Assembly (NCBI RefSeq): GCF_015354405.1
Contig: NZ_JADKYP010000004.1
Coordinates: 1 to 64,000, forward strand
Direction: 5' to 3'
From: Nocardia sp. BSTN01
GTDB taxonomy: Bacteria > Actinomycetota > Actinomycetes > Mycobacteriales > Mycobacteriaceae
Length of the DNA stretch: 64,000 nt
Positions 1 to 64,000 of this stretch are shown here, piece after piece (within the stretch, counting starts at the first letter, position 1; each line of letters begins with the position of its first letter). The translations under genes and the position numbers were made by a program. A model generated the notes under the pieces. That model worked only from the letters and a program-made list of their open reading frames with translations, searched no databases and was not told the DNA's origin.

Positions 1-357
1 ATCGGTGGCGACCCGGTCATCGGCACCACCCACATCGACGCCATCGAGGCGTTCGAGAAGGACCCGGAGACCAAGCTCATCGTCATGATCGGCGAGATCG
101 GCGGCGACGCCGAGGAGCGGGCGGCGGCCTACATCAAGGCCAACGTCACCAAGCCGGTCGTCGGCTACGTCGCGGGCTTCACCGCTCCCGAGGGCAAGAC
201 CATGGGCCACGCCGGCGCCATCGTCTCCGGCTCCTCGGGCACCGCCGCCGCGAAGAAGGAGGCCCTCGAGGCCGCGGGCGTGAAGGTCGGCAAGACCCCG
301 TCCGAGACCGCCGCCCTGGCGCGCGAGATCCTGGAGAAGGCTTCGATCACCGCGTGA
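1..357 (+). CDS. sucD: Succinyl-CoA synthetase alpha subunit, C-terminal part
   Basis: The frame is open from base 1, so the 5' end lies outside the window; 118 codons and the stop are present. The visible part is the CoA-ligase domain: [18 protein letters not shown] at the edge, the GEIGGDAEE segment, and [14 protein letters not shown], which contains the histidine that is phosphorylated during catalysis. The enzyme interconverts succinyl-CoA and succinate with ATP or GTP formation in the citric acid cycle, in complex with SucC, which would lie just upstream. The family is about 300 residues, so roughly 60 percent is missing. A strong terminator follows the stop. Identification is secure. 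Confidence 0.97.
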
Positions 358-390
358 TGGTTCGCTGCCGTGCGGCAGCGGGACACAGCG

Positions 391-432
391 CGAAGGCCGC
401 CTTGTCGTAACGGCAAGGCGGCCTTCGTTTTT
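391..432 (+). terminator. Rho-independent terminator after sucD
   Basis: A perfect 14-bp stem (391-404 with 414-427, cgaaggccgccttg and its complement) with a 9-base loop is followed directly by five T residues. It ends the suc operon. Confidence 0.9.
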
Positions 433-773
433 CACTCGGCAGGTGAACGACGTGCTGCTGGGCAGGAGCAGCTCGCTGCTGTGGGCAGGGTCGGCAGCGA
501 TTGTCACGGGCAGGAGACAACCGTCGTTCAGGGTGCCGGGAACAGGTGGCACAGGCCCAGCGCCCGCACCACCGTGCAGAACATTTCCGAAACGTCCATC
601 CGCTACCTCCGATCGTCTTCGGTGACAACACGATCGATCCGGGTATGCGGTTCATAGTGAATTCTCGAGCTTGCCGCCAGTGGCGTCGTGGCCGTGACCG
701 GTGCGCTCGAGTGCAGTAGCGTCAAGGGCATTCAGCCTGAAAGCCGATGAAGGACTCGATAGGAGACGACCAC
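433..773. other. Intergenic region upstream of the DUF5336 gene
   Basis: About 340 bases without a convincing gene on either strand; the short open frames here have no recognisable domain or ribosome-binding site. It presumably holds the promoter of the gene starting at 774, but I cannot pick out a clear -35/-10 pair. The only clear signal is the ribosome-binding site aggaga at 761-766. Confidence 0.5.
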
Positions 774-1886
774 ATGTCCTACCCGACCGGGGGATCCGGG
801 TACAACGCGCCCAATCAGACGCCCTCGCCCACACCCTCGTCCGCGCCCAGCTTCGGCCAGCAGCCGACAGGTAGTACCGGCGGCGGTTCGGGGCTTTCGG
901 CGTTGAGCGCCAAGGGGCTGACGTTCTACCTGACCGTTGGAATCGCCGCGCTGGGCGTGATCAACTTCTTCCTGGGCTTCCTCGATTTCTCGACCTTCGA
1001 CGAGGGCGCGATGAACAGCTCCAAGGAGCCCGACAAGGGCATGAGCCTGTTCCAGGAAGGCGGCACGGCGCCGCTGCTGCTCCTGCTGTTCGCGGGTCTG
1101 GTGGCCGGTATCGCCCTGCTGCCCAAGCAGGAGGCCAAGAACGCTGTGGTCGCGGCGGCTTCGGCGGCCGGCTTCCTCGGTGTCCTGTTCCAGGCGTTCG
1201 TGACGCCGACGCTGTACAAGACCGCGGGAACCGCCTGGGTCCTGGTCTTCCTGGCGCTGGTGCAGCTCGCCGCGGCCGTGGTCGCGCTGCTGTTCGAGAG
1301 CGGGATCCTCTCCGCGCCCGAGGCGAAGCCCGCGGCGGCCGCCGCCCCGGGTGCCGGCGGTGCGAGCGCCTACGGCCAGCAGTCCTACGGCCAGAGCCAG
1401 CCGGGTCAGCAGCAGTCCTACGGTCAGGCCCAGGCCGGTCAGCAGGGCGCCTACGGCCAGTACGGCCAGCAGTACGGCCAGGCGCAGGGGCAGGCCCAGC
1501 AGCAGGGTCAGCAGCAGGCCGCCTACGGCCAGTACGGTCAGCAGTACGGCCAGGGCCAGTACGGTCAGCAGCCGTCCGCGTACGGACAGCAGCCCTACGG
1601 CCAGCAGGGTCAGCAGGCGCAGCAGGGTTACGGCGCGCAGGGTGCGCAGTCGCCCTACGGTCAGCGCCCCCAGACCGGTGGTGACGAGGCCGCGACCCAG
1701 CACTTCGGCGCCGCGGGCCAGCAGCCCGGCCAGTCCGGTCAGCAGTACGGTTCGCTGAACTTCGGTCAGCAGGGCCAGCAGGGGCAGCCCGGCCAGCCCG
1801 GCGCGCAGCCGTTCGGTGGCGAGCAGACCGGCAACCCGGCCGCCGATGCCACCAAGGCCTTCCGTCCCGAGGACGACCAGAAGTAG
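774..1886 (+). CDS. DUF5336 membrane protein (mycobacterial 34-kDa antigen-like)
   Basis: A 370-residue protein starting at the ATG 7 bases after the ribosome-binding site aggaga; an upstream in-frame ATG at 747 lacks one. After a Pro/Ser/Gly-rich cytoplasmic start there are four predicted membrane segments, at about residues 49-70, 100-116, 124-143 and 154-174. From about 195 to the end it is a low-complexity tail of Gly, Gln and Tyr with many YGQ and QQ units. This layout matches Rv0954 of M. tuberculosis, a membrane protein reported in the cell-division network. The position after sucD and before the DUF6350 gene also matches. The molecular function is unknown; the tail could mediate weak multivalent contacts. 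Confidence 0.85.
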   Translation: MSYPTGGSGYNAPNQTPSPTPSSAPSFGQQPTGSTGGGSGLSALSAKGLTFYLTVGIAALGVINFFLGFLDFSTFDEGAMNSSKEPDKGMSLFQEGGTAPLLLLLFAGLVAGIALLPKQEAKNAVVAAASAAGFLGVLFQAFVTPTLYKTAGTAWVLVFLALVQLAAAVVALLFESGILSAPEAKPAAAAAPGAGGASAYGQQSYGQSQPGQQQSYGQAQAGQQGAYGQYGQQYGQAQGQAQQQGQQQAAYGQYGQQYGQGQYGQQPSAYGQQPYGQQGQQAQQGYGAQGAQSPYGQRPQTGGDEAATQHFGAAGQQPGQSGQQYGSLNFGQQGQQGQPGQPGAQPFGGEQTGNPAADATKAFRPEDDQK

Positions 1887-1903
1887 ATCCGCTCGACGCG
1901 ACG

Positions 1904-1953
1904 ATCGGCGAGTCAGGCGCTTTTCACGGCGCGCCTGACTCGCCGATCCGTTT
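1904..1953. terminator. Terminator after the DUF5336 gene
   Basis: A perfect 17-bp inverted repeat (1904-1920 with 1931-1947) has a 10-base T-containing loop and a short T run after it (1951-1953). Confidence 0.85.
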
Positions 1954-2040
1954 CCAGCTGAGACCCTGTCATGTCGGTGGTCGTGTCGTGCTTCGGCGAG
2001 TCAACCGGACGAGTCAACCAGGATCCCGCGAGGTAGTTCT

Positions 2041-3732
2041 ATGAAGTCCGCACTGGTCCGATGGGCCGACCTTCGCGAACAGCGGGCCGGCACGAGACCG
2101 GCGCAGGCTCGCCCGAACGCGGATGCGCCCCGGCGGCGGAGCGGTCACGGCGACCCGGACGCCGGCGGACCCGAGGATCCGGTATTCCTCTCGCTGAGTC
2201 CCGAGCGGGCCAAGGTGCTGCTCGTCATCGCGGCTCGGGCGTCGAGTTTCACCGTGGTCGCCATCGTGGCGATCGTGCTGATCACGCTGACGGCCGCGGG
2301 CAGCGGTATGACCGGCGCGTCCGGCGCGATCGCGGCCGGCTGGCTGGCCGTGCATCAGGTGCCGGTCGTGGTCGGCAGGACTTCGCTCGGGCTGCTGCCG
2401 CTGCTGCCGACCGCGGGCGTGTTGTGGCTGACCCTGCGCGACTGTGCGCATGCCGTCTCGCCGCGCTCCTCGCGGGCCGATCTGGGCTGGATCGTCGGCG
2501 CCGCGCTCGCCGGCCCGCTGCTGGTCACCGCCGTCTGCCTGGCGGTGGCCGAGGACGCCGCGACGGCGGTGCCGCTGCAGTCGCCCGATACGCTCACCGC
2601 CTTCTGCTGTGTGGGGGGTCTGCACCTGCTCGCGGCGGTCACCGGCATCGCCACCCGGCCCAATGCGCTGCGCGACCGGATCGCCTCCTCGCTGCCGGAC
2701 TGGGTTTTCGCCGGGGCGCGGGCGGCGGCGCGGGCGCTGTGGCGGCTGCTGCTCGGCGGGGCGATTCTCACGCTGGTGTCGTTCGTGCTGCACTGGTCGG
2801 TGATCGGTGACACCTACGCGGGCGCGGGCAATATCGCGGGCTTCGTCGGACTGACCGTGCTGTCGCTGGCTTATCTGCCGAATGTCGTCATCGCGGCGAC
2901 CAGCGTGCTGATCGGCGCGGACGTGCACATCGGCGCCGGGGCGCTGAGCGTCTTCTCGGTTGCCGGTGCGCCGGTGCCCGCGCTGCCGGTGCTCGCGGCG
3001 GTGCCGAGCGGACCCGCGGCGGGCTGGTGGCCGGTGTTGCTGCTGGTGCCGGCGGCCGTCGGCGTGCGTGGTGGCCTGGACTGCGCGCGTGAGTCCGCCG
3101 ACGAGGTGCGCAGCCCGTGGGCGACGGTGTTCTCGGCGGCGCTCGCCGCTCTCGCGCTGTTGCTGCTGGGCCTGCTCGCCGGCGGCACGGTCGGATCGTT
3201 CGGGGAGATCGGACCGGGCGTGCTGGTCGCCGCGGGGCTCACCTTCGCCTGGCTGACCGTTGCCGGATATCTCGGATTGCTGTGTGGGCGAAGGTTTCTC
3301 GGAATCCCGCCCGCTGTGGTCGAGGTGGATCTCGGCGGGCGGCGCGGCCGGTACCTTCCCACCGACTACTCGCACGACGAGTACGACGAGGACGCGGATC
3401 ACGGCTACGACCCCGACCCCGCCACCGCTCGCGACGACTACTACGACGACCGCGCCGAACCCGGCTACATCGACCAGCTGTACGACGACCCGCGCTACGT
3501 CGAATACGAATTCGAGGACGATGTCGCCGTCGAGGACGACTATCCACGACCGGCCTACCGCCGCACCGTCTCCACCGAGGTCGTGGAGGTCGACGGCGAA
3601 CTGCTCGACGACGACCTCGCGCCCGCGCACGCCGATCCGGACGCCGAATTCGTCGCCGGAAACTCCGACATCGTCGACGCCGAAGTGGTAGAGGGTGACC
3701 TGCCGGAGAGCCCCGGCAGGGGCGGTCGTTAG
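2041..3732 (+). CDS. DUF6350 multi-pass membrane protein
   Basis: A 563-residue protein starting at an ATG with aggtag at 2031-2036. Residues from about 60 to 425 form a series of hydrophobic segments, roughly ten membrane helices. Residues from about 440 to the end are a hydrophilic tail very rich in Asp, Glu and Tyr (for example HDEYDEDADHGYDPDP), probably cytoplasmic. It corresponds by position and layout to Rv0955 of M. tuberculosis, a conserved membrane protein of the DUF6350 family with no defined activity. It lies 65 bases before purN on the same strand and may be cotranscribed with it. A transport role is possible but nothing here proves one. Confidence 0.8.
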   Translation: MKSALVRWADLREQRAGTRPAQARPNADAPRRRSGHGDPDAGGPEDPVFLSLSPERAKVLLVIAARASSFTVVAIVAIVLITLTAAGSGMTGASGAIAAGWLAVHQVPVVVGRTSLGLLPLLPTAGVLWLTLRDCAHAVSPRSSRADLGWIVGAALAGPLLVTAVCLAVAEDAATAVPLQSPDTLTAFCCVGGLHLLAAVTGIATRPNALRDRIASSLPDWVFAGARAAARALWRLLLGGAILTLVSFVLHWSVIGDTYAGAGNIAGFVGLTVLSLAYLPNVVIAATSVLIGADVHIGAGALSVFSVAGAPVPALPVLAAVPSGPAAGWWPVLLLVPAAVGVRGGLDCARESADEVRSPWATVFSAALAALALLLLGLLAGGTVGSFGEIGPGVLVAAGLTFAWLTVAGYLGLLCGRRFLGIPPAVVEVDLGGRRGRYLPTDYSHDEYDEDADHGYDPDPATARDDYYDDRAEPGYIDQLYDDPRYVEYEFEDDVAVEDDYPRPAYRRTVSTEVVEVDGELLDDDLAPAHADPDAEFVAGNSDIVDAEVVEGDLPESPGRGGR

Positions 3733-3797
3733 GCTCTAACCCGGCGGACCTCGGGTTCGCCGCCCTCCGGCAGCCCCGACGCACAGGGAGTAGAGCG

Positions 3798-4442
3798 CTG
3801 ACCACCCCGCCCGCCCAGCTGGTCCCTCCGACCGCGCCTGCGACCCTCGTCGTACTCGCCTCGGGCACGGGATCGCTGCTGCAATCACTGATCGCGGCCA
3901 CCGAGCGGCCGGGCTTTCCGGCGCGGATCGCGGCCGTGGGCGTGGACCGGACCTGCGCGGCGACCGAGCACGCGGTGCGGGCCGGCATCCCCGACTTCCG
4001 GGTGGCCCCCGCCGACCATCCCGATCGGTCCGCCTGGGATATCGCGCTCACCGACGCGGTCGCGGCCTACGCACCCGATCTGGTGGTGTCGGCCGGATTC
4101 ATGCGCCTGTTCGGCCCGAAGTTCCTGGAGCGATTCGAGGGCCGGATCATCAACACCCATCCCGCGCTGCTGCCGGCGTTCCCGGGCGCGCACGGGGTGC
4201 GCGACGCGCTGGCCTACGGGGTGCGGGTGACCGGTTCCACCGTGCATCTGGTCGACGCGGGTGTCGACACCGGACCGATCCTCGCTCAGGAGCCGGTCGC
4301 GGTGCTGCCCGGTGACGACGAGGCGAGCTTGCACGAGCGCATCAAAGTTGTGGAGCGTCGGCTGCTGGCGGACACCGTCGCCGCCGTCGCCACGCGAGGC
4401 ATTGTCTGCGACGGACGAAAGGCAGTAATCCCAGATGAGTGA
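3798..4442 (+). CDS. purN: Phosphoribosylglycinamide formyltransferase (apparent CTG start)
   Basis: A 214-residue enzyme that formylates glycinamide ribonucleotide from 10-formyl-THF in purine synthesis. The substrate loop [11 protein letters not shown] is near the N-terminus; NTHPALLP carries the catalytic Asn and His, and [13 protein letters not shown] carries the catalytic Asp. The start is odd: the conserved N-terminal loop lies upstream of the first standard start codon (GTG 3936), and no in-frame ATG, GTG or TTG precedes it as far back as the upstream gene. The best placement is a CTG at 3798, 7 bases after ggag (3787-3790), giving [12 protein letters not shown]. Its stop overlaps the purH start by 8 bases, so the two are translationally coupled. 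The function is secure; the start is inferred. Confidence 0.9.
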
Positions 4443-6054
4443 GGCCCCGGTGAGTGAGCGCAGCGAACGACCCGAAGACACGGGTGCACGCAGGGCGATC
4501 CGCAGGGCGTTGGTGAGCGTCTATGACAAAACCGGGCTCATCGAGCTGGCCACCGGACTGAACGACGCCGGTGTCGAGCTGGTGTCGACCGGTTCGACCG
4601 CCGCCCGCATCGCCGACGCCGGAATTCCGGTGACGAAGGTCGAAGACCTGACCGGTTTCCCGGAAACCCTCGACGGCCGGGTGAAGACGCTGCACCCTCG
4701 CGTGCACGCCGGCATCCTCGCCGACACCCGCAAGCAGGAGCACCTCGATCAGCTGGTGGAGCTGGGCGTCGAGGCATTCCAGCTGGTGGTGGTGAACCTG
4801 TATCCGTTCACGCAGACCGTCGCCAGTGGCGCCACCCCCGACGAGTGCGTCGAGCAGATCGATATCGGCGGCCCGTCGATGGTGCGCGCCGCGGCGAAGA
4901 ACCATCCCTCGGTCGCGGTCGTGGTCGACACCGGTGACTACGACGACGTGCTGGCCGCGGTGCGCGGCGGCGGTTTCACTCTCGCCGAGCGAACCACGCT
5001 GGCCGCCAAGGCTTTCCAGCACACCGCGAGCTACGACGTCGCGGTCGCGAGCTGGATGACCAACGTGCTGACCGCCGAGGACGCCGCGGATTCGGCTGCG
5101 GGCGCGCAGTTCCCGTCGTGGATGGGCGGCGTGTGGACTCGCGACGCGGTGCTGCGCTACGGCGAGAATCCGCATCAGGCCGCCGCGCTGTATCGCAACG
5201 ACTCCGGCCCGGCCGGGCTGGCGCAGGCGAAGCAGGTGCACGGCAAGGAGATGTCGTACAACAACTACACCGATGCCGATGCCGCCTGGCGGGCCGCGTG
5301 GGACCACGCCGAACCCGCGGTGGCCATCGTGAAGCACGCCAATCCGTGCGGCATCGCGGTCGGCGCCGATATCGCCGAGGCGCACCGCAAGGCGCACGCC
5401 TGTGATCCGGTGAGCGCGTTCGGCGGCGTGATCGCGGCCAACCGCGAGGTCACCGTCGAGATGGCCGAACAGGTGGCCGAGATCTTCACCGAGGTCATCG
5501 TGGCCCCCGCCTATGCCGACGGCGCGGTGGAGGTGTTGCAGCGCAAGAAGAACGTGCGCATCCTGATCGCCGACGAACCGCGGCGCGGTGGCGTCGAACT
5601 GCGGCCGATCAGCGGCGGCGCGCTGCTGCAGCAGACCGATATCGTCGATGCCGACGGTGACGACCCCGCCAATTGGACGCTCGCCACCGGCGAGCCGGCC
5701 GATGCCGAAACCCTCGCCGATCTCGAATTCGCCTGGCGCGCATGCCGCGCCGTGAAATCGAATGCGATTCTGCTGGCCCACGACGGCGCCTCGGTCGGTG
5801 TCGGCATGGGGCAGGTCAACCGCGTCGACGCCGTACATCTGGCGGTGCTGCGCGCCGGTGACCGCGCCAAGGGTTCGGTGGCGGCTTCCGACGCCTACTT
5901 CCCGTTCCCCGACGGTCCGCAGCAGCTGATCGCCGCGGGCGTGAAAGCCATTGTGCAGCCGGGTGGTTCGGTGCGCGACCAGCTGACCATCGACGCCTGC
6001 CGGGAGGCCGGGGTCACGATGTATCTCACCGGGGCGCGCCACTTCGCGCACTGA
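4435..6054 (+). CDS. purH: Bifunctional AICAR transformylase / IMP cyclohydrolase
   Basis: A 539-residue enzyme, normal length for the family, catalysing the last two steps of IMP synthesis. The N-terminal MGS-like cyclohydrolase domain (about residues 20-145) begins [12 protein letters not shown] and contains VVNLYPF. The C-terminal transformylase domain carries [13 protein letters not shown], the catalytic KHANPCG segment, [11 protein letters not shown] and [13 protein letters not shown]. The ATG at 4435 overlaps the end of purN by 8 bases, giving a purN-purH operon as in mycobacteria. Nothing is missing or frameshifted. Confidence 0.97.
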
Positions 6055-6139
6055 TCGGTCCTCACGAACGTCGCCGCCCGCTGGTGCTCCAGCGGGCGGC
6101 GATGTCGTTCTATGGTCCGGTCGCGGGCGGACCGGCGAA

Positions 6140-6601
6140 TCAGTTCGCGCTCAACACCTTCCGATCACCGAGCGGCTTCTTCAACGGGATCTCCAGGGTG
6201 CCGAAGACGGCGATCATGGTGCACATCCGGCCGGCCGCCTCGGGCAGCGTGCCGGCCTTCAGGGCGACGGTGACGGTGGTGTCGGTTTCGGTGGTGGTCG
6301 CGTCCACGCCGTAGCACTCCGGCGAGCCGATCTGGAAGTTCACCGCGATCCGGTCGGGCGCCACCCGGCTCCAGCTGTCGAACGGCAGCGGGTGCGGAGT
6401 GGTGATCGTCGAGTTGGCGGTGAACATCCGGCCGGGTTGCGGCGGGTTCTGCTCGGTGGGCGTGCTGACCGCCGCCGTGGTCGTATTCCCTTGTGCCCCA
6501 CCGTCGTCGGAGTTCCCGCATGCGGTGACCAGCAGGGCCGGTAGTGCGAGTAGCGCGAGTGCCGCCGTGGTGATGCGGCGGCGTCCGGGGATGGAGTCCA
6601 T
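6140..6601 (-). CDS. Putative lipoprotein of unknown function
   Basis: A 153-residue protein read leftward from the ATG at 6601. It has a basic N-terminus (MDSIPGRRR), a hydrophobic stretch and a lipobox LLVTAC, so it should be lipidated at that Cys and held on the outer face of the membrane. A Thr/Asn/Gln-rich spacer follows, then a globular part with two further Cys residues (SPECYG and GRMCTM) that could form a disulfide. It reads towards purH from the opposite strand. I do not recognise the family; lipoproteins of this size are common in mycobacteria and nocardiae. Longer open frames upstream of 6601 on this strand have a composition typical of shadows. Confidence 0.75.
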   Translation of the reverse strand: MDSIPGRRRITTAALALLALPALLVTACGNSDDGGAQGNTTTAAVSTPTEQNPPQPGRMFTANSTITTPHPLPFDSWSRVAPDRIAVNFQIGSPECYGVDATTTETDTTVTVALKAGTLPEAAGRMCTMIAVFGTLEIPLKKPLGDRKVLSAN

Positions 6602-6789
6602 GGGGGTCACCCTATCTGCGGGGGCGAGGCGGCTGTGATGCACGTCCCAGTGAACATTCTGCGAACGTCGGCGCGTAACGGCTGCGAAATCCGCGGCGGG
6701 GCAAGTATGGTTCGCAAACGATGAGCGAATGCGGCTCTGCGCCATCGAATCACCGATCGACACGACCTCTTCTCGAAAGGATCCACCGC

Positions 6790-7347
6790 GTGGGCGACAC
6801 GTTGCAGGTAGGCGAGGAACTGGGCCTGGGTCAGGCCCTTCAGGGCGGCGCGTACACGCTGACTCTCCAAAACGACGGCAACTTGGTGCTTTCCGAGCCC
6901 GACGGCACCGTGGTGTGGGCGACCATGACGCACGAGCGTGGCGTCGAGCGTGCCGTTCTGCAGGAGGACGGCAACTTCGTGCTGTACTCCGGCAGCGGAC
7001 CCGTGTGGGCCACCGAGACCAACGGACAGGCCGCCGATCATCTGATCGTGCAACCGGACCGCAACCTCGTTCTGTACGGCCGGGACGGCGCCTCGCTATG
7101 GGCGTCGGGCACCAATACCGACAACCCGATCGTGGTCGACGAGCCGGTCGCCGCACCCGCCGCCGAGCAGGTGCCTCCGCCGCCGGCGCCGGAACCCCGC
7201 ACCTACACCGTGGAGTCCGGTGACACGCTGTGGGCCATCGCGGAACGGTTCTACGGCGACGGCAACCGCTATCTGGAGATCGCCGGTGCCAGCGGCATCG
7301 ACAACCCGGATGTCATCAACGAGGGGCAGCTGCTGACCATTCCGTGA
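6790..7347 (+). CDS. B-lectin (mannose-binding) plus LysM protein
   Basis: A 185-residue protein starting at GTG 6790 after aaagga. Residues 1-110 are a bulb-type lectin domain with three QxDxNxVxY-type sugar-binding motifs: QNDGNLVLS (27), QEDGNFVLY (59) and QPDRNLVLY (88). The second and third are complete; in the first the final Tyr is Ser. A Pro/Ala linker (118-135) leads to a C-terminal LysM domain (138-185; YTVESGDTLWAIAERFYGDG), which should bind N-acetylglucosamine polymers such as peptidoglycan. Mycobacteria have comparable beta-prism lectins with LysM (from memory, M. smegmatis MSMEG_3662). There is no signal peptide, which is puzzling for a cell-wall binder. A terminator follows immediately. 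Confidence 0.88.
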   Translation: MGDTLQVGEELGLGQALQGGAYTLTLQNDGNLVLSEPDGTVVWATMTHERGVERAVLQEDGNFVLYSGSGPVWATETNGQAADHLIVQPDRNLVLYGRDGASLWASGTNTDNPIVVDEPVAAPAAEQVPPPPAPEPRTYTVESGDTLWAIAERFYGDGNRYLEIAGASGIDNPDVINEGQLLTIP

Positions 7348-7358
7348 CCGGAAACGAC

Positions 7359-7396
7359 CGAACGCCCCCGGTGCCGCGGCACCGGGGGCGTTCGTT
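7359..7396. terminator. Bidirectional terminator between the lectin gene and rpsR
   Basis: A perfect 17-bp stem (7359-7375 with 7378-7394) lies between two convergent genes. The outer bases give a short T run in both directions, so it can serve both transcripts. Confidence 0.85.
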
Positions 7397-7405
7397 GTTC
7401 GTTCG

Positions 7406-7660
7406 CTACCTACTGGTGAACGGAAGCAGCGCCATCTCGCGCGCGTTCTTCACCGCGACCGCCACCTGCCGCTGCTGCTGCGGGGTGAGCCCGGTGACGC
7501 GGCGGCTGCGGATCTTGCCGCGGTCGGAGATGAACGTGCGCAGCAGGTTCACATCCTTGTAGTCGACGGTTTCGACGCCCGCCGCGATCAGTGGATTCTT
7601 CTTGGGCCGCCGGGCCTGCTCGGCGCGGATCCGCTTCGACGGTGCTCGCTTGACTGCCAT
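7406..7660 (-). CDS. rpsR: 30S ribosomal protein S18, zinc-free paralogue
   Basis: An 84-residue S18. The conserved core includes [25 protein letters not shown] and [13 protein letters not shown]. The usual actinobacterial S18 has Cys residues near the N-terminus and after RRVTG; this copy has none, so it is the C-minus form made when zinc is scarce. The start is placed at ATG 7660 ([10 protein letters not shown]) because the gagaaagg sequence sits 9 bases before it but abuts the alternative ATG at 7669. It is the last gene of the leftward rpmB-rpmG-rpsN-rpsR operon, 97 bases after rpsN, equivalent to rpsR2 of M. tuberculosis. Regulation is probably by Zur. Confidence 0.93.
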
Positions 7661-7757
7661 GTGGGCCATCCTTTCTCGGCGTGAGCTCTGGTCCTACGCT
7701 GTCGCGCGGGCGCCCCGACCGCTCCTGCCGGTTCCTTCCGACGAGATCTGCGATGGT

Positions 7758-8063
7758 CTACCAACTCGATTTGTGTACACCGGGCAGCTCCCCCCGGTGG
7801 GCCAGCTCGCGCACACGTACCCGGGATAGTCCGAACTTGCGGAGATGACCGCGGGGGCGGCCATCGGTGGCGTCCCGATTGCGCAATCGTACCGGACTGG
7901 CGTCGCGCGGCAGTCGCTGCAGCGCGAGCTGTGCTGCCGCCCGGCGATCGTCGGCGGTGGCCGGATCGCGGATCAACTCTTTGAGCTCGGCCCGGCGTTC
8001 GGCATAGCGGGCCACGACGGCGCGGCGTTGCTCGTCGCGTGCGATCTTGGATTTCTTCGCCAT
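7758..8063 (-). CDS. rpsN: 30S ribosomal protein S14, zinc-free paralogue
   Basis: A 101-residue S14 beginning [20 protein letters not shown] and ending [20 protein letters not shown], both typical of the long, zinc-independent S14 class. It has no Cys at all, whereas the short zinc form carries CxxC-CxxC. Its ATG overlaps the last base of the rpmG stop (TGATG), so translation is coupled. It matches rpsN2 of mycobacteria and belongs to the zinc-starvation operon. Substitution into ribosomes would release zinc-containing S14. Confidence 0.93.
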
Positions 8064-8230
8064 CACCGCTCCTCGCGGAAGTCGACGTGCCGGCGCAGCA
8101 GCGGATCGTATTTGCGCAGCACCATGCGGTCGGGGTCGTTGCGGCGGTTCTTGCGGGTGACGTAGGTGTAGCCGGTACCGGCCGTCGACCGCAGTTTCAC
8201 GATGGGCCGAATCTCGTTGCTGCGCGCCAT
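8063..8230 (-). CDS. rpmG: 50S ribosomal protein L33, zinc-free paralogue
   Basis: A 55-residue L33: [32 protein letters not shown] and [18 protein letters not shown] are typical of the family. The CxxC pairs of zinc-binding L33 are absent. Both ends overlap neighbours by one base in TGATG junctions, with the rpmB stop at its start and the rpsN start at its end, giving tight coupling in the rpmB-rpmG-rpsN-rpsR operon. Equivalent to rpmG1 of M. tuberculosis. Confidence 0.93.
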
Positions 8231-8466
8231 CACACTCTCTCCCCACGCGCCCGGATACGAGCCACGACCGCTTCGATCCCGTCGCGGTCGATGGTCTTGA
8301 TGCCCTTGGCCGAGACGCGCAGCGTGACGCGACGGCCCTCGCTGGGCAGGAAGTAGGTCTTGCGCTGGATGTTCGGGTCCCAGCGCCGGTTGGTTCGGAC
8401 GTGGGAGTGCGAGACGGACTTACCGAAGCCCGGCTTGCGACCGGTGACCTGGCAGTGGGCCGACAT
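8230..8466 (-). CDS. rpmB: 50S ribosomal protein L28, zinc-free paralogue
   Basis: A 78-residue L28: [36 protein letters not shown] and [15 protein letters not shown] match the family. Zinc-binding L28 has CxxC near the N-terminus and a second Cys pair; only a single Cys (residue 5) remains, so this is the C-minus form. It is the first gene of the leftward operon. Its start lies 12 bases from a Zur-box-like palindrome (8479-8494), so zinc sufficiency should silence it. Equivalent to rpmB2 of mycobacteria. Confidence 0.93.
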
Positions 8467-8478
8467 GTGGCTCCTTTC

Positions 8479-8494
8479 TGAAAATCATTTTCGA
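8479..8494. promoter_or_regulatory. Zur box for the rpmB operon
   Basis: TGAAAATCATTTTCGA is a near-perfect inverted repeat matching the mycobacterial Zur operator as I recall it (TGAAAATnATTTTCA). It sits 12 bases upstream of the rpmB start, where bound Zur would block transcription. Confidence 0.85.
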
Positions 8495-8532
8495 CAACGG
8501 TCGCCGCAGACTGTACCGTGGGCGTGGAGTAA

Positions 8533-8549
8533 ATGAAAATCATTATCGA
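8533..8549. promoter_or_regulatory. Zur box for the mrf-rpmE-rpmF operon
   Basis: ATGAAAATCATTATCGA is a second Zur-box-like palindrome, identical to the first over its left ten bases (TGAAAATCAT). It ends just before the ribosome-binding site agggg (8551-8555) of the gene at 8561. Having one operator per direction suggests independent control of the two divergent transcripts. Confidence 0.85.
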
Positions 8550-8560
8550 AAGGGGTTCCG

Positions 8561-9865
8561 GTGCTGTCACATCCCGACCGCCGCACGCCCGTCGTGCTGC
8601 TGGCGGGCTTCCCGGGGCCGGTCGCGGACGGTATGGATCACCTCGCGCGGCTGCTGGGCGCGGCGCCCGGCACCGTCGTCGTGCGACACGATCTGAGCTC
8701 ACTGCCCGAAGGTGTGGTGCGCCGCCGGGTGCGCCTCGACGGCCGGGAGACGGCGAGCGTGCACGAACTCGCGCACGGTTGCGTCTCCTGCACGCTGCGC
8801 GCCGATCTGCTGCCGCTGCTGTGCCGGCTGGCGGCACGAGATTCGGTGCACCGCATCGTGATCGCGCTCGATCCGGCCTTCGAGGCGGAAGCGGTGTGTC
8901 ATGCGATCGGCACCGTGCCCGTAGTGGACCTGGTGGGCCGCGTCGACGGGCCGGCCGCCCGCGACGTGCGCGTCGAGGCGGTGGTGACCGGGCTCGATGC
9001 CCGCAGCTGGCTGCCGGACGCGCTGAGCGACGAGACGATCGACGAACGGGCGGGCGGCCCCGGTGACGACGACCGGACGGTGGCGCAGCTCGCCGTCGGA
9101 CAGGTCGAATTCGCCGACGCGCTCGTGGTTTTCGGTACGGACCAGGTCGGCGAGGATGAGCGCGACGTGCTGCGGTCGGTCGTGGATCGGCTGGTGCCCC
9201 GGGCTCCGTCGATCTGGGTCGGCGACGGGCGGGATATCGCCGCGGTGCGCATCGAGATGCTGCTCGACCGCATCCCCGCCGATTCCCGGCGTGGCCGCAT
9301 CTTCGACGCGCACGCACCGTTGTTGCGCGGCCGGCCACCGCTGGCGGAGGAGAACGGTGTGGCGTTGATCGAATTCGCCACCGATCGCCCGTTCCATCCG
9401 ACCCGCCTGCACGAAGCGATGGATGTGCTGTTCGACGGCGTGGTCACCGCGCGCGGACGGATCTGGCTGGCGACCCAGCCCGAGCGTGTGGTGTGGCTGG
9501 AATCCGCCGGCGGCGGAGTGCGGGTCGGCGACGCCGGAACCTGGCTGGCGGCCATGACTCCCGCGGAACGCGAATCGGTCGATCCCGATCGGCGGGCGCT
9601 GGCGGCGCTGCGCTGGGACGAGGATTTCGGTGACCGCGACATCTCGATGGTGATCCTCACCTGCGGTGCGGATCCGGACGACATCCGCACCGCGCTGCAC
9701 TGGGCGCTGCTCGACGAGGCCGAGATGATCCTGCTGCGCAACACGCCGGATCTGGTCGCGCACTGGGCCGATCCGTTCGGTGAGTTCCACGAGGACCCCT
9801 GCGAGACAACGGAATCCGACAACGCAAACGGCCGCGGCGTCGAATCCCGGCCGAACGAAAGGTAG
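8561..9865 (+). CDS. mrf: COG0523 (CobW-like) protein, Mrf / Rv0106 type
   Basis: A 434-residue protein from GTG 8561, preceded by agggg. It contains the COG0523 metal motif as [12 protein letters not shown], and the CobW C-terminal domain with [20 protein letters not shown] and [13 protein letters not shown]. It closely resembles M. tuberculosis Rv0106 as I remember it, and M. smegmatis Mrf, which recruits the hibernation factor MPY to ribosomes under zinc starvation. The N-terminal P-loop is not intact: [14 protein letters not shown] replaces GxxGxGKT, so ordinary nucleotide binding is doubtful; Rv0106 shares this. It is followed by two C-minus ribosomal genes and has a Zur box before it. 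A pure zinc-chaperone role is the alternative. Confidence 0.88.
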
Positions 9866-9869
9866 GGCG

Positions 9870-10148
9870 ATGAAATCAGGGATCCATCCGGAGTACCACC
9901 CGGTGGTCTTCGAGGATGTGAGCACGGGCAAGCGCTTTCTCACCCGATCGACGGCGACGAGCACCCGCACCGTCGAATGGTCCGACGGCAACAGCTATCC
10001 GCTGATCACCGTCGACGTCACCGCGGACTCTCATCCGTTCTGGACCGGGGCGCATCGTGTCCTCGACACCCAGGGCCGGGTGGAGAAATTCGAACGCAAA
10101 TACGGCAGGCGCACACCGCGTCCCGGTGCTGTGCGAGGGGAGAACTGA
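9870..10148 (+). CDS. rpmE: 50S ribosomal protein L31 type B, zinc-free
   Basis: A 92-residue L31[27 protein letters not shown] and [21 protein letters not shown] are typical. It has no Cys, unlike zinc-binding L31. The ATG at 9870 lies 4 bases after the mrf stop, following an aaagg site, so it is the second gene of the Zur-controlled rightward operon. In bacteria, L31B replaces L31 when zinc is limiting. Confidence 0.95.
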
Positions 10149-10149
10149 C

Positions 10150-10323
10150 ATGGCGGTGCCGAAGCGACGACTGTCGCGCGCCAACACCCACAGCCGGCGT
10201 TCGAACTGGAAGGCGACTCCCCCCGACCTGGTGCCGGTCAGTGTCGGGGGCGTCGTCCACAAGATCCCGCGCCGATTGGTCACCGCCGTCCGGCGTGGCC
10301 TGATCGACCCGACTCGGCTGTAG
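10150..10323 (+). CDS. rpmF: 50S ribosomal protein L32, zinc-free paralogue
   Basis: A 57-residue L32: [20 protein letters not shown] is the family N-terminus and VPRRL-like [14 protein letters not shown] the C-terminus. The C-terminal Cys pairs of zinc-type L32 are absent. It starts one base after the rpmE stop and closes the mrf-rpmE-rpmF operon. Confidence 0.95.
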
Positions 10324-10543
10324 GACACGGGTTTCGGTCGCCGAAATTATGTGGCGTTTGCCTGAATCGAGCGACCAATTGGTTATCGAATAAATCGGAG
10401 TCAGCAGGGGTATCGGTGTTGCCGCGCTTGCGAGGCGGTAGCTGGACTGTGAATCGCCAACTGCTGGTTGGTTTTTGGTGGCGGAAAAAGTCCCGCGGAA
10501 ACGCTGCTTTCCCGAGTCGGCCCCGGTACCCTCGTGGCTGAGG

Positions 10544-10573
10544 GCGGGTTCTCCTGGCAACAGGAGAACCCGC
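10544..10573. terminator. Hairpin between rpmF and the convergent small gene
   Basis: A perfect 13-bp stem (10544-10556 with 10561-10573) is capped by a GCAA tetraloop. There is no long T run, but it lies between convergent genes and is stable enough to end transcription. The 220 bases between rpmF and this hairpin hold no supported gene. Confidence 0.65.
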
Positions 10574-10585
10574 TCATCGCCACTT

Positions 10586-11029
10586 TCAGGCCCGATCGCT
10601 CATATCGTGCGACAGGCGCGGCGCTTCCAACGCTCGCTGTCCGGGCTGTGGCGCATCGTCCGGCTTCGGCCGCAATGCCTCCAGCAATGACTCCCAGCGC
10701 GCGATCTGCTCACCGATCACCGCCGCCGGGTTCTCCAGCAGGGCGGCCACCAGCGACAGCGGCCACGGCAGTTCGGCCGCCGGTGGCGCCTGGCGGGTCA
10801 GTTCCAGCACGGTCGTCTCCAGGTCGGCGATCTCGGTCCGCAGCTCGGCGATCTGCCGCAGGGCGGCGCCCAGCGCCTCGACGACCGTCCGTTCCGATAT
10901 GGCGCCGCCGTCCGTGCCGTCGTCGTCGCCCAACTGGGGCCAGCCCGCCAAACCGGGACCGCGCAGCTGCACCTGTACATCGCGCAATATCGCTTCCTGC
11001 TCCGGAGTCACATCCGGTACCTCTCTCAT
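10586..11029 (-). CDS. Conserved hypothetical protein with a coiled coil
   Basis: A 147-residue acidic protein from ATG 11029, preceded on its strand by gtgggag. The middle (about residues 45-80, VVEALGAALRQIAELRTEIADL) has heptad-like Leu/Ile spacing typical of a coiled coil. A short hydrophobic stretch LSLVAALLENPAAVIGE follows. There is no signal peptide or membrane segment. I do not recognise the family. It stands alone between convergent rpmF and the divergent secreted-protein gene at 11392. A GTG further upstream (giving VEQAFQPAVGAM) is an alternative start. Confidence 0.6.
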   Translation of the reverse strand: MREVPDVTPEQEAILRDVQVQLRGPGLAGWPQLGDDDGTDGGAISERTVVEALGAALRQIAELRTEIADLETTVLELTRQAPPAAELPWPLSLVAALLENPAAVIGEQIARWESLLEALRPKPDDAPQPGQRALEAPRLSHDMSDRA

Positions 11030-11391
11030 CGCTCCCACCGCGGGCTGAAATGCCTGCTCCACACTGTAATTCGCGGCGCCCCTGCCGTGTGCGCCGAGAT
11101 CGGGCGGGTGACGCCCGGCGCAGCGGTTACCCCGCGGCTGCCGGTCAGCCCTCGGGTGTCCCGTATCGGGGGGGCGGAGGCGGCGGTGCGCGGACGGCTG
11201 CACACTTGCCAACCCGTGCTCACAGACCGGAAAATGTCCGAATTTTCAGCTTCTTAACATTCCTGGCATCTTCTTGGCGGCTTATTAACGGCCTTTGTTA
11301 CGTGTTCGTAATGGGTGCACGACAGCCTGTCTAAGGGTTTCGAGTTCGAGCTCAGGCGCCAGGGTATCGGCGCCGCAAACTGCTGAAGAAA
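11030..11391. other. Intergenic region between divergent genes
   Basis: About 360 bases containing the promoters of the leftward coiled-coil gene and the rightward secreted-protein gene. An AT-richer stretch with TTCTTAAC and CTTATTAACGG lies around 11250-11295 and is the most promoter-like part, but I cannot assign a defined -10/-35 or operator. Confidence 0.4.
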
Positions 11392-12054
11392 GTGTATGAG
11401 GGAATGAAGCTCAGGAAGTTCGCCGCAACATCGGCTCTGGTCATCGCTGCTCTTGGGATCTCCACCGGCACCGCATTCGCAGCTCCGGCTCCGGCCGCCA
11501 ACCCCGATATTCATTACACGGCAAACGTTGTCGACAAATCCGTCGTGGTGAAGACCGACGCGGGATCGCTGACGACCGAAGGCAACGAGTTCCAGGTCCG
11601 CGACAACCAGGGCCAGGTAGTAGCCGGATTTCCGCTGAGCTATCAGCACGACGGTCTGGAGTATCCGATCGCCGCGCAGATCGACGGTAACCAGGCCACC
11701 CTGGTTCCGAGCACCGACCGCGCCGCCGCCCACCCGGCGCCGATGCTGCACGATGTGGCCAGCCGTTCGGATCTGGACGCGGCCAACCAGAGCGCGATCA
11801 ACGAGCTCGGTATCGCCACCAGCATCGGCACCCTCGTCGGCACCGCGATCGGCCTGGCCGGCGGTTGTGCGCTCGGTGCCGTCCTCGGCACCCCGTTCCT
11901 GGTCGTTCCGGGCTGGATCGGCGGCTGCCTGACCGGTGCCGCCCTGGGCGCCCCGCTGGGTGCCGCGGCCGGTCTGGTCGGCGTCGGCGGCATCTCCGGC
12001 GTGCTCGTCGCGATCGAGTACTTCAACCGGATCAACGCGCCCGCCGAATCGTAA
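11392..12054 (+). CDS. Secreted protein with glycine-zipper-like hydrophobic end
   Basis: A 220-residue protein (216 if it starts at ATG 11404; at 11404 the gaggga abuts the start codon, so 11392 is kept). It has a clear signal peptide, MKLRKFAATSALVIAALGIS followed by TGTAFAAPA, with cleavage after AFA. The exported part begins with a hydrophilic beta-rich segment (DIHYTANVVDKSVVVKTDAG). It ends in a long Gly/Ala-rich hydrophobic region (about 140-210) with GxxxG spacing, two Cys, and turns such as GTPF and GAPLG. That end looks like membrane-inserting or self-associating glycine-zipper segments. Similar small exported proteins are frequent in Nocardia; the function is unknown. Confidence 0.7.
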   Translation: MYEGMKLRKFAATSALVIAALGISTGTAFAAPAPAANPDIHYTANVVDKSVVVKTDAGSLTTEGNEFQVRDNQGQVVAGFPLSYQHDGLEYPIAAQIDGNQATLVPSTDRAAAHPAPMLHDVASRSDLDAANQSAINELGIATSIGTLVGTAIGLAGGCALGAVLGTPFLVVPGWIGGCLTGAALGAPLGAAAGLVGVGGISGVLVAIEYFNRINAPAES

Positions 12055-12071
12055 TCAGGAGTAGCGCAACG

Positions 12072-12109
12072 CGATCGGGGCGGGCCGTGCGGCCCGCCCC
12101 GATCGTCGT
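12072..12109. terminator. Bidirectional terminator
   Basis: A perfect 15-bp stem (12072-12086 with 12091-12105) with a GTGC loop, followed by tcgtct, lies between the convergent secreted-protein gene and the MHYT gene. Confidence 0.8.
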
Positions 12110-12139
12110 CTGTGCGCGGCCCGGCCGCCGCGAATCCGC

Positions 12140-12967
12140 TCAGCTCACCGGCTGCGGTGTCCGACTCGCCGGCCGCGCCTTGCCGGCCGGCGAAGTGGTC
12201 TGTCCGGCAGCAGAATTCGCCGCCTGGGCCAACTGCCGGGAGCGGGTGGTTCCGGTGCGGTCGGGAGCGACCAGGACCGCGGTGATCGGTACCGCCAGCG
12301 ACAGCGTCCCCATCACGAACACCGGTACGAAGAGGGTGAACAGATCGTCGCCGTCGGGCTGGCCGACCGCGGTGTCGAGATGTACGTGCACCCCGGCCTG
12401 GCCGAGGTAGTGGATCGCGGTGACCGCCAGCGCATACAGCGCGGCCGTTCCGGCCAGTGGCAGCATCGCGTGGAAACGGGTGGTGGCCCACAGCACACCG
12501 ATCGAGGCCGCGACGGCCAGCGCCCCCGCGCTCAGCGACATCCAGATGTTCACATCGACCGATCCCTGCACTCGGATCGCGCCCATGGCGAGCAGGTGCA
12601 TGATCCCGATACCCAGGCCCATCACCACGCCGCCGCTGATCACCCGCACCAGCGTGCTCACCTTGCCCGTGATCACCAGACCGGCCAGGACTCCCGCCAC
12701 CGCGACGACCGTCGCCACGACCATCCGGGCGATGTCGTAGCGGATCTCACCGGACGACACCCCGACGCCGAGCATGGTGACGTACACCGCCAGCCAGGTG
12801 CCGACGCCGCCGATGGACACTGCCGCCGCGGTGAGCCACACCATCCGGAACCGCGCGGTGACCGAGAGCGTCGACTGGCGGACACAGGCCAGTCCGACGA
12901 CCGCGCCGGCCGCGGAAACCCCGAGTGCCAGGCCCAGCACCCAGTACCCCATGGTGAAGTAGTTCAT
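12140..12967 (-). CDS. MHYT-domain integral membrane protein
   Basis: A 275-residue protein with seven or so hydrophobic segments. The MHYT family consists of repeats with a conserved Met-His pair in membrane helices, proposed to bind a metal and sense oxygen, CO or NO. Here GIGIMHLLAMGA and VTAIHYLGQAG carry His residues in the second and third units, while the first unit (WLAVYVTMLG) has lost the His. The last 45 residues are a polar Ala/Thr/Pro tail. It lies 23 bases after the GTPase gene on the same strand and is probably the fifth gene of the signalling operon, where many conservons encode a cytochrome P450 instead. The ligand is unknown. Confidence 0.8.
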   Translation of the reverse strand: MNYFTMGYWVLGLALGVSAAGAVVGLACVRQSTLSVTARFRMVWLTAAAVSIGGVGTWLAVYVTMLGVGVSSGEIRYDIARMVVATVVAVAGVLAGLVITGKVSTLVRVISGGVVMGLGIGIMHLLAMGAIRVQGSVDVNIWMSLSAGALAVAASIGVLWATTRFHAMLPLAGTAALYALAVTAIHYLGQAGVHVHLDTAVGQPDGDDLFTLFVPVFVMGTLSLAVPITAVLVAPDRTGTTRSRQLAQAANSAAGQTTSPAGKARPASRTPQPVS

Positions 12968-12990
12968 CGCTTCCCCTCAGCTCGCACCGC

Positions 12991-13785
12991 TCAGCTCTGT
13001 CCCACCGTCGCGTGGGTGGCGGTCAACCGCGCAATCGCGTATTCGGTGACCGCGGCGAGCGCCCGCCGAACCTCCCCGGCGTCCCGGGCGTCGATATCGA
13101 CCACCGGCACGCCCTCGCGGATCGACAGCGCCTCCCGCAGTTCGGCGACCGGGAAACGCGGTGCGCTCGGAAACCTGTTGACCGCCACCAGGAACGGCAG
13201 CCCGCGCGCCTCGAAGAAGTCGACCGCGGCGAAGCTGTCCTCGATCCGGCGCGTGTCGACCAGCACGACGGCGCCGATCGCGCCGCGGATCAGGTCGTCC
13301 CACATGAACCAGAACCGGCGCTGCCCGGGCGTGCCGAACAGGTACAGCGTCAGATTGCCGGGCAGGATGATGCGGCCGAAATCCATGGCCACCGTGGTGG
13401 TTTCCTTGCCCGGGGTGGCGGACAAGTCGTCGATGCCGTCGGATACGCCGGTCACCATGGCCTCGGTGCGCAGCGGCACGATCTCCGAGACTGCACCGAC
13501 GAAGGTGGTCTTCCCGGCGCCGAACCCGCCCGCGACCACGATTTTGGTCGAGGCGGTGCGGCTGTCGAGCTCCGGGTGGGGCGGCATCGGAGCCGTCGAG
13601 TTCTGAAAGTGCATGGGGGGATTCTGGTATGGAAGCGGCGGTTGCGGGTGTGTGCCCGGGGAATTGGGTCCGAGCGGTCCGATCTGCGCGGAATCGGGCT
13701 GCGGCGCGGGCGGATACCGCTCGGCCGTCGAGGGCGCCCCGGTGGGCAGGGGCGGTGCCGCGGTGTCAAAGGGCACGGAGTCCAC
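12991..13785 (-). CDS. Conservon-type small GTPase (CvnD-like)
   Basis: A 264-residue protein from GTG 13785. Residues 1-78 are a Pro-rich disordered extension; residues 80-260 are an ATP/GTP-binding domain with Walker A GGFGAGKT (86-93), then LFGTPGQRRFWFMWDDL (G3-like) and LVAVNRFP (NKxD-like). Family members act with a roadblock protein, a DUF742 protein and a sensor kinase in conservons, resembling a eukaryotic G-protein switch; Rv3362c is the mycobacterial equivalent. The start overlaps the DUF742 gene by 20 bases. The long Pro-rich extension is unusual for the family and might be a contact region, or the true start could be internal. Confidence 0.88.
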   Translation of the reverse strand: MDSVPFDTAAPPLPTGAPSTAERYPPAPQPDSAQIGPLGPNSPGTHPQPPLPYQNPPMHFQNSTAPMPPHPELDSRTASTKIVVAGGFGAGKTTFVGAVSEIVPLRTEAMVTGVSDGIDDLSATPGKETTTVAMDFGRIILPGNLTLYLFGTPGQRRFWFMWDDLIRGAIGAVVLVDTRRIEDSFAAVDFFEARGLPFLVAVNRFPSAPRFPVAELREALSIREGVPVVDIDARDAGEVRRALAAVTEYAIARLTATHATVGQS

Positions 13786-14140
13786 GCAGGGTCCTCTCCA
13801 TCAGGGATCGCCGCTCGTCGAATGTGGCGTCCTCGCTGAGCGTGGTGTGCACCCGCAGTGTGCCGGCCACCACCAGGTCGCCGATCACCACCCGGATCAT
13901 GCCCAGGGGACGTTGCAGATGGGCGGCGATTTCGGCGACCGAGAGCCGCCCCGCGCCCAGACGCAGAATATCTGTTCGAATATCGCCTGCGGGCCAATCG
14001 AATTGATTGGCGTAGGGCAGTGTTTCCACGACCGCCTCGAGAGGCAGTTCGACCGCGGGTTCGGTGCGCCCAGCGGTCAGCGCATAAGGACGGACGCGAG
14101 TGGTTGGCCGGCCGGACCCGGCTCCGAACGAGCTGGACAT
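13766..14140 (-). CDS. DUF742 protein (CvnC-like)
   Basis: A 124-residue protein from ATG 14140 with the typical DUF742 signature VRPYALTAGRTEP and a predicted winged-helix-like region (LSVAEIAAHLQRPLGMIRVV, IGDLVVAGTLRVHTT). It is the third component of the conservon operon, between the roadblock protein (8-base gap) and the GTPase (20-base overlap). It may act as a coupling or DNA-binding partner; the biochemical role is not established. Equivalent by order to Rv3363c. Confidence 0.9.
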   Translation of the reverse strand: MSSSFGAGSGRPTTRVRPYALTAGRTEPAVELPLEAVVETLPYANQFDWPAGDIRTDILRLGAGRLSVAEIAAHLQRPLGMIRVVIGDLVVAGTLRVHTTLSEDATFDERRSLMERTLRGLRAL

Positions 14141-14148
14141 CGCAATCG

Positions 14149-14559
14149 TCAGACCGCCGAACGGGCCGTGGCTTGCACGACCGATCCGACTCGATCGACG
14201 AGCAGGGCCATCTCGTACCCGATGCGGCCGATGTCGTGCTGCTTGTTGGCCAGTACCGCCAGATGCGAGCCGTTGCCGACGCTCATCACCAGCAGATAGC
14301 CGCGCTGCATGTCGACGATCGACTGCATCACCTTGCCGCCGTTGAACAATTGCGCCGCCCCCGCCGACAGACTCGCCAGACCGGCGGTCACCGCGGAGAG
14401 CTGTTCGGCCCGATCGGACGGGAGGTGCGGACTGGTCGCCTGGAGCAGGCCGTCGGCCGAGACGAGCACCGCGTGCGAGACTCCAGGCACCTCTCTGGTG
14501 AAGCGGGTGACGAGCCAGTTCAAATTCTCGTCCGTACTGTTCTGCGCAGTGTCGGTCAT
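14149..14559 (-). CDS. Roadblock/LC7 protein (CvnB-like)
   Basis: A 136-residue single roadblock domain: [52 protein letters not shown] and [17 protein letters not shown]. Such proteins are regulators of small GTPases, like MglB; the M. tuberculosis equivalent Rv3364c is also reported to be secreted. Its ATG overlaps the stop of the sensor kinase gene by 4 bases (ATGA), showing coupled translation. It presumably controls the nucleotide state of the GTPase encoded two genes on. Confidence 0.92.
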
Positions 14560-17483
14560 GCAAAGCCTCCGTCGTTCTGCTGAGCGTTGTTCCGCCCGGC
14601 CTGGTCGTACCCGGCCGTATCGGCCGGGTCGTACTGGGCCGTGTTGTCTCGGACGCTGACGCGTCCGCTGCGGACGCCGCTCAAATGTCTGGACAAGTTG
14701 TTGCGGATTTCCTCCGGATCCCGGGCCTCGACGGCGTCGTCCTGCGTCACTCCGCCGGGCACCAGCTGCGCACCGGGCCGGCGGATGGGCAGGCCACCCG
14801 TGGTACGGGTGGTCGCGGTCGGGGTACTGGCGTCCGCTGCCGCCGCCCAGCCCTCGTCGGCGGGAGACGGCCAGGCGCCGGTCGGCGCGTTCGAAGACGG
14901 TTCGACCAGCCATTCGGACACCATGCGCTGATAGATCGGCGTGGGGGATTCCGGTTTGGCCGGCGCCTGAGCATCCTGCTGCGAGGCATCGTGCTGATAG
15001 GCATCGGGCCGGGGTGGCGCGAGAGTCGCGCCGTGGCGGGACAGCGGCGCCGGTTCGCGGTCCGGGGTGCGCTGTACCGGGGCCATGATCGCCGTTTCGG
15101 CCCAGAAATCGATCGGCTGCGGCTCGGGTTGCGGCCGTGGATCGGCCGGGGTGGGACGGCGCGGCGGCACGATCTGTTCCAGATCGCGGTCGGTCACCGG
15201 GTTCCACGGATCGGAGGCCGCGGCGAAATCCTCGCCGCGGTTCGCGGTTTCGGCCTCCTCGGCCTCGGCGCGCTCGTCGCGGTGGTTCTCCTCGGCGCGC
15301 TCGTCGTGGAAGGCGTTCTCGCGTCCGGTCTCGACACCGCGCAGCACGCCGTCGTCGAGCGGTTCCGGCGCGCGGTTGTCGTTCTCGGTGACGTCCGGCA
15401 GCGGGGTGAGCCGGGTCACCGGGGCCCCGGATTCGGAATCCGACGGGCCGGCCGGGCGGCGTTGCGGCAGTCCGGCGCTGGTGAATCGGGCCGGCTCCGA
15501 GGTCTCCCCGAATCGCTCCGGTGGATTGGGCACCGCGGTGAGTGTGCGGCCGGGAGCGGGAAATTCGGTGACCGGGGAGGGAAAGTCCGCGGCCGGCGTG
15601 GTGAACGTCGAGATGGGCGGTGGGACCACGGCCTCGGTGGGCGAGACCAGCGCACCCGGTAGATGCACACTGGCCGTGATACCCGGCTGCTGTGCCATCG
15701 TGGAGGTGCGGCGCAGGCTGACCGTGATGGTGTGCCGTGCCGCCAGGCGGCCGACCACGAAAAGACCCATGCGGCGGGCGGTTTCGATGGTGACCTCACC
15801 ACCGGAGGCCAGGCGCTCGTTGATTGCGCGCATATCGTCGGCGGACATGCCGAGTCCCCGGTCGGTGATCTCGATCAGATATCCGCCGTCCACCGCGCGC
15901 GACACCGAGACCGCCACCGGCGTATTCGGCGGCGAGTAGCGCAGCGAGTTGTCGATCAGCTCGGCCAGCAGGTGTTCGATGTCGACGGCGGGCTCACCGG
16001 CGACGATACCGTCGGGCACCGAACCGATTTCGACGCGCTGATAATCCTCGACCTGGGAGACCGCGCTCCACAACATGTCCGACAGTGGCACCGGCGGCAG
16101 ATGACCGCGGCGCAGCGCGGTGCCGGCGAGCACCAGCAGGTTATCGCCGTTGCGGCGCATGCGGGTGGCGAGGTGGTCGAGGCGGAACAGGCTCTGCAGG
16201 CGATCGGAGTCGTCCTCGTCGCGCTCCAGATCCTCGATCAGCGACAGCTGCTGTTCGACCAGTGATTGGCTGCGCCGCGAGAGCGTTTCGAACATATTGC
16301 TGATCTGCAGGCGCAGGCGGGCCTGTTCGGCGGCGAGGAACAACGCCTGGCGGTGCATGTCGTCGACCGCTCGGGCCAGCTGGCCGATCTCCTCGGTGGT
16401 CTGCACGTCGACCGGGACGATCTCCGGGGTCGCGCCACCGCCGCGCACGACCGCGAGTTCGGCAGGCAGGTCGGTGTGCGCGACCTGCAGCGAATCGCGG
16501 CGCAGGCGGCGAATCGGGACGACCAGCGAGCGGGCGACCGCCAGCGCCAGGGCCAGACCGGCCAGCAGCGTCACGACCACCAGCGCCACATCGCGCAGGA
16601 CCGTGCCGCGCGCGTCGACCGAGCGGTCCGACAGTCCGGAGTCGATCAGGTCGACCAGATGGTTGGTGGCCTCGTTGTAGGTGTCGGTACTGGTCTGCAG
16701 CGACTGCGCGACGCCGGGCACGTTGATCGGCTCGACCGCGTTCTGGCTCATCGCCGCGATGCGCGTCTGTAACGCGCCCAGCAGCACATCCGGCTTCAGC
16801 GCCGATTCCGGCTGCACGACCGCGTACTGGTTGATCATGGTCAGCTCGGCGCCGGTGGCCGTCAGGACCTGAGCCAGCACGGCCGGGTTGTTGCCGATCT
16901 CGCCGCTCTCCAGCGCCAGCTGCTGCTGGGTGAACATCTGGCGGGCGATCGCGATGACACCCATCTGCACGTAATAGCGCTCGAGGGTGGTTTCCTTCGG
17001 CGTCGCCAGCGACGAGACGGCGTTGCTGACGTGGCCGTTCACCTCGCTCGCCTGTTTGACGACCTCCTGCGCCGCACCGCCGTGCAGGCTGTTGCGCAGG
17101 GTGCGCCCGGCCGCCAGCGCCTCGGTGAGTTCGGTGGCGACGCGCTTGTCGGCCGCCGAATTCTGCAGCGCCGTCTGCAGATCCGCGGCGGCCTGGTCGA
17201 ACCGGGCCGCGGCCTGGTCCAGCGCCGACTGCGGAACGTGTTCCCCGTTGCCGAGGGTGACGGCGAGATTGTTGGCCGCCGAACCGAAGTCGAGGGTCGG
17301 CCGAATGATCCGCGCCTGCTCACTGGCCGTGTTCAGCTGTGAGATGGTGCCGAGTTCGTCCTTGATTCGAAGAACGGCGAATGCCGATGCCAGCACGACC
17401 GGCAGCAGTAGCACGATGCCGACCTTGCTAGTCACGGACAGATTGGACAGACTCCTCTGCCATGGCCGCGGTGCAGTGCCCAT
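14556..17483 (-). CDS. Nitrate/nitrite-sensor-type histidine kinase (CvnA-like)
   Basis: A 975-residue membrane protein from ATG 17483, chosen for the ggaag upstream; a TTG at 17573 would add 30 residues. After a first membrane helix ([18 protein letters not shown]) lies an extracellular NIT-like sensing domain of about 240 residues, a second helix ([19 protein letters not shown]), a HAMP region, a helical dimerisation part with [15 protein letters not shown], and an HATPase_c domain ([16 protein letters not shown]-box; DRGLGMS G1 box). The last 380 or so residues are a long Pro/Glu-rich tail. It heads the operon kinase-roadblock-DUF742-GTPase-MHYT, as Rv3365c does in mycobacteria. Phosphotransfer activity of conservon kinases is unproven. 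Confidence 0.88.
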
Positions 17484-17763
17484 GCCGCTTCCGTCGCCTC
17501 CGCTCGCGCACGTGCCCCGGGTTCCGGCCGCCGCCCGCGTCTGGCCGTTCGGGTCCAACGGGTTGAGAACCAACTAGAGGTTTACTTTTACCGCAGGCAA
17601 CATACCGCGAGAACACGTTCGCGGCAATTTGGAGGGGTCCAGCGACAACGGTCTAAATCGGCTCGGCGCAACAACTTTCGTGTGCGACACATACTTCTCG
17701 GAAGTATTTTCGATGATTCCGCAGGTCACCTGTTGTGGATGTGCGGCGTGTCGAATGGTCGGT
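17484..17763. other. Divergent intergenic region between the kinase operon and mprA
   Basis: About 280 bases carry both promoters. An AT-richer part (17575-17720) includes aaccaactagaggtttacttttaccg and ggaagtattttcgatgattcc. No operator other than the MprA-type repeats that follow can be named. Confidence 0.4.
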
Positions 17764-17783
17764 TCTCAGTCGGCTCTCAGTCG
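17764..17783 (+). promoter_or_regulatory. MprA-box-like direct repeat upstream of mprA
   Basis: TCTCAGTCG occurs twice, at 17764-17772 and 17775-17783, eleven bases apart, just before the mprA start (17804). MprA of mycobacteria binds tandem direct repeats of this kind containing CTCAG and controls its own gene. The same pair with the same spacing precedes pepD. Confidence 0.75.
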
Positions 17784-17803
17784 ATCCGGTCAAACTGGAG
17801 GCC

Positions 17804-18493
17804 ATGCGCATTCTGGTAGTCGACGATGATCGCGCGGTGCGCGAGTCGCTGCGCCGGTCGCTCACCTTCAATGGATATTCCGTCGAGCTGGCGGTCGACG
17901 GCGTCGACGCCTTGGAGAAGGTCAGCGCGTCCCGGCCCGATGCATTGGTACTCGATGTGATGATGCCGCGGCTGGACGGCCTGGAGGTATGCCGCCGCCT
18001 GCGCAGCACCGGTGATGATCTGCCGATTCTCGTACTCACCGCCCGGGATTCGGTGTCGGAGCGGGTGGCCGGCCTCGACGCCGGCGCCGACGACTATCTG
18101 CCCAAACCGTTCGCGCTCGAGGAATTGCTGGCGCGTTTGCGCGCGCTGTTGCGCCGCACCACCGCCGACCCGGCCACCGATTCCTCGGAGACGATGCGTT
18201 TCGCGGATCTGTCCCTGGATCCGGTGACGCGCGAGGTATCGCGTGGCGAGCGCGCCATCAGCCTGACCCGCACCGAATTCTCGCTGCTGGAAATGCTGAT
18301 GGCGAATCCGCGCCGGGTGTTGACGCGCAGCCGCATTCTCGAAGAGGTCTGGGGCTACGACTTTCCCACCTCCGGTAATGCGCTCGAGGTCTATATCGGC
18401 TATCTGCGCCGCAAAACCGAGGCCGAGGGGGAGCCACGTTTGATCCACACCGTGCGCGGGGTGGGTTACGTGCTGCGCGAGACCCCTCCGTAG
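17804..18493 (+). CDS. mprA: Response regulator MprA
   Basis: A 229-residue OmpR/PhoB-class regulator from ATG 17804, preceded by ggag. The receiver domain has the acidic pocket VVDDD (5-9), phospho-acceptor Asp51 in [12 protein letters not shown], and the Lys of YLPKPF. The C-terminal winged helix contains [32 protein letters not shown] and [15 protein letters not shown]. It is very similar to M. tuberculosis MprA, which responds to envelope stress and activates pepD and sigma-factor genes. mprB follows after 11 bases. Autoregulation is suggested by the direct repeat at 17764-17783. Confidence 0.93.
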
Positions 18494-18504
18494 GCCGGGT
18501 CGTC

Positions 18505-19980
18505 GTGGCAAGAGCTCATCCAGGGCACGGTGGCCGTCCCGATCGCGTGGCCCGGCTGGGGCCGCGTCCCGATCCGCACGAAATGCGCCCGCCGATGCCG
18601 CTGACCCGATCGGTGTCGCTGCGCTGGCGGGTGACGCTGCTGGCCGCCTCGGTGGTGGCCATCGCCGTCGCGGTGACCTCGATCGCCGCCTACGCACTGG
18701 TCGCCCGCGCCCTGTACGCCGATGTGGACAGTCAGTTGCGCAGCCGCTCGGAGGTGATGGTCAAGAACAACATCGACCTGCAGGGATTTCAGGCGATCAT
18801 CATGTTCAGCAGCCTGTACTCCAACGATATCGGCATCGCGCTGATCTATCCCGACGTCGATGTGCCCTATGCCCCGCCGCAGCCGATGGATCCGCCGATC
18901 GGCCCGGCCGAGATGGCGGTGGCGCACGGTAAGGCCGATGTCTCGCTGCGGACCGCGAACAATCAGCGCGTGCTCGCCCGGCGCACGAAATCCGGTGCCA
19001 CGCTGGTCATCTCGCGGTCGCTGGAACCCACCCGTGAAGTGCTCGACCGGCTAGCGTGGCTGCTGTTCACGATCGGCGGGTGCGGCGTGCTGGTCGCCGG
19101 AGCCGCCGGTGCGACGGTCGGGCGCACGGGGCTGCGGCCCATCGCGCGATTGACCGCGGCCACCGAACGCGTCGCGCGCACCGACGATCTGGCGCCGATC
19201 CCGGTCACCGGTGACGACGAACTGGCGCGGCTCACCGAAAGCTTCAATCTGATGCTGCGGGCGCTGGCCGAATCCCGCGATCGGCAGCGGCGACTGGTCG
19301 CCGACGCCGGACACGAACTGCGCACCCCGCTGACCTCGCTGCGCACCAATATGGAACTGCTCATCGCCTCCTCGCGCCCGGACGCGCCGCCGATTCCCGA
19401 GGAGGACATGGCCGGGTTGCGTGCCGATGTGATCGCCCAGATCGAGGAGCTGTCCACGCTGGTGGGAGATCTGGTGGACCTGGCGCGCGAGGACGCGCCC
19501 GAAACCGTCTACGAGCGGGTCGATCTCGGCGAGGTCGCCGAGCGCGCACTGGAACGGGTGCGGCGGCGGCGCGTGGACGTCGAATTCTCGGCGCAGCTGC
19601 GGCCGTGGTTCGTCTACGGTCACGACGCCGGACTGGAGCGGGCCATCCTCAACGTGCTCGACAACGCCGCGAAGTGGAGTCCGCCGGAGGCGCAGGTCAT
19701 CCTCACCATGCGCGAAACCGGGCCCGGGCTCATGGAAATCGCCATCGACGATGCCGGGCCGGGCATTCCGCCGGAGGAACGGGAACTGGTCTTCGAACGC
19801 TTCTACCGCACCACGGTGTCGCGATCGATGCCCGGCTCCGGGCTGGGTCTGGCGATCGTGAAACAGGTGGTGTCCAAACACGGCGGCACGATCACCGTGG
19901 ACACCTCCGAGCGCGGCGGCACGCTGGTGCGCATCGTCCTTCCCGGCGAACCGCCGGTCGCCGGAGAGCGCCGGGCGTGA
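18505..19980 (+). CDS. mprB: Sensor histidine kinase MprB
   Basis: A 491-residue kinase from GTG 18505; ATGs at 18583 and 18595 (MPLTRSVSLRWRVTLL) are equally plausible starts and fit the mycobacterial N-terminus better. It has two membrane helices around an extracellular sensor of about 130 residues, HAMP (RPIARLTAATERVARTDDLA), the phospho-accepting His in DAGHELRTPLTSLRTN, the N-box NVLDNAAKWSPPEA, and the G boxes DDAGPGIPPEE and GSGLGLAIVKQVV. Strong agreement with M. tuberculosis MprB throughout. With MprA it senses membrane damage. The gene is close behind mprA and ahead of pepD, as in mycobacteria. Confidence 0.93.
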   Translation: MARAHPGHGGRPDRVARLGPRPDPHEMRPPMPLTRSVSLRWRVTLLAASVVAIAVAVTSIAAYALVARALYADVDSQLRSRSEVMVKNNIDLQGFQAIIMFSSLYSNDIGIALIYPDVDVPYAPPQPMDPPIGPAEMAVAHGKADVSLRTANNQRVLARRTKSGATLVISRSLEPTREVLDRLAWLLFTIGGCGVLVAGAAGATVGRTGLRPIARLTAATERVARTDDLAPIPVTGDDELARLTESFNLMLRALAESRDRQRRLVADAGHELRTPLTSLRTNMELLIASSRPDAPPIPEEDMAGLRADVIAQIEELSTLVGDLVDLAREDAPETVYERVDLGEVAERALERVRRRRVDVEFSAQLRPWFVYGHDAGLERAILNVLDNAAKWSPPEAQVILTMRETGPGLMEIAIDDAGPGIPPEERELVFERFYRTTVSRSMPGSGLGLAIVKQVVSKHGGTITVDTSERGGTLVRIVLPGEPPVAGERRA

Positions 19981-20114
19981 TCACCGGCGAACCCGAATCA
20001 CCGGGCGCGCGCAAGGGCGCCCCATAAACTGGGACCCGTGCGGCGTCCCGCTTCCGCGGAAACCCGGATACGACACCGGATACGGCACGGAGTCACGGAG
20101 AACTGAAAGCACGG

Positions 20115-20134
20115 TCTCAGTCCGCTCTCAGTCG
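20115..20134 (+). promoter_or_regulatory. MprA-box-like direct repeat upstream of pepD
   Basis: TCTCAGTCC (20115-20123) and TCTCAGTCG (20126-20134) form a tandem repeat with the same 11-base phase as the one before mprA. It lies 44 bases upstream of the pepD start, consistent with direct activation by MprA. Confidence 0.75.
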
Positions 20135-20177
20135 CTGTCACCAGGCTGGGCGACAGACTCGAGGAGAAACGAGAAAT

Positions 20178-21866
20178 ATGACCGAGGATTCGAGGGACAG
20201 GGATTCGAGGGACAGGCGCGACGAGCCGACCGGTTCGACTCCCCAGTCGGGAGGGCCCGAGCCGACTCCGCCGTCGGCAGGTTCCGGGACCGCCTCGCAG
20301 GAGGGGGAGGCCGGGAACGCCTCGCGCGGGTGGGGGCAACCGTCGCAGTGGGCAGGGCCGTCGTCGCAGGCCGGTGGGGCCGACCCGGGTGCGCAATCGC
20401 AAGGATCGGGACCGGCCGGGCCGAGTGGGGGCCCGCAGGTACCGCCCGGTGAGCACGCGTCCGGCGAGCATCGGACCGAGCAGTTCACGAGTCAGCAGGG
20501 CGGGCCCGACCGACCGGGGCAGGGGTGCGGACCGGGGCAGCATCCGGGGTTCGCCGCCGATCCCGCGGCCGGTCACACCGCGCCGATGCCGCCGTACAAC
20601 CCGTACGCCTCGGGCCACACCTCGGGCCAGGGCTATCAGCAGCCCGGCTCGCACGCCTCCGGCACGCCCTACGCCGCCGGCGAGCAGCGCGCCGGTGACC
20701 CGTATCCCGCGGGTCCGGGCGCCGATCCCACCGGCGCCTACGCCGGGACTCCGCGTCGCCGCGGCCGCGCGGGCCTGCTCGCCGGCGCCGTCGTGCTGGC
20801 GCTCGTCGCGGGCGGTATCGGCGGTGCGGTCGGCACCCTCGCCACACGCTCGGACGACAACAACGCCCCGGTCGACAACGCTCTCAACGCGCCCGCGCCG
20901 GTCGATCCCGCCTCGGCGAGCGCACCGCCCGGATCCGTGCCCGCGGTCGCGCAGAAGGTCCTGCCCAGCGTCGTGATGATCCGCGTCGCGGGCGCTCGCG
21001 CGGAGGGTGAGGGCTCGGGCGTGGTGCTGTCGTCGGACGGGCTGATCCTGACCAACAACCACGTGGCCAGCGGTGCCGGCCCCAACGCCAAGATGGAGGT
21101 CGCCTTCCAGGACGGCACCACCGCCAACGCCTCGGTCGTCGGCGTCGACCCGGTGTCGGATCTGGCCGTCATCAAAGCGGCCGGCAAGACCAACCTGACG
21201 CCGATCGAACTCGGCACCTCACGCAACCTGATGGTCGGCCAGCCCGTAGTGGCGGTCGGCTCGCCGCTGGGCCTGGCCGGAACCGTCACCACCGGCATCG
21301 TGTCGGCGCTCAGCCGCCCGGTGTCGACCAGTGGTGAGGCCGGCTCACAGGGCACGGTCATTTCCGCGATCCAGACCGATGCCGCGATCAACCCCGGCAA
21401 TTCCGGTGGCGCGCTGGTCGATACGAACGGCAAGCTGATCGGCATCAACACCGCGATCGCCACCCTCGGCGCCTCGGAGATGCCCGGTTCGCAGAGCGGT
21501 TCGATCGGCCTGGGCTTCGCGATTCCGGTGGATCAGGCCCGTCGCGTCGCCGATGAGCTCACCAAGTCCGGCCACGCCACCTATGCTCAGATCGGGATCT
21601 CGGTGCGCGCGCAGGACGACGTCAACGGCGCCCGGGTCCTGGACGTGACACCGGACGGTCCGGCCGCCAAGGCGGGCATTCCGTCGGGTGCGATCGTCAC
21701 CCGGGTCGACGATCAGATCATCGACTCGGGCAATTCGCTGATCGCCGCCGTGCGGTCGCACCAACCGGGTGACAAGGTGAAGGTCACCTACACCGATCCA
21801 CAAGGACAGAATCCGAAAACCGTCGAGGTGACCCTCGGCGCCGCACCGGCGGAGGGTGGCCGATGA
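20178..21866 (+). CDS. pepD: HtrA-family serine protease PepD
   Basis: A 562-residue protein with a disordered cytoplasmic N-terminus rich in Gly, Pro and Gln (1-190), one membrane helix (AGLLAGAVVLALVAGGIGGA region), a trypsin-like domain and a PDZ domain. The catalytic residues are visible: His in LTNNHVASG, Asp in VSDLAVIKAAG and Ser in NPGNSGGALVDTNG. The PDZ part includes VLDVTPDGPAAKAGIPSGAI. It should degrade or refold damaged envelope proteins outside the membrane and feed back on MprAB, as in M. tuberculosis (Rv0983). The start has aggagaaac upstream. The stop overlaps the moaB start by 4 bases. Confidence 0.93.
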   Translation: MTEDSRDRDSRDRRDEPTGSTPQSGGPEPTPPSAGSGTASQEGEAGNASRGWGQPSQWAGPSSQAGGADPGAQSQGSGPAGPSGGPQVPPGEHASGEHRTEQFTSQQGGPDRPGQGCGPGQHPGFAADPAAGHTAPMPPYNPYASGHTSGQGYQQPGSHASGTPYAAGEQRAGDPYPAGPGADPTGAYAGTPRRRGRAGLLAGAVVLALVAGGIGGAVGTLATRSDDNNAPVDNALNAPAPVDPASASAPPGSVPAVAQKVLPSVVMIRVAGARAEGEGSGVVLSSDGLILTNNHVASGAGPNAKMEVAFQDGTTANASVVGVDPVSDLAVIKAAGKTNLTPIELGTSRNLMVGQPVVAVGSPLGLAGTVTTGIVSALSRPVSTSGEAGSQGTVISAIQTDAAINPGNSGGALVDTNGKLIGINTAIATLGASEMPGSQSGSIGLGFAIPVDQARRVADELTKSGHATYAQIGISVRAQDDVNGARVLDVTPDGPAAKAGIPSGAIVTRVDDQIIDSGNSLIAAVRSHQPGDKVKVTYTDPQGQNPKTVEVTLGAAPAEGGR

Positions 21867-22459
21867 TCCGTGAACCGCGTCCTTTGACAGTGCTCCCGAC
21901 ACCCGACGCCGACGAGCCCGGGGGACCGGAGTGGTTGTCGCCCACGGACGCTACGGTGAGCAACATGGAAATCGATGCTCCCGTGGCGGGCCGGGCACTT
22001 GTTGTGGTCGTGGACGATCGAACCGCGCATGGCGGGGTGGACTCGCTGGGGCCGCTGGTGACCGAACTGCTCACCGAATTCGGCTTCCTCGTCGACGCCA
22101 CGGTGTCGGTGGCCGGCGACGAGATCGAGATTCGCAACGCCCTCAACACCGCCGTGATCGGCGGGGTCGACCTGGTGATCTCGGTGGGCGGCACCGGTAT
22201 GTCGCCGCGCGATGTCACCCCGGAGGCGACCCTCGAGGTGCTCGATCGCGAATTGCCCGGCATCAGCGAGGCGCTGCGCGCCTCCGGACTCGCGGCCGGT
22301 TCGCTCGACGCCGGTCTCTCGCGTGGTCTGGCCGGGGTCTCGGGCAGCACCCTGGTGGTCAATCTGCCGGGCACCCGCGATGCCGTGCGCGACGGTATGG
22401 CGACGCTCGGCCCGCTGGTGAGCCGGGTCGTCGACGAGCTGTCCGGCTTGGCGGAATAA
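21863..22459 (+). CDS. moaB: MoaB/Mog-family molybdopterin-binding protein
   Basis: A 198-residue protein. The core from about residue 35 is a MoCF_biosynth domain with VISVGGTGMSPRDVTPEA (the pterin-binding GGTG loop), LSRGLAGVSGSTLVVNLPG and GVDSLGPLVTELL. Family members adenylate molybdopterin or are structural relatives. ATG 21863 overlaps the pepD stop (ATGA) and follows ggaggg, so it is preferred; an internal ATG at 21965 would remove a 34-residue extension not seen in Rv0984. Position after pepD matches moaB2 of mycobacteria. Why a cofactor gene is tied to an envelope-stress operon is unclear. Confidence 0.85.
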   Translation: MIREPRPLTVLPTPDADEPGGPEWLSPTDATVSNMEIDAPVAGRALVVVVDDRTAHGGVDSLGPLVTELLTEFGFLVDATVSVAGDEIEIRNALNTAVIGGVDLVISVGGTGMSPRDVTPEATLEVLDRELPGISEALRASGLAAGSLDAGLSRGLAGVSGSTLVVNLPGTRDAVRDGMATLGPLVSRVVDELSGLAE

Positions 22460-22466
22460 TCACGGT

Positions 22467-22688
22467 ATGACCGATAAGCCGGCGGGGGCGCAGCGTCCGG
22501 GCGATTCGCACTCCGCGGATCGCCCGGCGAAGGGCCGCGCCCGGTCGGCCGCGGAGGCCGCGCGCTTGGCGCGGGTCTTCGGCGAGACGCTGCCGCGCAC
22601 CAGCAGCGACGAACGCGCCCCCGACGGTGAGCTACCCCGCTCCTCGGACGACTGGCTGCGCGCGCAGGTGCCCCCTCATCACGGATAA
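22467..22688 (+). CDS. Small hydrophilic hypothetical protein
   Basis: A 73-residue charged protein from ATG 22467, 7 bases after moaB. It is rich in Arg, Ala, Asp and Ser, with one predicted helix (RSAAEAARLARVFGETLP) and a SSDDWLRAQVPPHHG end. There is no signal peptide, membrane segment or Cys. Its tight spacing and GC-typical codon use suggest it is the last gene of the mprA-pepD-moaB transcription unit. I do not recognise it and cannot assign a function. Confidence 0.65.
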   Translation: MTDKPAGAQRPGDSHSADRPAKGRARSAAEAARLARVFGETLPRTSSDERAPDGELPRSSDDWLRAQVPPHHG

Positions 22689-22895
22689 CTCGTGACGTTG
22701 ACGCCGATACGTGCGGTAATCGACTGTGTCCCAGATCATGAGCCGTTTCACCGCCGGATGTTGGCAGCGGTGAGATGGGCCGTTTATTGTCCCGTTCAGG
22801 CGGCTTCACCTGCGGTTCTCGAAGCCTTCGGGTAGGTGCGGTCGTACCGCCCGGTGGCGTTCGAGGCCGACCTCGAGAACCTGATGAGGGGACAT

Positions 22896-23588
22896 ATGAA
22901 TACGAACCGTGCGAACGGTCGGCGATGGGGTGCGCGTATCGCGGGCATCGGTGCCGTGGCGGCCGCCGCGCTCTGCCTGTTCTCCACCGGCGCAGCCAAC
23001 GCCGCCACCTTCGTCGCGCTGCCCGGCGGGGACCTGTCCAAGACGCTCTCCGACGGCACCGTGGTGCATGTCTGGCTCGATGGCGAATCCGCGAACATCG
23101 ATCCGTCGCTGGGCGCGACGCCGGTGCACCGCAATGCCTGGGTCTCCGGCAACGCCCATGTCGAACTGTCCGGCGACACCACTGCCGTGGGCGGCAGCAT
23201 CTACCCCGGATACACCGTGGGCTGCCAGGTCGACATCTCCGGCGGCGGCGTCGACGGCGGTCCCAGCGCGAGCATGGACTGGAGCGACGGCGAGAATGCC
23301 AAGCCGGATGCCGGCGGAAATATCGGCGGCAACCTGACTCTCGGTCCGGGCCAGGCGAAGTCGTTCTACGTCCTCGACATCGAGAAGGACGACTTCGGAC
23401 AGGATGTGCACAAGACCCGCAACAAGTTCCAGGGTGACAGCGGTTCGGTGGCTTGGTCCGACGAGACCATCGGCCTGACCGGATGTGGCGGTTACGCGCA
23501 GGCACGCGCATTCGTCAGCATCGAGGTCGAGACCGACAACGTCATTTCCTGGGTGACGCTGTGGGGTAAGCCGTTCAGCCTGGGCTGA
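22896..23588 (+). CDS. MspA-family outer-membrane porin
   Basis: A 230-residue exported protein from ATG 22896 with gagggg just upstream. It has a signal peptide (ARIAGIGAVAAAALCLF, cleavage after ANA). The mature part matches the MspA family: LSDGTVVHVWLDGESANI, TPVHRNAWVSGNAHVELSG, GGSIYPGYTVGCQVDISGG and a C-terminal VETDNVISWVTLWGKPFSLG. Such proteins form octameric channels in the mycolate outer membrane; Nocardia NfpA/NfpB are members. Two Cys (in VGCQV and TGCGGY) are noteworthy because MspA itself has none to my knowledge. The gene stands alone behind moaB, beside mscL on the other strand. Confidence 0.9.
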   Translation: MNTNRANGRRWGARIAGIGAVAAAALCLFSTGAANAATFVALPGGDLSKTLSDGTVVHVWLDGESANIDPSLGATPVHRNAWVSGNAHVELSGDTTAVGGSIYPGYTVGCQVDISGGGVDGGPSASMDWSDGENAKPDAGGNIGGNLTLGPGQAKSFYVLDIEKDDFGQDVHKTRNKFQGDSGSVAWSDETIGLTGCGGYAQARAFVSIEVETDNVISWVTLWGKPFSLG

Positions 23589-23620
23589 GCTTTTCCGGAT
23601 ACGCGGCAGGGCCGGTGCCG

Positions 23621-24076
23621 TCACCGGCTCCGCTGCGTATCTCCCTGTCGGCGTAGGGAATCGACGTCGGCGAACTCGTGCCGGCCGCCGGCGCTCTTGC
23701 TGCCCTCCGAGAGCAGATCGCGGATCTCGGTGAGCAGTTCGACCTCGGTCATCACGGCTTCCTTCTCGGTGCCGTAGCGCTTCATCAGCCGGCCCGCCGG
23801 CAGCACCAGAATGAAGTACAGGATCGCCGCGATGAGAATGAAATTGACCACGGCGGTGACGATCGGACCGAGTGCGATGAATGTGGACGGCTTACTGGAA
23901 TCCAGATAGAAGCCCCAGCCGTGTTCGTTCGCGCCACCGAACAAATCCACGAGGGGATTGACGATTCCCGTCACGATGGCGGTGACGACCGCGGTGAACG
24001 CGGTACCGATGACGACCGCGACCGCCAGATCGATCACGTTCCCGCGGAGCAGGAAATCCCTGAAACCTTTCAGCAT
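23621..24076 (-). CDS. mscL: Large-conductance mechanosensitive channel
   Basis: A 151-residue MscL. The amphipathic start and first helix MLKGFRDFLLRGNVIDLAVA, the pore-lining VVIGTAFTAVVTAIV, a periplasmic loop (GGANEHGWGFYLDSSK), the second helix VVNFILIAAILYFILVLPAG and a cytoplasmic helix (TEVELLTEIRDLLSE) are all present. The protein is a pentameric safety valve opened by membrane tension during osmotic downshock. The mycobacterial gene Rv0985c occupies the same position and orientation after moaB. Confidence 0.96.
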   Translation of the reverse strand: MLKGFRDFLLRGNVIDLAVAVVIGTAFTAVVTAIVTGIVNPLVDLFGGANEHGWGFYLDSSKPSTFIALGPIVTAVVNFILIAAILYFILVLPAGRLMKRYGTEKEAVMTEVELLTEIRDLLSEGSKSAGGRHEFADVDSLRRQGDTQRSR

Positions 24077-24220
24077 TGCGGCTCCTGTCTCATCCGGCGT
24101 GTCCGCGCCGCGCCGTTCGGTCTGGTCGTGGCATCCGATGCGATTGCTTCCCGCTATCGAATGAGGTACTCGGGATGCTAACGGACAGTTGCGGCAAATG
24201 CTCGGCGAACACAGCGAACA

Positions 24221-24955
24221 TCAGTGAAACACCACGGTCAGGGCGGTGTGCAACGATGCGGCCGCGACGGTGGTCGCATGCCCCGGATCGAGTGCCAGCA
24301 ACACGATTCGTTCGGGGGACGCGCGGGTTCGGGCGCCGGTGTCGGCGGCACCGGAAATCAGGACGACCGCGGCATCGGTGGCGAGCGTGTGCGCGGACGG
24401 TGAACGCTCCCGTGGCGCCATCGCATCCGGATCGCTGTGCTCCCCGGTGTCTTCCGCGGCGACCACGTCCACTCGGTCGCCGGGGCGCAGAATCTCGGCA
24501 ATGGCGTTGTCCGCCAGGCGCATCGGCACGATCCGGGCATTCGGCGTGCCGGTCGCCGCGGCTGCCAGGCGCGGGCCGACGATCCGGAGATCGGTGAGTA
24601 TTTCCCCGGCGTGCACAGCGCCGGTCGACGTCGCGCCGAGCAGGGTCGCGGGATCGGTGACGGCGCCGTCCGGTACCGCGTCCGGCGGCAGGTCCGCATA
24701 CCGCAGATCAGGGGGGGACAGCACCTGTCCGGGTTGCACGTCCCGTGCCGCGACCACCACCGGTGTGCGATGCCCGGCGGGGTCGCCCCGCAGGGCGACG
24801 ACGGCTGCCGCGGCGGCCAGTCCGACCGCCGACAGCCGGCGGATCAGGGTCAGGTCGAGCCAGGGCGGCCGTATCCGAGACAGGAATTCGGTGCCCCGCG
24901 CATTGCCGAGATCGGTATCGACGGCGCGTAGCCGATCGAATCGAAGGGTTGCCAT
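24221..24955 (-). CDS. SAF-domain membrane protein (RcpC/CpaB-like)
   Basis: A 244-residue protein from ATG 24955 (a GTG nine bases further up is possible). A single membrane helix (LSAVGLAAAAAVVALRG, about 40-57) is followed by a SAF domain: TPVVVAARDVQPGQVLSPPDL, GAVTDPATLLGATSTGAVHA and GEILTDLRIVG. The remaining C-terminal part contains LADNAIAEILRPGDRVDVVA, typical of RcpC/CpaB. In Flp pilus systems CpaB is an outer-membrane accessory; in actinomycetes without neighbouring pilus genes, as here, the role is unknown. It lies between mscL and the FmdB gene on the same strand. Confidence 0.82.
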   Translation of the reverse strand: MATLRFDRLRAVDTDLGNARGTEFLSRIRPPWLDLTLIRRLSAVGLAAAAAVVALRGDPAGHRTPVVVAARDVQPGQVLSPPDLRYADLPPDAVPDGAVTDPATLLGATSTGAVHAGEILTDLRIVGPRLAAAATGTPNARIVPMRLADNAIAEILRPGDRVDVVAAEDTGEHSDPDAMAPRERSPSAHTLATDAAVVLISGAADTGARTRASPERIVLLALDPGHATTVAAASLHTALTVVFH

Positions 24956-25112
24956 ACCGGCCACCGTAGGGCGCGCGGCAGGTCGGTCATCCCGGAAAAG
25001 AGCAGGTCAGAACTTTTCTGTGGATAACGGAAAGGCTGTGGACAACTGAGGCCGGCACGGGCGGAGGACAACAACCGGCCGGGCGGTACGTGGCCGCCCG
25101 GTGCGGGGTGGG

Positions 25113-25433
25113 TCAGGCGACGGCGGTGCTGGTCGCCGAGGAGCTCGACGACGAACCCGAGCTGCTCGACGAGCTGGTCGAACTGCTGGAGCCGGCCGAA
25201 TCGCTCGACTTGGATTCGCTCGACTTCGCGGCGGGCTCGCTGGCCGACGACGAGCCGTTGCGGCTGTCGGTGCGGTAGAAGCCGCTGCCCTTGAAGACGA
25301 TGCCGACCGAGTTGAACAGCTTGCGCAGCTTGCCGTTGCACTTCTCGCAGGTGGTCAGGGCGTCATCGGAGAACGACTGCACGATGTCGAACTTGTCGCC
25401 ACACTGCGTGCACTGATACGAGTAAGTAGGCAC
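25113..25433 (-). CDS. FmdB-family zinc-ribbon protein
   Basis: A 106-residue protein from GTG 25433 with a perfect ggagg 7 bases upstream. The first 55 residues are a zinc ribbon: PTYSYQCTQCGDKF and TTCEKCNGKLRKLFN give two CxxC pairs, then IVFKGSGFYRTDS, the FmdB/putative regulatory signature. The last 45 residues are almost all Ser with some Ala and Lys, a low-complexity tail of unknown use. The family is named after a formamidase regulator in Methylophilus; actual function in actinobacteria is not established. In mycobacteria a homologue sits in the same stretch between mscL and the 5-FCL gene. Confidence 0.9.
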   Translation of the reverse strand: MPTYSYQCTQCGDKFDIVQSFSDDALTTCEKCNGKLRKLFNSVGIVFKGSGFYRTDSRNGSSSASEPAAKSSESKSSDSAGSSSSTSSSSSSGSSSSSSATSTAVA

Positions 25434-25566
25434 CTGCGAACCTCCACGGTTTTCGTCTTTTAGCACTCTACAGCCGACAGTGCCAACAGTGCCAATCCGG
25501 TATTGATTCCCATGGTGCGCGTGAGGTCGCACCGGCGCCACCGAGTCCGAGCGCCCGGTGCCCGCT

Positions 25567-26271
25567 TCATACGCTGGAATATCGACCGCCGATCTCGCGA
25601 TCGCCGGCATCGAGCCTGCACAGTCCGGCCTCCGGCAGCAATGCCCACCCCATCCGGCGATCGTGGGGTTCCTCCGGCAGCACATCCAGCAGTTCCGTGT
25701 CTCGAACGACCGCCACCAGACGTGCGTCCGATCGCGCCGCAGGCAGCGTCCGGTCGTAGTACCCGGCGCCTCGCCCCAGCCGCACACCGCGCCGATCGAC
25801 CGCGAGCGCCGGGATCACGATCACCTCGGGCCATTCGATCGCCGCTACGCCCAACGGCGGCCCTTCGGGCTCGAGCAGTCCGTAGCGGGCGCGCCGCAGC
25901 CCCTCGATGCCCGTGTATTCCGCCCACCCCAGCGGACCGGGCGGTCCCGTCACGGGGACCATCACTCGAACCCCCGCGACCCGCAGTGCGTCGAGCATCG
26001 CGACCGAACCGGGCTCACCCGCGACCGGGATATACCCCGCCACCCACCGCGAGCCCGCAGCCTCCGAGCCGGATCCTCCCGCCGGGCGGCGATCGTCGCT
26101 GTGCGGCCCATCGGTACGCGGCCGGTCGATGTCCAGCACCCGCGACACGGCCCGGCTCAGCGCCTCGGCCTCCGCGGCCCTGGTCTCCGGCGGCACCGCC
26201 GCCCGGGCGGCCAGCAATTCCGCTCGCCACCGCCCCTTGTCCCGCTGACCGGCGATCTCCACAGGGCTCAC
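25567..26271 (-). CDS. 5-formyltetrahydrofolate cyclo-ligase
   Basis: A 234-residue enzyme that turns 5-formyl-THF into 5,10-methenyl-THF using ATP, recovering stored folate. Motifs are GYIPVAGEPGSVAMLDALR, EWPEVIVIPALAVDRRGVR and the diagnostic LGRGAGYYDRTL. It is longer than the usual 190 or so residues, mainly because of a polar insertion (about 49-70, PRTDGPHSDDRRPAGG) in the first third. The start is GTG 26271 and the ribosome-binding site is weak. It is divergent from galU, as Rv0992c is from Rv0993. Confidence 0.93.
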   Translation of the reverse strand: MSPVEIAGQRDKGRWRAELLAARAAVPPETRAAEAEALSRAVSRVLDIDRPRTDGPHSDDRRPAGGSGSEAAGSRWVAGYIPVAGEPGSVAMLDALRVAGVRVMVPVTGPPGPLGWAEYTGIEGLRRARYGLLEPEGPPLGVAAIEWPEVIVIPALAVDRRGVRLGRGAGYYDRTLPAARSDARLVAVVRDTELLDVLPEEPHDRRMGWALLPEAGLCRLDAGDREIGGRYSSV

Positions 26272-26486
26272 CCTAGGTGGGCGAACGGTGAGTTTGCCCG
26301 CTCCCGTGTTTCCAGGTGCCCTCGGTGGGGAATCGCTGACCCGACGCGGTACCGCGAACTCGCTGGTGAGGGTTGCTGCCGCACCGTTTCGGTGCGACGG
26401 CGCCGCCGTGGCCGCCTAGGCTTCCCAGATGCCGGGCCGGTGTCGAGCCGGTCCGACGACAAGAGCGATGGATAGGGTGTGCACTT

Positions 26487-27440
26487 ATGACAGCTGACGC
26501 CGGATCGGACGCGACGCAGGCCGTGAGTTCCTGCTTCCGCACCGCGGTGGTCCCCGCGGCCGGACTCGGGACACGGTTCCTGCCCGCGACCAAGACCGTG
26601 CCGAAAGAGCTGCTGCCGGTGGTGGACACACCCGGTATCGAATTGGTGGCCGCCGAGGCCGCCGGCTCGGGCGCCCAGCGGCTGGTCATCGTGACCTCGC
26701 CCGGGAAGGACGGGGTCGTCGCCCACTTCGTCGAGGATCTGGTGCTGGAGAGCACGCTCGCCGAACGCGGGAAGTTCCAGCTGCTGGAGAAGGTGCGCAA
26801 GGCTCCCGGCCTGCTCGATGTGACCTCGGTCGTACAGGACGAGCCGCTGGGGCTGGGCCACGCCGTCGCCCAGGCCGAGCAGGCGCTCGATCCCGACGAG
26901 GACGCCATCGCGGTGCTGCTGCCCGACGACCTGGTGCTGCCGTGCGGGGTCCTCGACGTGATGAGCCGCGTCCGGCGCAAACGCGGCGGCACGGTGCTCT
27001 GCGCGATCGACGTCCCGAAGCAGGAGGTCAGCGCCTACGGCGTGTTCGACGTGGAGCCGGTGACCGACAGCACGAACCCCGACGTGCTGCGCGTGGTCGG
27101 CATGGTGGAGAAGCCGGCGCTCGAGGAGGCGCCGTCGACCTTCACCGCCGCGGGCCGGTATCTGCTCGATCGCGCCATCTTCGACGCCCTGCGCCGCATC
27201 GAGCCGGGTGCGGGCGGTGAACTCCAGCTCACCGACGCCGTATCGCTGCTGATCGCGGAGGGACATCCGGTTCATGTCGTCGTCCACCGTGGGTCGCGCC
27301 ACGACCTCGGCAACCCTGGCGGTTATCTTCGTGCTGCGGTCGATTTCGCTTTGGAGCGAGACGAATACGGCCCCGCCTTGCGCGAGTGGTTGCAGCGTCG
27401 GCTTGCTCCGGATTGGAACCCGCAGCTGATCTCGTCGTGA
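26487..27440 (+). CDS. galU: UTP-glucose-1-phosphate uridylyltransferase
   Basis: A 317-residue GalU that makes UDP-glucose for polysaccharides and glycolipids. The nucleotide loop is AAGLGTRFLPATKTVPKEL, followed by VVDTPGIELVAAEAA, FQLLEKVRKAPGLLDVTSVV, EPLGLGHAVAQAE, the metal-binding LLPDDLVL and AYGVFDVEP...GMVEKPALEEAPS. The ATG at 26487 is chosen because the conserved part begins 20 residues later. glp follows 68 bases downstream on the same strand. Ordinary housekeeping gene. Confidence 0.96.
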   Translation: MTADAGSDATQAVSSCFRTAVVPAAGLGTRFLPATKTVPKELLPVVDTPGIELVAAEAAGSGAQRLVIVTSPGKDGVVAHFVEDLVLESTLAERGKFQLLEKVRKAPGLLDVTSVVQDEPLGLGHAVAQAEQALDPDEDAIAVLLPDDLVLPCGVLDVMSRVRRKRGGTVLCAIDVPKQEVSAYGVFDVEPVTDSTNPDVLRVVGMVEKPALEEAPSTFTAAGRYLLDRAIFDALRRIEPGAGGELQLTDAVSLLIAEGHPVHVVVHRGSRHDLGNPGGYLRAAVDFALERDEYGPALREWLQRRLAPDWNPQLISS

Positions 27441-27508
27441 CGACGGGGTCGGCCGGGTCCCGTCACCGCGGGACCGGGTGATCAGTCGGAGTAAAGGGGA
27501 AGGGCGGC

Positions 27509-28762
27509 ATGCGCTCGGTTGAGGACCAGCAGATCAAGGTGACCGCGGCGGCCGTGGCCCCGCGGCCGGTCCGGGTCGCGATTTCCGAGGCTCAGGGTCT
27601 GCTGTGTGCCGAGGATGTGGTCACCGAGCGTCCGCTGCCCGGATTCGATCAGGCCGCCATCGACGGGTATGCCGTGCGCAGCGTGGATGTGCAGGGCGCC
27701 GGCGCCGACATCCGCACCGAGGACGGTGATCCGATCGATCTGACGCTGCCGGTGGTCGGTGAGGTCGCCGCCGGTTCGCGCCAGCCGATCCGGTTGCAGC
27801 CGCGGCAATCGGTGCGAATCGACACCGGCGCTCCGCTGCCCACGCTGGCGGATGCGGTGCTGCCGCTGGATTTCACCGACGGCGGCCGAGCCCGGATCAA
27901 GATCTACGAGCCGGTCCGGTCCGGCGATTACGTGCGGCGCATCGGTGACGATGTGCAGCCCGGCGATATAGCGGTCCGGGCGGGCACCATCATCGGCGCG
28001 GCGCAGGTCGGCCTGCTGGCGGCGGTCGGCCGGGACAAGGTGCTGGTGCATCCGCGGCCGCGGCTGTCGGTCATCTCGATCGGTGGCGAGCTGGTCGACA
28101 TCGACCGCACGCCCGGTCCGGGACAGGTCTACGACGTGAACTCCTACGCCCTGGCCGCCGCCGCCCGTGACGCCGGCGCCGATGTGAATCGGGTCGGCAT
28201 CGTCAGCGCCGATCCCAAGCGCCTGCGCGATGTCGTCGAGGGACAGCTGGTGCGTTCGGAGGTCGTCGTGATCGCGGGTGCGGTCGGCGGCTGGGCCTCC
28301 GATCAGATCCGCGAGGCCCTGGAGGGGCTGGGCGAGCTGACCATCGATCGGGTCGCCATGCATCCGGGTTCCGTGCAGGGTTTCGGCCGGCTCGGCCGCG
28401 ACGAGGTGCCGACGTTCCTGCTACCGTCGAATCCCGTTGGCGCGCTGGTGGTTTTCGAGATCATGGTGCGGCCGCTGATTCGGATCGCGCTGGGTCGCCG
28501 GCATCCGATGCGCCGCGTGGTGCGGGCCCGCACGATCATGCCGATCACCTCGATGGAGGGCCGCCGCGGCTACCTGCGCGCCCAGTTGATGCGCGACGAG
28601 CAGACCGGCGAGTACCTGGTTCAGCCGCTGGGAGTCAACGGCTCGTCGCATCTGCTCTCGACCCTGGCCGAGGCCAACAGCCTGATCGTCATCGACCCGG
28701 AGGTCACCGATATTCGCACCGGTGACGAGGTCCAGGTCGCATTTCTCGCGCAGCGCGGGTGA
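27509..28762 (+). CDS. glp: MoeA/gephyrin-like protein (Glp)
   Basis: A 417-residue MoeA-family protein from ATG 27509, preceded by aaaggggaaggg. N-terminal domain: PLPGFDQAAIDGYAVRS; central MoCF domain with LSVISIGGELVDIDRTPGPG and YDVNSYALAAAARDAGADV; C-terminal barrel. In MoeA the third domain has a GGxSxG-like loop; here it is IAGAVGGWASDQIREAL, which departs from it. In Corynebacterium glutamicum the gene in this neighbourhood encodes Glp, a gephyrin-like divisome protein that binds FtsZ and the membrane receptor GlpR. The rimJ and glpR genes follow in the same order, so a cell-division role is more likely than molybdate insertion. Confidence 0.85.
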   Translation: MRSVEDQQIKVTAAAVAPRPVRVAISEAQGLLCAEDVVTERPLPGFDQAAIDGYAVRSVDVQGAGADIRTEDGDPIDLTLPVVGEVAAGSRQPIRLQPRQSVRIDTGAPLPTLADAVLPLDFTDGGRARIKIYEPVRSGDYVRRIGDDVQPGDIAVRAGTIIGAAQVGLLAAVGRDKVLVHPRPRLSVISIGGELVDIDRTPGPGQVYDVNSYALAAAARDAGADVNRVGIVSADPKRLRDVVEGQLVRSEVVVIAGAVGGWASDQIREALEGLGELTIDRVAMHPGSVQGFGRLGRDEVPTFLLPSNPVGALVVFEIMVRPLIRIALGRRHPMRRVVRARTIMPITSMEGRRGYLRAQLMRDEQTGEYLVQPLGVNGSSHLLSTLAEANSLIVIDPEVTDIRTGDEVQVAFLAQRG

Positions 28763-28765
28763 TCT

Positions 28766-29422
28766 GTGGACATGAACGTATTCCGGGCCGCCCAGCATCC
28801 CGGCTGGCCCGCACATCTCGGTCCGGTTCGCGTCGCGGGCGGGCGGGTGACCCTGCGCCCGATCCGGCTGCGGGACGCGGCCGCCTGGTCGCGTATCCGG
28901 CTGCGCGACCGCGAACATCTGGAGCCGTGGGAGCCGACCGGCCGGGGTAGCTGGGAGGCGCGCAATCACGCCTCCAACTGGCCCTCGCTGTGGTCGAGTC
29001 TGAAGGCCGAGGCGCGGCGGGGTGCGATGGTGCCGTTGGTGATCGAGGTCGACGGATCCTTCGGCGGTCAGCTGACCATCGGCAACATCGTGCGCGGGGC
29101 GTTGCGTTCGGCGTGGATCGGCTACTGGGTCGCCAAGGATGTCGGCGGGCAAGGGGTGGCCACCGCCGCGCTGGCGATGGGCCTGGATCACTGTTTCGGG
29201 CCGGTGGGCCTGCACCGGGTGGAGGCGACGGTGCGCCCGGAGAATCTGCCCAGTCAGGCGGTCCTGCGCAATGTGGGCTTCCGCGAAGAGGGCACATTGC
29301 GACGCTATCTGGACGTCGACGGCGCGTGGCGGGACCATCTGCTGGTCGCGATGACCGCCGAGGAGGTATCCGGCACGGTCGTCGATCGCCTCATTCGCTC
29401 CGGTCGTGCCACGCCGCCGTGA
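28766..29422 (+). CDS. rimJ: GNAT N-acetyltransferase, RimJ-like
   Basis: A 218-residue GNAT protein, possibly starting at GTG 28766 or ATG 28772, 3 to 9 bases after glp. VTLRPIRLRDAAAWSRIR opens the domain, then GNIVRGALRSAWIGYWVAKD (beta 4), the acetyl-CoA loop VGGQGVATAALAMGL and LHRVEATVRPENLPSQAVLR with GFREEGTLRRYL. RimJ acetylates the N-terminus of ribosomal protein S5 in E. coli; the target here is unknown. It is fixed between glp and glpR in this order, as Rv0995 is between Rv0994 and Rv0996, so it may be involved in division or simply conserved in place. Confidence 0.9.
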   Translation: MDMNVFRAAQHPGWPAHLGPVRVAGGRVTLRPIRLRDAAAWSRIRLRDREHLEPWEPTGRGSWEARNHASNWPSLWSSLKAEARRGAMVPLVIEVDGSFGGQLTIGNIVRGALRSAWIGYWVAKDVGGQGVATAALAMGLDHCFGPVGLHRVEATVRPENLPSQAVLRNVGFREEGTLRRYLDVDGAWRDHLLVAMTAEEVSGTVVDRLIRSGRATPP

Positions 29423-29651
29423 GTGGCCCGGTCACACGGCGTGTCCCGTGTCGACGCGCCCGGGCGGAGTGCTGACCGGCTTGTGACGGATGGGACGGGT
29501 GTGGGCGGCGCGCCTGCGGGATATTCCTGTGACGCCGCATTAACCTACGGACGTCGGTGGTGCGTCCGGTGCCAGGACGGAACAGGTGGCGAGAACCTGC
29601 CCAGTGGTCGAGAAGGGACAGTGGTCAGGCGGGGACGGAGGTGGGAGCGCG

Positions 29652-30875
29652 ATGCCGAATTCGATCTTGTGGATCGCGCTGGTCGTGCTCTGGGTCTTCG
29701 TGCTGTTCCCGATGCTCGCGGATCGGCATCCGCGGATCCGCCGCACCACGGACGTGGCCCTGGCAACCCGGGTGCTGCATCGAGGCGGTACCAGACGACG
29801 TGCGAAGAAAGGGCCGGCCACCGGACATGAGACCGATCCGGACTGGGTGCCGGCCCCTCGGCAGAAAAGGCTTTCCCACGGCGATGATGCGGAGGACCGG
29901 ATGACGACATCGGCCGATGAGCCCGTCATCGAGGACGACCGGAACGCACCCGAGCGCGCCGAATCGGAGGTGACGCGGGCCCGCCGCAGTGCCGGTGATC
30001 CGCCCGGTCGCGCCGACGCGGCCGAAGAGCACACACCCATCGACGCCGCCGATGCCGAGCCGGACGGCGACGAACGCGACGACGCCGGCGGCACAGCCGA
30101 AGGCGAGGGTGACGGTGACCTCGTCGGAGACGTCCGCACCGACGATCCGGGCGATGCCGACGATCGTGAGGAGGCCGACGACGTTCCGGCCGCCGCCGAG
30201 ACCGAGGATCGCCCGCAGACGAGCATGGCCCGCATCCCACCCGCACCGAGCGCGGCGGTTCCGGCCCGGCGCGGCGATGTGGATCCCGACGCCGATCTCG
30301 ACGACTCCGAAGACGCCGACGACCTCGACGACCGCGTCGACGACGAACCCGAGTCGGCCGCACGCGATTTCGTCCCGTCCCGGCGTGGTCGTGGCGGGTT
30401 CGATCCGGAGGCCGACGCGATCGCGCGCGCGGCCCGGTATCGCTTCCGGCAGCGCACCGCACTCGGATTGGTCCTGAGCACACTGCTTTTCGGCGCCTTC
30501 GCGATCGTCGTGAACGCGACTCTGTGGTGGGGTTGTGCGCTGTCGGTGGTGGCGTTCGGGGCCTATCTGGCGTATCTGCGGCGGCAGGTGCGCTTCGAGG
30601 AGGACATCCGCCGTCGTCGCGCCGCGCGGCTGCCCGGGGCGCGGCAGCGCCCGGCCGGCCACGCCGAACCGGTTGCGCAGGACCAGGTCCGGGCCGAGCG
30701 GCGCCCGGGCATGGACCGCGACGCCGCTCGTGCCCTGCGCCGTCGCGCGGTGGTGCTCGACGTCGACGACGAGGACCCATTGTTCGACCATCTGGAGCAC
30801 TTCGACGCCGCCGCTGCCCGGGCCACCCGGAACCGGGCCGCGGGTGGCGAAATCCGCCGCGCCGCAGGCGAATAG
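29652..30875 (+). CDS. glpR: Divisome membrane protein GlpR / SepX-like
   Basis: A 407-residue protein from ATG 29652 with ggag upstream. A single N-terminal helix (ILWIALVVLWVFVLFPMLA) is followed by a basic patch and DVALATRVLHRGG, then about 230 residues of disordered, Asp/Glu/Ala-rich linker, and two adjacent membrane helices near the end (LGLVLSTLLFGAFAIVV and WWGCALSVVAFGAYLAYL) with a basic C-terminal part. This is the layout of Rv0996, of C. glutamicum GlpR (receptor of Glp) and of Streptomyces SepX, all cell-division proteins. Co-location with glp supports this. The 229 bases between rimJ and this gene hold no other gene that I can support. Confidence 0.82.
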   Translation: MPNSILWIALVVLWVFVLFPMLADRHPRIRRTTDVALATRVLHRGGTRRRAKKGPATGHETDPDWVPAPRQKRLSHGDDAEDRMTTSADEPVIEDDRNAPERAESEVTRARRSAGDPPGRADAAEEHTPIDAADAEPDGDERDDAGGTAEGEGDGDLVGDVRTDDPGDADDREEADDVPAAAETEDRPQTSMARIPPAPSAAVPARRGDVDPDADLDDSEDADDLDDRVDDEPESAARDFVPSRRGRGGFDPEADAIARAARYRFRQRTALGLVLSTLLFGAFAIVVNATLWWGCALSVVAFGAYLAYLRRQVRFEEDIRRRRAARLPGARQRPAGHAEPVAQDQVRAERRPGMDRDAARALRRRAVVLDVDDEDPLFDHLEHFDAAAARATRNRAAGGEIRRAAGE

Positions 30876-30895
30876 GATCCGACAGCGCGTCGCCG

Positions 30896-30940
30896 ACGGC
30901 CGCCGCATCGTAGCCAGGGGCTGCGAGCGGCGGCCGTTTC
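30896..30940 (+). terminator. Terminator after glpR
   Basis: An 11-bp stem (30896-30906 with 30927-30937) with a 20-base loop that itself contains a small hairpin is followed by ttc. It marks the end of the conserved Rv0981-Rv0996-like core. Confidence 0.65.
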
Positions 30941-31373
30941 GGCGTGCTGGGGCGATTTTCCATCGCTGGGAGCGGGTGAATCGGCATCTGTGGCTAACTT
31001 CCCGCATCCCACATGAGGGGTGGGGTGTGGTGAGCTGTCAGCCGGAATGTGAAACGCCCGTGTCCACTCACCGGGAGTGCCGAGAAGGCGGCAAATTCAT
31101 AGATAACCTCTTGCCGTTGTGATCTGCCCGTTACGAGTGGCTCGCGGGCTATTTCGGGAGTAAGCTCGGGCATCGTGCAGAATCGCTGTCCACAAGATCG
31201 AAGGATTTAATCCTTCCGGTACGGATGCGTGGTCACGGGTATTGACACGCCGCAGCAGGTGAGGACGCTGCGCGTGGGGTAGCTGGGCGGTTGGAAGGGT
31301 TGATCGACGTGTATGAAAGCACTCTGCTATCGATTTTCACCGGCCTGCCGTCGTAACAGATCGAGAAATCGCG
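30941..31373. other. Leader/promoter region of the biosynthetic operon
   Basis: About 430 bases with clearly lower GC than the flanks and no supported gene. Features include an inverted repeat AAGGATTTAATCCTT at 31201-31215, possibly an operator, and a TTGACA-like ATTGACACG at about 31240 that could be a -35 element. This is the junction between conserved core genes and the accessory cluster, and no tRNA or attachment-site repeat is visible. Confidence 0.5.
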
Positions 31374-32339
31374 ATGAACAATTCAACGGTCATCGACGAG
31401 ATCGAGATCGATCTTGCCGAACGGGTCACCGCGCTCGATCTCTATCGTCGCTGGGAAATGCAGCAATGGCAGGCGCAGAGCCTGGAATACGAGCGTGATG
31501 CCGAGGGCTGGGCCCAGCTGCCGGCCTTCGCGCGGTTGCCGCTGCTGGCCACCCTCGCCCGCTTCCTGATCGGCGAGACGACCGTGACCGAGACCTTGGC
31601 GCCGCTGGCCTACGCCGCGCCCGAGGTCGACTACAAGATGTATCTGGCGACGCAGCTGGCCGACGAGGCGCGCCACACCGTCTTCTTCCGGCGTTACCTG
31701 GCCTTTCTCTCCGACACCCTGGGCAACGAGGAGTTGTCGCAGGTCAGCGGCGTCGATCGGGTGGGTGACCTGTTCGAGAAGGCGCTCGTGGACGCGGTCG
31801 AGCGGGTGCGGGCGGATCCGGCCGACACCGCCGCCTGGTACGAGGGGGTGGTGGTCTACCACCTGCTGGTCGAGGGTGCGGTGGCGATGACCGGTCTGCA
31901 CACCGTGCTGGGCACCGTGCGGGCGCTGCCGCGCTTCGACATCCTGCGGACCGGCATCACGAATGTCGCCCGTGACGAATCGCGGCATATTTCCTTCGGG
32001 GTGCTCGCGTTGCGCAACGGAGTCCGCGGCGGATATCGCGAACATATTGTGGAGATGATTCGCAGACATCTTCCGGCGGCGGCCCGGACTCTGGTCGATC
32101 CGGAAACCCGGGATCCGTTTCCGCGATTGGTTCCGGTATTGCAGAAACGCGCCGAGATACTTCACGAACAATGGGAATTCGCGGAGAGTTCTCTCGGCCG
32201 GAGAATGACGTCGATCGGAATACCGCGCGACATTATTTCGGAACTCGCGGAAAACTGGCGCGAATCGTGCGCGGCAGCCGCCGGAGAATATTCCGATATA
32301 CACGGCGAACCACATCCGATCACGTACCTCGTGCGGTGA
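31374..32339 (+). CDS. R2-like diiron protein (ferritin-like oxidase)
   Basis: A 321-residue helical protein. The six iron ligands of the ribonucleotide-reductase R2 fold are visible with normal spacing: Glu68 (LIGETTVTE), Glu98 and His101 (DEARH), Glu167 (LLVEGAVAM), Glu202 and His205 (DESRH). As the first gene of a biosynthetic operon, with no nrdE nearby, it is more likely a tailoring oxidase (hydroxylase, N-oxygenase or desaturase) than a reductase subunit. Possible substrates are the fatty acyl starter on the ACP encoded next (24-base gap) or the serine residue. The last 100 codons are AT-richer than the neighbours, with unusual ATA and AGA codons. The reaction is unknown. Confidence 0.85.
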   Translation: MNNSTVIDEIEIDLAERVTALDLYRRWEMQQWQAQSLEYERDAEGWAQLPAFARLPLLATLARFLIGETTVTETLAPLAYAAPEVDYKMYLATQLADEARHTVFFRRYLAFLSDTLGNEELSQVSGVDRVGDLFEKALVDAVERVRADPADTAAWYEGVVVYHLLVEGAVAMTGLHTVLGTVRALPRFDILRTGITNVARDESRHISFGVLALRNGVRGGYREHIVEMIRRHLPAAARTLVDPETRDPFPRLVPVLQKRAEILHEQWEFAESSLGRRMTSIGIPRDIISELAENWRESCAAAAGEYSDIHGEPHPITYLVR

Positions 32340-32363
32340 ACACAAACAATTCGGGAGCATTTC

Positions 32364-32621
32364 GTGGACGAAAATGAAGTGCGCGACCAGGTACGGGAAC
32401 TGGTCCGTCGGCACGCCCCCCAGCCCTCGGCGGAATTGACCTCCGATGATGTGCTGGCCGAACAGCTGGGTTATGACTCGCTGGCCCTTATCGAACTCGC
32501 GCTCGGCCTGCAGGTGCGATTCGGAATCGACGCCGGCGGTGACTCCGGTGCGACGAATGTGGTGACCGTCGGCGATATCGAGCAGATGGTGTGCGACGCG
32601 CTGCGGGCGAAACAGCCGTGA
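32364..32621 (+). CDS. Stand-alone acyl carrier protein
   Basis: An 85-residue ACP from GTG 32364, with cgggag upstream. The phosphopantetheine site is the Ser of LGYDSLALIELALGLQ, about residue 39. The stop overlaps the next gene, an acyl-AMP ligase, by 4 bases (GTGA), so the ACP is very likely the acceptor of the acyl group that ligase activates. A stand-alone carrier paired with a ligase usually feeds a fatty acid starter into an assembly line. Confidence 0.92.
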   Translation: MDENEVRDQVRELVRRHAPQPSAELTSDDVLAEQLGYDSLALIELALGLQVRFGIDAGGDSGATNVVTVGDIEQMVCDALRAKQP

Positions 32622-34249
32622 CGGGGCTGCTCGACTGGCTGGCCTACGACGGCGAGGACCGGGGCTGGACCATCGCCGACGAGGGCCAATGGCGGCGCGT
32701 CGGCTACCCGCGGCTGAGTGAGCGGGTGCGGCGGGTGGCCGCGGCCTGTATCGACGCCGGGGTGCGTCCGGGTGCGGTGGTTTCCATCGTGGAATCGGCT
32801 CCGGAACGATTCATGACCAATTTCTTCGGCGTGCTGGCCGCGGGAGCGACACCGAATCCGCTGGCGCCGCCGCTACCGCTGCAGAACGAGTCGGCGTATC
32901 GGCAGCAACTGTCGGCATTGCTGGCCGCGGCCGCACCGTCGGCGATCATCGTGGCCGAGGAACTCACCGCGGTGGTTCATCCGGTGCTCGAATCCCTGGG
33001 CGGGGTCACGATTGTCGGGACGTCGAATGAGACTCCCGCCGTGACGGAACTGCCGGGTTGCGAGCCCGACCGGATCGGGTTGCTCCAATTCACCTCCGGC
33101 AGTAGCGGTTCGCCCAAAGCGGTACGGGTATCGGTGGCGAATCTGGAGGCCAATTGCGCCGCGATCGACCGGTGGCTGGAGTTTCGGCCGACGGACCGGA
33201 TCGCCACCTGGCTGCCGCCGTATCACGATATGGGGCTGATCGGCTGCATCATCACGCCGACCATTCTGAATCTGGACATTCAGGCCATGACGCCGATCGA
33301 TTTCATTCGCGATCCGCTGTCGTGGCTGTCCTGTTTCGGCCGCGACGGTGCGACGATCACGGCGACACCGAACTTCGCGCTGGCGTATCTGCTGCGAAAG
33401 ATGACCGACGAAGCCTTGGCCGGAATGGATTTCGATCCCTGGCGGGTGATGATCGTGGGCGCCGAACGGATCGATCCGGCGATTCTGCGCGGCTTCGCCG
33501 AGCGGCTGGCGCCATACGGATTCGATTCGCGCACACCGTGTCCCGCCTACGGGCTCGCCGAGGGCACGCTCGCGGTCTCCGGTCTGCGTCCCTCGGAGCC
33601 GGTGCAGGCCGCCGCGGTGACCCCCGACACCGGCGCCGTGGACGGTCCGTTCGACCTGATGTCCGCGCCGCTCGAGGACGGCCGGCGCTGGCTGGTCGGC
33701 TGCGGCGCACCGCTGGACGGGGTGACGGTGCGGACCGCGTCGACCGACGAATATGCCGGAGCGCCGGGCGAATTGATCGTCGGTGGTCCGAGCGTCGCTC
33801 GGGAGTACCAGACCGCGGAGGGCACTCGCGACCTGTCGCGTGCCGAGGACGGCGCGCTGGCGACCGGTGACGCGGGCCTGCTGGTGGGTGGGCAGCTGTA
33901 TCCGATCGGCCGGGTCGGCGACGCGGTGAAGGTGCGCGGTCGCACGGTCTATGCCGAGGACATCGAGGCGGCCGTGGTGGAGGCGTTCGGCGTGCCCGCC
34001 AATCGTGTGGTCGCGCTGGCAGGCAACGCCTTCGGCGCCGCACGCGTCGCCGTGCTGGTCGAGGACAAGCCGGTGGAGGCTGTGCGACTGCGGCAGGTCC
34101 TGGCCGGGCAGCTCGGAGCGGAGACGTCGCTGCGGTTGTTCATCGGCGACCGGGGACTCATCGCGCGTACCACCAGCGGTAAGCCGCGGCGGCGGGTGAT
34201 GTGGAACCAGTTGCTGCAGGGCGAATTCGACGCCCTGGAGAGGAGTTGA
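32618..34249 (+). CDS. Fatty-acyl-AMP ligase-like enzyme
   Basis: A 543-residue ANL-superfamily enzyme from GTG 32618. The nucleotide loop is LQFTSGSSGSPKAVRVS, followed by the FAAL-typical ATWLPPYHDMGLIG, the ATP-site YGLAEGTLAVSGL, GDAGLLVGGQLYPIGR and VKVRGRTVYAEDIEAAV, and a C-terminal TSGKPRR with the catalytic Lys. FAAL enzymes activate fatty acids as acyl-AMP and pass them to an ACP rather than CoA. The overlap with the ACP gene supports this. The chain length cannot be read from sequence. Alternative: an aryl- or amino-acid ligase, but the PYHDMGL motif argues for FAAL. Confidence 0.88.
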   Translation: MTGLLDWLAYDGEDRGWTIADEGQWRRVGYPRLSERVRRVAAACIDAGVRPGAVVSIVESAPERFMTNFFGVLAAGATPNPLAPPLPLQNESAYRQQLSALLAAAAPSAIIVAEELTAVVHPVLESLGGVTIVGTSNETPAVTELPGCEPDRIGLLQFTSGSSGSPKAVRVSVANLEANCAAIDRWLEFRPTDRIATWLPPYHDMGLIGCIITPTILNLDIQAMTPIDFIRDPLSWLSCFGRDGATITATPNFALAYLLRKMTDEALAGMDFDPWRVMIVGAERIDPAILRGFAERLAPYGFDSRTPCPAYGLAEGTLAVSGLRPSEPVQAAAVTPDTGAVDGPFDLMSAPLEDGRRWLVGCGAPLDGVTVRTASTDEYAGAPGELIVGGPSVAREYQTAEGTRDLSRAEDGALATGDAGLLVGGQLYPIGRVGDAVKVRGRTVYAEDIEAAVVEAFGVPANRVVALAGNAFGAARVAVLVEDKPVEAVRLRQVLAGQLGAETSLRLFIGDRGLIARTTSGKPRRRVMWNQLLQGEFDALERS

Positions 34250-34251
34250 CG

Positions 34252-35397
34252 ATGGCGCCGGTACCGCTGTCGACCGTCGACCACATGTGGACGGCGAATA
34301 TGGCCGGTCCGCTGCAGTTCGTGGTGGAGTTCGGCGAGGTGCTCGACGCCGATCGGATCGTCGAGGCATATGTCGAGACCGCCCGCGAATTCGTCGGCGC
34401 GGACGCGGCACTGGTGCAACTCGACGAGCGCACCCTGGCGCTCGACGTCGACGATCCGCGCCCCGCGATCCGGGCCACGGTCGCCGAATCCACCGTGCCG
34501 CTGAGTGAATGCCTCGACCCGGTCGAGATCGGGGTGGGCCATGTGCTCGCACGCGGCCGGGTGGTGACCCGCGGCGACCGCACGGCCGTCGGGCTGTCGA
34601 TGTCGCACGGCTTGGCCGACGGCTACGGCATGTTCTTCTTCCTGGCCGCATGGGCGGCTCGGGCACGCGGTGCTCGCTTCCTGTCGCCGCGCTGCGACCG
34701 CCAGGTGCTGACGCGGCCGCAGGCCCGTGAACGCGACAGCGTCGATCCGGATGCGTTGCGCCGGGCCGGTTTCGTCATCGTCGAGCCGGATCTGGAGCTG
34801 CCCGAACTCGACGTCCACACCGGACGGCTCGACCTCACCGAATGCGAGGCGCAGGCCGAGGTTTCGGGCCTGTCTACCGCGGATCTGGTGGCGGCGGGCC
34901 TGTTTCGCGACTACGCGGCGACCAAGGACACCGACCGGGTGACCCTGGCCTGCCCGGTCGACATCCGTCGCTTCGTCCGCGAGCTGGGCCCCACGTATTT
35001 CGGTAACGCCTTCGTGCAGGTGCTGGTCGATGTCGACACCGAGCGGGTGCGCAACGCCTCGGTTCCGGAGATCGCCGGCTGGGTGCGGGACGCGGTCGCC
35101 ACCGCGCCCGAACGCATCGACGACGCGATCGCCGAACTCGAGGCGTTTTTGCAGGTGCACGGCGTCGCGGGACTCGACCGGGTGTGGGGATATCCGCCGC
35201 AGTCGGGCTTCCTGGTCAGCAATCTGTCCCGGATCCCCGCCTCCTGGCTGGATTTCGGCGCCGGGCCGCCGGTCGGTCTGGTGACACCGGGCCGCCGGCC
35301 GCGCCAGGACGGGGCCTATCTGCTGCCCGATCCGGAGCGAGCGCACAGCCTGCAATGGGCCTCCACGCTCGAGCACGAACCGGCCGCGCGTTCGTAG
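34252..35397 (+). CDS. BAHD/CAT-fold acyltransferase
   Basis: A 381-residue protein from ATG 34252 after gaggag. It carries the catalytic HxxxDG motif as SMSHGLADGYGM (His119, Asp123) and a C-terminal DFGAGPPVGL matching the structural DFGWG motif of BAHD transferases. This fold, shared with NRPS condensation domains, transfers acyl groups from CoA or carrier proteins to OH or NH2 groups. The next assembly-line protein begins with only the second half of a condensation domain, so this enzyme could supply condensation in trans, joining the acyl-ACP to serine. Otherwise it may acylate the finished product. It sits 2 bases after the ligase. Confidence 0.8.
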   Translation: MAPVPLSTVDHMWTANMAGPLQFVVEFGEVLDADRIVEAYVETAREFVGADAALVQLDERTLALDVDDPRPAIRATVAESTVPLSECLDPVEIGVGHVLARGRVVTRGDRTAVGLSMSHGLADGYGMFFFLAAWAARARGARFLSPRCDRQVLTRPQARERDSVDPDALRRAGFVIVEPDLELPELDVHTGRLDLTECEAQAEVSGLSTADLVAAGLFRDYAATKDTDRVTLACPVDIRRFVRELGPTYFGNAFVQVLVDVDTERVRNASVPEIAGWVRDAVATAPERIDDAIAELEAFLQVHGVAGLDRVWGYPPQSGFLVSNLSRIPASWLDFGAGPPVGLVTPGRRPRQDGAYLLPDPERAHSLQWASTLEHEPAARS

Positions 35398-35412
35398 AGA
35401 GACGAATCCGAT

Positions 35413-36237
35413 ATGGCTGCAGCGATGACCTACAGCATGGCCGTCGGCGATCGCGATGCGGCGCGCCTGGCCCTGCTGGATCAGCATTACAACCCGAGTT
35501 CCCGGGCCTTCCTCGAGTCGGTCGGGCTGTGTGCCGGTGCGACGGTGGCCGATATCGGCTGCGGGCACGGCGCGATGACGGCCTGGCTGGCCGAGCGGGT
35601 CGGGCCGGACGGCATCGTCTACGCCGTCGACGCCTCCGCCGAACAGCTCGAGATCGCCCGCCGGCTGGTCGGCGATCTGCCGCAGGTGCGCTACGTGCAC
35701 GCGCGCATCGAGGACGCACCGCTGGAACCCGGATCGGTCGACTGGGTGTACAGCCGCTTCCTGCTGATGCATGTGACCGACGCCGCCGCCGCGCTCACCG
35801 CGATGGAGCGCATGCTCGCCGACGACGGTGCGCTGCTGCTCGAGATGTCCGACGTCGGGGCACTGCGATTCGTCCCCGCCGACGATCCGGCCGCGGATCT
35901 GTGGCGGGAGTGGTGGTTCGCCCTCGGCCGGGCGCGCGGCGCCGCGCACGACATCTACGACCGCACTCCGCAGCTGCTCATCGAGGCCGGCTTCATCATC
36001 GCGCGCCGCGATCGCTTCCAGCCGGTGTCGGCGATGCCGGAGGCGAAGATGTTGCACGCCTTGGGTTTCGAACAGTGTGTGCCCGCCTACCTGGAACACG
36101 CCGGCGCCGACCCGGCGGCCATCGATGCCCATCGCGCCTTCCTGCAGCGCGTCGTCCCGGATACCGACATCGCCGTCGAACTGTATGCGACCAGCCAGTA
36201 TTTCGCCCGCAAACGTCCGCGGGCACGAAGATTGTGA
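35413..36237 (+). CDS. SAM-dependent methyltransferase
   Basis: A 274-residue class I methyltransferase. SAM motif I is VADIGCGHGAMTAWLAERVG (45-64), with DASAEQLEIARRLV (motif II region), LEPGSVDWVYSRFLLMHV and a post-motif region with MLADDGALLLEMSDVG. The substrate-binding half is C-terminal and helical. It lies between the acyltransferase and the carbamoyltransferase, each 9 to 15 bases apart, and is thus a tailoring enzyme of the pathway, perhaps an O-, N- or carboxyl-methyltransferase. A carboxyl ester would fit a line lacking a thioesterase, but the target cannot be read here. Confidence 0.88.
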   Translation: MAAAMTYSMAVGDRDAARLALLDQHYNPSSRAFLESVGLCAGATVADIGCGHGAMTAWLAERVGPDGIVYAVDASAEQLEIARRLVGDLPQVRYVHARIEDAPLEPGSVDWVYSRFLLMHVTDAAAALTAMERMLADDGALLLEMSDVGALRFVPADDPAADLWREWWFALGRARGAAHDIYDRTPQLLIEAGFIIARRDRFQPVSAMPEAKMLHALGFEQCVPAYLEHAGADPAAIDAHRAFLQRVVPDTDIAVELYATSQYFARKRPRARRL

Positions 36238-36246
36238 GCCTCCGCC

Positions 36247-38043
36247 ATGGTGAGAACACCAGCCGCGCAACCGAAGTCGATCATGGGGATCAGCGGTCTG
36301 CACAACAGTGTGCCGTTCAAGCAGGCCCGGTTTCCGGGACTGGAATGGCGTGATTATCGCATCACCCAGGGCTTCGATTCCGCGGCGGCGCTGCTGCACG
36401 AGGGCGAGCTGGTCAGCGCGGTCGCGGAGGAGCGGTTCACCGGCGAGAAGGCGACGGGCGCCTTTCCCGAACACGCCATCCGTTTCGGCTGCGAGCGGGC
36501 CGGGATCTCGGTCGATTCGCTCGACGTCCTCGCGCACGGCTTCTCCTACGAGCCGTTGCGAGCCGAATTCGATCACAGTGAGCTCGGGCGCGCGCGCTTC
36601 CGCGAGGTCTTCGCCCGGCAGGTGGTGCTGGACAAACTCGCGGAGACCTTCGGCGGTGACTGGGACGACCGGCTGGTGCAGGTGCCGCATCACCTGGCCC
36701 ACGCGGCCAGCACGTTCTATCCGAGCGGATTCGATTCGGCGCTGATCCTGGTGGCCGACGGCATGGGGGAGCAGCACAGCGCGACCGTCGCGCTCGGAAC
36801 GGATGCGGGCATCGAACCGATCGCGACGGTCTCGGAGCTGAATTCCCTGGGAATTCTCTACGGCGTCTTCACCTACTATCTGGGCTTCGCGTTCGGCCTC
36901 GACGAATACAAGATCATGGGGCTGGCGCCCTACGGTGACCACCGCAAACACTTCGCGGCGATGATGGATCTCATTCATCTGCGGCCGGACGGTACTTTCA
37001 CGATTCCCATCCTGTACCGCAACGAAACCGATCTGGACCGGGAAACCTACCGCGGCACACTGAAAGCCGTCGAGGAGATCTTCGGGCCGGCCCGCGGCCC
37101 CGAGGACGAACTGACCGACCACCACCGCGATATCGCGGCCGCCCTGCAGGCGGCGCTCGAGGCGACGCTGCTGCATACGCTGCGGCACTTCCGCAAACAG
37201 ACCGGCGCGAAGAATCTGTGCATGGCCGGCGGGGTCGCGCTCAACTGCACGGCGAACGGCGTGATTCTGCGCAGCCGCCAGTTCAAGCGCATGTTCATCC
37301 AGTCCGCGGCCGGCGACGACGGCACCGCGCTGGGTGCCGCGTTGTACGTCCACCATCAGCGTGACCAGGCGGCCCCCATCGCGGGCATCGAGACCCCGCT
37401 GAACGGCCCGGAATACTCCGACGACGAGATCGCGGCGGCGCTGACGGGCCGCACCGACTGCACCGCAACACGATTCGACGACTTCGCGGCGCTGGCCGCC
37501 GAACTCGGCCGCCGGTTGGCCGCCGGGCAGATCGGGGCGCTGTTCCAGGGGCGCCTGGAGTACGGACCGCGCGCCCTGGGCAATCGCAGCATTCTCGGTG
37601 ACCCGCGCCATCCGCGGATGCGCGACATCATCAACGCGAAGGTGAAGAAGCGGGAGGGGTTCCGGCCCTTCGCCCCCGCGGTCCTCGACGAGTACGCGAC
37701 CACGTATTTCGACATCAAGGACACCGAGGTCGACACCTACGCCTGGATGTTGTTCATCACCTCGGTGCGGCCGGAATTCCGCGAGGGATTGCCGGCGGTC
37801 ACCCATGTCGACGGATCGGCCCGGGTGCAGACGGTGTCGCGGGACCGCAACGAACGGTTCTGGACGGTGATCGACGCCTTCCGGCGGGAAACCGGAACGC
37901 CGATCCTGCTGAACACCTCGTTCAACGTGAAGGGCCAGCCGATCGTGTGCACGCCGGCCGAGGGCCTGGACACCTTCGTCACCGCCGGACTGGACGTGCT
38001 GGCCATCGGCAATTACCTGGTAGAGCCGGTTCGCGCCGGATAA
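36247..38043 (+). CDS. O-carbamoyltransferase (NodU/TobZ family)
   Basis: A 598-residue protein from ATG 36247 (the ribosome-binding site is weak; ATG 36283 is an alternative). The N-terminal Kae1/YrdC-like part has the metal-binding HHLAHAAS (148-155), DGMGEQHSATVAL, and GGVALNCTANG. The C-terminal carbamoyl-transfer domain has GRLEYGPRALGNRSILGDPR, PFAPAVLDEYA and PILLNTSFNVKGQP. These enzymes form carbamoyl-AMP from carbamoyl phosphate and ATP and pass it to a hydroxyl group, as in tobramycin, novobiocin and ansamitocin pathways. A hydroxyl on the serine unit or on the chain is the likely acceptor. All family motifs are intact. Confidence 0.93.
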   Translation: MVRTPAAQPKSIMGISGLHNSVPFKQARFPGLEWRDYRITQGFDSAAALLHEGELVSAVAEERFTGEKATGAFPEHAIRFGCERAGISVDSLDVLAHGFSYEPLRAEFDHSELGRARFREVFARQVVLDKLAETFGGDWDDRLVQVPHHLAHAASTFYPSGFDSALILVADGMGEQHSATVALGTDAGIEPIATVSELNSLGILYGVFTYYLGFAFGLDEYKIMGLAPYGDHRKHFAAMMDLIHLRPDGTFTIPILYRNETDLDRETYRGTLKAVEEIFGPARGPEDELTDHHRDIAAALQAALEATLLHTLRHFRKQTGAKNLCMAGGVALNCTANGVILRSRQFKRMFIQSAAGDDGTALGAALYVHHQRDQAAPIAGIETPLNGPEYSDDEIAAALTGRTDCTATRFDDFAALAAELGRRLAAGQIGALFQGRLEYGPRALGNRSILGDPRHPRMRDIINAKVKKREGFRPFAPAVLDEYATTYFDIKDTEVDTYAWMLFITSVRPEFREGLPAVTHVDGSARVQTVSRDRNERFWTVIDAFRRETGTPILLNTSFNVKGQPIVCTPAEGLDTFVTAGLDVLAIGNYLVEPVRAG

Positions 38044-38059
38044 GTGGGATCGAGTTACT

Positions 38060-41000
38060 GTGCAAGCCGACTTTCTTCCCGGCGTCCTCGCCATCGCCAC
38101 CGATTTCCGCCGCGCACCGGTGCAGCGATATCTGCGTGCCCGGGAGGAGTATCGTCCCGGCGCGTCGGGCCCGGCGGTGGCGGCGTTGGTCGCCCTGATC
38201 CACAGGCATTCCGAACACGCCGAGGTCACACTCGGCGTGATCGCGCCGGAGGATGATTCACCGATTCCGCTGCGGATCGCCGTCGATCCGGATCGCACGG
38301 CGGAAGCGCTGGCCACCGACGTCGACGACGCCCGGTCGCGGCTGGTGGCCGCGCGTGCCGACTTCGACCTCGACGAGCTGATCGAGAAACTCTGCCCCAC
38401 ACCGATTTTCGATCGGCATCCGCTGTTCCAGATCGCCTGTTGCGAGCTCACCGGCGACCACGATGCGGACGCGGCGGAGGATGCGCTCGAGGCCGTCGTC
38501 GGCTGCGATCTGGTCTTCGTCGACGATCGCGGCGTCGGCGAACTGCGCTGCGAATACGATGCCGAGCTGTTCGAGCCACAGACGGTGCGCCGGCTCCTCG
38601 CGCAGTGGGCGCTGCTGATCGACGCGTTCACCGCGCATCCGGATACCGCGCTCGCGGCCTTGCCGATGCTGCCGGAGGACGACCGGACGGCCCTCGACGA
38701 GTGGTCGGCCGGACCGCCGGCGGCCCGCCCGGCGACGACCCTGCACGCATTGATCGCCGAACGAGCGGCGCGCCGGCCGCACAGTCCCGCGGTGATTTCC
38801 GAGGCGGGCACGTTGAGCTACGGCGATCTCGACGACCGCGCGGCGCGGGCCGCCGGATATCTGAGCGCCGTGGGTGTGCGGCCCCGGCAGATCGTCGCGC
38901 TGTGCCTGCGGCGCTCGCCTCGCGTGCCGGTGCTGGCGCTGGGTGTCATGAAGGCCGGCGCGGCCTATCTGCCGCTGGATCCGGCGGATCCGGATGCGCG
39001 GCTGGCGACGATCCTCGCCGATTCCGGCGCGTCGGTAGTGCTGTGCGACGATGCCGACATCGCCGGACGCTTATCGGCCGAGGGCGTCACGGCGATCGAT
39101 CTGGATGCGGTGTGGGACGACCTGGAACAGGTCGAGCCCGCGCCCGCGCGGGTCGGCGCGCCGACGGATCTGGCCTACGTCATCTACACCTCCGGCTCGA
39201 CCGGCCGGCCCAAAGGTGTGCTGATCGAGCACGCGGCGATCTGTAATCGTTTGCTGCACGGCGCGATTCGCATCGACGAATCGGACCGCGTGCTACAGAA
39301 GACGCCGCTGACCTTCGACGTGTCGGTGTGGGATCTGTTCTATCCGCTGGTGCACGGTGCGCAGTCGGTGCTGTGCGATGCGGAGGGGCATCGGGATTCG
39401 CGCTACCTGCTGGAAACCATTCGCGCGCAGGAGATCACCGTCGCTCACTTCGTGCCCTCGATGCTGCGCACGTGGCTGGCCGAGCCGGGAGTCGAGTCGT
39501 GTACCTCGCTGCGCTGTGTGACCACCAGCGGTGAGGCGCTGCCCGCGGATGTGGCCGCCGAATTCCATCGGCTGCTGCCGGATACCGCGCTCCACAACTA
39601 TTACGGACCGACCGAAGCGGCCGTCGACGTCACCTGTGAACAGGTACTTCCGGGAGCGGCGGTCACCCTCGGCCGGCCGATCGAGAACGTCCGCGCCATC
39701 GTCTTGGACACGGCGGGACAGCTTGTGCCCGTGGGAGTTCCGGGCCAGCTGCATCTGGCCGGAGTCTGCTTGGCGCGCGGTTATGTCGATCCCGCCGACG
39801 AGATCGGCCGCTTCGTGGCCGACCGGCGGACCGGAGAACGGCTGTACGCCACCGGCGATCGGGTGCGGCGGCTGGCGGACGGACGCCTGGAATATCTCGG
39901 CCGAGCCGACCATCAGCTGAAATTGCGTGGCCTGCGCATCGAGGCCGGTGAGGTCGAGTCGGCGTTGCGCACCGCCGACGGGGTGCGCGAGGCCGTGGTC
40001 ACGGTCTTCGGTGACGATCCGCAGCGCAGCGAACTGGTCGGCTACGTGAGCCCCGCGGACGGGGCGGTGGCCGACGCCGATGTGTTGCGTGAGCATGCCC
40101 GTGCGCTGCTGCCGTCGTACATGGTCCCGGCGAGAATTGTTGTGCTCGATGAATTTCCGCGCAATACCGCCGGGAAGATCGACCGCGGGAGGTTGCCCGC
40201 GCCCGTCGCGACGGTGCGCAGCGCAACCACGGCGTCGCCGAACGAACTCTCCGACGCGATCGCGGCGGTGTGGGCGCGGGTGCTCGAATGCGACTCGGTT
40301 CCCGCCACCGCGAACTTCTTCGATCTCGGCGGCAATTCACTGCTCGTGGCCCGGGTGCACCTGGCCTTGGAAGAGGCACTCGGCATCTCGATCGCGCGCA
40401 CGGACCTGTTCCGCTATCCGACCGTCGCCGCGCTGGCCGCGGCCCTCGCCGGCTCGGTGGCCGCCCGAGATGTGGCCGACGAGGCCGCCGACCACAGCGG
40501 TCCGTTCGCGGTGATCGGGATGGCCGTGCGCGTGCCGGGCGCCGCCGATCTCGACGAATTCTGGGATGTCATCGCGGGTGCGCGCACGACGATGACCGAC
40601 CTCGACGACGAGCAACTCCGGGCCGCGGGCGAGTCGGCCGAGCGCATCGCCGCGCCGAATTATGTGCGCACCGCGGCGGTCCTGGACGATATCGCCGGAT
40701 TCGACGCCGACTACTTCGGCTTCACCGCCCGCGAGGCGCAGGTCACCGATCCGCAGCACCGGCTGCTGCTGGAATGCGCGGTCGAGGCGCTCGAACACGC
40801 GGGCTACGGTGGTGCGCCGCAGCGGCCGCGCACCGGGGTGTTCGTGGGCGGACTGCCCAGCAGCTACTTCCATCGTTATTTCGCCGACGACTTCACCCAG
40901 TTGCCCTCCACCCAGCACTACCAGATCAAGGTGGGCAACGAAGCGGACTTCCTGCCCACCTCGATCGCCTATCGCCTCGACCTGCACGGACCTGCCGTCA

Positions 41001-44000
41001 CCGTGCAGAGCGCCTGTTCGACCTCGCTGGTCGCGATCCATCTGGCCTGCCAATCCATCGGCCGCGGCGAATGTGAGATCGCGGTGGCCGGTGGTGTCGC
41101 CGTGCGAGTGCCCGATCGGGTCGGGTATCTGCATCAGGAGGGGATGGTCGCCTCGCCGGACGGGCACTGCCGCGCCTTCGACGAGCAGGCCGGCGGCACC
41201 ATCTTCGGCAACGGTGCGGGCGTGGTCGTCCTCAAACGGCTCGACGACGCGGTGCGCGACGGTGACCGGATCTTCGCCGTGGTGCGCGGCACCGCGATCA
41301 ACAACGACGGCGCGGCGAAGGTCGGCTTCACCGCGCCGAGTGTCGACGGCCAGGTCGAGGTCATTCGCCGGGCGCACCGTGTGGCCGGGGTAGCGCCCGC
41401 GGAGATCGGGTACGTCGAGGCGCACGGTACGGCCACCCCGATGGGTGATCCGATGGAGATCGCCGCGCTCACCGAAGCTTTCGGGGGACCGCGCGAGGAT
41501 CGGTGCGACGTCGGGTCGGTGAAGGCCAATATCGGCCATCTCGATACCGCCGCCGGAGTAGCGGGATTCGTCAAGGCCGTACTGGCATTGGATCACGCGG
41601 TTCTGCCGGGACTGGCGAATCTGGAGCGGCCCAGCAGCCGCATCCCGTGGTCCGAGACGCCGTTCCAGGTTTCGCCGCGGTCGCGGGCGTGGCCGCCGGA
41701 TCGGCCGCGGATCGCCACCGTGTCGGCGTTCGGCATCGGCGGCACCAACGCACACGCGGTGCTCGACGCCGCGCCGCCGCGCGCCACCACCGCCGTCCCC
41801 GCGGGCTGGAGCGGTCTGTTCCGGTTGTCGGCGCGTTCCGATGCGGCCCTGCGCGACCTCGCGCAACGCTACCTCGATCGGCTGACCGACGATACGGCCA
41901 TCGAAGATATCTGCTACACAACAGGTTTCGGTCGCGAGCAGCACGAACGTCGGCTGGCCGCGGTGATCTCCTCGCTGCCGGAGTTGCGGGCGGTGCTGGC
42001 GGCGTACCTGCGTGGTGAACCCGCGGCGGCATTGTTCACCGAGGCGGAACAGCATGCGGACCGGCGGCTGTGCCTGGTCCTGGGCGACGCCCCCGAAGCC
42101 GGTGTCGACGCATTCCTCGACCTGTACGCCGACGATGCGGTGGTGCGGACGGCGCGGGCGGAGGTGACCGCCGCGCTCGGCGGCGCCGAACCCACCGGAC
42201 TCCAAGCGGATCTGGCCCGGCTGTACGTCTTGGTGCAGGTGTGGCGGGCGTGCGGCCTGCGGTGGGATGCGGTGATCGGTTACGGCACAGGCGAATACGT
42301 GGCGGCGGTGATAACCGGTGTCGTGGATCTGGCGACCGCGATGCGACACGCCGCCGCTGCGACACCGCTGGCGCCGGGTGATCGCCGCGAGCTGTGGCTC
42401 GTCTCGCGAGCATCGGATGTCGAGTCGTGTGTGACGGCCGCGGGTTGTGATCGGATGCTGGTACTGGGCCGGCGCAGCGACGAACGCGCCCGACTGCGGC
42501 TGGCCGCCGATCGGCACGGGGTGCACACCGTACTCGCGGCCGACGGGCCACACGATGTCCAGCGGACCCTGCTGATCGCCGCGGCGAAACTCTATGCGAT
42601 CGGTATGGATATCTGCCCGACGCCGTGGGGCCCGTTCGCGCTGGGGAGCCGGATCCCGCTGCCCACCTACGCCTTCCAGCGCAGCCGCTTCTGGATCGAA
42701 CCGGAACGTGCGCTTCGCCGTACCGTCGGCGCCGCCGAGGACACCGGGCTGCCCGGCCGTCCGGTGGATCTGCCGCTCTCGGAGGAGATCCGCTACGAGC
42801 GGAGTTTCGCCTGCGACTCCCCGTCGTATGTGACCGATCACCGGCTGTTCGGCACCGCGGTCGTGCCCGGTGCCTCGCATATCGCGATGGTGCTGGCCGC
42901 GGCGGCGCACCACATCGACGGGCCGTACGCGCTGCGGGACACGTTGTTCCTCAATCCGTTCGCCGTGTCCGACGGCGGGAGCCGCCGCGCACAATTGGTG
43001 CTGCGCCCGAACGGTTCGGGCTGGGACGTGACCCTCGTCGCGGAAGAGGAATCCGCTGTGGGCGCGGCGTGGCCGGCGCTGTTCCGCACCGCGCTGGACA
43101 GTGCTCCCGCCGAATCGGATGCGACCTTCGGTGATGCCGATCGCGGCGATGTTCTCGCCCGCTGTCCGCAGCAGCTGTCCGGACTCGAGTTCTATCGGGA
43201 CGTCTGGGTGCCGGGGCTCGACACCGGGAACTCCTTCCACTGGATCGAGACCATCTGGCGTGGCGACAACGAGGCACTGTGCCTGACGACCCGTCCCGAG
43301 GGGGTCGAGATCGGGCCGGAGCCGCTGCACGCGGGGCTGGTCGAAGCCGCGTTCCAGGTGCTCAACAGCTGCTGGAAATACGACAACGCTCTGCTGCGGG
43401 CCCAGGAGAACATCTACGTTCCGTTCAGTATCGACCGCTACTACTTCTCCGGCCGCCGCACCGAGGGCCCGCTGTGGATCCACGCCCGTTTGGCGGGCGG
43501 GCACGGCGCGGGGGACGAGGCGTTCACCGCGCATATCCGGATGTACGACGTCACCGGCGAATTGGTGGTCGCCGTGGACGGATTCGAATCGCGGCGCATC
43601 AGCCGCGCACAGGTGGAGCGGGCGCTCGCCCGCAAGACGGCCGATATCACCCACGAACAACACTGGCAGCGCACCGAGGCGGCCGGGGCGGGCGCCGAGC
43701 CGGTGTCGCTGCTGGTGATCGACGACGAACCCGACCGGTTGAGCCGGTTCGCGCGGGTGCTGCGCGAGCGGGCGATTCCGGCCGTGACCGTGTTGATCGG
43801 CGCGGAGGTACCGCCGGGATCGGGCATCACCCGCCACGTTGCCACCGACGCCGAAGCAGCGCCCTGGCCGGTGGAATTCGCCGCGGCGGATCGTCGCGGC
43901 TTCGTCGACCTGCGCGGTTTGTCCACGACGGACGGCGAGAGCGCGCAGTTCGTCGGCGAGGCCGCCCAGCGGTGTGCCGCGGCTGTGCGACCGCTACCGG

Positions 44001-45697
44001 CGCTGGCGTCCGAACGCGTCCGCGTGTGGTGGCCGACTCGTAGCGCTCAGCCGGTGACCGGCGACGTCGACGTCACCGATCCGGCCGCGACCATGCTCTG
44101 GGGTATCGCCACGGTCGTTCGACGCGAGTACCCGGAATTACACTGCAGCACAGTCGATCTGGACGACGATGCGGATTCGTCGCTGGTGCGGCTGGCGGAG
44201 GAGATCCATCGGTGGTCGCCGGAGATGCGGATCGCGCATCGCGGGAAGGACCGCTACGTCGCGCGGCTTCGCCGTGCACATCCGGGGACGGATGTGCGGA
44301 TCCGGCCCGATCGCAGTTATCTCGTCACGGGCGGTCTCCGGGGCATCGGCCCGCGCGTGGCGCGTCTGCTGGCCGAACAGGGCGCGGGCCACCTCGTACT
44401 CGTCGGCCGCACCGCTCCCGATCCGGAGACCGCGCGGCTGCTGGACGAGATCCGCGACGGCGGTTGCCCGGTCACCGTGCACACCGCCGATATCGGCACC
44501 GAATCGCTCGCCGGCGTGATCGCCGCGGCGCCGCATCCGCTCGGCGGGATCGTGCACGCGGCCGGGGTGCTGGACGATGCGACGATCGCCGGGCTGGACG
44601 CCGGGCGATTCGAGAAGGTCCTCGCGCCCAAGGTCGGCGGGATTCGTTCGCTGCGCGACATCCTCGGCGCGGAAACCGATTTCGTGGTGTTCTTCTCGTC
44701 GCTGACGGCGACCGTCGGTGCGGGCGGGCAAGCCAACTACGCCGCGGCCAATGCCTATCTGGACGGGTACGCGTCCGTGCTGCGGGCCCAGGGTATCCCC
44801 GCGACCAGCATCGCGTGGGGTCCGTGGGCGGAGATCGGGATGGCGGCCCGGCTCGACGCCGAGGATCGCGCGCGGGCTCGGCTGCGCGGTTATCGCCCGC
44901 TCTCGCCGGAACAGGGACTGCGACTGCTCGCCGGCAATCTGGTCGCAGCCGGACCGACCGTCGTCGCCGCCGATCTGGACTGGCCGAAACTGGCCGCGGC
45001 CGCGGGCGGTGACCCGTGGTACGGAAGTATCGCCGCCACCCCCGCCGCCGCCGGACCGGCCGCATCGCTGCGGGAACGGGTTCTGACCGCTGCCCGGACC
45101 GACCGGCCGGCCCTGGTCCGTGACCTGACGGCCACCGAGGTGAAGGCGGTGCTGGGACTCGACGACGGGCATCTGATCGACCCGGAGGAGGGGTTCACCC
45201 AGCTCGGCATGGACTCCCTCGCGGTCGTCGAACTGCGCTCGCGCCTGCAGGACGGTTTCGGACTCGCGCTGCCCGCGACCTTCGGATTCGACTATCCGAC
45301 CGTCGAGAAGGTGGCCGAATACCTTTCGGCCGCAATCGGTTCCGGGGAAGCCGACGTGCCGGCCCCGGCTGCGGTCCCTGCCCGGTCGCAACAGGTGACG
45401 ACACAGGACGGACCACCACACGCCGCCGCCGTACCACCCAGGGGCTCGGCACCGACCGGGTCGTATTCGGACACCTCGGCCGCGCCGACTTCGGCTGCGC
45501 CAGCTGCGCCGGTTGCGGATCCGGCGGCGCCGACCGCCGCTGTCGCGAGTCCGGCCGGTCCGTCCTCGGCCGAGTCGCAAGCGGCAGCTTCGGAACCACC
45601 CCCGTCGGCGCGGCCCGCCGCACCCCCGTCGGAGGATCCGATCGCCGCCGAGCTGGCTCTGCTGGAGGCGGCATTACACAGCGACGCACAGTGGTGA
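38060..45697 (+). CDS. Hybrid NRPS-PKS: truncated C-A(Ser?)-PCP-KS-AT(dead)-DH-KR-ACP
   Basis: A 2545-residue protein from GTG 38060. Residues 1-215 resemble only the back half of a condensation domain; HHxxxDG is absent. The adenylation domain (226-705) has YTSGSTGRPKG (about 375), FDVSVWDLF (419), NYYGPTEAAVDV (512) and NTAGKID (701). Its inferred code D-V-W-H-T-S-Y-V-D-K is close to serine codes. PCP FDLGGNSLL (about 758). KS: Cys986 in QSACSTSL, HGTATPMGD. AT region (1255-1550): GYGTGEY replaces GHSxGE (1407 on) and the front GQG motif is missing. DH: His1594 in DHRLFGTAVVPG; second acid Glu in LVEAAFQ. KR: VTGGLRGIG, Tyr2227, LDD motif (B type). ACP Ser2386. An Ala/Pro linker and a terminal docking helix follow. 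Confidence 0.9.
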   Translation: MQADFLPGVLAIATDFRRAPVQRYLRAREEYRPGASGPAVAALVALIHRHSEHAEVTLGVIAPEDDSPIPLRIAVDPDRTAEALATDVDDARSRLVAARADFDLDELIEKLCPTPIFDRHPLFQIACCELTGDHDADAAEDALEAVVGCDLVFVDDRGVGELRCEYDAELFEPQTVRRLLAQWALLIDAFTAHPDTALAALPMLPEDDRTALDEWSAGPPAARPATTLHALIAERAARRPHSPAVISEAGTLSYGDLDDRAARAAGYLSAVGVRPRQIVALCLRRSPRVPVLALGVMKAGAAYLPLDPADPDARLATILADSGASVVLCDDADIAGRLSAEGVTAIDLDAVWDDLEQVEPAPARVGAPTDLAYVIYTSGSTGRPKGVLIEHAAICNRLLHGAIRIDESDRVLQKTPLTFDVSVWDLFYPLVHGAQSVLCDAEGHRDSRYLLETIRAQEITVAHFVPSMLRTWLAEPGVESCTSLRCVTTSGEALPADVAAEFHRLLPDTALHNYYGPTEAAVDVTCEQVLPGAAVTLGRPIENVRAIVLDTAGQLVPVGVPGQLHLAGVCLARGYVDPADEIGRFVADRRTGERLYATGDRVRRLADGRLEYLGRADHQLKLRGLRIEAGEVESALRTADGVREAVVTVFGDDPQRSELVGYVSPADGAVADADVLREHARALLPSYMVPARIVVLDEFPRNTAGKIDRGRLPAPVATVRSATTASPNELSDAIAAVWARVLECDSVPATANFFDLGGNSLLVARVHLALEEALGISIARTDLFRYPTVAALAAALAGSVAARDVADEAADHSGPFAVIGMAVRVPGAADLDEFWDVIAGARTTMTDLDDEQLRAAGESAERIAAPNYVRTAAVLDDIAGFDADYFGFTAREAQVTDPQHRLLLECAVEALEHAGYGGAPQRPRTGVFVGGLPSSYFHRYFADDFTQLPSTQHYQIKVGNEADFLPTSIAYRLDLHGPAVTVQSACSTSLVAIHLACQSIGRGECEIAVAGGVAVRVPDRVGYLHQEGMVASPDGHCRAFDEQAGGTIFGNGAGVVVLKRLDDAVRDGDRIFAVVRGTAINNDGAAKVGFTAPSVDGQVEVIRRAHRVAGVAPAEIGYVEAHGTATPMGDPMEIAALTEAFGGPREDRCDVGSVKANIGHLDTAAGVAGFVKAVLALDHAVLPGLANLERPSSRIPWSETPFQVSPRSRAWPPDRPRIATVSAFGIGGTNAHAVLDAAPPRATTAVPAGWSGLFRLSARSDAALRDLAQRYLDRLTDDTAIEDICYTTGFGREQHERRLAAVISSLPELRAVLAAYLRGEPAAALFTEAEQHADRRLCLVLGDAPEAGVDAFLDLYADDAVVRTARAEVTAALGGAEPTGLQADLARLYVLVQVWRACGLRWDAVIGYGTGEYVAAVITGVVDLATAMRHAAAATPLAPGDRRELWLVSRASDVESCVTAAGCDRMLVLGRRSDERARLRLAADRHGVHTVLAADGPHDVQRTLLIAAAKLYAIGMDICPTPWGPFALGSRIPLPTYAFQRSRFWIEPERALRRTVGAAEDTGLPGRPVDLPLSEEIRYERSFACDSPSYVTDHRLFGTAVVPGASHIAMVLAAAAHHIDGPYALRDTLFLNPFAVSDGGSRRAQLVLRPNGSGWDVTLVAEEESAVGAAWPALFRTALDSAPAESDATFGDADRGDVLARCPQQLSGLEFYRDVWVPGLDTGNSFHWIETIWRGDNEALCLTTRPEGVEIGPEPLHAGLVEAAFQVLNSCWKYDNALLRAQENIYVPFSIDRYYFSGRRTEGPLWIHARLAGGHGAGDEAFTAHIRMYDVTGELVVAVDGFESRRISRAQVERALARKTADITHEQHWQRTEAAGAGAEPVSLLVIDDEPDRLSRFARVLRERAIPAVTVLIGAEVPPGSGITRHVATDAEAAPWPVEFAAADRRGFVDLRGLSTTDGESAQFVGEAAQRCAAAVRPLPALASERVRVWWPTRSAQPVTGDVDVTDPAATMLWGIATVVRREYPELHCSTVDLDDDADSSLVRLAEEIHRWSPEMRIAHRGKDRYVARLRRAHPGTDVRIRPDRSYLVTGGLRGIGPRVARLLAEQGAGHLVLVGRTAPDPETARLLDEIRDGGCPVTVHTADIGTESLAGVIAAAPHPLGGIVHAAGVLDDATIAGLDAGRFEKVLAPKVGGIRSLRDILGAETDFVVFFSSLTATVGAGGQANYAAANAYLDGYASVLRAQGIPATSIAWGPWAEIGMAARLDAEDRARARLRGYRPLSPEQGLRLLAGNLVAAGPTVVAADLDWPKLAAAAGGDPWYGSIAATPAAAGPAASLRERVLTAARTDRPALVRDLTATEVKAVLGLDDGHLIDPEEGFTQLGMDSLAVVELRSRLQDGFGLALPATFGFDYPTVEKVAEYLSAAIGSGEADVPAPAAVPARSQQVTTQDGPPHAAAVPPRGSAPTGSYSDTSAAPTSAAPAAPVADPAAPTAAVASPAGPSSAESQAAASEPPPSARPAAPPSEDPIAAELALLEAALHSDAQW

Positions 45698-45702
45698 GGG
45701 AT

Positions 45703-49115
<3,413 letters not shown>

Positions 49116-49119
<4 letters not shown>

Positions 49120-52100
49120 CCCCGACCGCGACGAATCCGAGTGCGCTGCCCGAGGACGGCGACAGCAGCGAAGCCTTACGCGGCGCCATCGCCGCCTTGC
49201 GCACCGCCCGTGGGGCGCTGGCGCAGCGCAGTGAGCCGGTCGCCGTGATCGGTGCGGGCTGCCGCCTGCCCGGCGGGGTCGATTCGCTGGACGGCTTCGC
49301 CGAATTCCTGCGCGCGGGCGGCGACGGCGTGGTCGACATTCCGCCGGACCGCTGGGATGTCGAGCACTACTACGACGCCGATACCGACGCACCCGGCCGA
49401 TCCTTCATCGCGAAGATGGGCGCGCTCACCGATATCGGCGATTTCGATGCCGCCTTCTTCGGTATCTCACCGCGCGAGGCCGAGGCCATGGACCCGCAGC
49501 AACGACTGCTGCTCGAGGTCACGTGGGAGGCGCTCGAGCACGCCGCGGTCCCACCGGAAACCCTGCGCGAAAGCCGAACCGGCGTCTTCGTCGGCATGTG
49601 CCCCAACGATTACGGCGCCGCGGCCACCGACCCGGCGGCGATCGACATCTACTCCGCGACCGGTCTGGCGCCGTCGGTGGCGGCCGGGCGCATCGCCTAC
49701 CACCTCGGACTGCAGGGCCCCGCCCTGGTCGTCGATACCGCGTGCTCGTCCGCGCTGGTCGCGCTGCATCTGGCGGTGCAGAGCCTGCGTTCGGGAGAGT
49801 GCGATCTGGCCTTGGTGGCCGGAGTCAATCTGATCGTCTCCCCGCAGTCGATGATCTCGATGTCGAAACTGCGGGCGCCCTCGCCGAGCAATCGCTGCGC
49901 ACCCTTCTCCGCGGCCGCCGACGGACTGGTGCGGGGCGAGGGATGCGGCGTCGTCGTACTGAAGCGCGAATCCGCCGCCCACGCCGCCGGCGACCGCGTG
50001 CTGGCCTCGATCGTGGCCACCGCCGTCGACCAGGACGGTCGTAGCAACGGCCTCACCGCCCCCAACGGCCGCGCCCAGGAACAGGTGCTGCGAGAGGCGT
50101 TGCGCGAGGCGAAGGTGGAGGCCGGCCGCATCGACTACATCGAGGCGCACGGCACCGGCACCCCGCTCGGCGACCCGATCGAATTACGCGCGCTCTCGGC
50201 GGTTTTCGGTGCCGAACGCGACCGACCGCTGCTCGTCGGATCGGCGAAGGGCAATCTGGGACATCTGGAACCGGCCGCCGGGATCGCCGGACTGCTCAAG
50301 GCCATCACGGTCGTCCGCGACCGGATCGTCCCGCCCACACTGCATTTCGACGCACCGAATCCGCTGATCGACTGGGATGCCACGCCGATCGTGATCCCCG
50401 CCGCCGCGCAAGAGATCCCCGGCGCCGAACCGGTCTACGCCGGGGTCAGCGCGTTCGGATTCAGCGGGACCAACGCGCATACGATCATCACCGCGGCCCC
50501 CGGAACCGGATCGGCACCCGAGGAAGCCGCCGAACCGGCGCGGGAACTGCTGGTCCTGCCGCTGTCGGCGGCAACCGGTCAGGCCCTGCGAGAGACGGCA
50601 CTTCGCGTGCGCGACGCATTGGCGGCCGATACGCCCGCGCGGGACCTGTGCTTCACCGCGTCCCGCCGCGCCGCACTCGACCATCGTGCCGTGGTGATCG
50701 GCGAAACCGCCGCCGCACTGCAACGCGGCCTCACCGCCATCGCCGAGGACCGCGACCGCGCGGGCGTGATCCGTGGCCGCCGCGGCGAACCGGGCGCCCT
50801 GGTCTTCGTCTTCGCCGGATTCGGTGGGCACTGGCCCGGGATGGGCGCCCAGCTCATGGCCGATCATCCGGTCTTCGCCGAGGCGGTGCGGCGATGCGCG
50901 GCCGCCTTCGAACCCCATCTGGGCATCGATATCGCGGAACTGCTGGCCGCCGGCGAATCCGACGGCGGCCGTATCGATCTCGCCCAGCCCATGTCCTTCG
51001 CCGTGCAGATCGGATTGGCGGAGTTGCTGGCGGCGAACGGATTCCGCCCCGATGCCGTCATCGGCCACAGCGTCGGTGAGATCGCGGCCGCCCGGGTGGC
51101 CGGGGCACTGAGCGTCGCGGACGCGGCCGCGGTCATCGTTCACCGCAACCGGGTGCTGCGGGCGATCGAGGGAACCGGCGGCATGCTGTCGGTGCCGATG
51201 AGCGTCGGCGAGCTCGACGGATGGCTGGAGCGGATCGAAGGCGCATTCGACCTGGCCGCGGTGAACGGCCCCGCGCAGGTCGTCGTCTCCGGCACGGTCG
51301 CCGATCTGGACCGGCTCGAAAAGGCGCTCGCCGCAGCGGGATACGACCCACGCCGGGTGAAGATCGAATCGGCCGCGCACAGTCGTCAGCTGGATCCGCA
51401 CCTGGACGCCTTCGTCGAACGGATCGCCGGCATCACCGCGATGCAGGGTGGCCGGGCCGCATTCCTGTCCACCGTCGAGTCCGACTACCTCCCCACCGGT
51501 GCGCTGACCGCCGACTACTGGGCCCGCAATCTGCGCAGCACGGTCCGCCTCGACGAGACGGTCGAGCGGGTGCTCGCGGAGGGCCCGGCGACCTTCGTCG
51601 AGATCGGGCCGAATCCGGTCCTGGTCGACGGTATTCGCGCCCGCATCGATGCCTCGAACGACCGGGGCGCGGTGGCCGGTTCCCTAAGGCGCAAGGGCTA
51701 CGCCCGCCGCGACATCCTGGAGCTGATCGCCCGGTTGTACGTGCACGGACTACCCGTGGACTGGGCCGCTGCCGGGGTGCGCGGCCGGATCGTCGACCTG
51801 CCGTCGTATCCGTGGCAGCACAAGCGGTTCTGGGCGCGCTCCGATTGGGATGTGGCCGCCGAACAGCACGGCGGACAGGCTGTGGTCGAATCGTCCGTCA
51901 GCGGCGAACGCCTCCTGCAGCGGGTGGTCGATCCCGCCCGCTCGCCCTGGCTGCTCGACCACGCCGTGGGCGACACCCCGGTCGCCGCCGGTGCCTGGCT
52001 GGTCAATCTCGCCGCCGCGGCACGCCTGCAGCACGGTTTCGGACCGGGATGCCATTTCGCCGATATCCGGTTCGAACGAGTGCTGACCCTGCCCGAGTCC

Positions 52101-55100
52101 GGCCGCCGAGTGCAGGTGGTGTTGCGCGACAACGAATTTCGGATCAGCGCCCGTTCGGCCGAATCGAACGACGCGGCCACGGTGTGGACCGAGCACGCCC
52201 GTGGGCGGATCGTCTCGGGCGAGCACCTGCCGGAGGCGCCGGGCCTGAGCGCGGCACAGCGGCGCTGCCTCACCGCGGTCGATCCGCAGGATCTCTACGC
52301 GGCCTACACCCGCAACGGCACCCGCTACGGGCCCGCGTTCCGCACCGTGACGGAGCTGTCGGTCGGCGACGGCGAGGCGCTCGGCCGGGTGAGCGCGGTC
52401 ACCGGCGCGCGCGATCCCGAGCAGGGAGTGACGGCGGCCGCGGTGCTGGACGGATGTTTCCAGGTGGTCGGCGCCCTGGCCGGGGACGAACTGTTCCTGC
52501 CGTCCGCGATCGGCGCCCTGTCCGTCGCCGACCACATTCCGCCTCAGGTCCACGCCCACGTGCGCCGCTACTCTCGCGAAGGACGCCTGCAGACCGCCGA
52601 TCTCGACATCTACGCCGACGACGGTTCCCTCGTCGCCACGGTGCGCGAGTTGACCGCGACCCGCGTCGACAGCGCGGATACCGCCGAGGCCGCCGTCCTC
52701 GCGGTCGATTGGCAGCAGCACCCGCGTACGACCGGCCGGCTCTCGGGGCGCTGGGTGGTCGTCGGCGGCGACGCGGAGGACGACGTACCGCTGGGATCCG
52801 CAACGCTGATCCGGGAGCTCGTGGCGGCGGGCGCCGAGACCGCCACCGCCGCGGTCGCGCCGAGTGCCGACGAGAGCGAACCGGAGGCCGCGTCCTTCGA
52901 TGAACCCGCGGACCACATCCTGTACCTCGCCGGAACCGAGGACGGCGCAACGGCATTCGCCGATCTCGCCGCCCTGCTCGGCCTCGCGCGCACCCTCGTG
53001 CGGATGACCTCCGCGCCGCGCCTGTGGGTGGTCACGCGAGGCGGACAGGCGGTGGCGCGGGAATGCGTCGATCCGTGGCAGGCCGGTCTGTGGGGTTTCG
53101 GCACGGCCCTGGCCGCCGAACACCCCGAATTGCGGACCACGCTCATCGACCTGGCCGCCGATGCGGGCGTGGACGGCGACGACGCGGCCGATTTGGTCGC
53201 GGAACTCGCCGACGGCAGTGAGCGACATATCGCGCTGCGCGCCGGAATGCGCTGGGTCGCGCGCCTCGACCGGGTCCGGCTGAACCCGGATCCGCCCGTC
53301 GTCGCCGCCGGAACCCGCGGGTTCGGGGTGGATATCGACGAGCCGGGCCGATTGCAGACGCTGACGCTGCGCGGACGCGGCCTCCCGCGACCGGGCCCGC
53401 GCGAGGTCGTCATCGCGGTGGCCGCGGCCGGTCTCAACTTCGCCGACGTCATGTGGGCCATGGGCTTCTTCTCGGATCTCGACGCCGTGCCCCTGGGATC
53501 GGAATGCGCGGGCACCGTCGCAGCCGTGGGCACCGACGTCGATACGGTGCGTGTGGGCGACCGGGTGGTGGCGGTGGCGCTGAACAGCCTGGCCACCCAT
53601 GCCGTCGCGGACGCGGCACTGGTTCATCGGCTGCCGGAGACGTTCCCGCTCACCGACGCCGCGGCGCTGCCCACCGCCTACACCACCGCGTGTTACGCGC
53701 TCGAACATCTCGCCCGGGTGCGCCCGGGCATGCGCATCCTGATCCACTCGGGTACGGGGGGAACGGGTTCGGCGGCCATCGCGGTGGCCCAGCGGCACGG
53801 GCTGGAGATCATCGCCACCGCGGGCACCGAGGAAAAGCGCCGCTTCCTCCGAGAGCTGGGTATCGAGCACGTCTTCGATTCGCGCACTATGGAATTCGAG
53901 CAGCAGGTTCTCGACGTCACCGGCGGCGCGGGGGTCGATATCGTGCTCAACTCCCTCACCGGCGCGGCCGCCGAGGCGAGTCTGCGCACGGTCGCCGCCG
54001 ACGGAATCTTCCTCGAGCTCGGCAAACGCGATATCTACGGCTCGGGGCGGCTGCCACTGGAACATTTCAAACGCCGGATCACCTACACCGCGGTCGATAT
54101 GGCCGGACTGCACCGCGAACGCCCCGCCGTGTTCGCCGAACTTCTGCACCACACCCTGGACCGCGTCGTCTCCGGCGAACTGAGACCGCTTCCGGTGCAG
54201 ACCTATCCGATCGCCGCGGCGCCGGAGGTCTTTCGTCTCATGAGCACCGGCGCGCACACCGGGAAACTGGTGCTGGTGACCGACGAGGCGGCCACCACCG
54301 ACATCGTGCGCGGCGCCGCGCAGGGGCTGGCCGAACCCGGCTGCATCCTGATCACCGGCGGCCTCGGCGGGCTCGGTCTCGACCTGGCCCGCACCCTGGT
54401 CGAACGCGGCGGCGCGCAGATCGGGCTGCTGGCCCGCCGCGAGCCGAATGCCGAGGAACGCGCGATCATCGACGAACTCAATGCCGATGGAGAGCGGGTC
54501 CGGGTGGAGCGCGCCGACGTCGCCGACGCGGCCGAGGTCGGCGCCGCCGTCGCGCGGTTGCGCTCCCGGGTCGGCCCGGTGCGCGGTGTGTTCCATCTCG
54601 CGGCCGTCCTGCGTGACGCCGTATTGACCAACCAGAGTTGGGCCCAGTTCGATCCGGTGCTGCGCCCCAAGGCGTTGGGAGCGTGGAATGTGCACCGCGC
54701 CGTGGCGGGTGACCCCATCGAGTACTTCGTGATGTACTCCTCCACCGCGACGGTGCTGCCCTCGGGCGGTCAACTGAACTATGCCGCCGCCAACGCGTTT
54801 CTCGACGGCCTGGCCCACTACCGGCGCGCCCAGGGCCTGGCGGCTACCGCGGTGGCCTGGGGCCCGTTCCGCGATACCGGACTCGCCGCACGCAGCACCG
54901 CGACGGAGGAGTATCTGGCCGGCCGCGGAATCCGCTCGCTGACACCGGCGGCGGGGTACACACTGCTGGAGACGCTGCTCGACGACGGTCGCCCGCGCGC
55001 CGCGATCATCGGTCTCGACGCCGACGCCTGGCTCGGCGCGCACCCCTTCGCGCGCGCCGTTCCGCTGTACGAACCGTTGCGCGCCATGGGTTCCGGCGCC

Positions 55101-55397
55101 ACCTCGGCCTTGGCGGACGAGTTGCGCTGCCTCCCGGCCGAGGAGCGCGACACCGCGCTGTGGGAGCTGTTGCTGAGCAGGACGGCTGCCGTTCTGCGCA
55201 TCGACACCGACGAAATCGACCCGGCCACACCCTTTCTGGAGCTCGGCATGAGCTCGCTCGCGCTGCTCGAATTCAAGAACGGACTGTCGGCCGCCCTGGG
55301 CATCGACCTGCCCGGCGCGGTGCACTGGGAACATCCGACCGCGCGGGCGATGCACCGCTATCTGTCCGGCCGCCTACGCGAGGAGCAGTCCCGATGA
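49116..55397 (+). CDS. PKS module: KS-AT-DH-ER-KR-ACP
   Basis: A 2093-residue PKS from TTG 49116, overlapping the previous stop by 4 bases and preceded by ggaagagg. KS: Cys210 in DTACSSALVALH, HGTGTPLGD, GNLGHLEPAAG. AT (about 560-860) looks active: FAGFGGHWPGMG, Ser652 in GHSVGEIAAARVAG; the specificity region reads ESAAHSRQ, neither HAFH nor YASH. DH: His949 in LDHAVGDTPVAAG, where the usual G and P are changed, with Asp in LDGCFQ. ER: LNFADVMWAMG and HSGTGGTGSAA (about 1545). KR: LITGGLGGLG, SSTATVLPSGGQLNYAAA with Tyr1889. ACP Ser2047 in LGMSSLALL. Full reduction is expected if the DH works. There is no thioesterase or reductase. Confidence 0.92.
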
Positions 55398-56299
55398 GCG
55401 TCTACCTGCACGGGATTTCCTACGCGGTCGGCGCCCGCGAGCCGATCGCAGGCCTCGAACCGCTGCGGGAGGACCCGGCCATGCTGCGCGATATGCACGG
55501 CCTCGGCCTGTACCACTACTGCCGCACCGAACAGACGCCGCTGCAACTGGCCGCCGACGTCGTCGCGAGCACCCTCGATCGGATCCCGGTGGATGCCGCC
55601 GAGATCGACCTGCTGGTCTACGCGTCGTCGAGCCCCGAAACCGGAGCCCTGGCCGGTGGTGACTTCCTGCGCTTCTGTGAGCGTTTCGGTCTCACCCGCG
55701 CCACTCCGATCGGTGTCACGCTGGCCGAATGCGCGAATTTCGGGAGTGCCCTGCGCATCGCGCACAGCCTGGTCGCCGCCGGATCGGCTCGCAACGTCCT
55801 GGTGGTCACCTCCGACGCGTGCCCGGACCCGCACGCCCGTATTCTGCGCGACGCGCTCTCGGTCCTGAGCGACGGCGCCGCCGCCTGTCTGATCACCTCC
55901 GCCGAACCGTCGCGGATCGAGGTGCTCGGCTCGAACCAGGGCACCAACCAGTTGATCCGTGTGGCGAAGATGCCGGCCCTGGCGGGGCTGACCAAGCGTG
56001 GCCTGTCCCGCGCGGTGGCCGATATGCTCGACCGCGCCGGTCTGGACCGCGGCGACGTGCGCCGCATCATCGCCAACAACGTCAACGAGGAGGCCGTGCG
56101 GTTCATGGCCGATTCGGCCGGACTCGACCACGACCTGTGCTACCTGGACAACATCGCGGACTACGCGCATGTGCATTCGGCCGACAACCTGATCAATCTG
56201 CAGACCTATCTGGAGGACGGCGTCGCGCCGGGGGAGATCGTCATGACCATCAGCCACGGGTTCGGCACCTGGGGCGTCGCACTGTTGAGGATCGGCTGA
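55394..56299 (+). CDS. KAS III-like thiolase-fold acyltransferase
   Basis: A 301-residue protein from ATG 55394, overlapping the PKS stop by 4 bases. It has the KAS III layout and nucleophile Cys113 in TLAECANFGSALRIAHS. The other two catalytic positions differ from FabH: where FabH has HQANxRI it reads ANNVNEEAV (Asn for His), and where FabH has GNTSAA it reads AHVHSADN (His259/His261, then Asp264). The C-terminal GFGTWGVALL is kept. KAS III-like proteins with rearranged triads such as CerJ transfer acyl groups to hydroxyls or amines instead of making C-C bonds. It could load a starter or release and esterify the chain. Confidence 0.82.
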   Translation: MSVYLHGISYAVGAREPIAGLEPLREDPAMLRDMHGLGLYHYCRTEQTPLQLAADVVASTLDRIPVDAAEIDLLVYASSSPETGALAGGDFLRFCERFGLTRATPIGVTLAECANFGSALRIAHSLVAAGSARNVLVVTSDACPDPHARILRDALSVLSDGAAACLITSAEPSRIEVLGSNQGTNQLIRVAKMPALAGLTKRGLSRAVADMLDRAGLDRGDVRRIIANNVNEEAVRFMADSAGLDHDLCYLDNIADYAHVHSADNLINLQTYLEDGVAPGEIVMTISHGFGTWGVALLRIG

Positions 56300-56300
56300 C

Positions 56301-57632
56301 ATGCTCGCATTCGTATTTCCCGGTCAGGGAGCGCAATTCCCCGGCATGAGCAAGGCGCTGGCCGACACCTACCCGGTCGCGCGCGAGATCTTCGACCGCG
56401 CCGACGCGGCGATCGACTTCGGCCTGAGCGAACTGTGCTTCGCCGGCGACCCGGCGGAGCTGGCCCGGACCGAATACGCCCAGCCCGCGATCCTGGCCAC
56501 CAGTGTGGCCGCCTATCGAGTGCTGGTGTCGGAGACCGGCATTCATCCGATGGTCGTGGCCGGGCACAGCCTCGGTGAGATCACCGCGCACGTCTGCGCC
56601 GGCGCCCTCGACGTCGAGACCGCGGTGCGCCTGGTGCGTCGCCGGGGCGCCCTGATGCAGGAAGCGGTGCCGCCGGGGGCGGGCGCGATGGTGGCGGTGA
56701 TGGGTCTCGCCGCCGAGGAGGTCGACCAAATCTGCTCCGCCGCAGCGCGTTCCGAGGTCGTGGCGGTCGCCAACTACAACGGCGCGAGCCAGATGGTGAT
56801 CTCCGGGCACACCGGCGCGGTCGGCAGGGCCCGGCAACTCGCCGAGGAACGCGGGGCGATCACCCGTGCGCTCGACGTCAGCGCGCCGTTCCACTGCGCA
56901 CTCATGGCACCCGCCGCCGCCACCTTCCGATCCGAACTCGCCGGCGCCGCATTCACGTCACCGCGAATACCGGTGGTGGAGGGCACGTCCGGGCGGTGGC
57001 GAACCGACGCCGACCCGGTCGACTCGCTGTCCGCGCAGATCTGCGCACCCGTGCGCTGGGATGTGGTGATGGCCGGACTGGCGGCCCGCGGCATTCGATA
57101 CGTGATCGAAGCCGGGCCCGGCGCACGCCTGACATCCATGCTGCGCCGATCGGAAAAAGGCATCGGCACAGCGCATTTCGGTGAGCCGCAGGATCTCGAC
57201 GCGGTTGTCGCTCTCCTCGGTGACCGGCCGTGGCTGCGGCGCGAGCCCGGGTACTGGCAGCACGGTGACCGCGGCGACCTGTACGCGCCCGCTACCTCCG
57301 AGATCGTCTGGGCCGGTACCGACGAAGCCGAGCCGATGACCGACGCGGCCTGGACCACCCGTTCCGACGGCTCGCGTCTGCGTCGCTACGGCCCGATGGC
57401 GGTGATCACGGCGGACAACGCGCTGCGCACCTACGATCCGGCCGTCTGGACGCCGCGCGAGGACGGCGCCTATGTGCGCCGCGACCACACCGCCGTCGAG
57501 CACCCGGCCACCGGCGGTGACAGTTTCGACCCGGCGGACTGGATCGTCGACCCGTCCGGGACCATGTGCCGTCGCGACGGCTCCCGCGTCGTCTGGCCCG
57601 ACGGCGACGAGTGGAGCTTCGCCACGCCCTGA
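56301..57632 (+). CDS. Discrete malonyl-CoA acyltransferase with C-terminal repeat extension
   Basis: A 443-residue protein. Residues 1-305 are a FabD-type acyltransferase: FVFPGQGAQFPGM, Ser90 in AGHSLGEITAHV, Arg115, His198 in APFHCALM, and EAGPGARLTSML. It is the obvious trans-acting partner for the two assembly-line AT domains that lack serine. Residues 306-443 are an extra region not found in ordinary FabD proteins. Three related units, WTTRSDGSRLRRYG (351), WTPREDGAYVRRDH (383) and WIVDPSGTMCRRDG (414), end with WPDGDEWSF. The extension may be a docking module; I know no equivalent. It begins 1 base after the KAS III-like gene and is the last gene of the operon. Confidence 0.9.
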   Translation: MLAFVFPGQGAQFPGMSKALADTYPVAREIFDRADAAIDFGLSELCFAGDPAELARTEYAQPAILATSVAAYRVLVSETGIHPMVVAGHSLGEITAHVCAGALDVETAVRLVRRRGALMQEAVPPGAGAMVAVMGLAAEEVDQICSAAARSEVVAVANYNGASQMVISGHTGAVGRARQLAEERGAITRALDVSAPFHCALMAPAAATFRSELAGAAFTSPRIPVVEGTSGRWRTDADPVDSLSAQICAPVRWDVVMAGLAARGIRYVIEAGPGARLTSMLRRSEKGIGTAHFGEPQDLDAVVALLGDRPWLRREPGYWQHGDRGDLYAPATSEIVWAGTDEAEPMTDAAWTTRSDGSRLRRYGPMAVITADNALRTYDPAVWTPREDGAYVRRDHTAVEHPATGGDSFDPADWIVDPSGTMCRRDGSRVVWPDGDEWSFATP

Positions 57633-57639
57633 GCGATCT

Positions 57640-57700
57640 CATACGGTCGTATTGACCGACGGTTCATACGTTCGTATGGTAGGTCTCATACGAACGTATG
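57640..57700. promoter_or_regulatory. Three palindromic operators
   Basis: CATACGGTCGTAT(T) at 57640-57653, CATACGTTCGTATG at 57665-57678 and CATACGAACGTATG at 57687-57700 are near-identical palindromes; the last two are perfect 6-bp arms around TT or AA. Centres are about 25 and 22 bases apart, roughly two helical turns. They lie between the acyltransferase gene and the small membrane protein gene at 57715. They resemble TetR-family operators and the regulator encoded at 58441 is the obvious candidate. Confidence 0.8.
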
Positions 57701-57714
57701 AAAGGGTGTGCGCG

Positions 57715-58023
57715 ATGTTTCGTCTCGTGGAAGTGCTCGGTCTGTGCGCGCCGCTACTGGGAGCGGCGATCGTGCTGTACTACCGCCGGCGACTGGGGCG
57801 CGCCTTCGGCAGTGCGGTACTCGCCGCGGTGGTGGCGGTGATCGGTTCGGTGGTCGGGCTGGTCACGAGCCGGGCGATGTGGTTCGGTTCCGGTGGCGCC
57901 GAGGGCATGACACATCGCATGGAGTTCGGCGCCGGCGTCCGCAATCTCCTCCTGGTGCTGGCCTGGGCGCTGTTGCTGGTCGCCATCCTGCGCCGTCCAG
58001 CGCGGCCGGAGCAGGCGCGATGA
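57715..58023 (+). CDS. Small membrane protein, three helices
   Basis: A 102-residue protein from ATG 57715 with aaaggg 8 bases upstream. Three hydrophobic segments are predicted: VLGLCAPLLGAAIVLYY, AVLAAVVAVIGSVVGLV and NLLLVLAWALLLVAIL, with polar loops containing SRAMWFGSGGAEG. I do not recognise the family. It directly follows three palindromes and overlaps the next membrane protein gene by 4 bases, so the pair and the TetR gene probably form a regulated operon. Transport or self-protection is possible but unproven. Confidence 0.75.
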   Translation: MFRLVEVLGLCAPLLGAAIVLYYRRRLGRAFGSAVLAAVVAVIGSVVGLVTSRAMWFGSGGAEGMTHRMEFGAGVRNLLLVLAWALLLVAILRRPARPEQAR

Positions 58024-58451
58024 GCAGCGCGCAGGTGGTGTTCGGCGCCGGTGAACTGGCGGTGGTGGTGCTGGCAGGGGTTTCGCTGGTGGCCGCGTCC
58101 CGAATGGTGCGCGGCTATCGCACCGCCGGGTTGTCGCTGGCCGCGGCGGCGGTGGTGTGGCTGGTTGCCGAGGGCGTACACCTGGTGCAACTCGAAGCCG
58201 TCCTGCCCGCCTTGCCGGGGCCGGACCACGAATCGGCCCGCATGCTCGTCACCCTGCTCGGCGACACCGTCTACTTCGGTCTGGGCGGTGCCGGGGTGCT
58301 GCTGCTCTTCTTCGCGGCCGTCGTGGAGCGGCCTTGCCGGGACGACGGCCGCCGGGAACCGGTGGCGCTGGCGCGTCGAGTGGGGGCGCGGGCGTGGCGC
58401 TACTATCGGGCTCGCGAGCAGCGGGAGAGGAGTCGACGCGGTGGGCGTTGA
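58020..58451 (+). CDS. Small membrane protein, four helices
   Basis: A 143-residue protein from ATG 58020 (ATGA overlap with the previous stop). Hydrophobic segments: GELAVVVLAGVSLVAAS, AGLSLAAAAVVWLVAEG, a weak third (ARMLVTLLGDTVYFGL) and GGAGVLLLFFAAVVE, followed by a strongly basic cytoplasmic tail (ARRVGARAWRYYRAREQRER). Family not recognised. Its end overlaps the TetR gene by 11 bases, giving coupled translation of three genes. It probably works with the preceding protein. Confidence 0.72.
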   Translation: MSSAQVVFGAGELAVVVLAGVSLVAASRMVRGYRTAGLSLAAAAVVWLVAEGVHLVQLEAVLPALPGPDHESARMLVTLLGDTVYFGLGGAGVLLLFFAAVVERPCRDDGRREPVALARRVGARAWRYYRAREQRERSRRGGR

Positions 58452-59034
58452 GCGGGCAGCGGCGGACGCAACCGCGACGGACCGTCGTGGCCACCTGCTC
58501 GACCGGCTGGCCGATGTCATCGCCGAGGATGGTATCGAGGGCGTCAGCATCCGCACACTGGCCGCGCGCGCCGAGGTGTCGATCGGTACGGTGCAGTACT
58601 ACTTCTCGACGAAAAACGATCTCCTGCACCGGGTTTGGGAGTACGTGCGGGACGAGGCGGCCCACCGTTTCGATGCCGCGGCGGTGGCGCAACTCCCGCC
58701 GGAGCAGCGTTTGTCCCGCCTCGTCGACCTGCTCATCGCCCCCGGCAGCGAGGATCGCCTCGCCCGGGTGTGGTTCGCGCTCGTCGCGCGCGCCGCCCAC
58801 GACCCCGAGATCGCGGCGCTGCATCGTGCCCAGTGGCAACGCACGGAGGATCTGATCGCCCGGGCACTGGTCGCCGTGAACCCGGAGCGGGCCGCCGAAT
58901 CCGGTGACGCCGCAGCGGAACTGCTGGCGCTGCTCGACGGGCTGACCCTCGCGGTCCTCACCGAACCCGATCGCATGCCGCCTGCCCGGGCACGCCGGAT
59001 CGCGCGTGGCTGGACCGATCGCTGGGTGGGCTAG
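58441..59034 (+). CDS. TetR-family transcriptional regulator
   Basis: A 197-residue regulator from GTG 58441, after gagagg. The N-terminal helix-turn-helix is IRTLAARAEVSIGTVQYYFS followed by TKNDLLHRVWEYV, typical of TetR proteins (in particular of the YYFSTK type). The C-terminal ligand-binding part is helical with RARRIARGWTDRWVG at the end. It is the third gene behind three palindromes at 57640-57700, which it likely binds, repressing the two membrane proteins and itself until a ligand is sensed. It may also sense the product of the upstream cluster. Confidence 0.9.
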   Translation: MGVERAAADATATDRRGHLLDRLADVIAEDGIEGVSIRTLAARAEVSIGTVQYYFSTKNDLLHRVWEYVRDEAAHRFDAAAVAQLPPEQRLSRLVDLLIAPGSEDRLARVWFALVARAAHDPEIAALHRAQWQRTEDLIARALVAVNPERAAESGDAAAELLALLDGLTLAVLTEPDRMPPARARRIARGWTDRWVG

Positions 59035-59054
59035 CGACCGCCGCTCGTGCGTTG

Positions 59055-59231
59055 TCAGTGCACCCGTGAGGAATCCGGAATCAGCCGGCCTTCCTCGACC
59101 AGCACTCGCAGCGCGGCGCGGCGGCGCGGGCATTCGTCGGTGCGGCAGCCCCGGTGCATCTGCATGATCTGATGGGCCTTCTGCGGGGTGAGGTCGAGCG
59201 GTTCCATCCAACAGGTGCTGAACATATCCAC
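59055..59231 (-). CDS. Small Cys-containing conserved protein
   Basis: A 58-residue protein read leftward from GTG 59231 (VDMFSTCW) or, with 56 residues, from ATG 59225; a ggaggg lies about 11 bases before the GTG. The sequence includes MFSTCWMEPLDLTPQKAH, a helical QIMQMHRGC and RTDECPRRRAALRVLVEEG. It has three Cys and two His, and the CRTDECPRRR part looks like a metal- or helix-turn-type site. Similar short proteins occur in nocardiae and relatives as I recall, with no known function. It converges on the TetR gene and is divergent from the AraC gene. Confidence 0.65.
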   Translation of the reverse strand: MDMFSTCWMEPLDLTPQKAHQIMQMHRGCRTDECPRRRAALRVLVEEGRLIPDSSRVH

Positions 59232-59362
59232 GGTGTAGTCGCCCTCCTCGATCCCTGCCTACCCATCGGCCATCCCGTGCCGATGTCGGTCTGTCGAGGT
59301 TATGCCCCCACTTTCGGGGGCCGGAATGTGCCGAACGGACCGAATATTGGTAATTTCGGACT

Positions 59363-60400
59363 GTGGTTGGGATCGGTACGCCGTCCGATGTGTTGCCGCA
59401 CGGCAGCGTCAGTGTGCGAATGATGGTCAGTGTCGGGCTCGCGCATGGATTGGACGAACCGCTGTTATTGGCGGGCACCGGAATCGAACCCGCGGATCTG
59501 GCCGATGAACAGGTGCGAATTTGGCCGGATCAAGAATTCGCTGTCGCGCGCAATCTGATTCGCGCGCTCGGCGACCGGCCCGGTCTGGGCGTGCAGACCG
59601 CCGCGCAGGCCTCCCTCGGCAAGGCCGGTCTGGTCGGCCTCGCGGCCCTGGCCAGCGCGACCATGCGCGATGTGCTGAACATCGCGGTCCGCTACCAGGA
59701 TCTGGTCTCGGTCTCGGCGCGCTATCACCTGGAGGAGTCCGAAGGCGACGAGGTCGCACTGGTGGCCGACGGCTCGGGAATACCGGCGGACCTGCGCGGA
59801 TACTTCGTCGAACGCGAGGTGGCGCTGATCTTCGTCGCTGAGCGGGCGCTCGATGTGACCATCCCCGCCGTACGCCTGGAACTGGAGCTGGGTGCCGATC
59901 GGGCCGCCGCACTGGCCGAGTTCACCTCGGTCGACAACATCCTCAGCGACTGTCCGCGAACCGCGCTGGTACTGCCGCGCTCGTTCCTGGAACTGCGCAT
60001 GCCACATGCCGATTCGCATACCGCGAACCTGATCGAACGGCAGTGTCGCGAGGCGCTGCAGGTGCTGCTGGACGGCGGCTGGAAGTTGTCGACGCTGGTC
60101 CGCGAGCGCCTGCTGCGCGATCCGGGTTCAGTGCCGTCGATGGCCGAAGTAGCCGCTGAGCTGCACATCAACGTCCGAACGCTGCGCCGGCAGCTCGCCG
60201 CCGAGGGCGCCAGCTTCCGGGGCCTGCTCAACACCGTGCGGGAGAGCACCGCGGCGGAGCTGCTGCGCGCCGGGTCGACGGTCGAGGATGTGGCCCGCCG
60301 GCTCGGATATGCGGAAACGGCCAATTTCACTCATGCCTTCACGCGGTGGATGGGGATGTCGCCGCGGGCATACCGCCAGTCGCTGACTCGAAATCGATAG
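59363..60400 (+). CDS. AraC-family regulator with arabinose-binding-like N-terminal domain
   Basis: A 345-residue regulator. Residues 20-210 resemble the Arabinose_bd domain (PF12625) of OruR/ArgR-like AraC proteins (LGDRPGLGVQTAAQASLGKAG, LLNIAVRYQDLVS-like). The C-terminal HTH_18 domain has two helix-turn-helix units: VPSMAEVAAELHINVRTLRR and VEDVARRLGYAETANFTHAF, ending WMGMSPRAYRQ. The start at GTG 59363 is uncertain; ATG 59420 and 59423 are alternatives and none has a good ribosome-binding site. Control target unknown; it is next to the FUSC gene and near the cluster. Confidence 0.88.
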   Translation: MVGIGTPSDVLPHGSVSVRMMVSVGLAHGLDEPLLLAGTGIEPADLADEQVRIWPDQEFAVARNLIRALGDRPGLGVQTAAQASLGKAGLVGLAALASATMRDVLNIAVRYQDLVSVSARYHLEESEGDEVALVADGSGIPADLRGYFVEREVALIFVAERALDVTIPAVRLELELGADRAAALAEFTSVDNILSDCPRTALVLPRSFLELRMPHADSHTANLIERQCREALQVLLDGGWKLSTLVRERLLRDPGSVPSMAEVAAELHINVRTLRRQLAAEGASFRGLLNTVRESTAAELLRAGSTVEDVARRLGYAETANFTHAFTRWMGMSPRAYRQSLTRNR

Positions 60401-60694
60401 CGAATCGTGTCCTGACCCGTATTCGGATTTCAGGAATCCGTGATTTTCGGTGCCCGAAACAATGTGTGGCACGGTGTCCCGGATAACTCGCTACGGCCTT
60501 TTTCGCTGCCCACATTCTGCATTCGCAATATGGCGACCGAATGCCGAAGAATTGCGCTGCCCGGCCGCCGACGTCCGCGCTCGACCCGGTGGCGCGCTCG
60601 GGTCGTCTGCTGTCCGGTCCGTCGCCCCACCTTCCGCGGCGTGAGTGCTGCCTGTCATATAGTTTCCTAGTAAAATACCTGTTAACCTTCTTGG
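60401..60694. other. Intergenic region upstream of the FUSC gene
   Basis: About 290 bases. The AT-rich stretch 60655-60690 includes TAAAAT (60671-60676), a plausible -10 for the FUSC-marR transcript, which would then start close to the GTG at 60695. No palindrome that would serve MarR is clear. No supported gene. Confidence 0.4.
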
Positions 60695-62467
60695 GTGTCG
60701 CATCGTGCTCCCGCCTCCTCACCCGCCGGTTTCCGTACCACCCTGCGGATGCTGTCGCTGCGCGGCGCCTTCCGGATGCGACCGGTCGCCGACACCTGGT
60801 ATCAGGCGGCGCTGTGCGCGGTGATCGCCATCGGCGGGCCGGAGGTCGTGCTGCTGGCCACCGGGCAGGTGCAGCTCGCCTTCTACACCAGTGCCGGCGG
60901 TCTGTGCGCCCTGTACGGGCACGGCCTGCCGTATGCCGCCCGCGGCCGCACGCTGGCCTGGGTGGTGCTCGGAATGTTCGCCGGCACGGCGGTCGCGTTG
61001 ACCGCGTCGGCGCTGATCGCCTCCGCGGCGGTGCGGGTCCTGGTGATCGCGGTGCTGGCCGGGCTGTACAAACTGGTCTGCGATGCCTCCCGGATGGGGC
61101 CGCCCGGCAACATCATCTTCACCTTCGTGGTCTCCAGCGCGGCCTTCATCCCGCAGCGTGCCGGGCAACTCCCCGGCCACCTCGCCCTGATCCTGCTGGG
61201 CGGCGTCCTGGCGTGGTGTGTCTGTATGGCCCCCGCGCTGATACGCCCGCACGGACCGCAGCGCCTCGCCGTGGCGCGCGCTCTCGAATCGACCGCTCGG
61301 CTGCTGCGGGTGTCGCTCGGCGATGCCGGAGTACCGCGTGCCCGGCACGACGCCGCGGTCGCCGTGCAGGCCGGATGGACCGCGCTGGCCCGGGTGCCCG
61401 CGACCGCCCGCACCGCGGCACAACGCACCGCGCTGGCCGGTCTGCTGGCTCGCGCCGAAACCCTCGCCGCCACAACCCGGCCCGCCGATTCCGGGTTGTC
61501 CCGGTATCCCTCCGATGCCGGAAGTGCCGGAGCGGAAAAGGATTTCACGACAACCCGGGAGCGAACCCGAATCGACGCCGAGTCGGGCGCCGACACCCTC
61601 GAGCAGTCCGCCCGCACTCTGCGCCGCGGCCGCGAGATACCCCGGATCCATTGCGCCGCTGCCGAAGAGTCCGAGATTCGCGGTATCGGCCTCGGCCGAA
61701 CCGGTGGCACCCGCGGCCCGGCGTTGCGGCGCGTGGGACGGGCCTTCCTGCCCGGCGCCGCCGGACTGCCGCTCGCCGCCCGAGTCACCCTCGGTTCCGC
61801 GGCCGCGGGCTGGATCTCGTTGGGGCTGGGCGTGAATCGCCCGTACTGGGCGGTGATGACCGCCGCCGTTCTGATCGTCGCCAACACCGCGCAGTCGTGG
61901 CAGCGTACTGTGCAACGCGTGCTGGGCAATCTGGTGGGTGTCGCGCTGTTCACGGCGGTGGCGCCGTGGGCGCACAGCGCCGTCGCACTGGTGGTGATGG
62001 CTCTGGTCTGTCAGGTGATCGTCGAGGCCACCATCTCCCGGAACTATTGGGTCGCTTCGGTGTTCATCACACCGATGGCCCTGGCGATGGTGGAGTTCGC
62101 CACTCCGCGGCCGGCCTCCGAACTCGGACTCGATCGCTGGCTCGACACCTGTGTCGGCGCCGTGATCGCCGTCCTGATCTGTTTCGCCGTACCCAATCGC
62201 CGGGTCACCGACCGGGTGGCGGCGGCGCTGGGCGAACTCGATGCCGCGATCGGCCGCGCCCGCCGGGCGGTGGACTCCGGTACCGGTGGTCCCGCCGCCC
62301 GGGCTCGGCTCGCGGCCGCCCTGATCGAGGTCCGCACCTGCGCCGACACCGCGGCGGGGGAGTGGTGGAGCGCCCCGCTTCCCGACGAACGCATCATCGC
62401 CGCGGAACGCACCGGACATCAGCTGCTGGATCGGTTGCCGGTCCGGACCCTGGCGGCGGTGTCGTGA
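60695..62467 (+). CDS. FUSC-family membrane protein (aromatic acid exporter-like)
   Basis: A 590-residue protein from GTG 60695. It has two sets of membrane helices: an N-terminal half (ALCAVIAIGGPEVVLLATG, TLAWVVLGMFAGTAVALTAS, LALILLGGVLAWCVCMAP), a central soluble part of about 170 residues, and a C-terminal half matching FUSC_2 (LGVNRPYWAVMTAAVLIVAN, TVQRVLGNLVGVALFTAVA, NYWVASVFITPMALAMVEFA). Family members export aromatic or fusaric-acid-like compounds. The stop overlaps the marR start (TGATG), so a MarR-controlled exporter operon is likely. It might export the cluster product, but distance and a separate regulator argue for caution. Confidence 0.88.
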   Translation: MSHRAPASSPAGFRTTLRMLSLRGAFRMRPVADTWYQAALCAVIAIGGPEVVLLATGQVQLAFYTSAGGLCALYGHGLPYAARGRTLAWVVLGMFAGTAVALTASALIASAAVRVLVIAVLAGLYKLVCDASRMGPPGNIIFTFVVSSAAFIPQRAGQLPGHLALILLGGVLAWCVCMAPALIRPHGPQRLAVARALESTARLLRVSLGDAGVPRARHDAAVAVQAGWTALARVPATARTAAQRTALAGLLARAETLAATTRPADSGLSRYPSDAGSAGAEKDFTTTRERTRIDAESGADTLEQSARTLRRGREIPRIHCAAAEESEIRGIGLGRTGGTRGPALRRVGRAFLPGAAGLPLAARVTLGSAAAGWISLGLGVNRPYWAVMTAAVLIVANTAQSWQRTVQRVLGNLVGVALFTAVAPWAHSAVALVVMALVCQVIVEATISRNYWVASVFITPMALAMVEFATPRPASELGLDRWLDTCVGAVIAVLICFAVPNRRVTDRVAAALGELDAAIGRARRAVDSGTGGPAARARLAAALIEVRTCADTAAGEWWSAPLPDERIIAAERTGHQLLDRLPVRTLAAVS

Positions 62468-63018
62468 TGACCGCGCGGAACCCGGCCCGAACGCGCGGTG
62501 CCGTCGCGGAGAACGCCGACGATGCCGTCGCCGAGGTGATGCGGCAGTGGGCGCAGGCCGCGCCCGAGCTCGATGTGAGTCCGATCGCGGTGATCGGCCG
62601 CATCACCCGCTGTGCGGCGCTGCTGCAACAGGTCGCCGACGCACCGCTCGGCGACGAGGACCTGGCGCGACCGGAATTCGACATACTGCTGGCGCTGCGG
62701 CGCGTCGGCGGTGAACTCACGCCGGGCCGGCTGGCACGCGAAACGTTCGCCTCGCCCGCGGCTGTCACCAAACGGCTGCGGGGGCTGGAAGAGCGCGGGC
62801 TCGTCGGCCGACGGGCCGATACCCGGGACCGGAGGGTCTCCCATATCGCGCTGAGCGCGGACGGCCGTGCGCTGATCGATCGGCTGATGCCGCGCCAGCT
62901 GGCCTACGAGGCGGGATTGCTGTCCGGACTACCGGACGCCGACCAGCGCGAACTCGCCCGAATTCTGGCCGATGTGCTGGTGCGGTGGGAAGGGCGGTTC
63001 GGCGGCTTGCCCCGCTGA
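62467..63018 (+). CDS. MarR-family transcriptional regulator
   Basis: A 183-residue regulator from ATG 62467, overlapping the FUSC stop by one base. The winged helix is FDILLALRRVGGELTPGRLA followed by SPAAVTKRLRGLEERGLVGR and the wing RADTRDRRVSHIALSADG. The dimerisation helices flank it. MarR proteins usually repress a neighbouring exporter and are released by small aromatic ligands, which fits the FUSC gene ahead of it. The same frame is open far upstream, but that part is a shadow of the FUSC gene. Confidence 0.92.
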   Translation: MTARNPARTRGAVAENADDAVAEVMRQWAQAAPELDVSPIAVIGRITRCAALLQQVADAPLGDEDLARPEFDILLALRRVGGELTPGRLARETFASPAAVTKRLRGLEERGLVGRRADTRDRRVSHIALSADGRALIDRLMPRQLAYEAGLLSGLPDADQRELARILADVLVRWEGRFGGLPR

Positions 63019-63047
63019 TTCCCGCGACGGCTCGGCCGGCGAGGACG

Positions 63048-63087
63048 CCCGCATCCGGTCGTGCGAGGACCGCGGACCGGATGCGGG
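63048..63087. terminator. Hairpin between marR and the convergent glycosyltransferase
   Basis: A perfect 13-bp stem (63048-63060 with 63075-63087) with a 14-base loop. It lacks a T run but separates convergent genes. Confidence 0.6.
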
Positions 63088-63103
63088 TGGATTCGCCTGC
63101 GAA

Positions 63104-64000
63104 TCAGCCGTTTCCGACGGCCGAGAGCGGGCGGATCAGGGGAACGCCGTCGGATGCGACGGGTACCGGGACGGCGAGTTTGTCGATCGCCGCGTAGTAG
63201 GCGGATTCGTATCCGGCGCCCAACTGGTCGACGGAGAACTTCTCCACCACCCGGCGCCGGCAGGCGGCCGGGTCGATCTCGTCGGCCGCGGCGATGGCCG
63301 CGGGCAGTTCGGCGGGATCGTCGCAGATGATGCCGGTGACGCCGTGCTCGACGACCTCTTCGACCGCGCCGCCGCGCAGAGCCACCACCGGGGTGCCGCA
63401 GGCCATCGCCTCGATCATCACGATGCCGAACGGCTCCTCCCAGCGGATCGGGAACAGCAGGCAGCGCGCCGAGGCGAGCAGCAGCCGTTTCGCGATCTGA
63501 TCGGCCTCACCGAAGACGAAATCGGTGTCGCGCAGCAGCGGCCGCACCGCGTTCTCGAAGTAGGCCTTCTCCGGGGGCTCGTTCATCTTCGCCGCCAGCA
63601 CCAGCGGGATCCCCGCCTCGTGCGCGGCGTGCAGGGCCAGATCGGGACCCTTGTACGGGGCGTAGCGCCCCAGAAACAGGCCGAAGTCCTGTTTGCGGGT
63701 CTGGAACGGCCATTCGGCCGGGCGGACCGTGTTGTAGACGCGGCCGACCCAGTTGAGATTCTCCGCGAGTGAGCGCTGCCGATCGCTGATCGCGACGAAC
63801 TGCGCGGTATCGGTCAGCGAGCTGTAGTACTCCTGCGCCTCCCCGTCGACCGGACCGTGCACGGTGACGACGGTCGGAATGCCGAGGGCGGTGTACATCG
63901 GAGCATTCAGCGGCCCCGCGAAGGTGTGGTCGTGGACGACATCGATCCGTTCGGTCTGCGCCAATTCGGTGATGATGCGCCGAACCTTGAGCGCGTTGAG
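63104..64000 (-). CDS. GT4-family glycosyltransferase, N-terminus missing
   Basis: The frame is open to the window edge at 64000, so the N-terminal part is cut off; 298 residues are visible, starting LNALKVRRIITELAQTERID. The second Rossmann domain has FLGRYAPYKGPDLALHAAHE and the donor-binding EEPFGIVMIEAMACGTPVVA with GGAVEEVVEHG. The acceptor side contains VVHDHTFAGPLNAP and TVHGPVDGEAQEYY. GT4 enzymes are retaining transferases using nucleotide sugars. The acceptor cannot be inferred; mycobacteria have several cytosolic GT4 enzymes for glycogen, mannosides and glycolipids. It is convergent with the marR gene. Confidence 0.88.
   Translation of the reverse strand, partial: LNALKVRRIITELAQTERIDVVHDHTFAGPLNAPMYTALGIPTVVTVHGPVDGEAQEYYSSLTDTAQFVAISDRQRSLAENLNWVGRVYNTVRPAEWPFQTRKQDFGLFLGRYAPYKGPDLALHAAHEAGIPLVLAAKMNEPPEKAYFENAVRPLLRDTDFVFGEADQIAKRLLLASARCLLFPIRWEEPFGIVMIEAMACGTPVVALRGGAVEEVVEHGVTGIICDDPAELPAAIAAADEIDPAACRRRVVEKFSVDQLGAGYESAYYAAIDKLAVPVPVASDGVPLIRPLSAVGNG

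Follow-up and report, generated by a model that had tools for sequence, protein, structure and literature searches.

An R2lox-type oxidase in a lineage-restricted Nocardia biosynthetic cluster with FAAL and ACP genes and polyketide synthase modules that have lost the acyltransferase serine

In the 64,000-nucleotide stretch of Nocardia sp. BSTN01 analysed here (the window; contig NZ_JADKYP010000004.1), 11 plus-strand open reading frames fill positions 31374..57632 (Table 1), with intergenic distances from gene A to gene K of, in order, 24, -4, 2, 15, 9, 16, -7, -4, -4 and 1 bases. An earlier note, made from the letters alone, had described a tight same-strand row of named families, and both the spacing of -7 to +24 bases and the Pfam families agree with that description: an RNR small-chain fold, PP-binding, AMP-binding, Transferase (BAHD) and class I methyltransferase families, N- and C-terminal carbamoyltransferase domains, an NRPS-PKS, two PKSs, ACP_syn_III and Acyl_transf_1. 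As families and motifs for acyl loading, an A domain and ketide modules are present, its reading as a hybrid lipo-amino-acid/polyketide operon is likewise borne out. The start codons of genes C, D and J were picked on coding score and spacing, which places them near 32618, most likely at 34252 and near 55394, respectively, the longest open reading frame of gene J starting at 55160.

Table 1. Genes of the cluster and the conserved gene that precedes it.
Feature	Positions	Strand	Basis
Conserved gene preceding the cluster	29652-30875		Relative in 150/151 Nocardia genomes
A, R2lox-type dimetal oxidase, 321 aa	31374..32339	+	PF00268, PDB/NCBIfam matches, metal ligands
B, discrete ACP, 85 aa, GYDSLA motif	32364..32621	+	PF00550, sequence
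C, FAAL	32618..34249	+	PF00501 without AMP-binding_C; PDB 3pbk
D, BAHD-type acyltransferase, 381 aa	34252..35397	+	PF02458; HGLADG (HxxxD), DFGAG
E, class I SAM methyltransferase	35413..36237	+	PF08241
F, O-carbamoyltransferase, GdmN/TobZ type	36247..38043	+	PF02543 and PF16861; GdmN 7vyj 1.7e-101
G, NRPS-PKS: half-C, A (Ser-like), PCP, KS, truncated AT (GYGTG), DH, KR, ACP	38060..45697	+	
H, PKS: KS, AT without catalytic Ser (GVGVG), ACP	45691..49119	+	
I, PKS: KS, AT (GHSVG), DH, ER, KR, ACP	49116..55397	+	
J, KASIII-like, ECANF Cys and HVHSAD (HxxxxD)	55394..56299	+	PF08545/PF08541, motifs
K, discrete malonyl-CoA:ACP transacylase, GHSLG	56301..57632	+	PF00698, NCBIfam fabD

The cluster is a maintained biosynthetic locus of the Nocardia nova group. 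It was found in 12 of 151 Nocardia genomes, always behind the same upstream gene, and the empty site was seen in four other Nocardia genomes, so that the earlier note's view of an inserted accessory locus behind glpR, as opposed to a core gene set, holds; the name glpR is that reader's own, taken over here as an assumption, since no Pfam match was obtained for the upstream gene. The identical 11-gene order was read in 7 further genomes, and all 11 genes are under purifying selection (dN/dS of 0.05-0.37 per gene, window against three divergent carriers), which together exclude a chance origin of the gene row. Selection is weakest in the vestigial domains, the half condensation domain and the PKS1 AT remnant reaching 0.40-0.46 and the KS domains 0.08-0.13; in one pair (G085) gene K itself evolves fast, its 0.37 equalling the value of the PKS2 AT remnant. 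A plasmid origin was dropped, as plasmid records match short stretches alone, covering at most 7% of gene G.

Two ATs without catalytic Ser, a half condensation domain and the lack of a thioesterase could also be the marks of a broken pathway in decay, and one relative nested among the carriers has indeed lost the cluster, leaving a decayed FAAL remnant behind. The AT losses, however, are common to all seven copies read, the frames are open, the per-gene dN/dS is low and the discrete AT keeps an intact GHSLG in 7/7 copies, so that decay, a reading already disfavoured, is very improbable.

Gene A, called a diiron oxidase in the earlier note, stands as a dimetal oxidase and can be refined to an R2lox-like protein. 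While PF00268 is matched barely above its gathering score (33.9 vs 33.6), the best PDB matches are 6qk1 and 4hr0 (GkR2loxI; about 3e-18), followed by other R2lox structures including 3ee4, and all five NCBIfam matches are R2lox models. Each of these scores below its own cut-off (best 109.8 bits vs 194), which makes gene A a divergent R2lox subfamily. The metal ligands E68, E98, H101, E167, E202 and H205 are present, six ligands being found in 84/84 aligned homologues, as is V71/Y162, corresponding to the Val and Tyr residues of the R2lox ether cross-link as described in the available text of PMC6399176; the pair is found in 80 of the 84 homologues and absent from L082, L088, L089 and L106. Gene A thus resembles GkR2lox and MtR2lox in sequence, metal ligands and cross-link pair, but lies far under the NCBIfam cut-offs and belongs to a clade with FAAL and ACP within biosynthetic clusters.

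In the tree, the R2lox proteins encoded next to a FAAL gene group into a single clade (25 proteins, support 100/97). An adjacent ACP accompanies 24 of these 25 and none of 60 other R2lox proteins, in a count that included open reading frames >220 aa, and FAAL and ACP follow the clade members across otherwise differing gene contexts. This association suggests an acyl-ACP oxidase cassette. Comparable is the JamA-type FAAL-desaturase-ACP cassette of jamaicamide, where, according to the accessible part of PMC11837247, the FAAL loads a discrete ACP and the oxidase acts on the acyl-ACP, as would be the case here; the oxidase of the Nocardia cluster is, however, of R2lox type, and a JamABC-type alkyne cassette was dropped because gene A gave no desaturase-family Pfam match. 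Elsewhere, the R2lox-FAAL-ACP trio stands beside AurF-, tRNA-synthetase- and halogenase-like genes. All three are absent from the Nocardia cluster, and an aliphatic azoxy pathway was dropped accordingly.

Alternatively, gene A might oxidise the amino acid, the polyketide or the released product. R2lox substrates are debated: the physiological function was stated as not identified in 2019 (available text of PMC6399176), and for GkR2loxI alkane oxidation was reported in 2024, a bound fatty acid being judged an improbable substrate (PMC10867098, as far as its text was accessible). As the persistence of FAAL and ACP beside the R2lox clade speaks against it, a non-acyl substrate is considered possible but doubtful, and an acyl-ACP substrate is preferred.

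The putative partner of this oxidase, gene C, has as its best PDB chain 3pbk, labelled 'Fatty Acyl-Adenylate Ligase' (2e-57). Among its top 15 PDB matches, six are labelled as adenylate/AMP ligases (3pbk, two FadD32, two FadD23 and one FadD28) and nine otherwise, for example as 'Acyl-CoA synthase' or 'Polyketide synthase', most of which we take to be FAALs as well; NCBIfam FAAL models were matched below cut-off. By sequence, the nearest solved relatives appear to be FAALs, not acyl-CoA ligases.

Gene D matches PF02458 with 52 bits (cut-off 22.7), and HGL[AS]DG and DFGAG, corresponding to the BAHD motifs HxxxD and, as a variant, DFGWG, occur in all six orthologues read. Its low-confidence structure model (pLDDT 44) retrieves BAHD enzymes best by Foldseek, then condensation domains and PapA5, at TM values of 0.24-0.33 only. 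Outside the carriers, no relative turned up among 396 further genomes sampled across the order (E<=1e-8) or among 395 sampled across the phylum (E<=1e-6); both samples were drawn evenly, overlapped in part and had up to four candidates per genome scored. CoA thioesters are the usual acyl donors of BAHD enzymes, and for gene D an ACP donor is assumed. The condensation domain of gene G is a half only, the low-confidence model of which (pLDDT 47) aligns to about half of solved condensation domains. As to the adjacent A domain, its nine-position code, read by eye, differs at two of nine positions from the Ser code, and a Ser-like residue is probably loaded; of the acyl-Ser with three ketide units predicted in the earlier note, acyl loading and three modules stand, while 'Ser' itself hangs on this imperfect code.

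The assignment of gene G, H and J products as NRPS-PKS, PKS and KAS III also stands at the level of families and is refined by two Ser-less ATs, the half condensation domain and an acyltransferase-like gene J. The AT catalytic Ser is lost in genes G and H in 7/7 copies read, that is, in two of the three PKS modules, whereas GHSxG is kept in the cis-AT of the third, gene I, and in the discrete AT K, again in 7/7 copies. Gene K exceeds the cut-off of NCBIfam fabD (285 vs 261 bits) and has a C-terminal extension of some 159 aa. Ser-less ATs beside a discrete FabD-like AT are apparently a natural case of cis-to-trans AT complementation. Trans-AT PKSs and engineered cis-to-trans complementation likewise combine a discrete malonyl-type AT with AT-deficient modules (PMC6164871, in the part available), but here the ATs are still present in truncated or Ser-less form, and with GHSVG in module I the cluster departs from the strict trans-AT definition of no module with a working AT. 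In gene H no reductive domain was found by domain search; a branching (RhiE-type) domain was dropped, as the stretch 541-990 is the Ser-less AT, with KS-AT proteins, for example CurL, among its PDB matches. The AT of gene I has SAAH, neither HAFH nor YASH, and the HxxxGxxxxP pattern is matched by the DH of gene G and missed by that of gene I, which makes full reduction by the latter uncertain.

No thioesterase was found in the cluster. Gene J carries the Cys (ECANF) and HVHSAD, and the FabH His/Asn are replaced; according to the accessible text of PMC9573744, the HxxxxD spacing is that of H296/D301 of ChlB3, and CerJ/ChlB3 acyltransferases share with gene J the catalytic Cys, the His-Asp pair five residues apart and the replaced FabH His/Asn. 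Although no CerJ, DpsC or ChlB3 chain was named among 32 PDB sequences at E<=0.001, these features suggest a role in acyl transfer or chain release. The carbamoyl- and methyltransferase named in the earlier note are both present. Gene F is homologous to GdmN/TobZ over residues 43-592 of 598; its relatives occur in 6/393 other genomes of the class (E<=1e-110), two of which (49-51%) were read and lie within large NRPS clusters not similar to this one, and none was found on the viral contigs searched. Chemistry via 4-amino-2,4-pentadienoate (rakicidin-like), with the carbamate as leaving group, is an idea only and is not claimed; 'carbam' occurs 0 times in the main text of PMC5075396.

The order of events could also differ: an un-acylated Ser-like residue would start the chain, D or J would attach the oxidised acyl group late, through an ester or amide link, and the half condensation domain would be a relic. 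For BAHD enzymes, finished alcohols or amines are common acceptors, and no intact condensation domain is there to hand on the acyl chain; moreover, CerJ moves malonyl onto a sugar hydroxyl (PMC9573744, as far as available). On the other hand, genes A-D come first in the operon and precede the gene for the NRPS, a weak argument with E and F in between, and, equally weakly, two such enzymes leave one for each role. Late acylation is therefore judged rather unlikely, and early acylation is retained.

Nor does the cluster readily correspond to a natural product that has been characterised before. Orthologues of gene A are present in N. africana and N. kruczakiae, which, in the available part of the review PMC11364655, are among 13 Nocardia strains picked for product screening, but a search of the accessible literature found no characterised pathway with this gene set, no link of R2lox to a biosynthetic gene cluster and no FAAL/RNR/ACP set, so that a known product is quite improbable.

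From the gene and domain content, the catalytic motifs and their losses, the conservation, selection and insertion site and the R2lox-FAAL-ACP association observed, we infer the following reactions, their order, the residue and the product. FAAL C would put a fatty acid onto ACP B, where oxidase A would hydroxylate or desaturate the acyl chain; the A-PCP of gene G would load the Ser-like residue, and D, since the condensation domain of G is only a half, would act in trans to join the acyl group to the amino acid. Three extensions would follow, by modules G, H and I, giving an ene, a keto and a reduced ketide unit; K would supply the extender in trans to G and H, because the ATs of these two modules have no catalytic Ser. 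Carbamoylation would fall to F and methylation to E and, as there is no thioesterase, J would free the chain by passing it to a hydroxyl or amine (or to water). Likewise, a FAAL and a discrete ACP feed an NRPS-PKS line in FAAL-initiated lipopeptide clusters, from which the Nocardia cluster differs by its BAHD enzyme with a half condensation domain, its KASIII-like enzyme and the missing thioesterase. That the product of this intact, lineage-restricted cluster is a small amino-acid/triketide bearing acyl and carbamoyl groups, made by this scheme, is regarded as an even call.

As unassigned clusters are common, the product by itself is moderately interesting; unusual is the testable substrate proposal for R2lox. 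Evenly balanced, too, is the wider proposal that the R2lox clade with FAAL and ACP comprises dedicated natural-product acyl-ACP oxidases, hydroxylating or desaturating, and that in the Nocardia cluster cis-ATs have in addition given way to a discrete AT and a BAHD enzyme has replaced a half-deleted condensation domain. The cluster would then serve as a natural model, useful for assembly-line engineering, both for the takeover of cis-AT function by a trans-acting AT and for condensation shifted to a separate enzyme, and, if the proposal is true, R2lox would gain a defined biosynthetic substrate.

The eleven genes of the cluster code for a protein of the R2-like ligand-binding oxidase type (R2lox; gene A), a discrete ACP (B), a FAAL (C), a BAHD acyltransferase (D), a methyltransferase (E), a GdmN/TobZ-type carbamoyltransferase (F), an NRPS-PKS (G, containing PKS1), two PKS modules (H, or PKS2, and I), a KASIII-like enzyme (J) and a discrete FabD-like AT (K), and follow each other in the 7.79-Mb genome (G000, contig C141; G and L numbers denote genomes compared and loci read) at distances of 24, -4, 2, 15, 9, 16, -7, -4, -4 and 1 bases. 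With these families on one strand, maintained and restricted to a lineage, the hybrid biosynthetic cluster proposed in the earlier note holds; it is a real cluster with several unusual solutions, and the general class to which it belongs is nearly certain. The proposed sequence of reactions, in which C would load ACP B, A oxidise the acyl chain, D acylate the aminoacyl-PCP, K supply G and H and J release the product, has about even chances of being correct. Relatives of the carbamoyltransferase (49-51%) are found within very large NRPS clusters of G751 and G864 (L125-L128).

Coordinates of the cluster and of associated features
Sequence	Positions	Strand	Feature
Window	29652-30875		glpR, directly before the cluster
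Window	31374-57632	+	Genes A to K
Window	57153-57632	+	C-terminal tail of gene K
Window	57639-57705		Inverted repeats
L129 (G141)	11304-11732		Decayed FAAL remnant
L140 (G000:C144)	26716-27615		Gene J paralogue
L138	9638-10543		Gene J paralogue
L060	10954-20713		R2lox-FAAL-ACP trio
L069	11023-17768		R2lox-FAAL-ACP trio
L071	8892-11264		R2lox-FAAL-ACP trio

Gene A has a match at E<=1e-20 in 18 of 151 Nocardia genomes, 12 of them (own genome included) at least 84% identical and six at 36-52%. Relatives 84-98% identical come from N. cerradoensis, N. aobensis, N. kruczakiae, N. mikamii, N. elegans, N. nova (two records), N. africana and N. vermiculata, named records in which the reading covered genes A to F and the KS of G; together with the window's strain we take these species to be the Nocardia nova group. 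The full A to K set in unchanged order was read in eight of the twelve carriers (the window, G014, G071, G084, G085, G124, G140 and G040), while in G005, G076, G083 and G086 the first genes were read and J lies about 24 kb away on the same contig, as in the window. A glpR relative is situated directly 5′ of gene A in all twelve (the G040 contig holding only the glpR end), and, within the flanking lengths compared, carriers have in common NTP-transferase, MoeA, GNAT and glpR genes before the cluster and 98-aa, 143-aa, TetR, AraC, FUSC and MarR genes after it, except that no 98-aa, 143-aa or TetR gene was seen in G071. In the window, three CATACG..CGTATG-like units with a perfect 16-nt inverted repeat separate the end of the cluster from the 98-aa, 143-aa and TetR genes; they are a likely operator of the neighbouring TetR and part of the flank.

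At empty sites, glpR is directly followed by the 98-aa gene (G132, G145) or by TetR (G093, G146). These sites, together with carriage by 12 of 151 genomes, bear out the accessory locus behind glpR of the earlier note; the genes do not form a core set present in every relative. What remains at the G141 site is a stretch of about 395 bases that shares 72% identity with the FAAL and is interrupted by stops in each of the three forward frames. In a flank-protein tree G141 falls among the carriers, seven of which form one clade in 0 of 200 bootstrap trees, the fork holding G141 being supported at 93/94 and not starred. Because of this remnant and the nested position of G141, the cluster was present early in the N. 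nova group and was most likely lost in G141.

Selection maintains the cluster, and the two parts that evolve fastest are among those with lost catalytic residues. Calculated against three divergent carriers (G085, G124, G140) with domain limits set by eye, dN/dS is 0.05-0.37 gene-wide (maximum 0.37, K in G085) and 0.08-0.13 in the KS domains, and reaches 0.43-0.46 in the half C domain and 0.40-0.43 in the PKS1 AT remnant (identity 45-57%). The PKS2 AT (0.27-0.36) overlaps some working-looking parts, namely K (up to 0.37) and, within gene I, the ACP and the DH (at most 0.32).

The A-domain code, read by eye as D V W H T S Y V D(K), differs at two positions from the Ser code DVWHFSLVDK, and EntF is among the PDB matches of the domain without being the best; Ser is the likely predicted substrate. 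The first 215 or so residues of G match the Condensation model in its C-terminal part alone (positions 297-455), with an E of 0.00026 that falls short of the gathering score. In a low-confidence structure model of this half, about 220 residues align with solved C domains, which are about 435 residues long; a sequence search of the stretch against the PDB gave no match. The missing half has no room, since the open frame of G reaches back into gene F by at most about 115 bases in 6/6 orthologues. The acyl bond would instead be made in trans by gene D, a BAHD-type enzyme with HxxxD encoded three genes upstream; samples of 396 other genomes of the order and 395 of the phylum gave no match to it.

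In place of the expected GHSxG, the AT of G reads GYGTG and that of H GVGVG (GIGVG in G085), with Gly at the catalytic Ser position in 7/7 copies; GHSVG in the AT of I and GHSLG in K are each retained in all seven. Gene K scores above the NCBIfam fabD cut-off (285 versus 261 bits); its C-terminal tail of about 159 residues includes repeated W- and DG-containing units. Discrete ATs complement AT-less PKSs, and AT-null modules have been complemented by engineering, according to PMC6164871; in this otherwise cis-AT line, complementation appears to be natural. The substrate motif of the gene I AT, SAAH, is neither HAFH (malonyl) nor YASH (methylmalonyl), and full reduction by this module is uncertain because its DH does not match the HxxxGxxxxP pattern, which the DH of G does match.

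No thioesterase domain was detected in genes A to K (Pfam, E<=0.001). Gene J retains the KASIII Cys (ECANF), has Asn and His aligned to His and Asn of FabH chains, and carries HVHSAD, with His and Asp five apart; Cys and HxxxxD are retained in 6/6 orthologues. It thereby resembles ChlB3, whose triad C113/H296/D301 is common to CerJ, which transfers malonyl to a hydroxyl (PMC9573744). Given the kept Cys and HxxxxD, the replaced FabH His/Asn and the ChlB3/CerJ-like triad, an acyltransferase role is more probable for gene J than one in condensation; chains named CerJ, DpsC or ChlB3 are not among its 32 PDB matches. A paralogue (53-54%) occurs elsewhere in the same genome and in relatives, with Cys and HxxxxD retained in the one copy aligned. 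In L138 its neighbours are restriction-modification genes and an MmyB-like regulator, and the stretch read there contains no PKS gene; G005 has a partial copy with a stop.

In alignments with R2lox structures, gene A retains each of the six metal ligands as well as the Val/Tyr pair. Among 84 homologues aligned with the window (the best 80 of 151 relatives from a genome-contig scan, pre-selected by two short peptide patterns and therefore not a census, plus four Nocardia loci), the ligands are present in 84, Val in 80 and Tyr in 80; the exceptions L082, L088, L089 and L106, Streptomyces loci that share a long branch and do not belong to the FAAL clade, have Gly for Val and Phe for Tyr. A FAAL is found near R2lox in 25 rows (23 by script, the window, and L034, added by hand, with its FAAL on the adjoining stretch L035), which a single branch (100/97) separates from all other rows in 200/200 bootstrap trees, the root side and L050 being less sure as some long branches (L050; L082 and three more beside the clade) meet there. 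An ACP adjoins R2lox in 24 of these 25 (the window, L028 with its ACP on L027, and 22 rows detected by a profile for which eight of these ACPs were the input), the exception being L050. The 60 other rows had no FAAL match >60 bits in the stretches covered (three at 49-52 bits) and no ACP match within 2.5 kb, 41 having at least 2.5 kb on both sides and the rest less.

A search of the non-subscription literature found neither an R2lox tied to a biosynthetic gene cluster nor a gene cluster of ribonucleotide reductase, acyl-AMP ligase and ACP, and the main text of the FAAL review PMC11837247 contains neither 'diiron' nor 'ribonucleotide'; novelty of the product, judged from the literature without subscription journals or MIBiG, is provisional. 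In L060, L069 and L071 the trio has a weak class II tRNA-synthetase-like gene as neighbour; L060 and L069 also contain AurF-family and class III aminotransferase-type genes, and L060 a halogenase-like gene. These neighbourhoods resemble the aliphatic azoxy ones of PMC9379638. The contexts of the trio differ, comprising the N. nova cluster, a region of N. thailandica in which Asn synthase, GMC oxidoreductase and PhyH genes occur, and a recurrent set in Streptomyces, Actinacidiphila and a single Nocardia with the conserved genes MFS - FAAL - R2lox - ACP - GDSL - GMC oxidoreductase - acyl-CoA dehydrogenase - ThiF - AurF (L061, L062, L068, L070, L072 and L032; Pfam families on L032, others by similarity). 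As the core shared across these contexts consists of fatty-acid activation, carrier and R2lox, the comparison points to acyl-ACP as the probable substrate of FAAL/ACP-linked R2lox enzymes.
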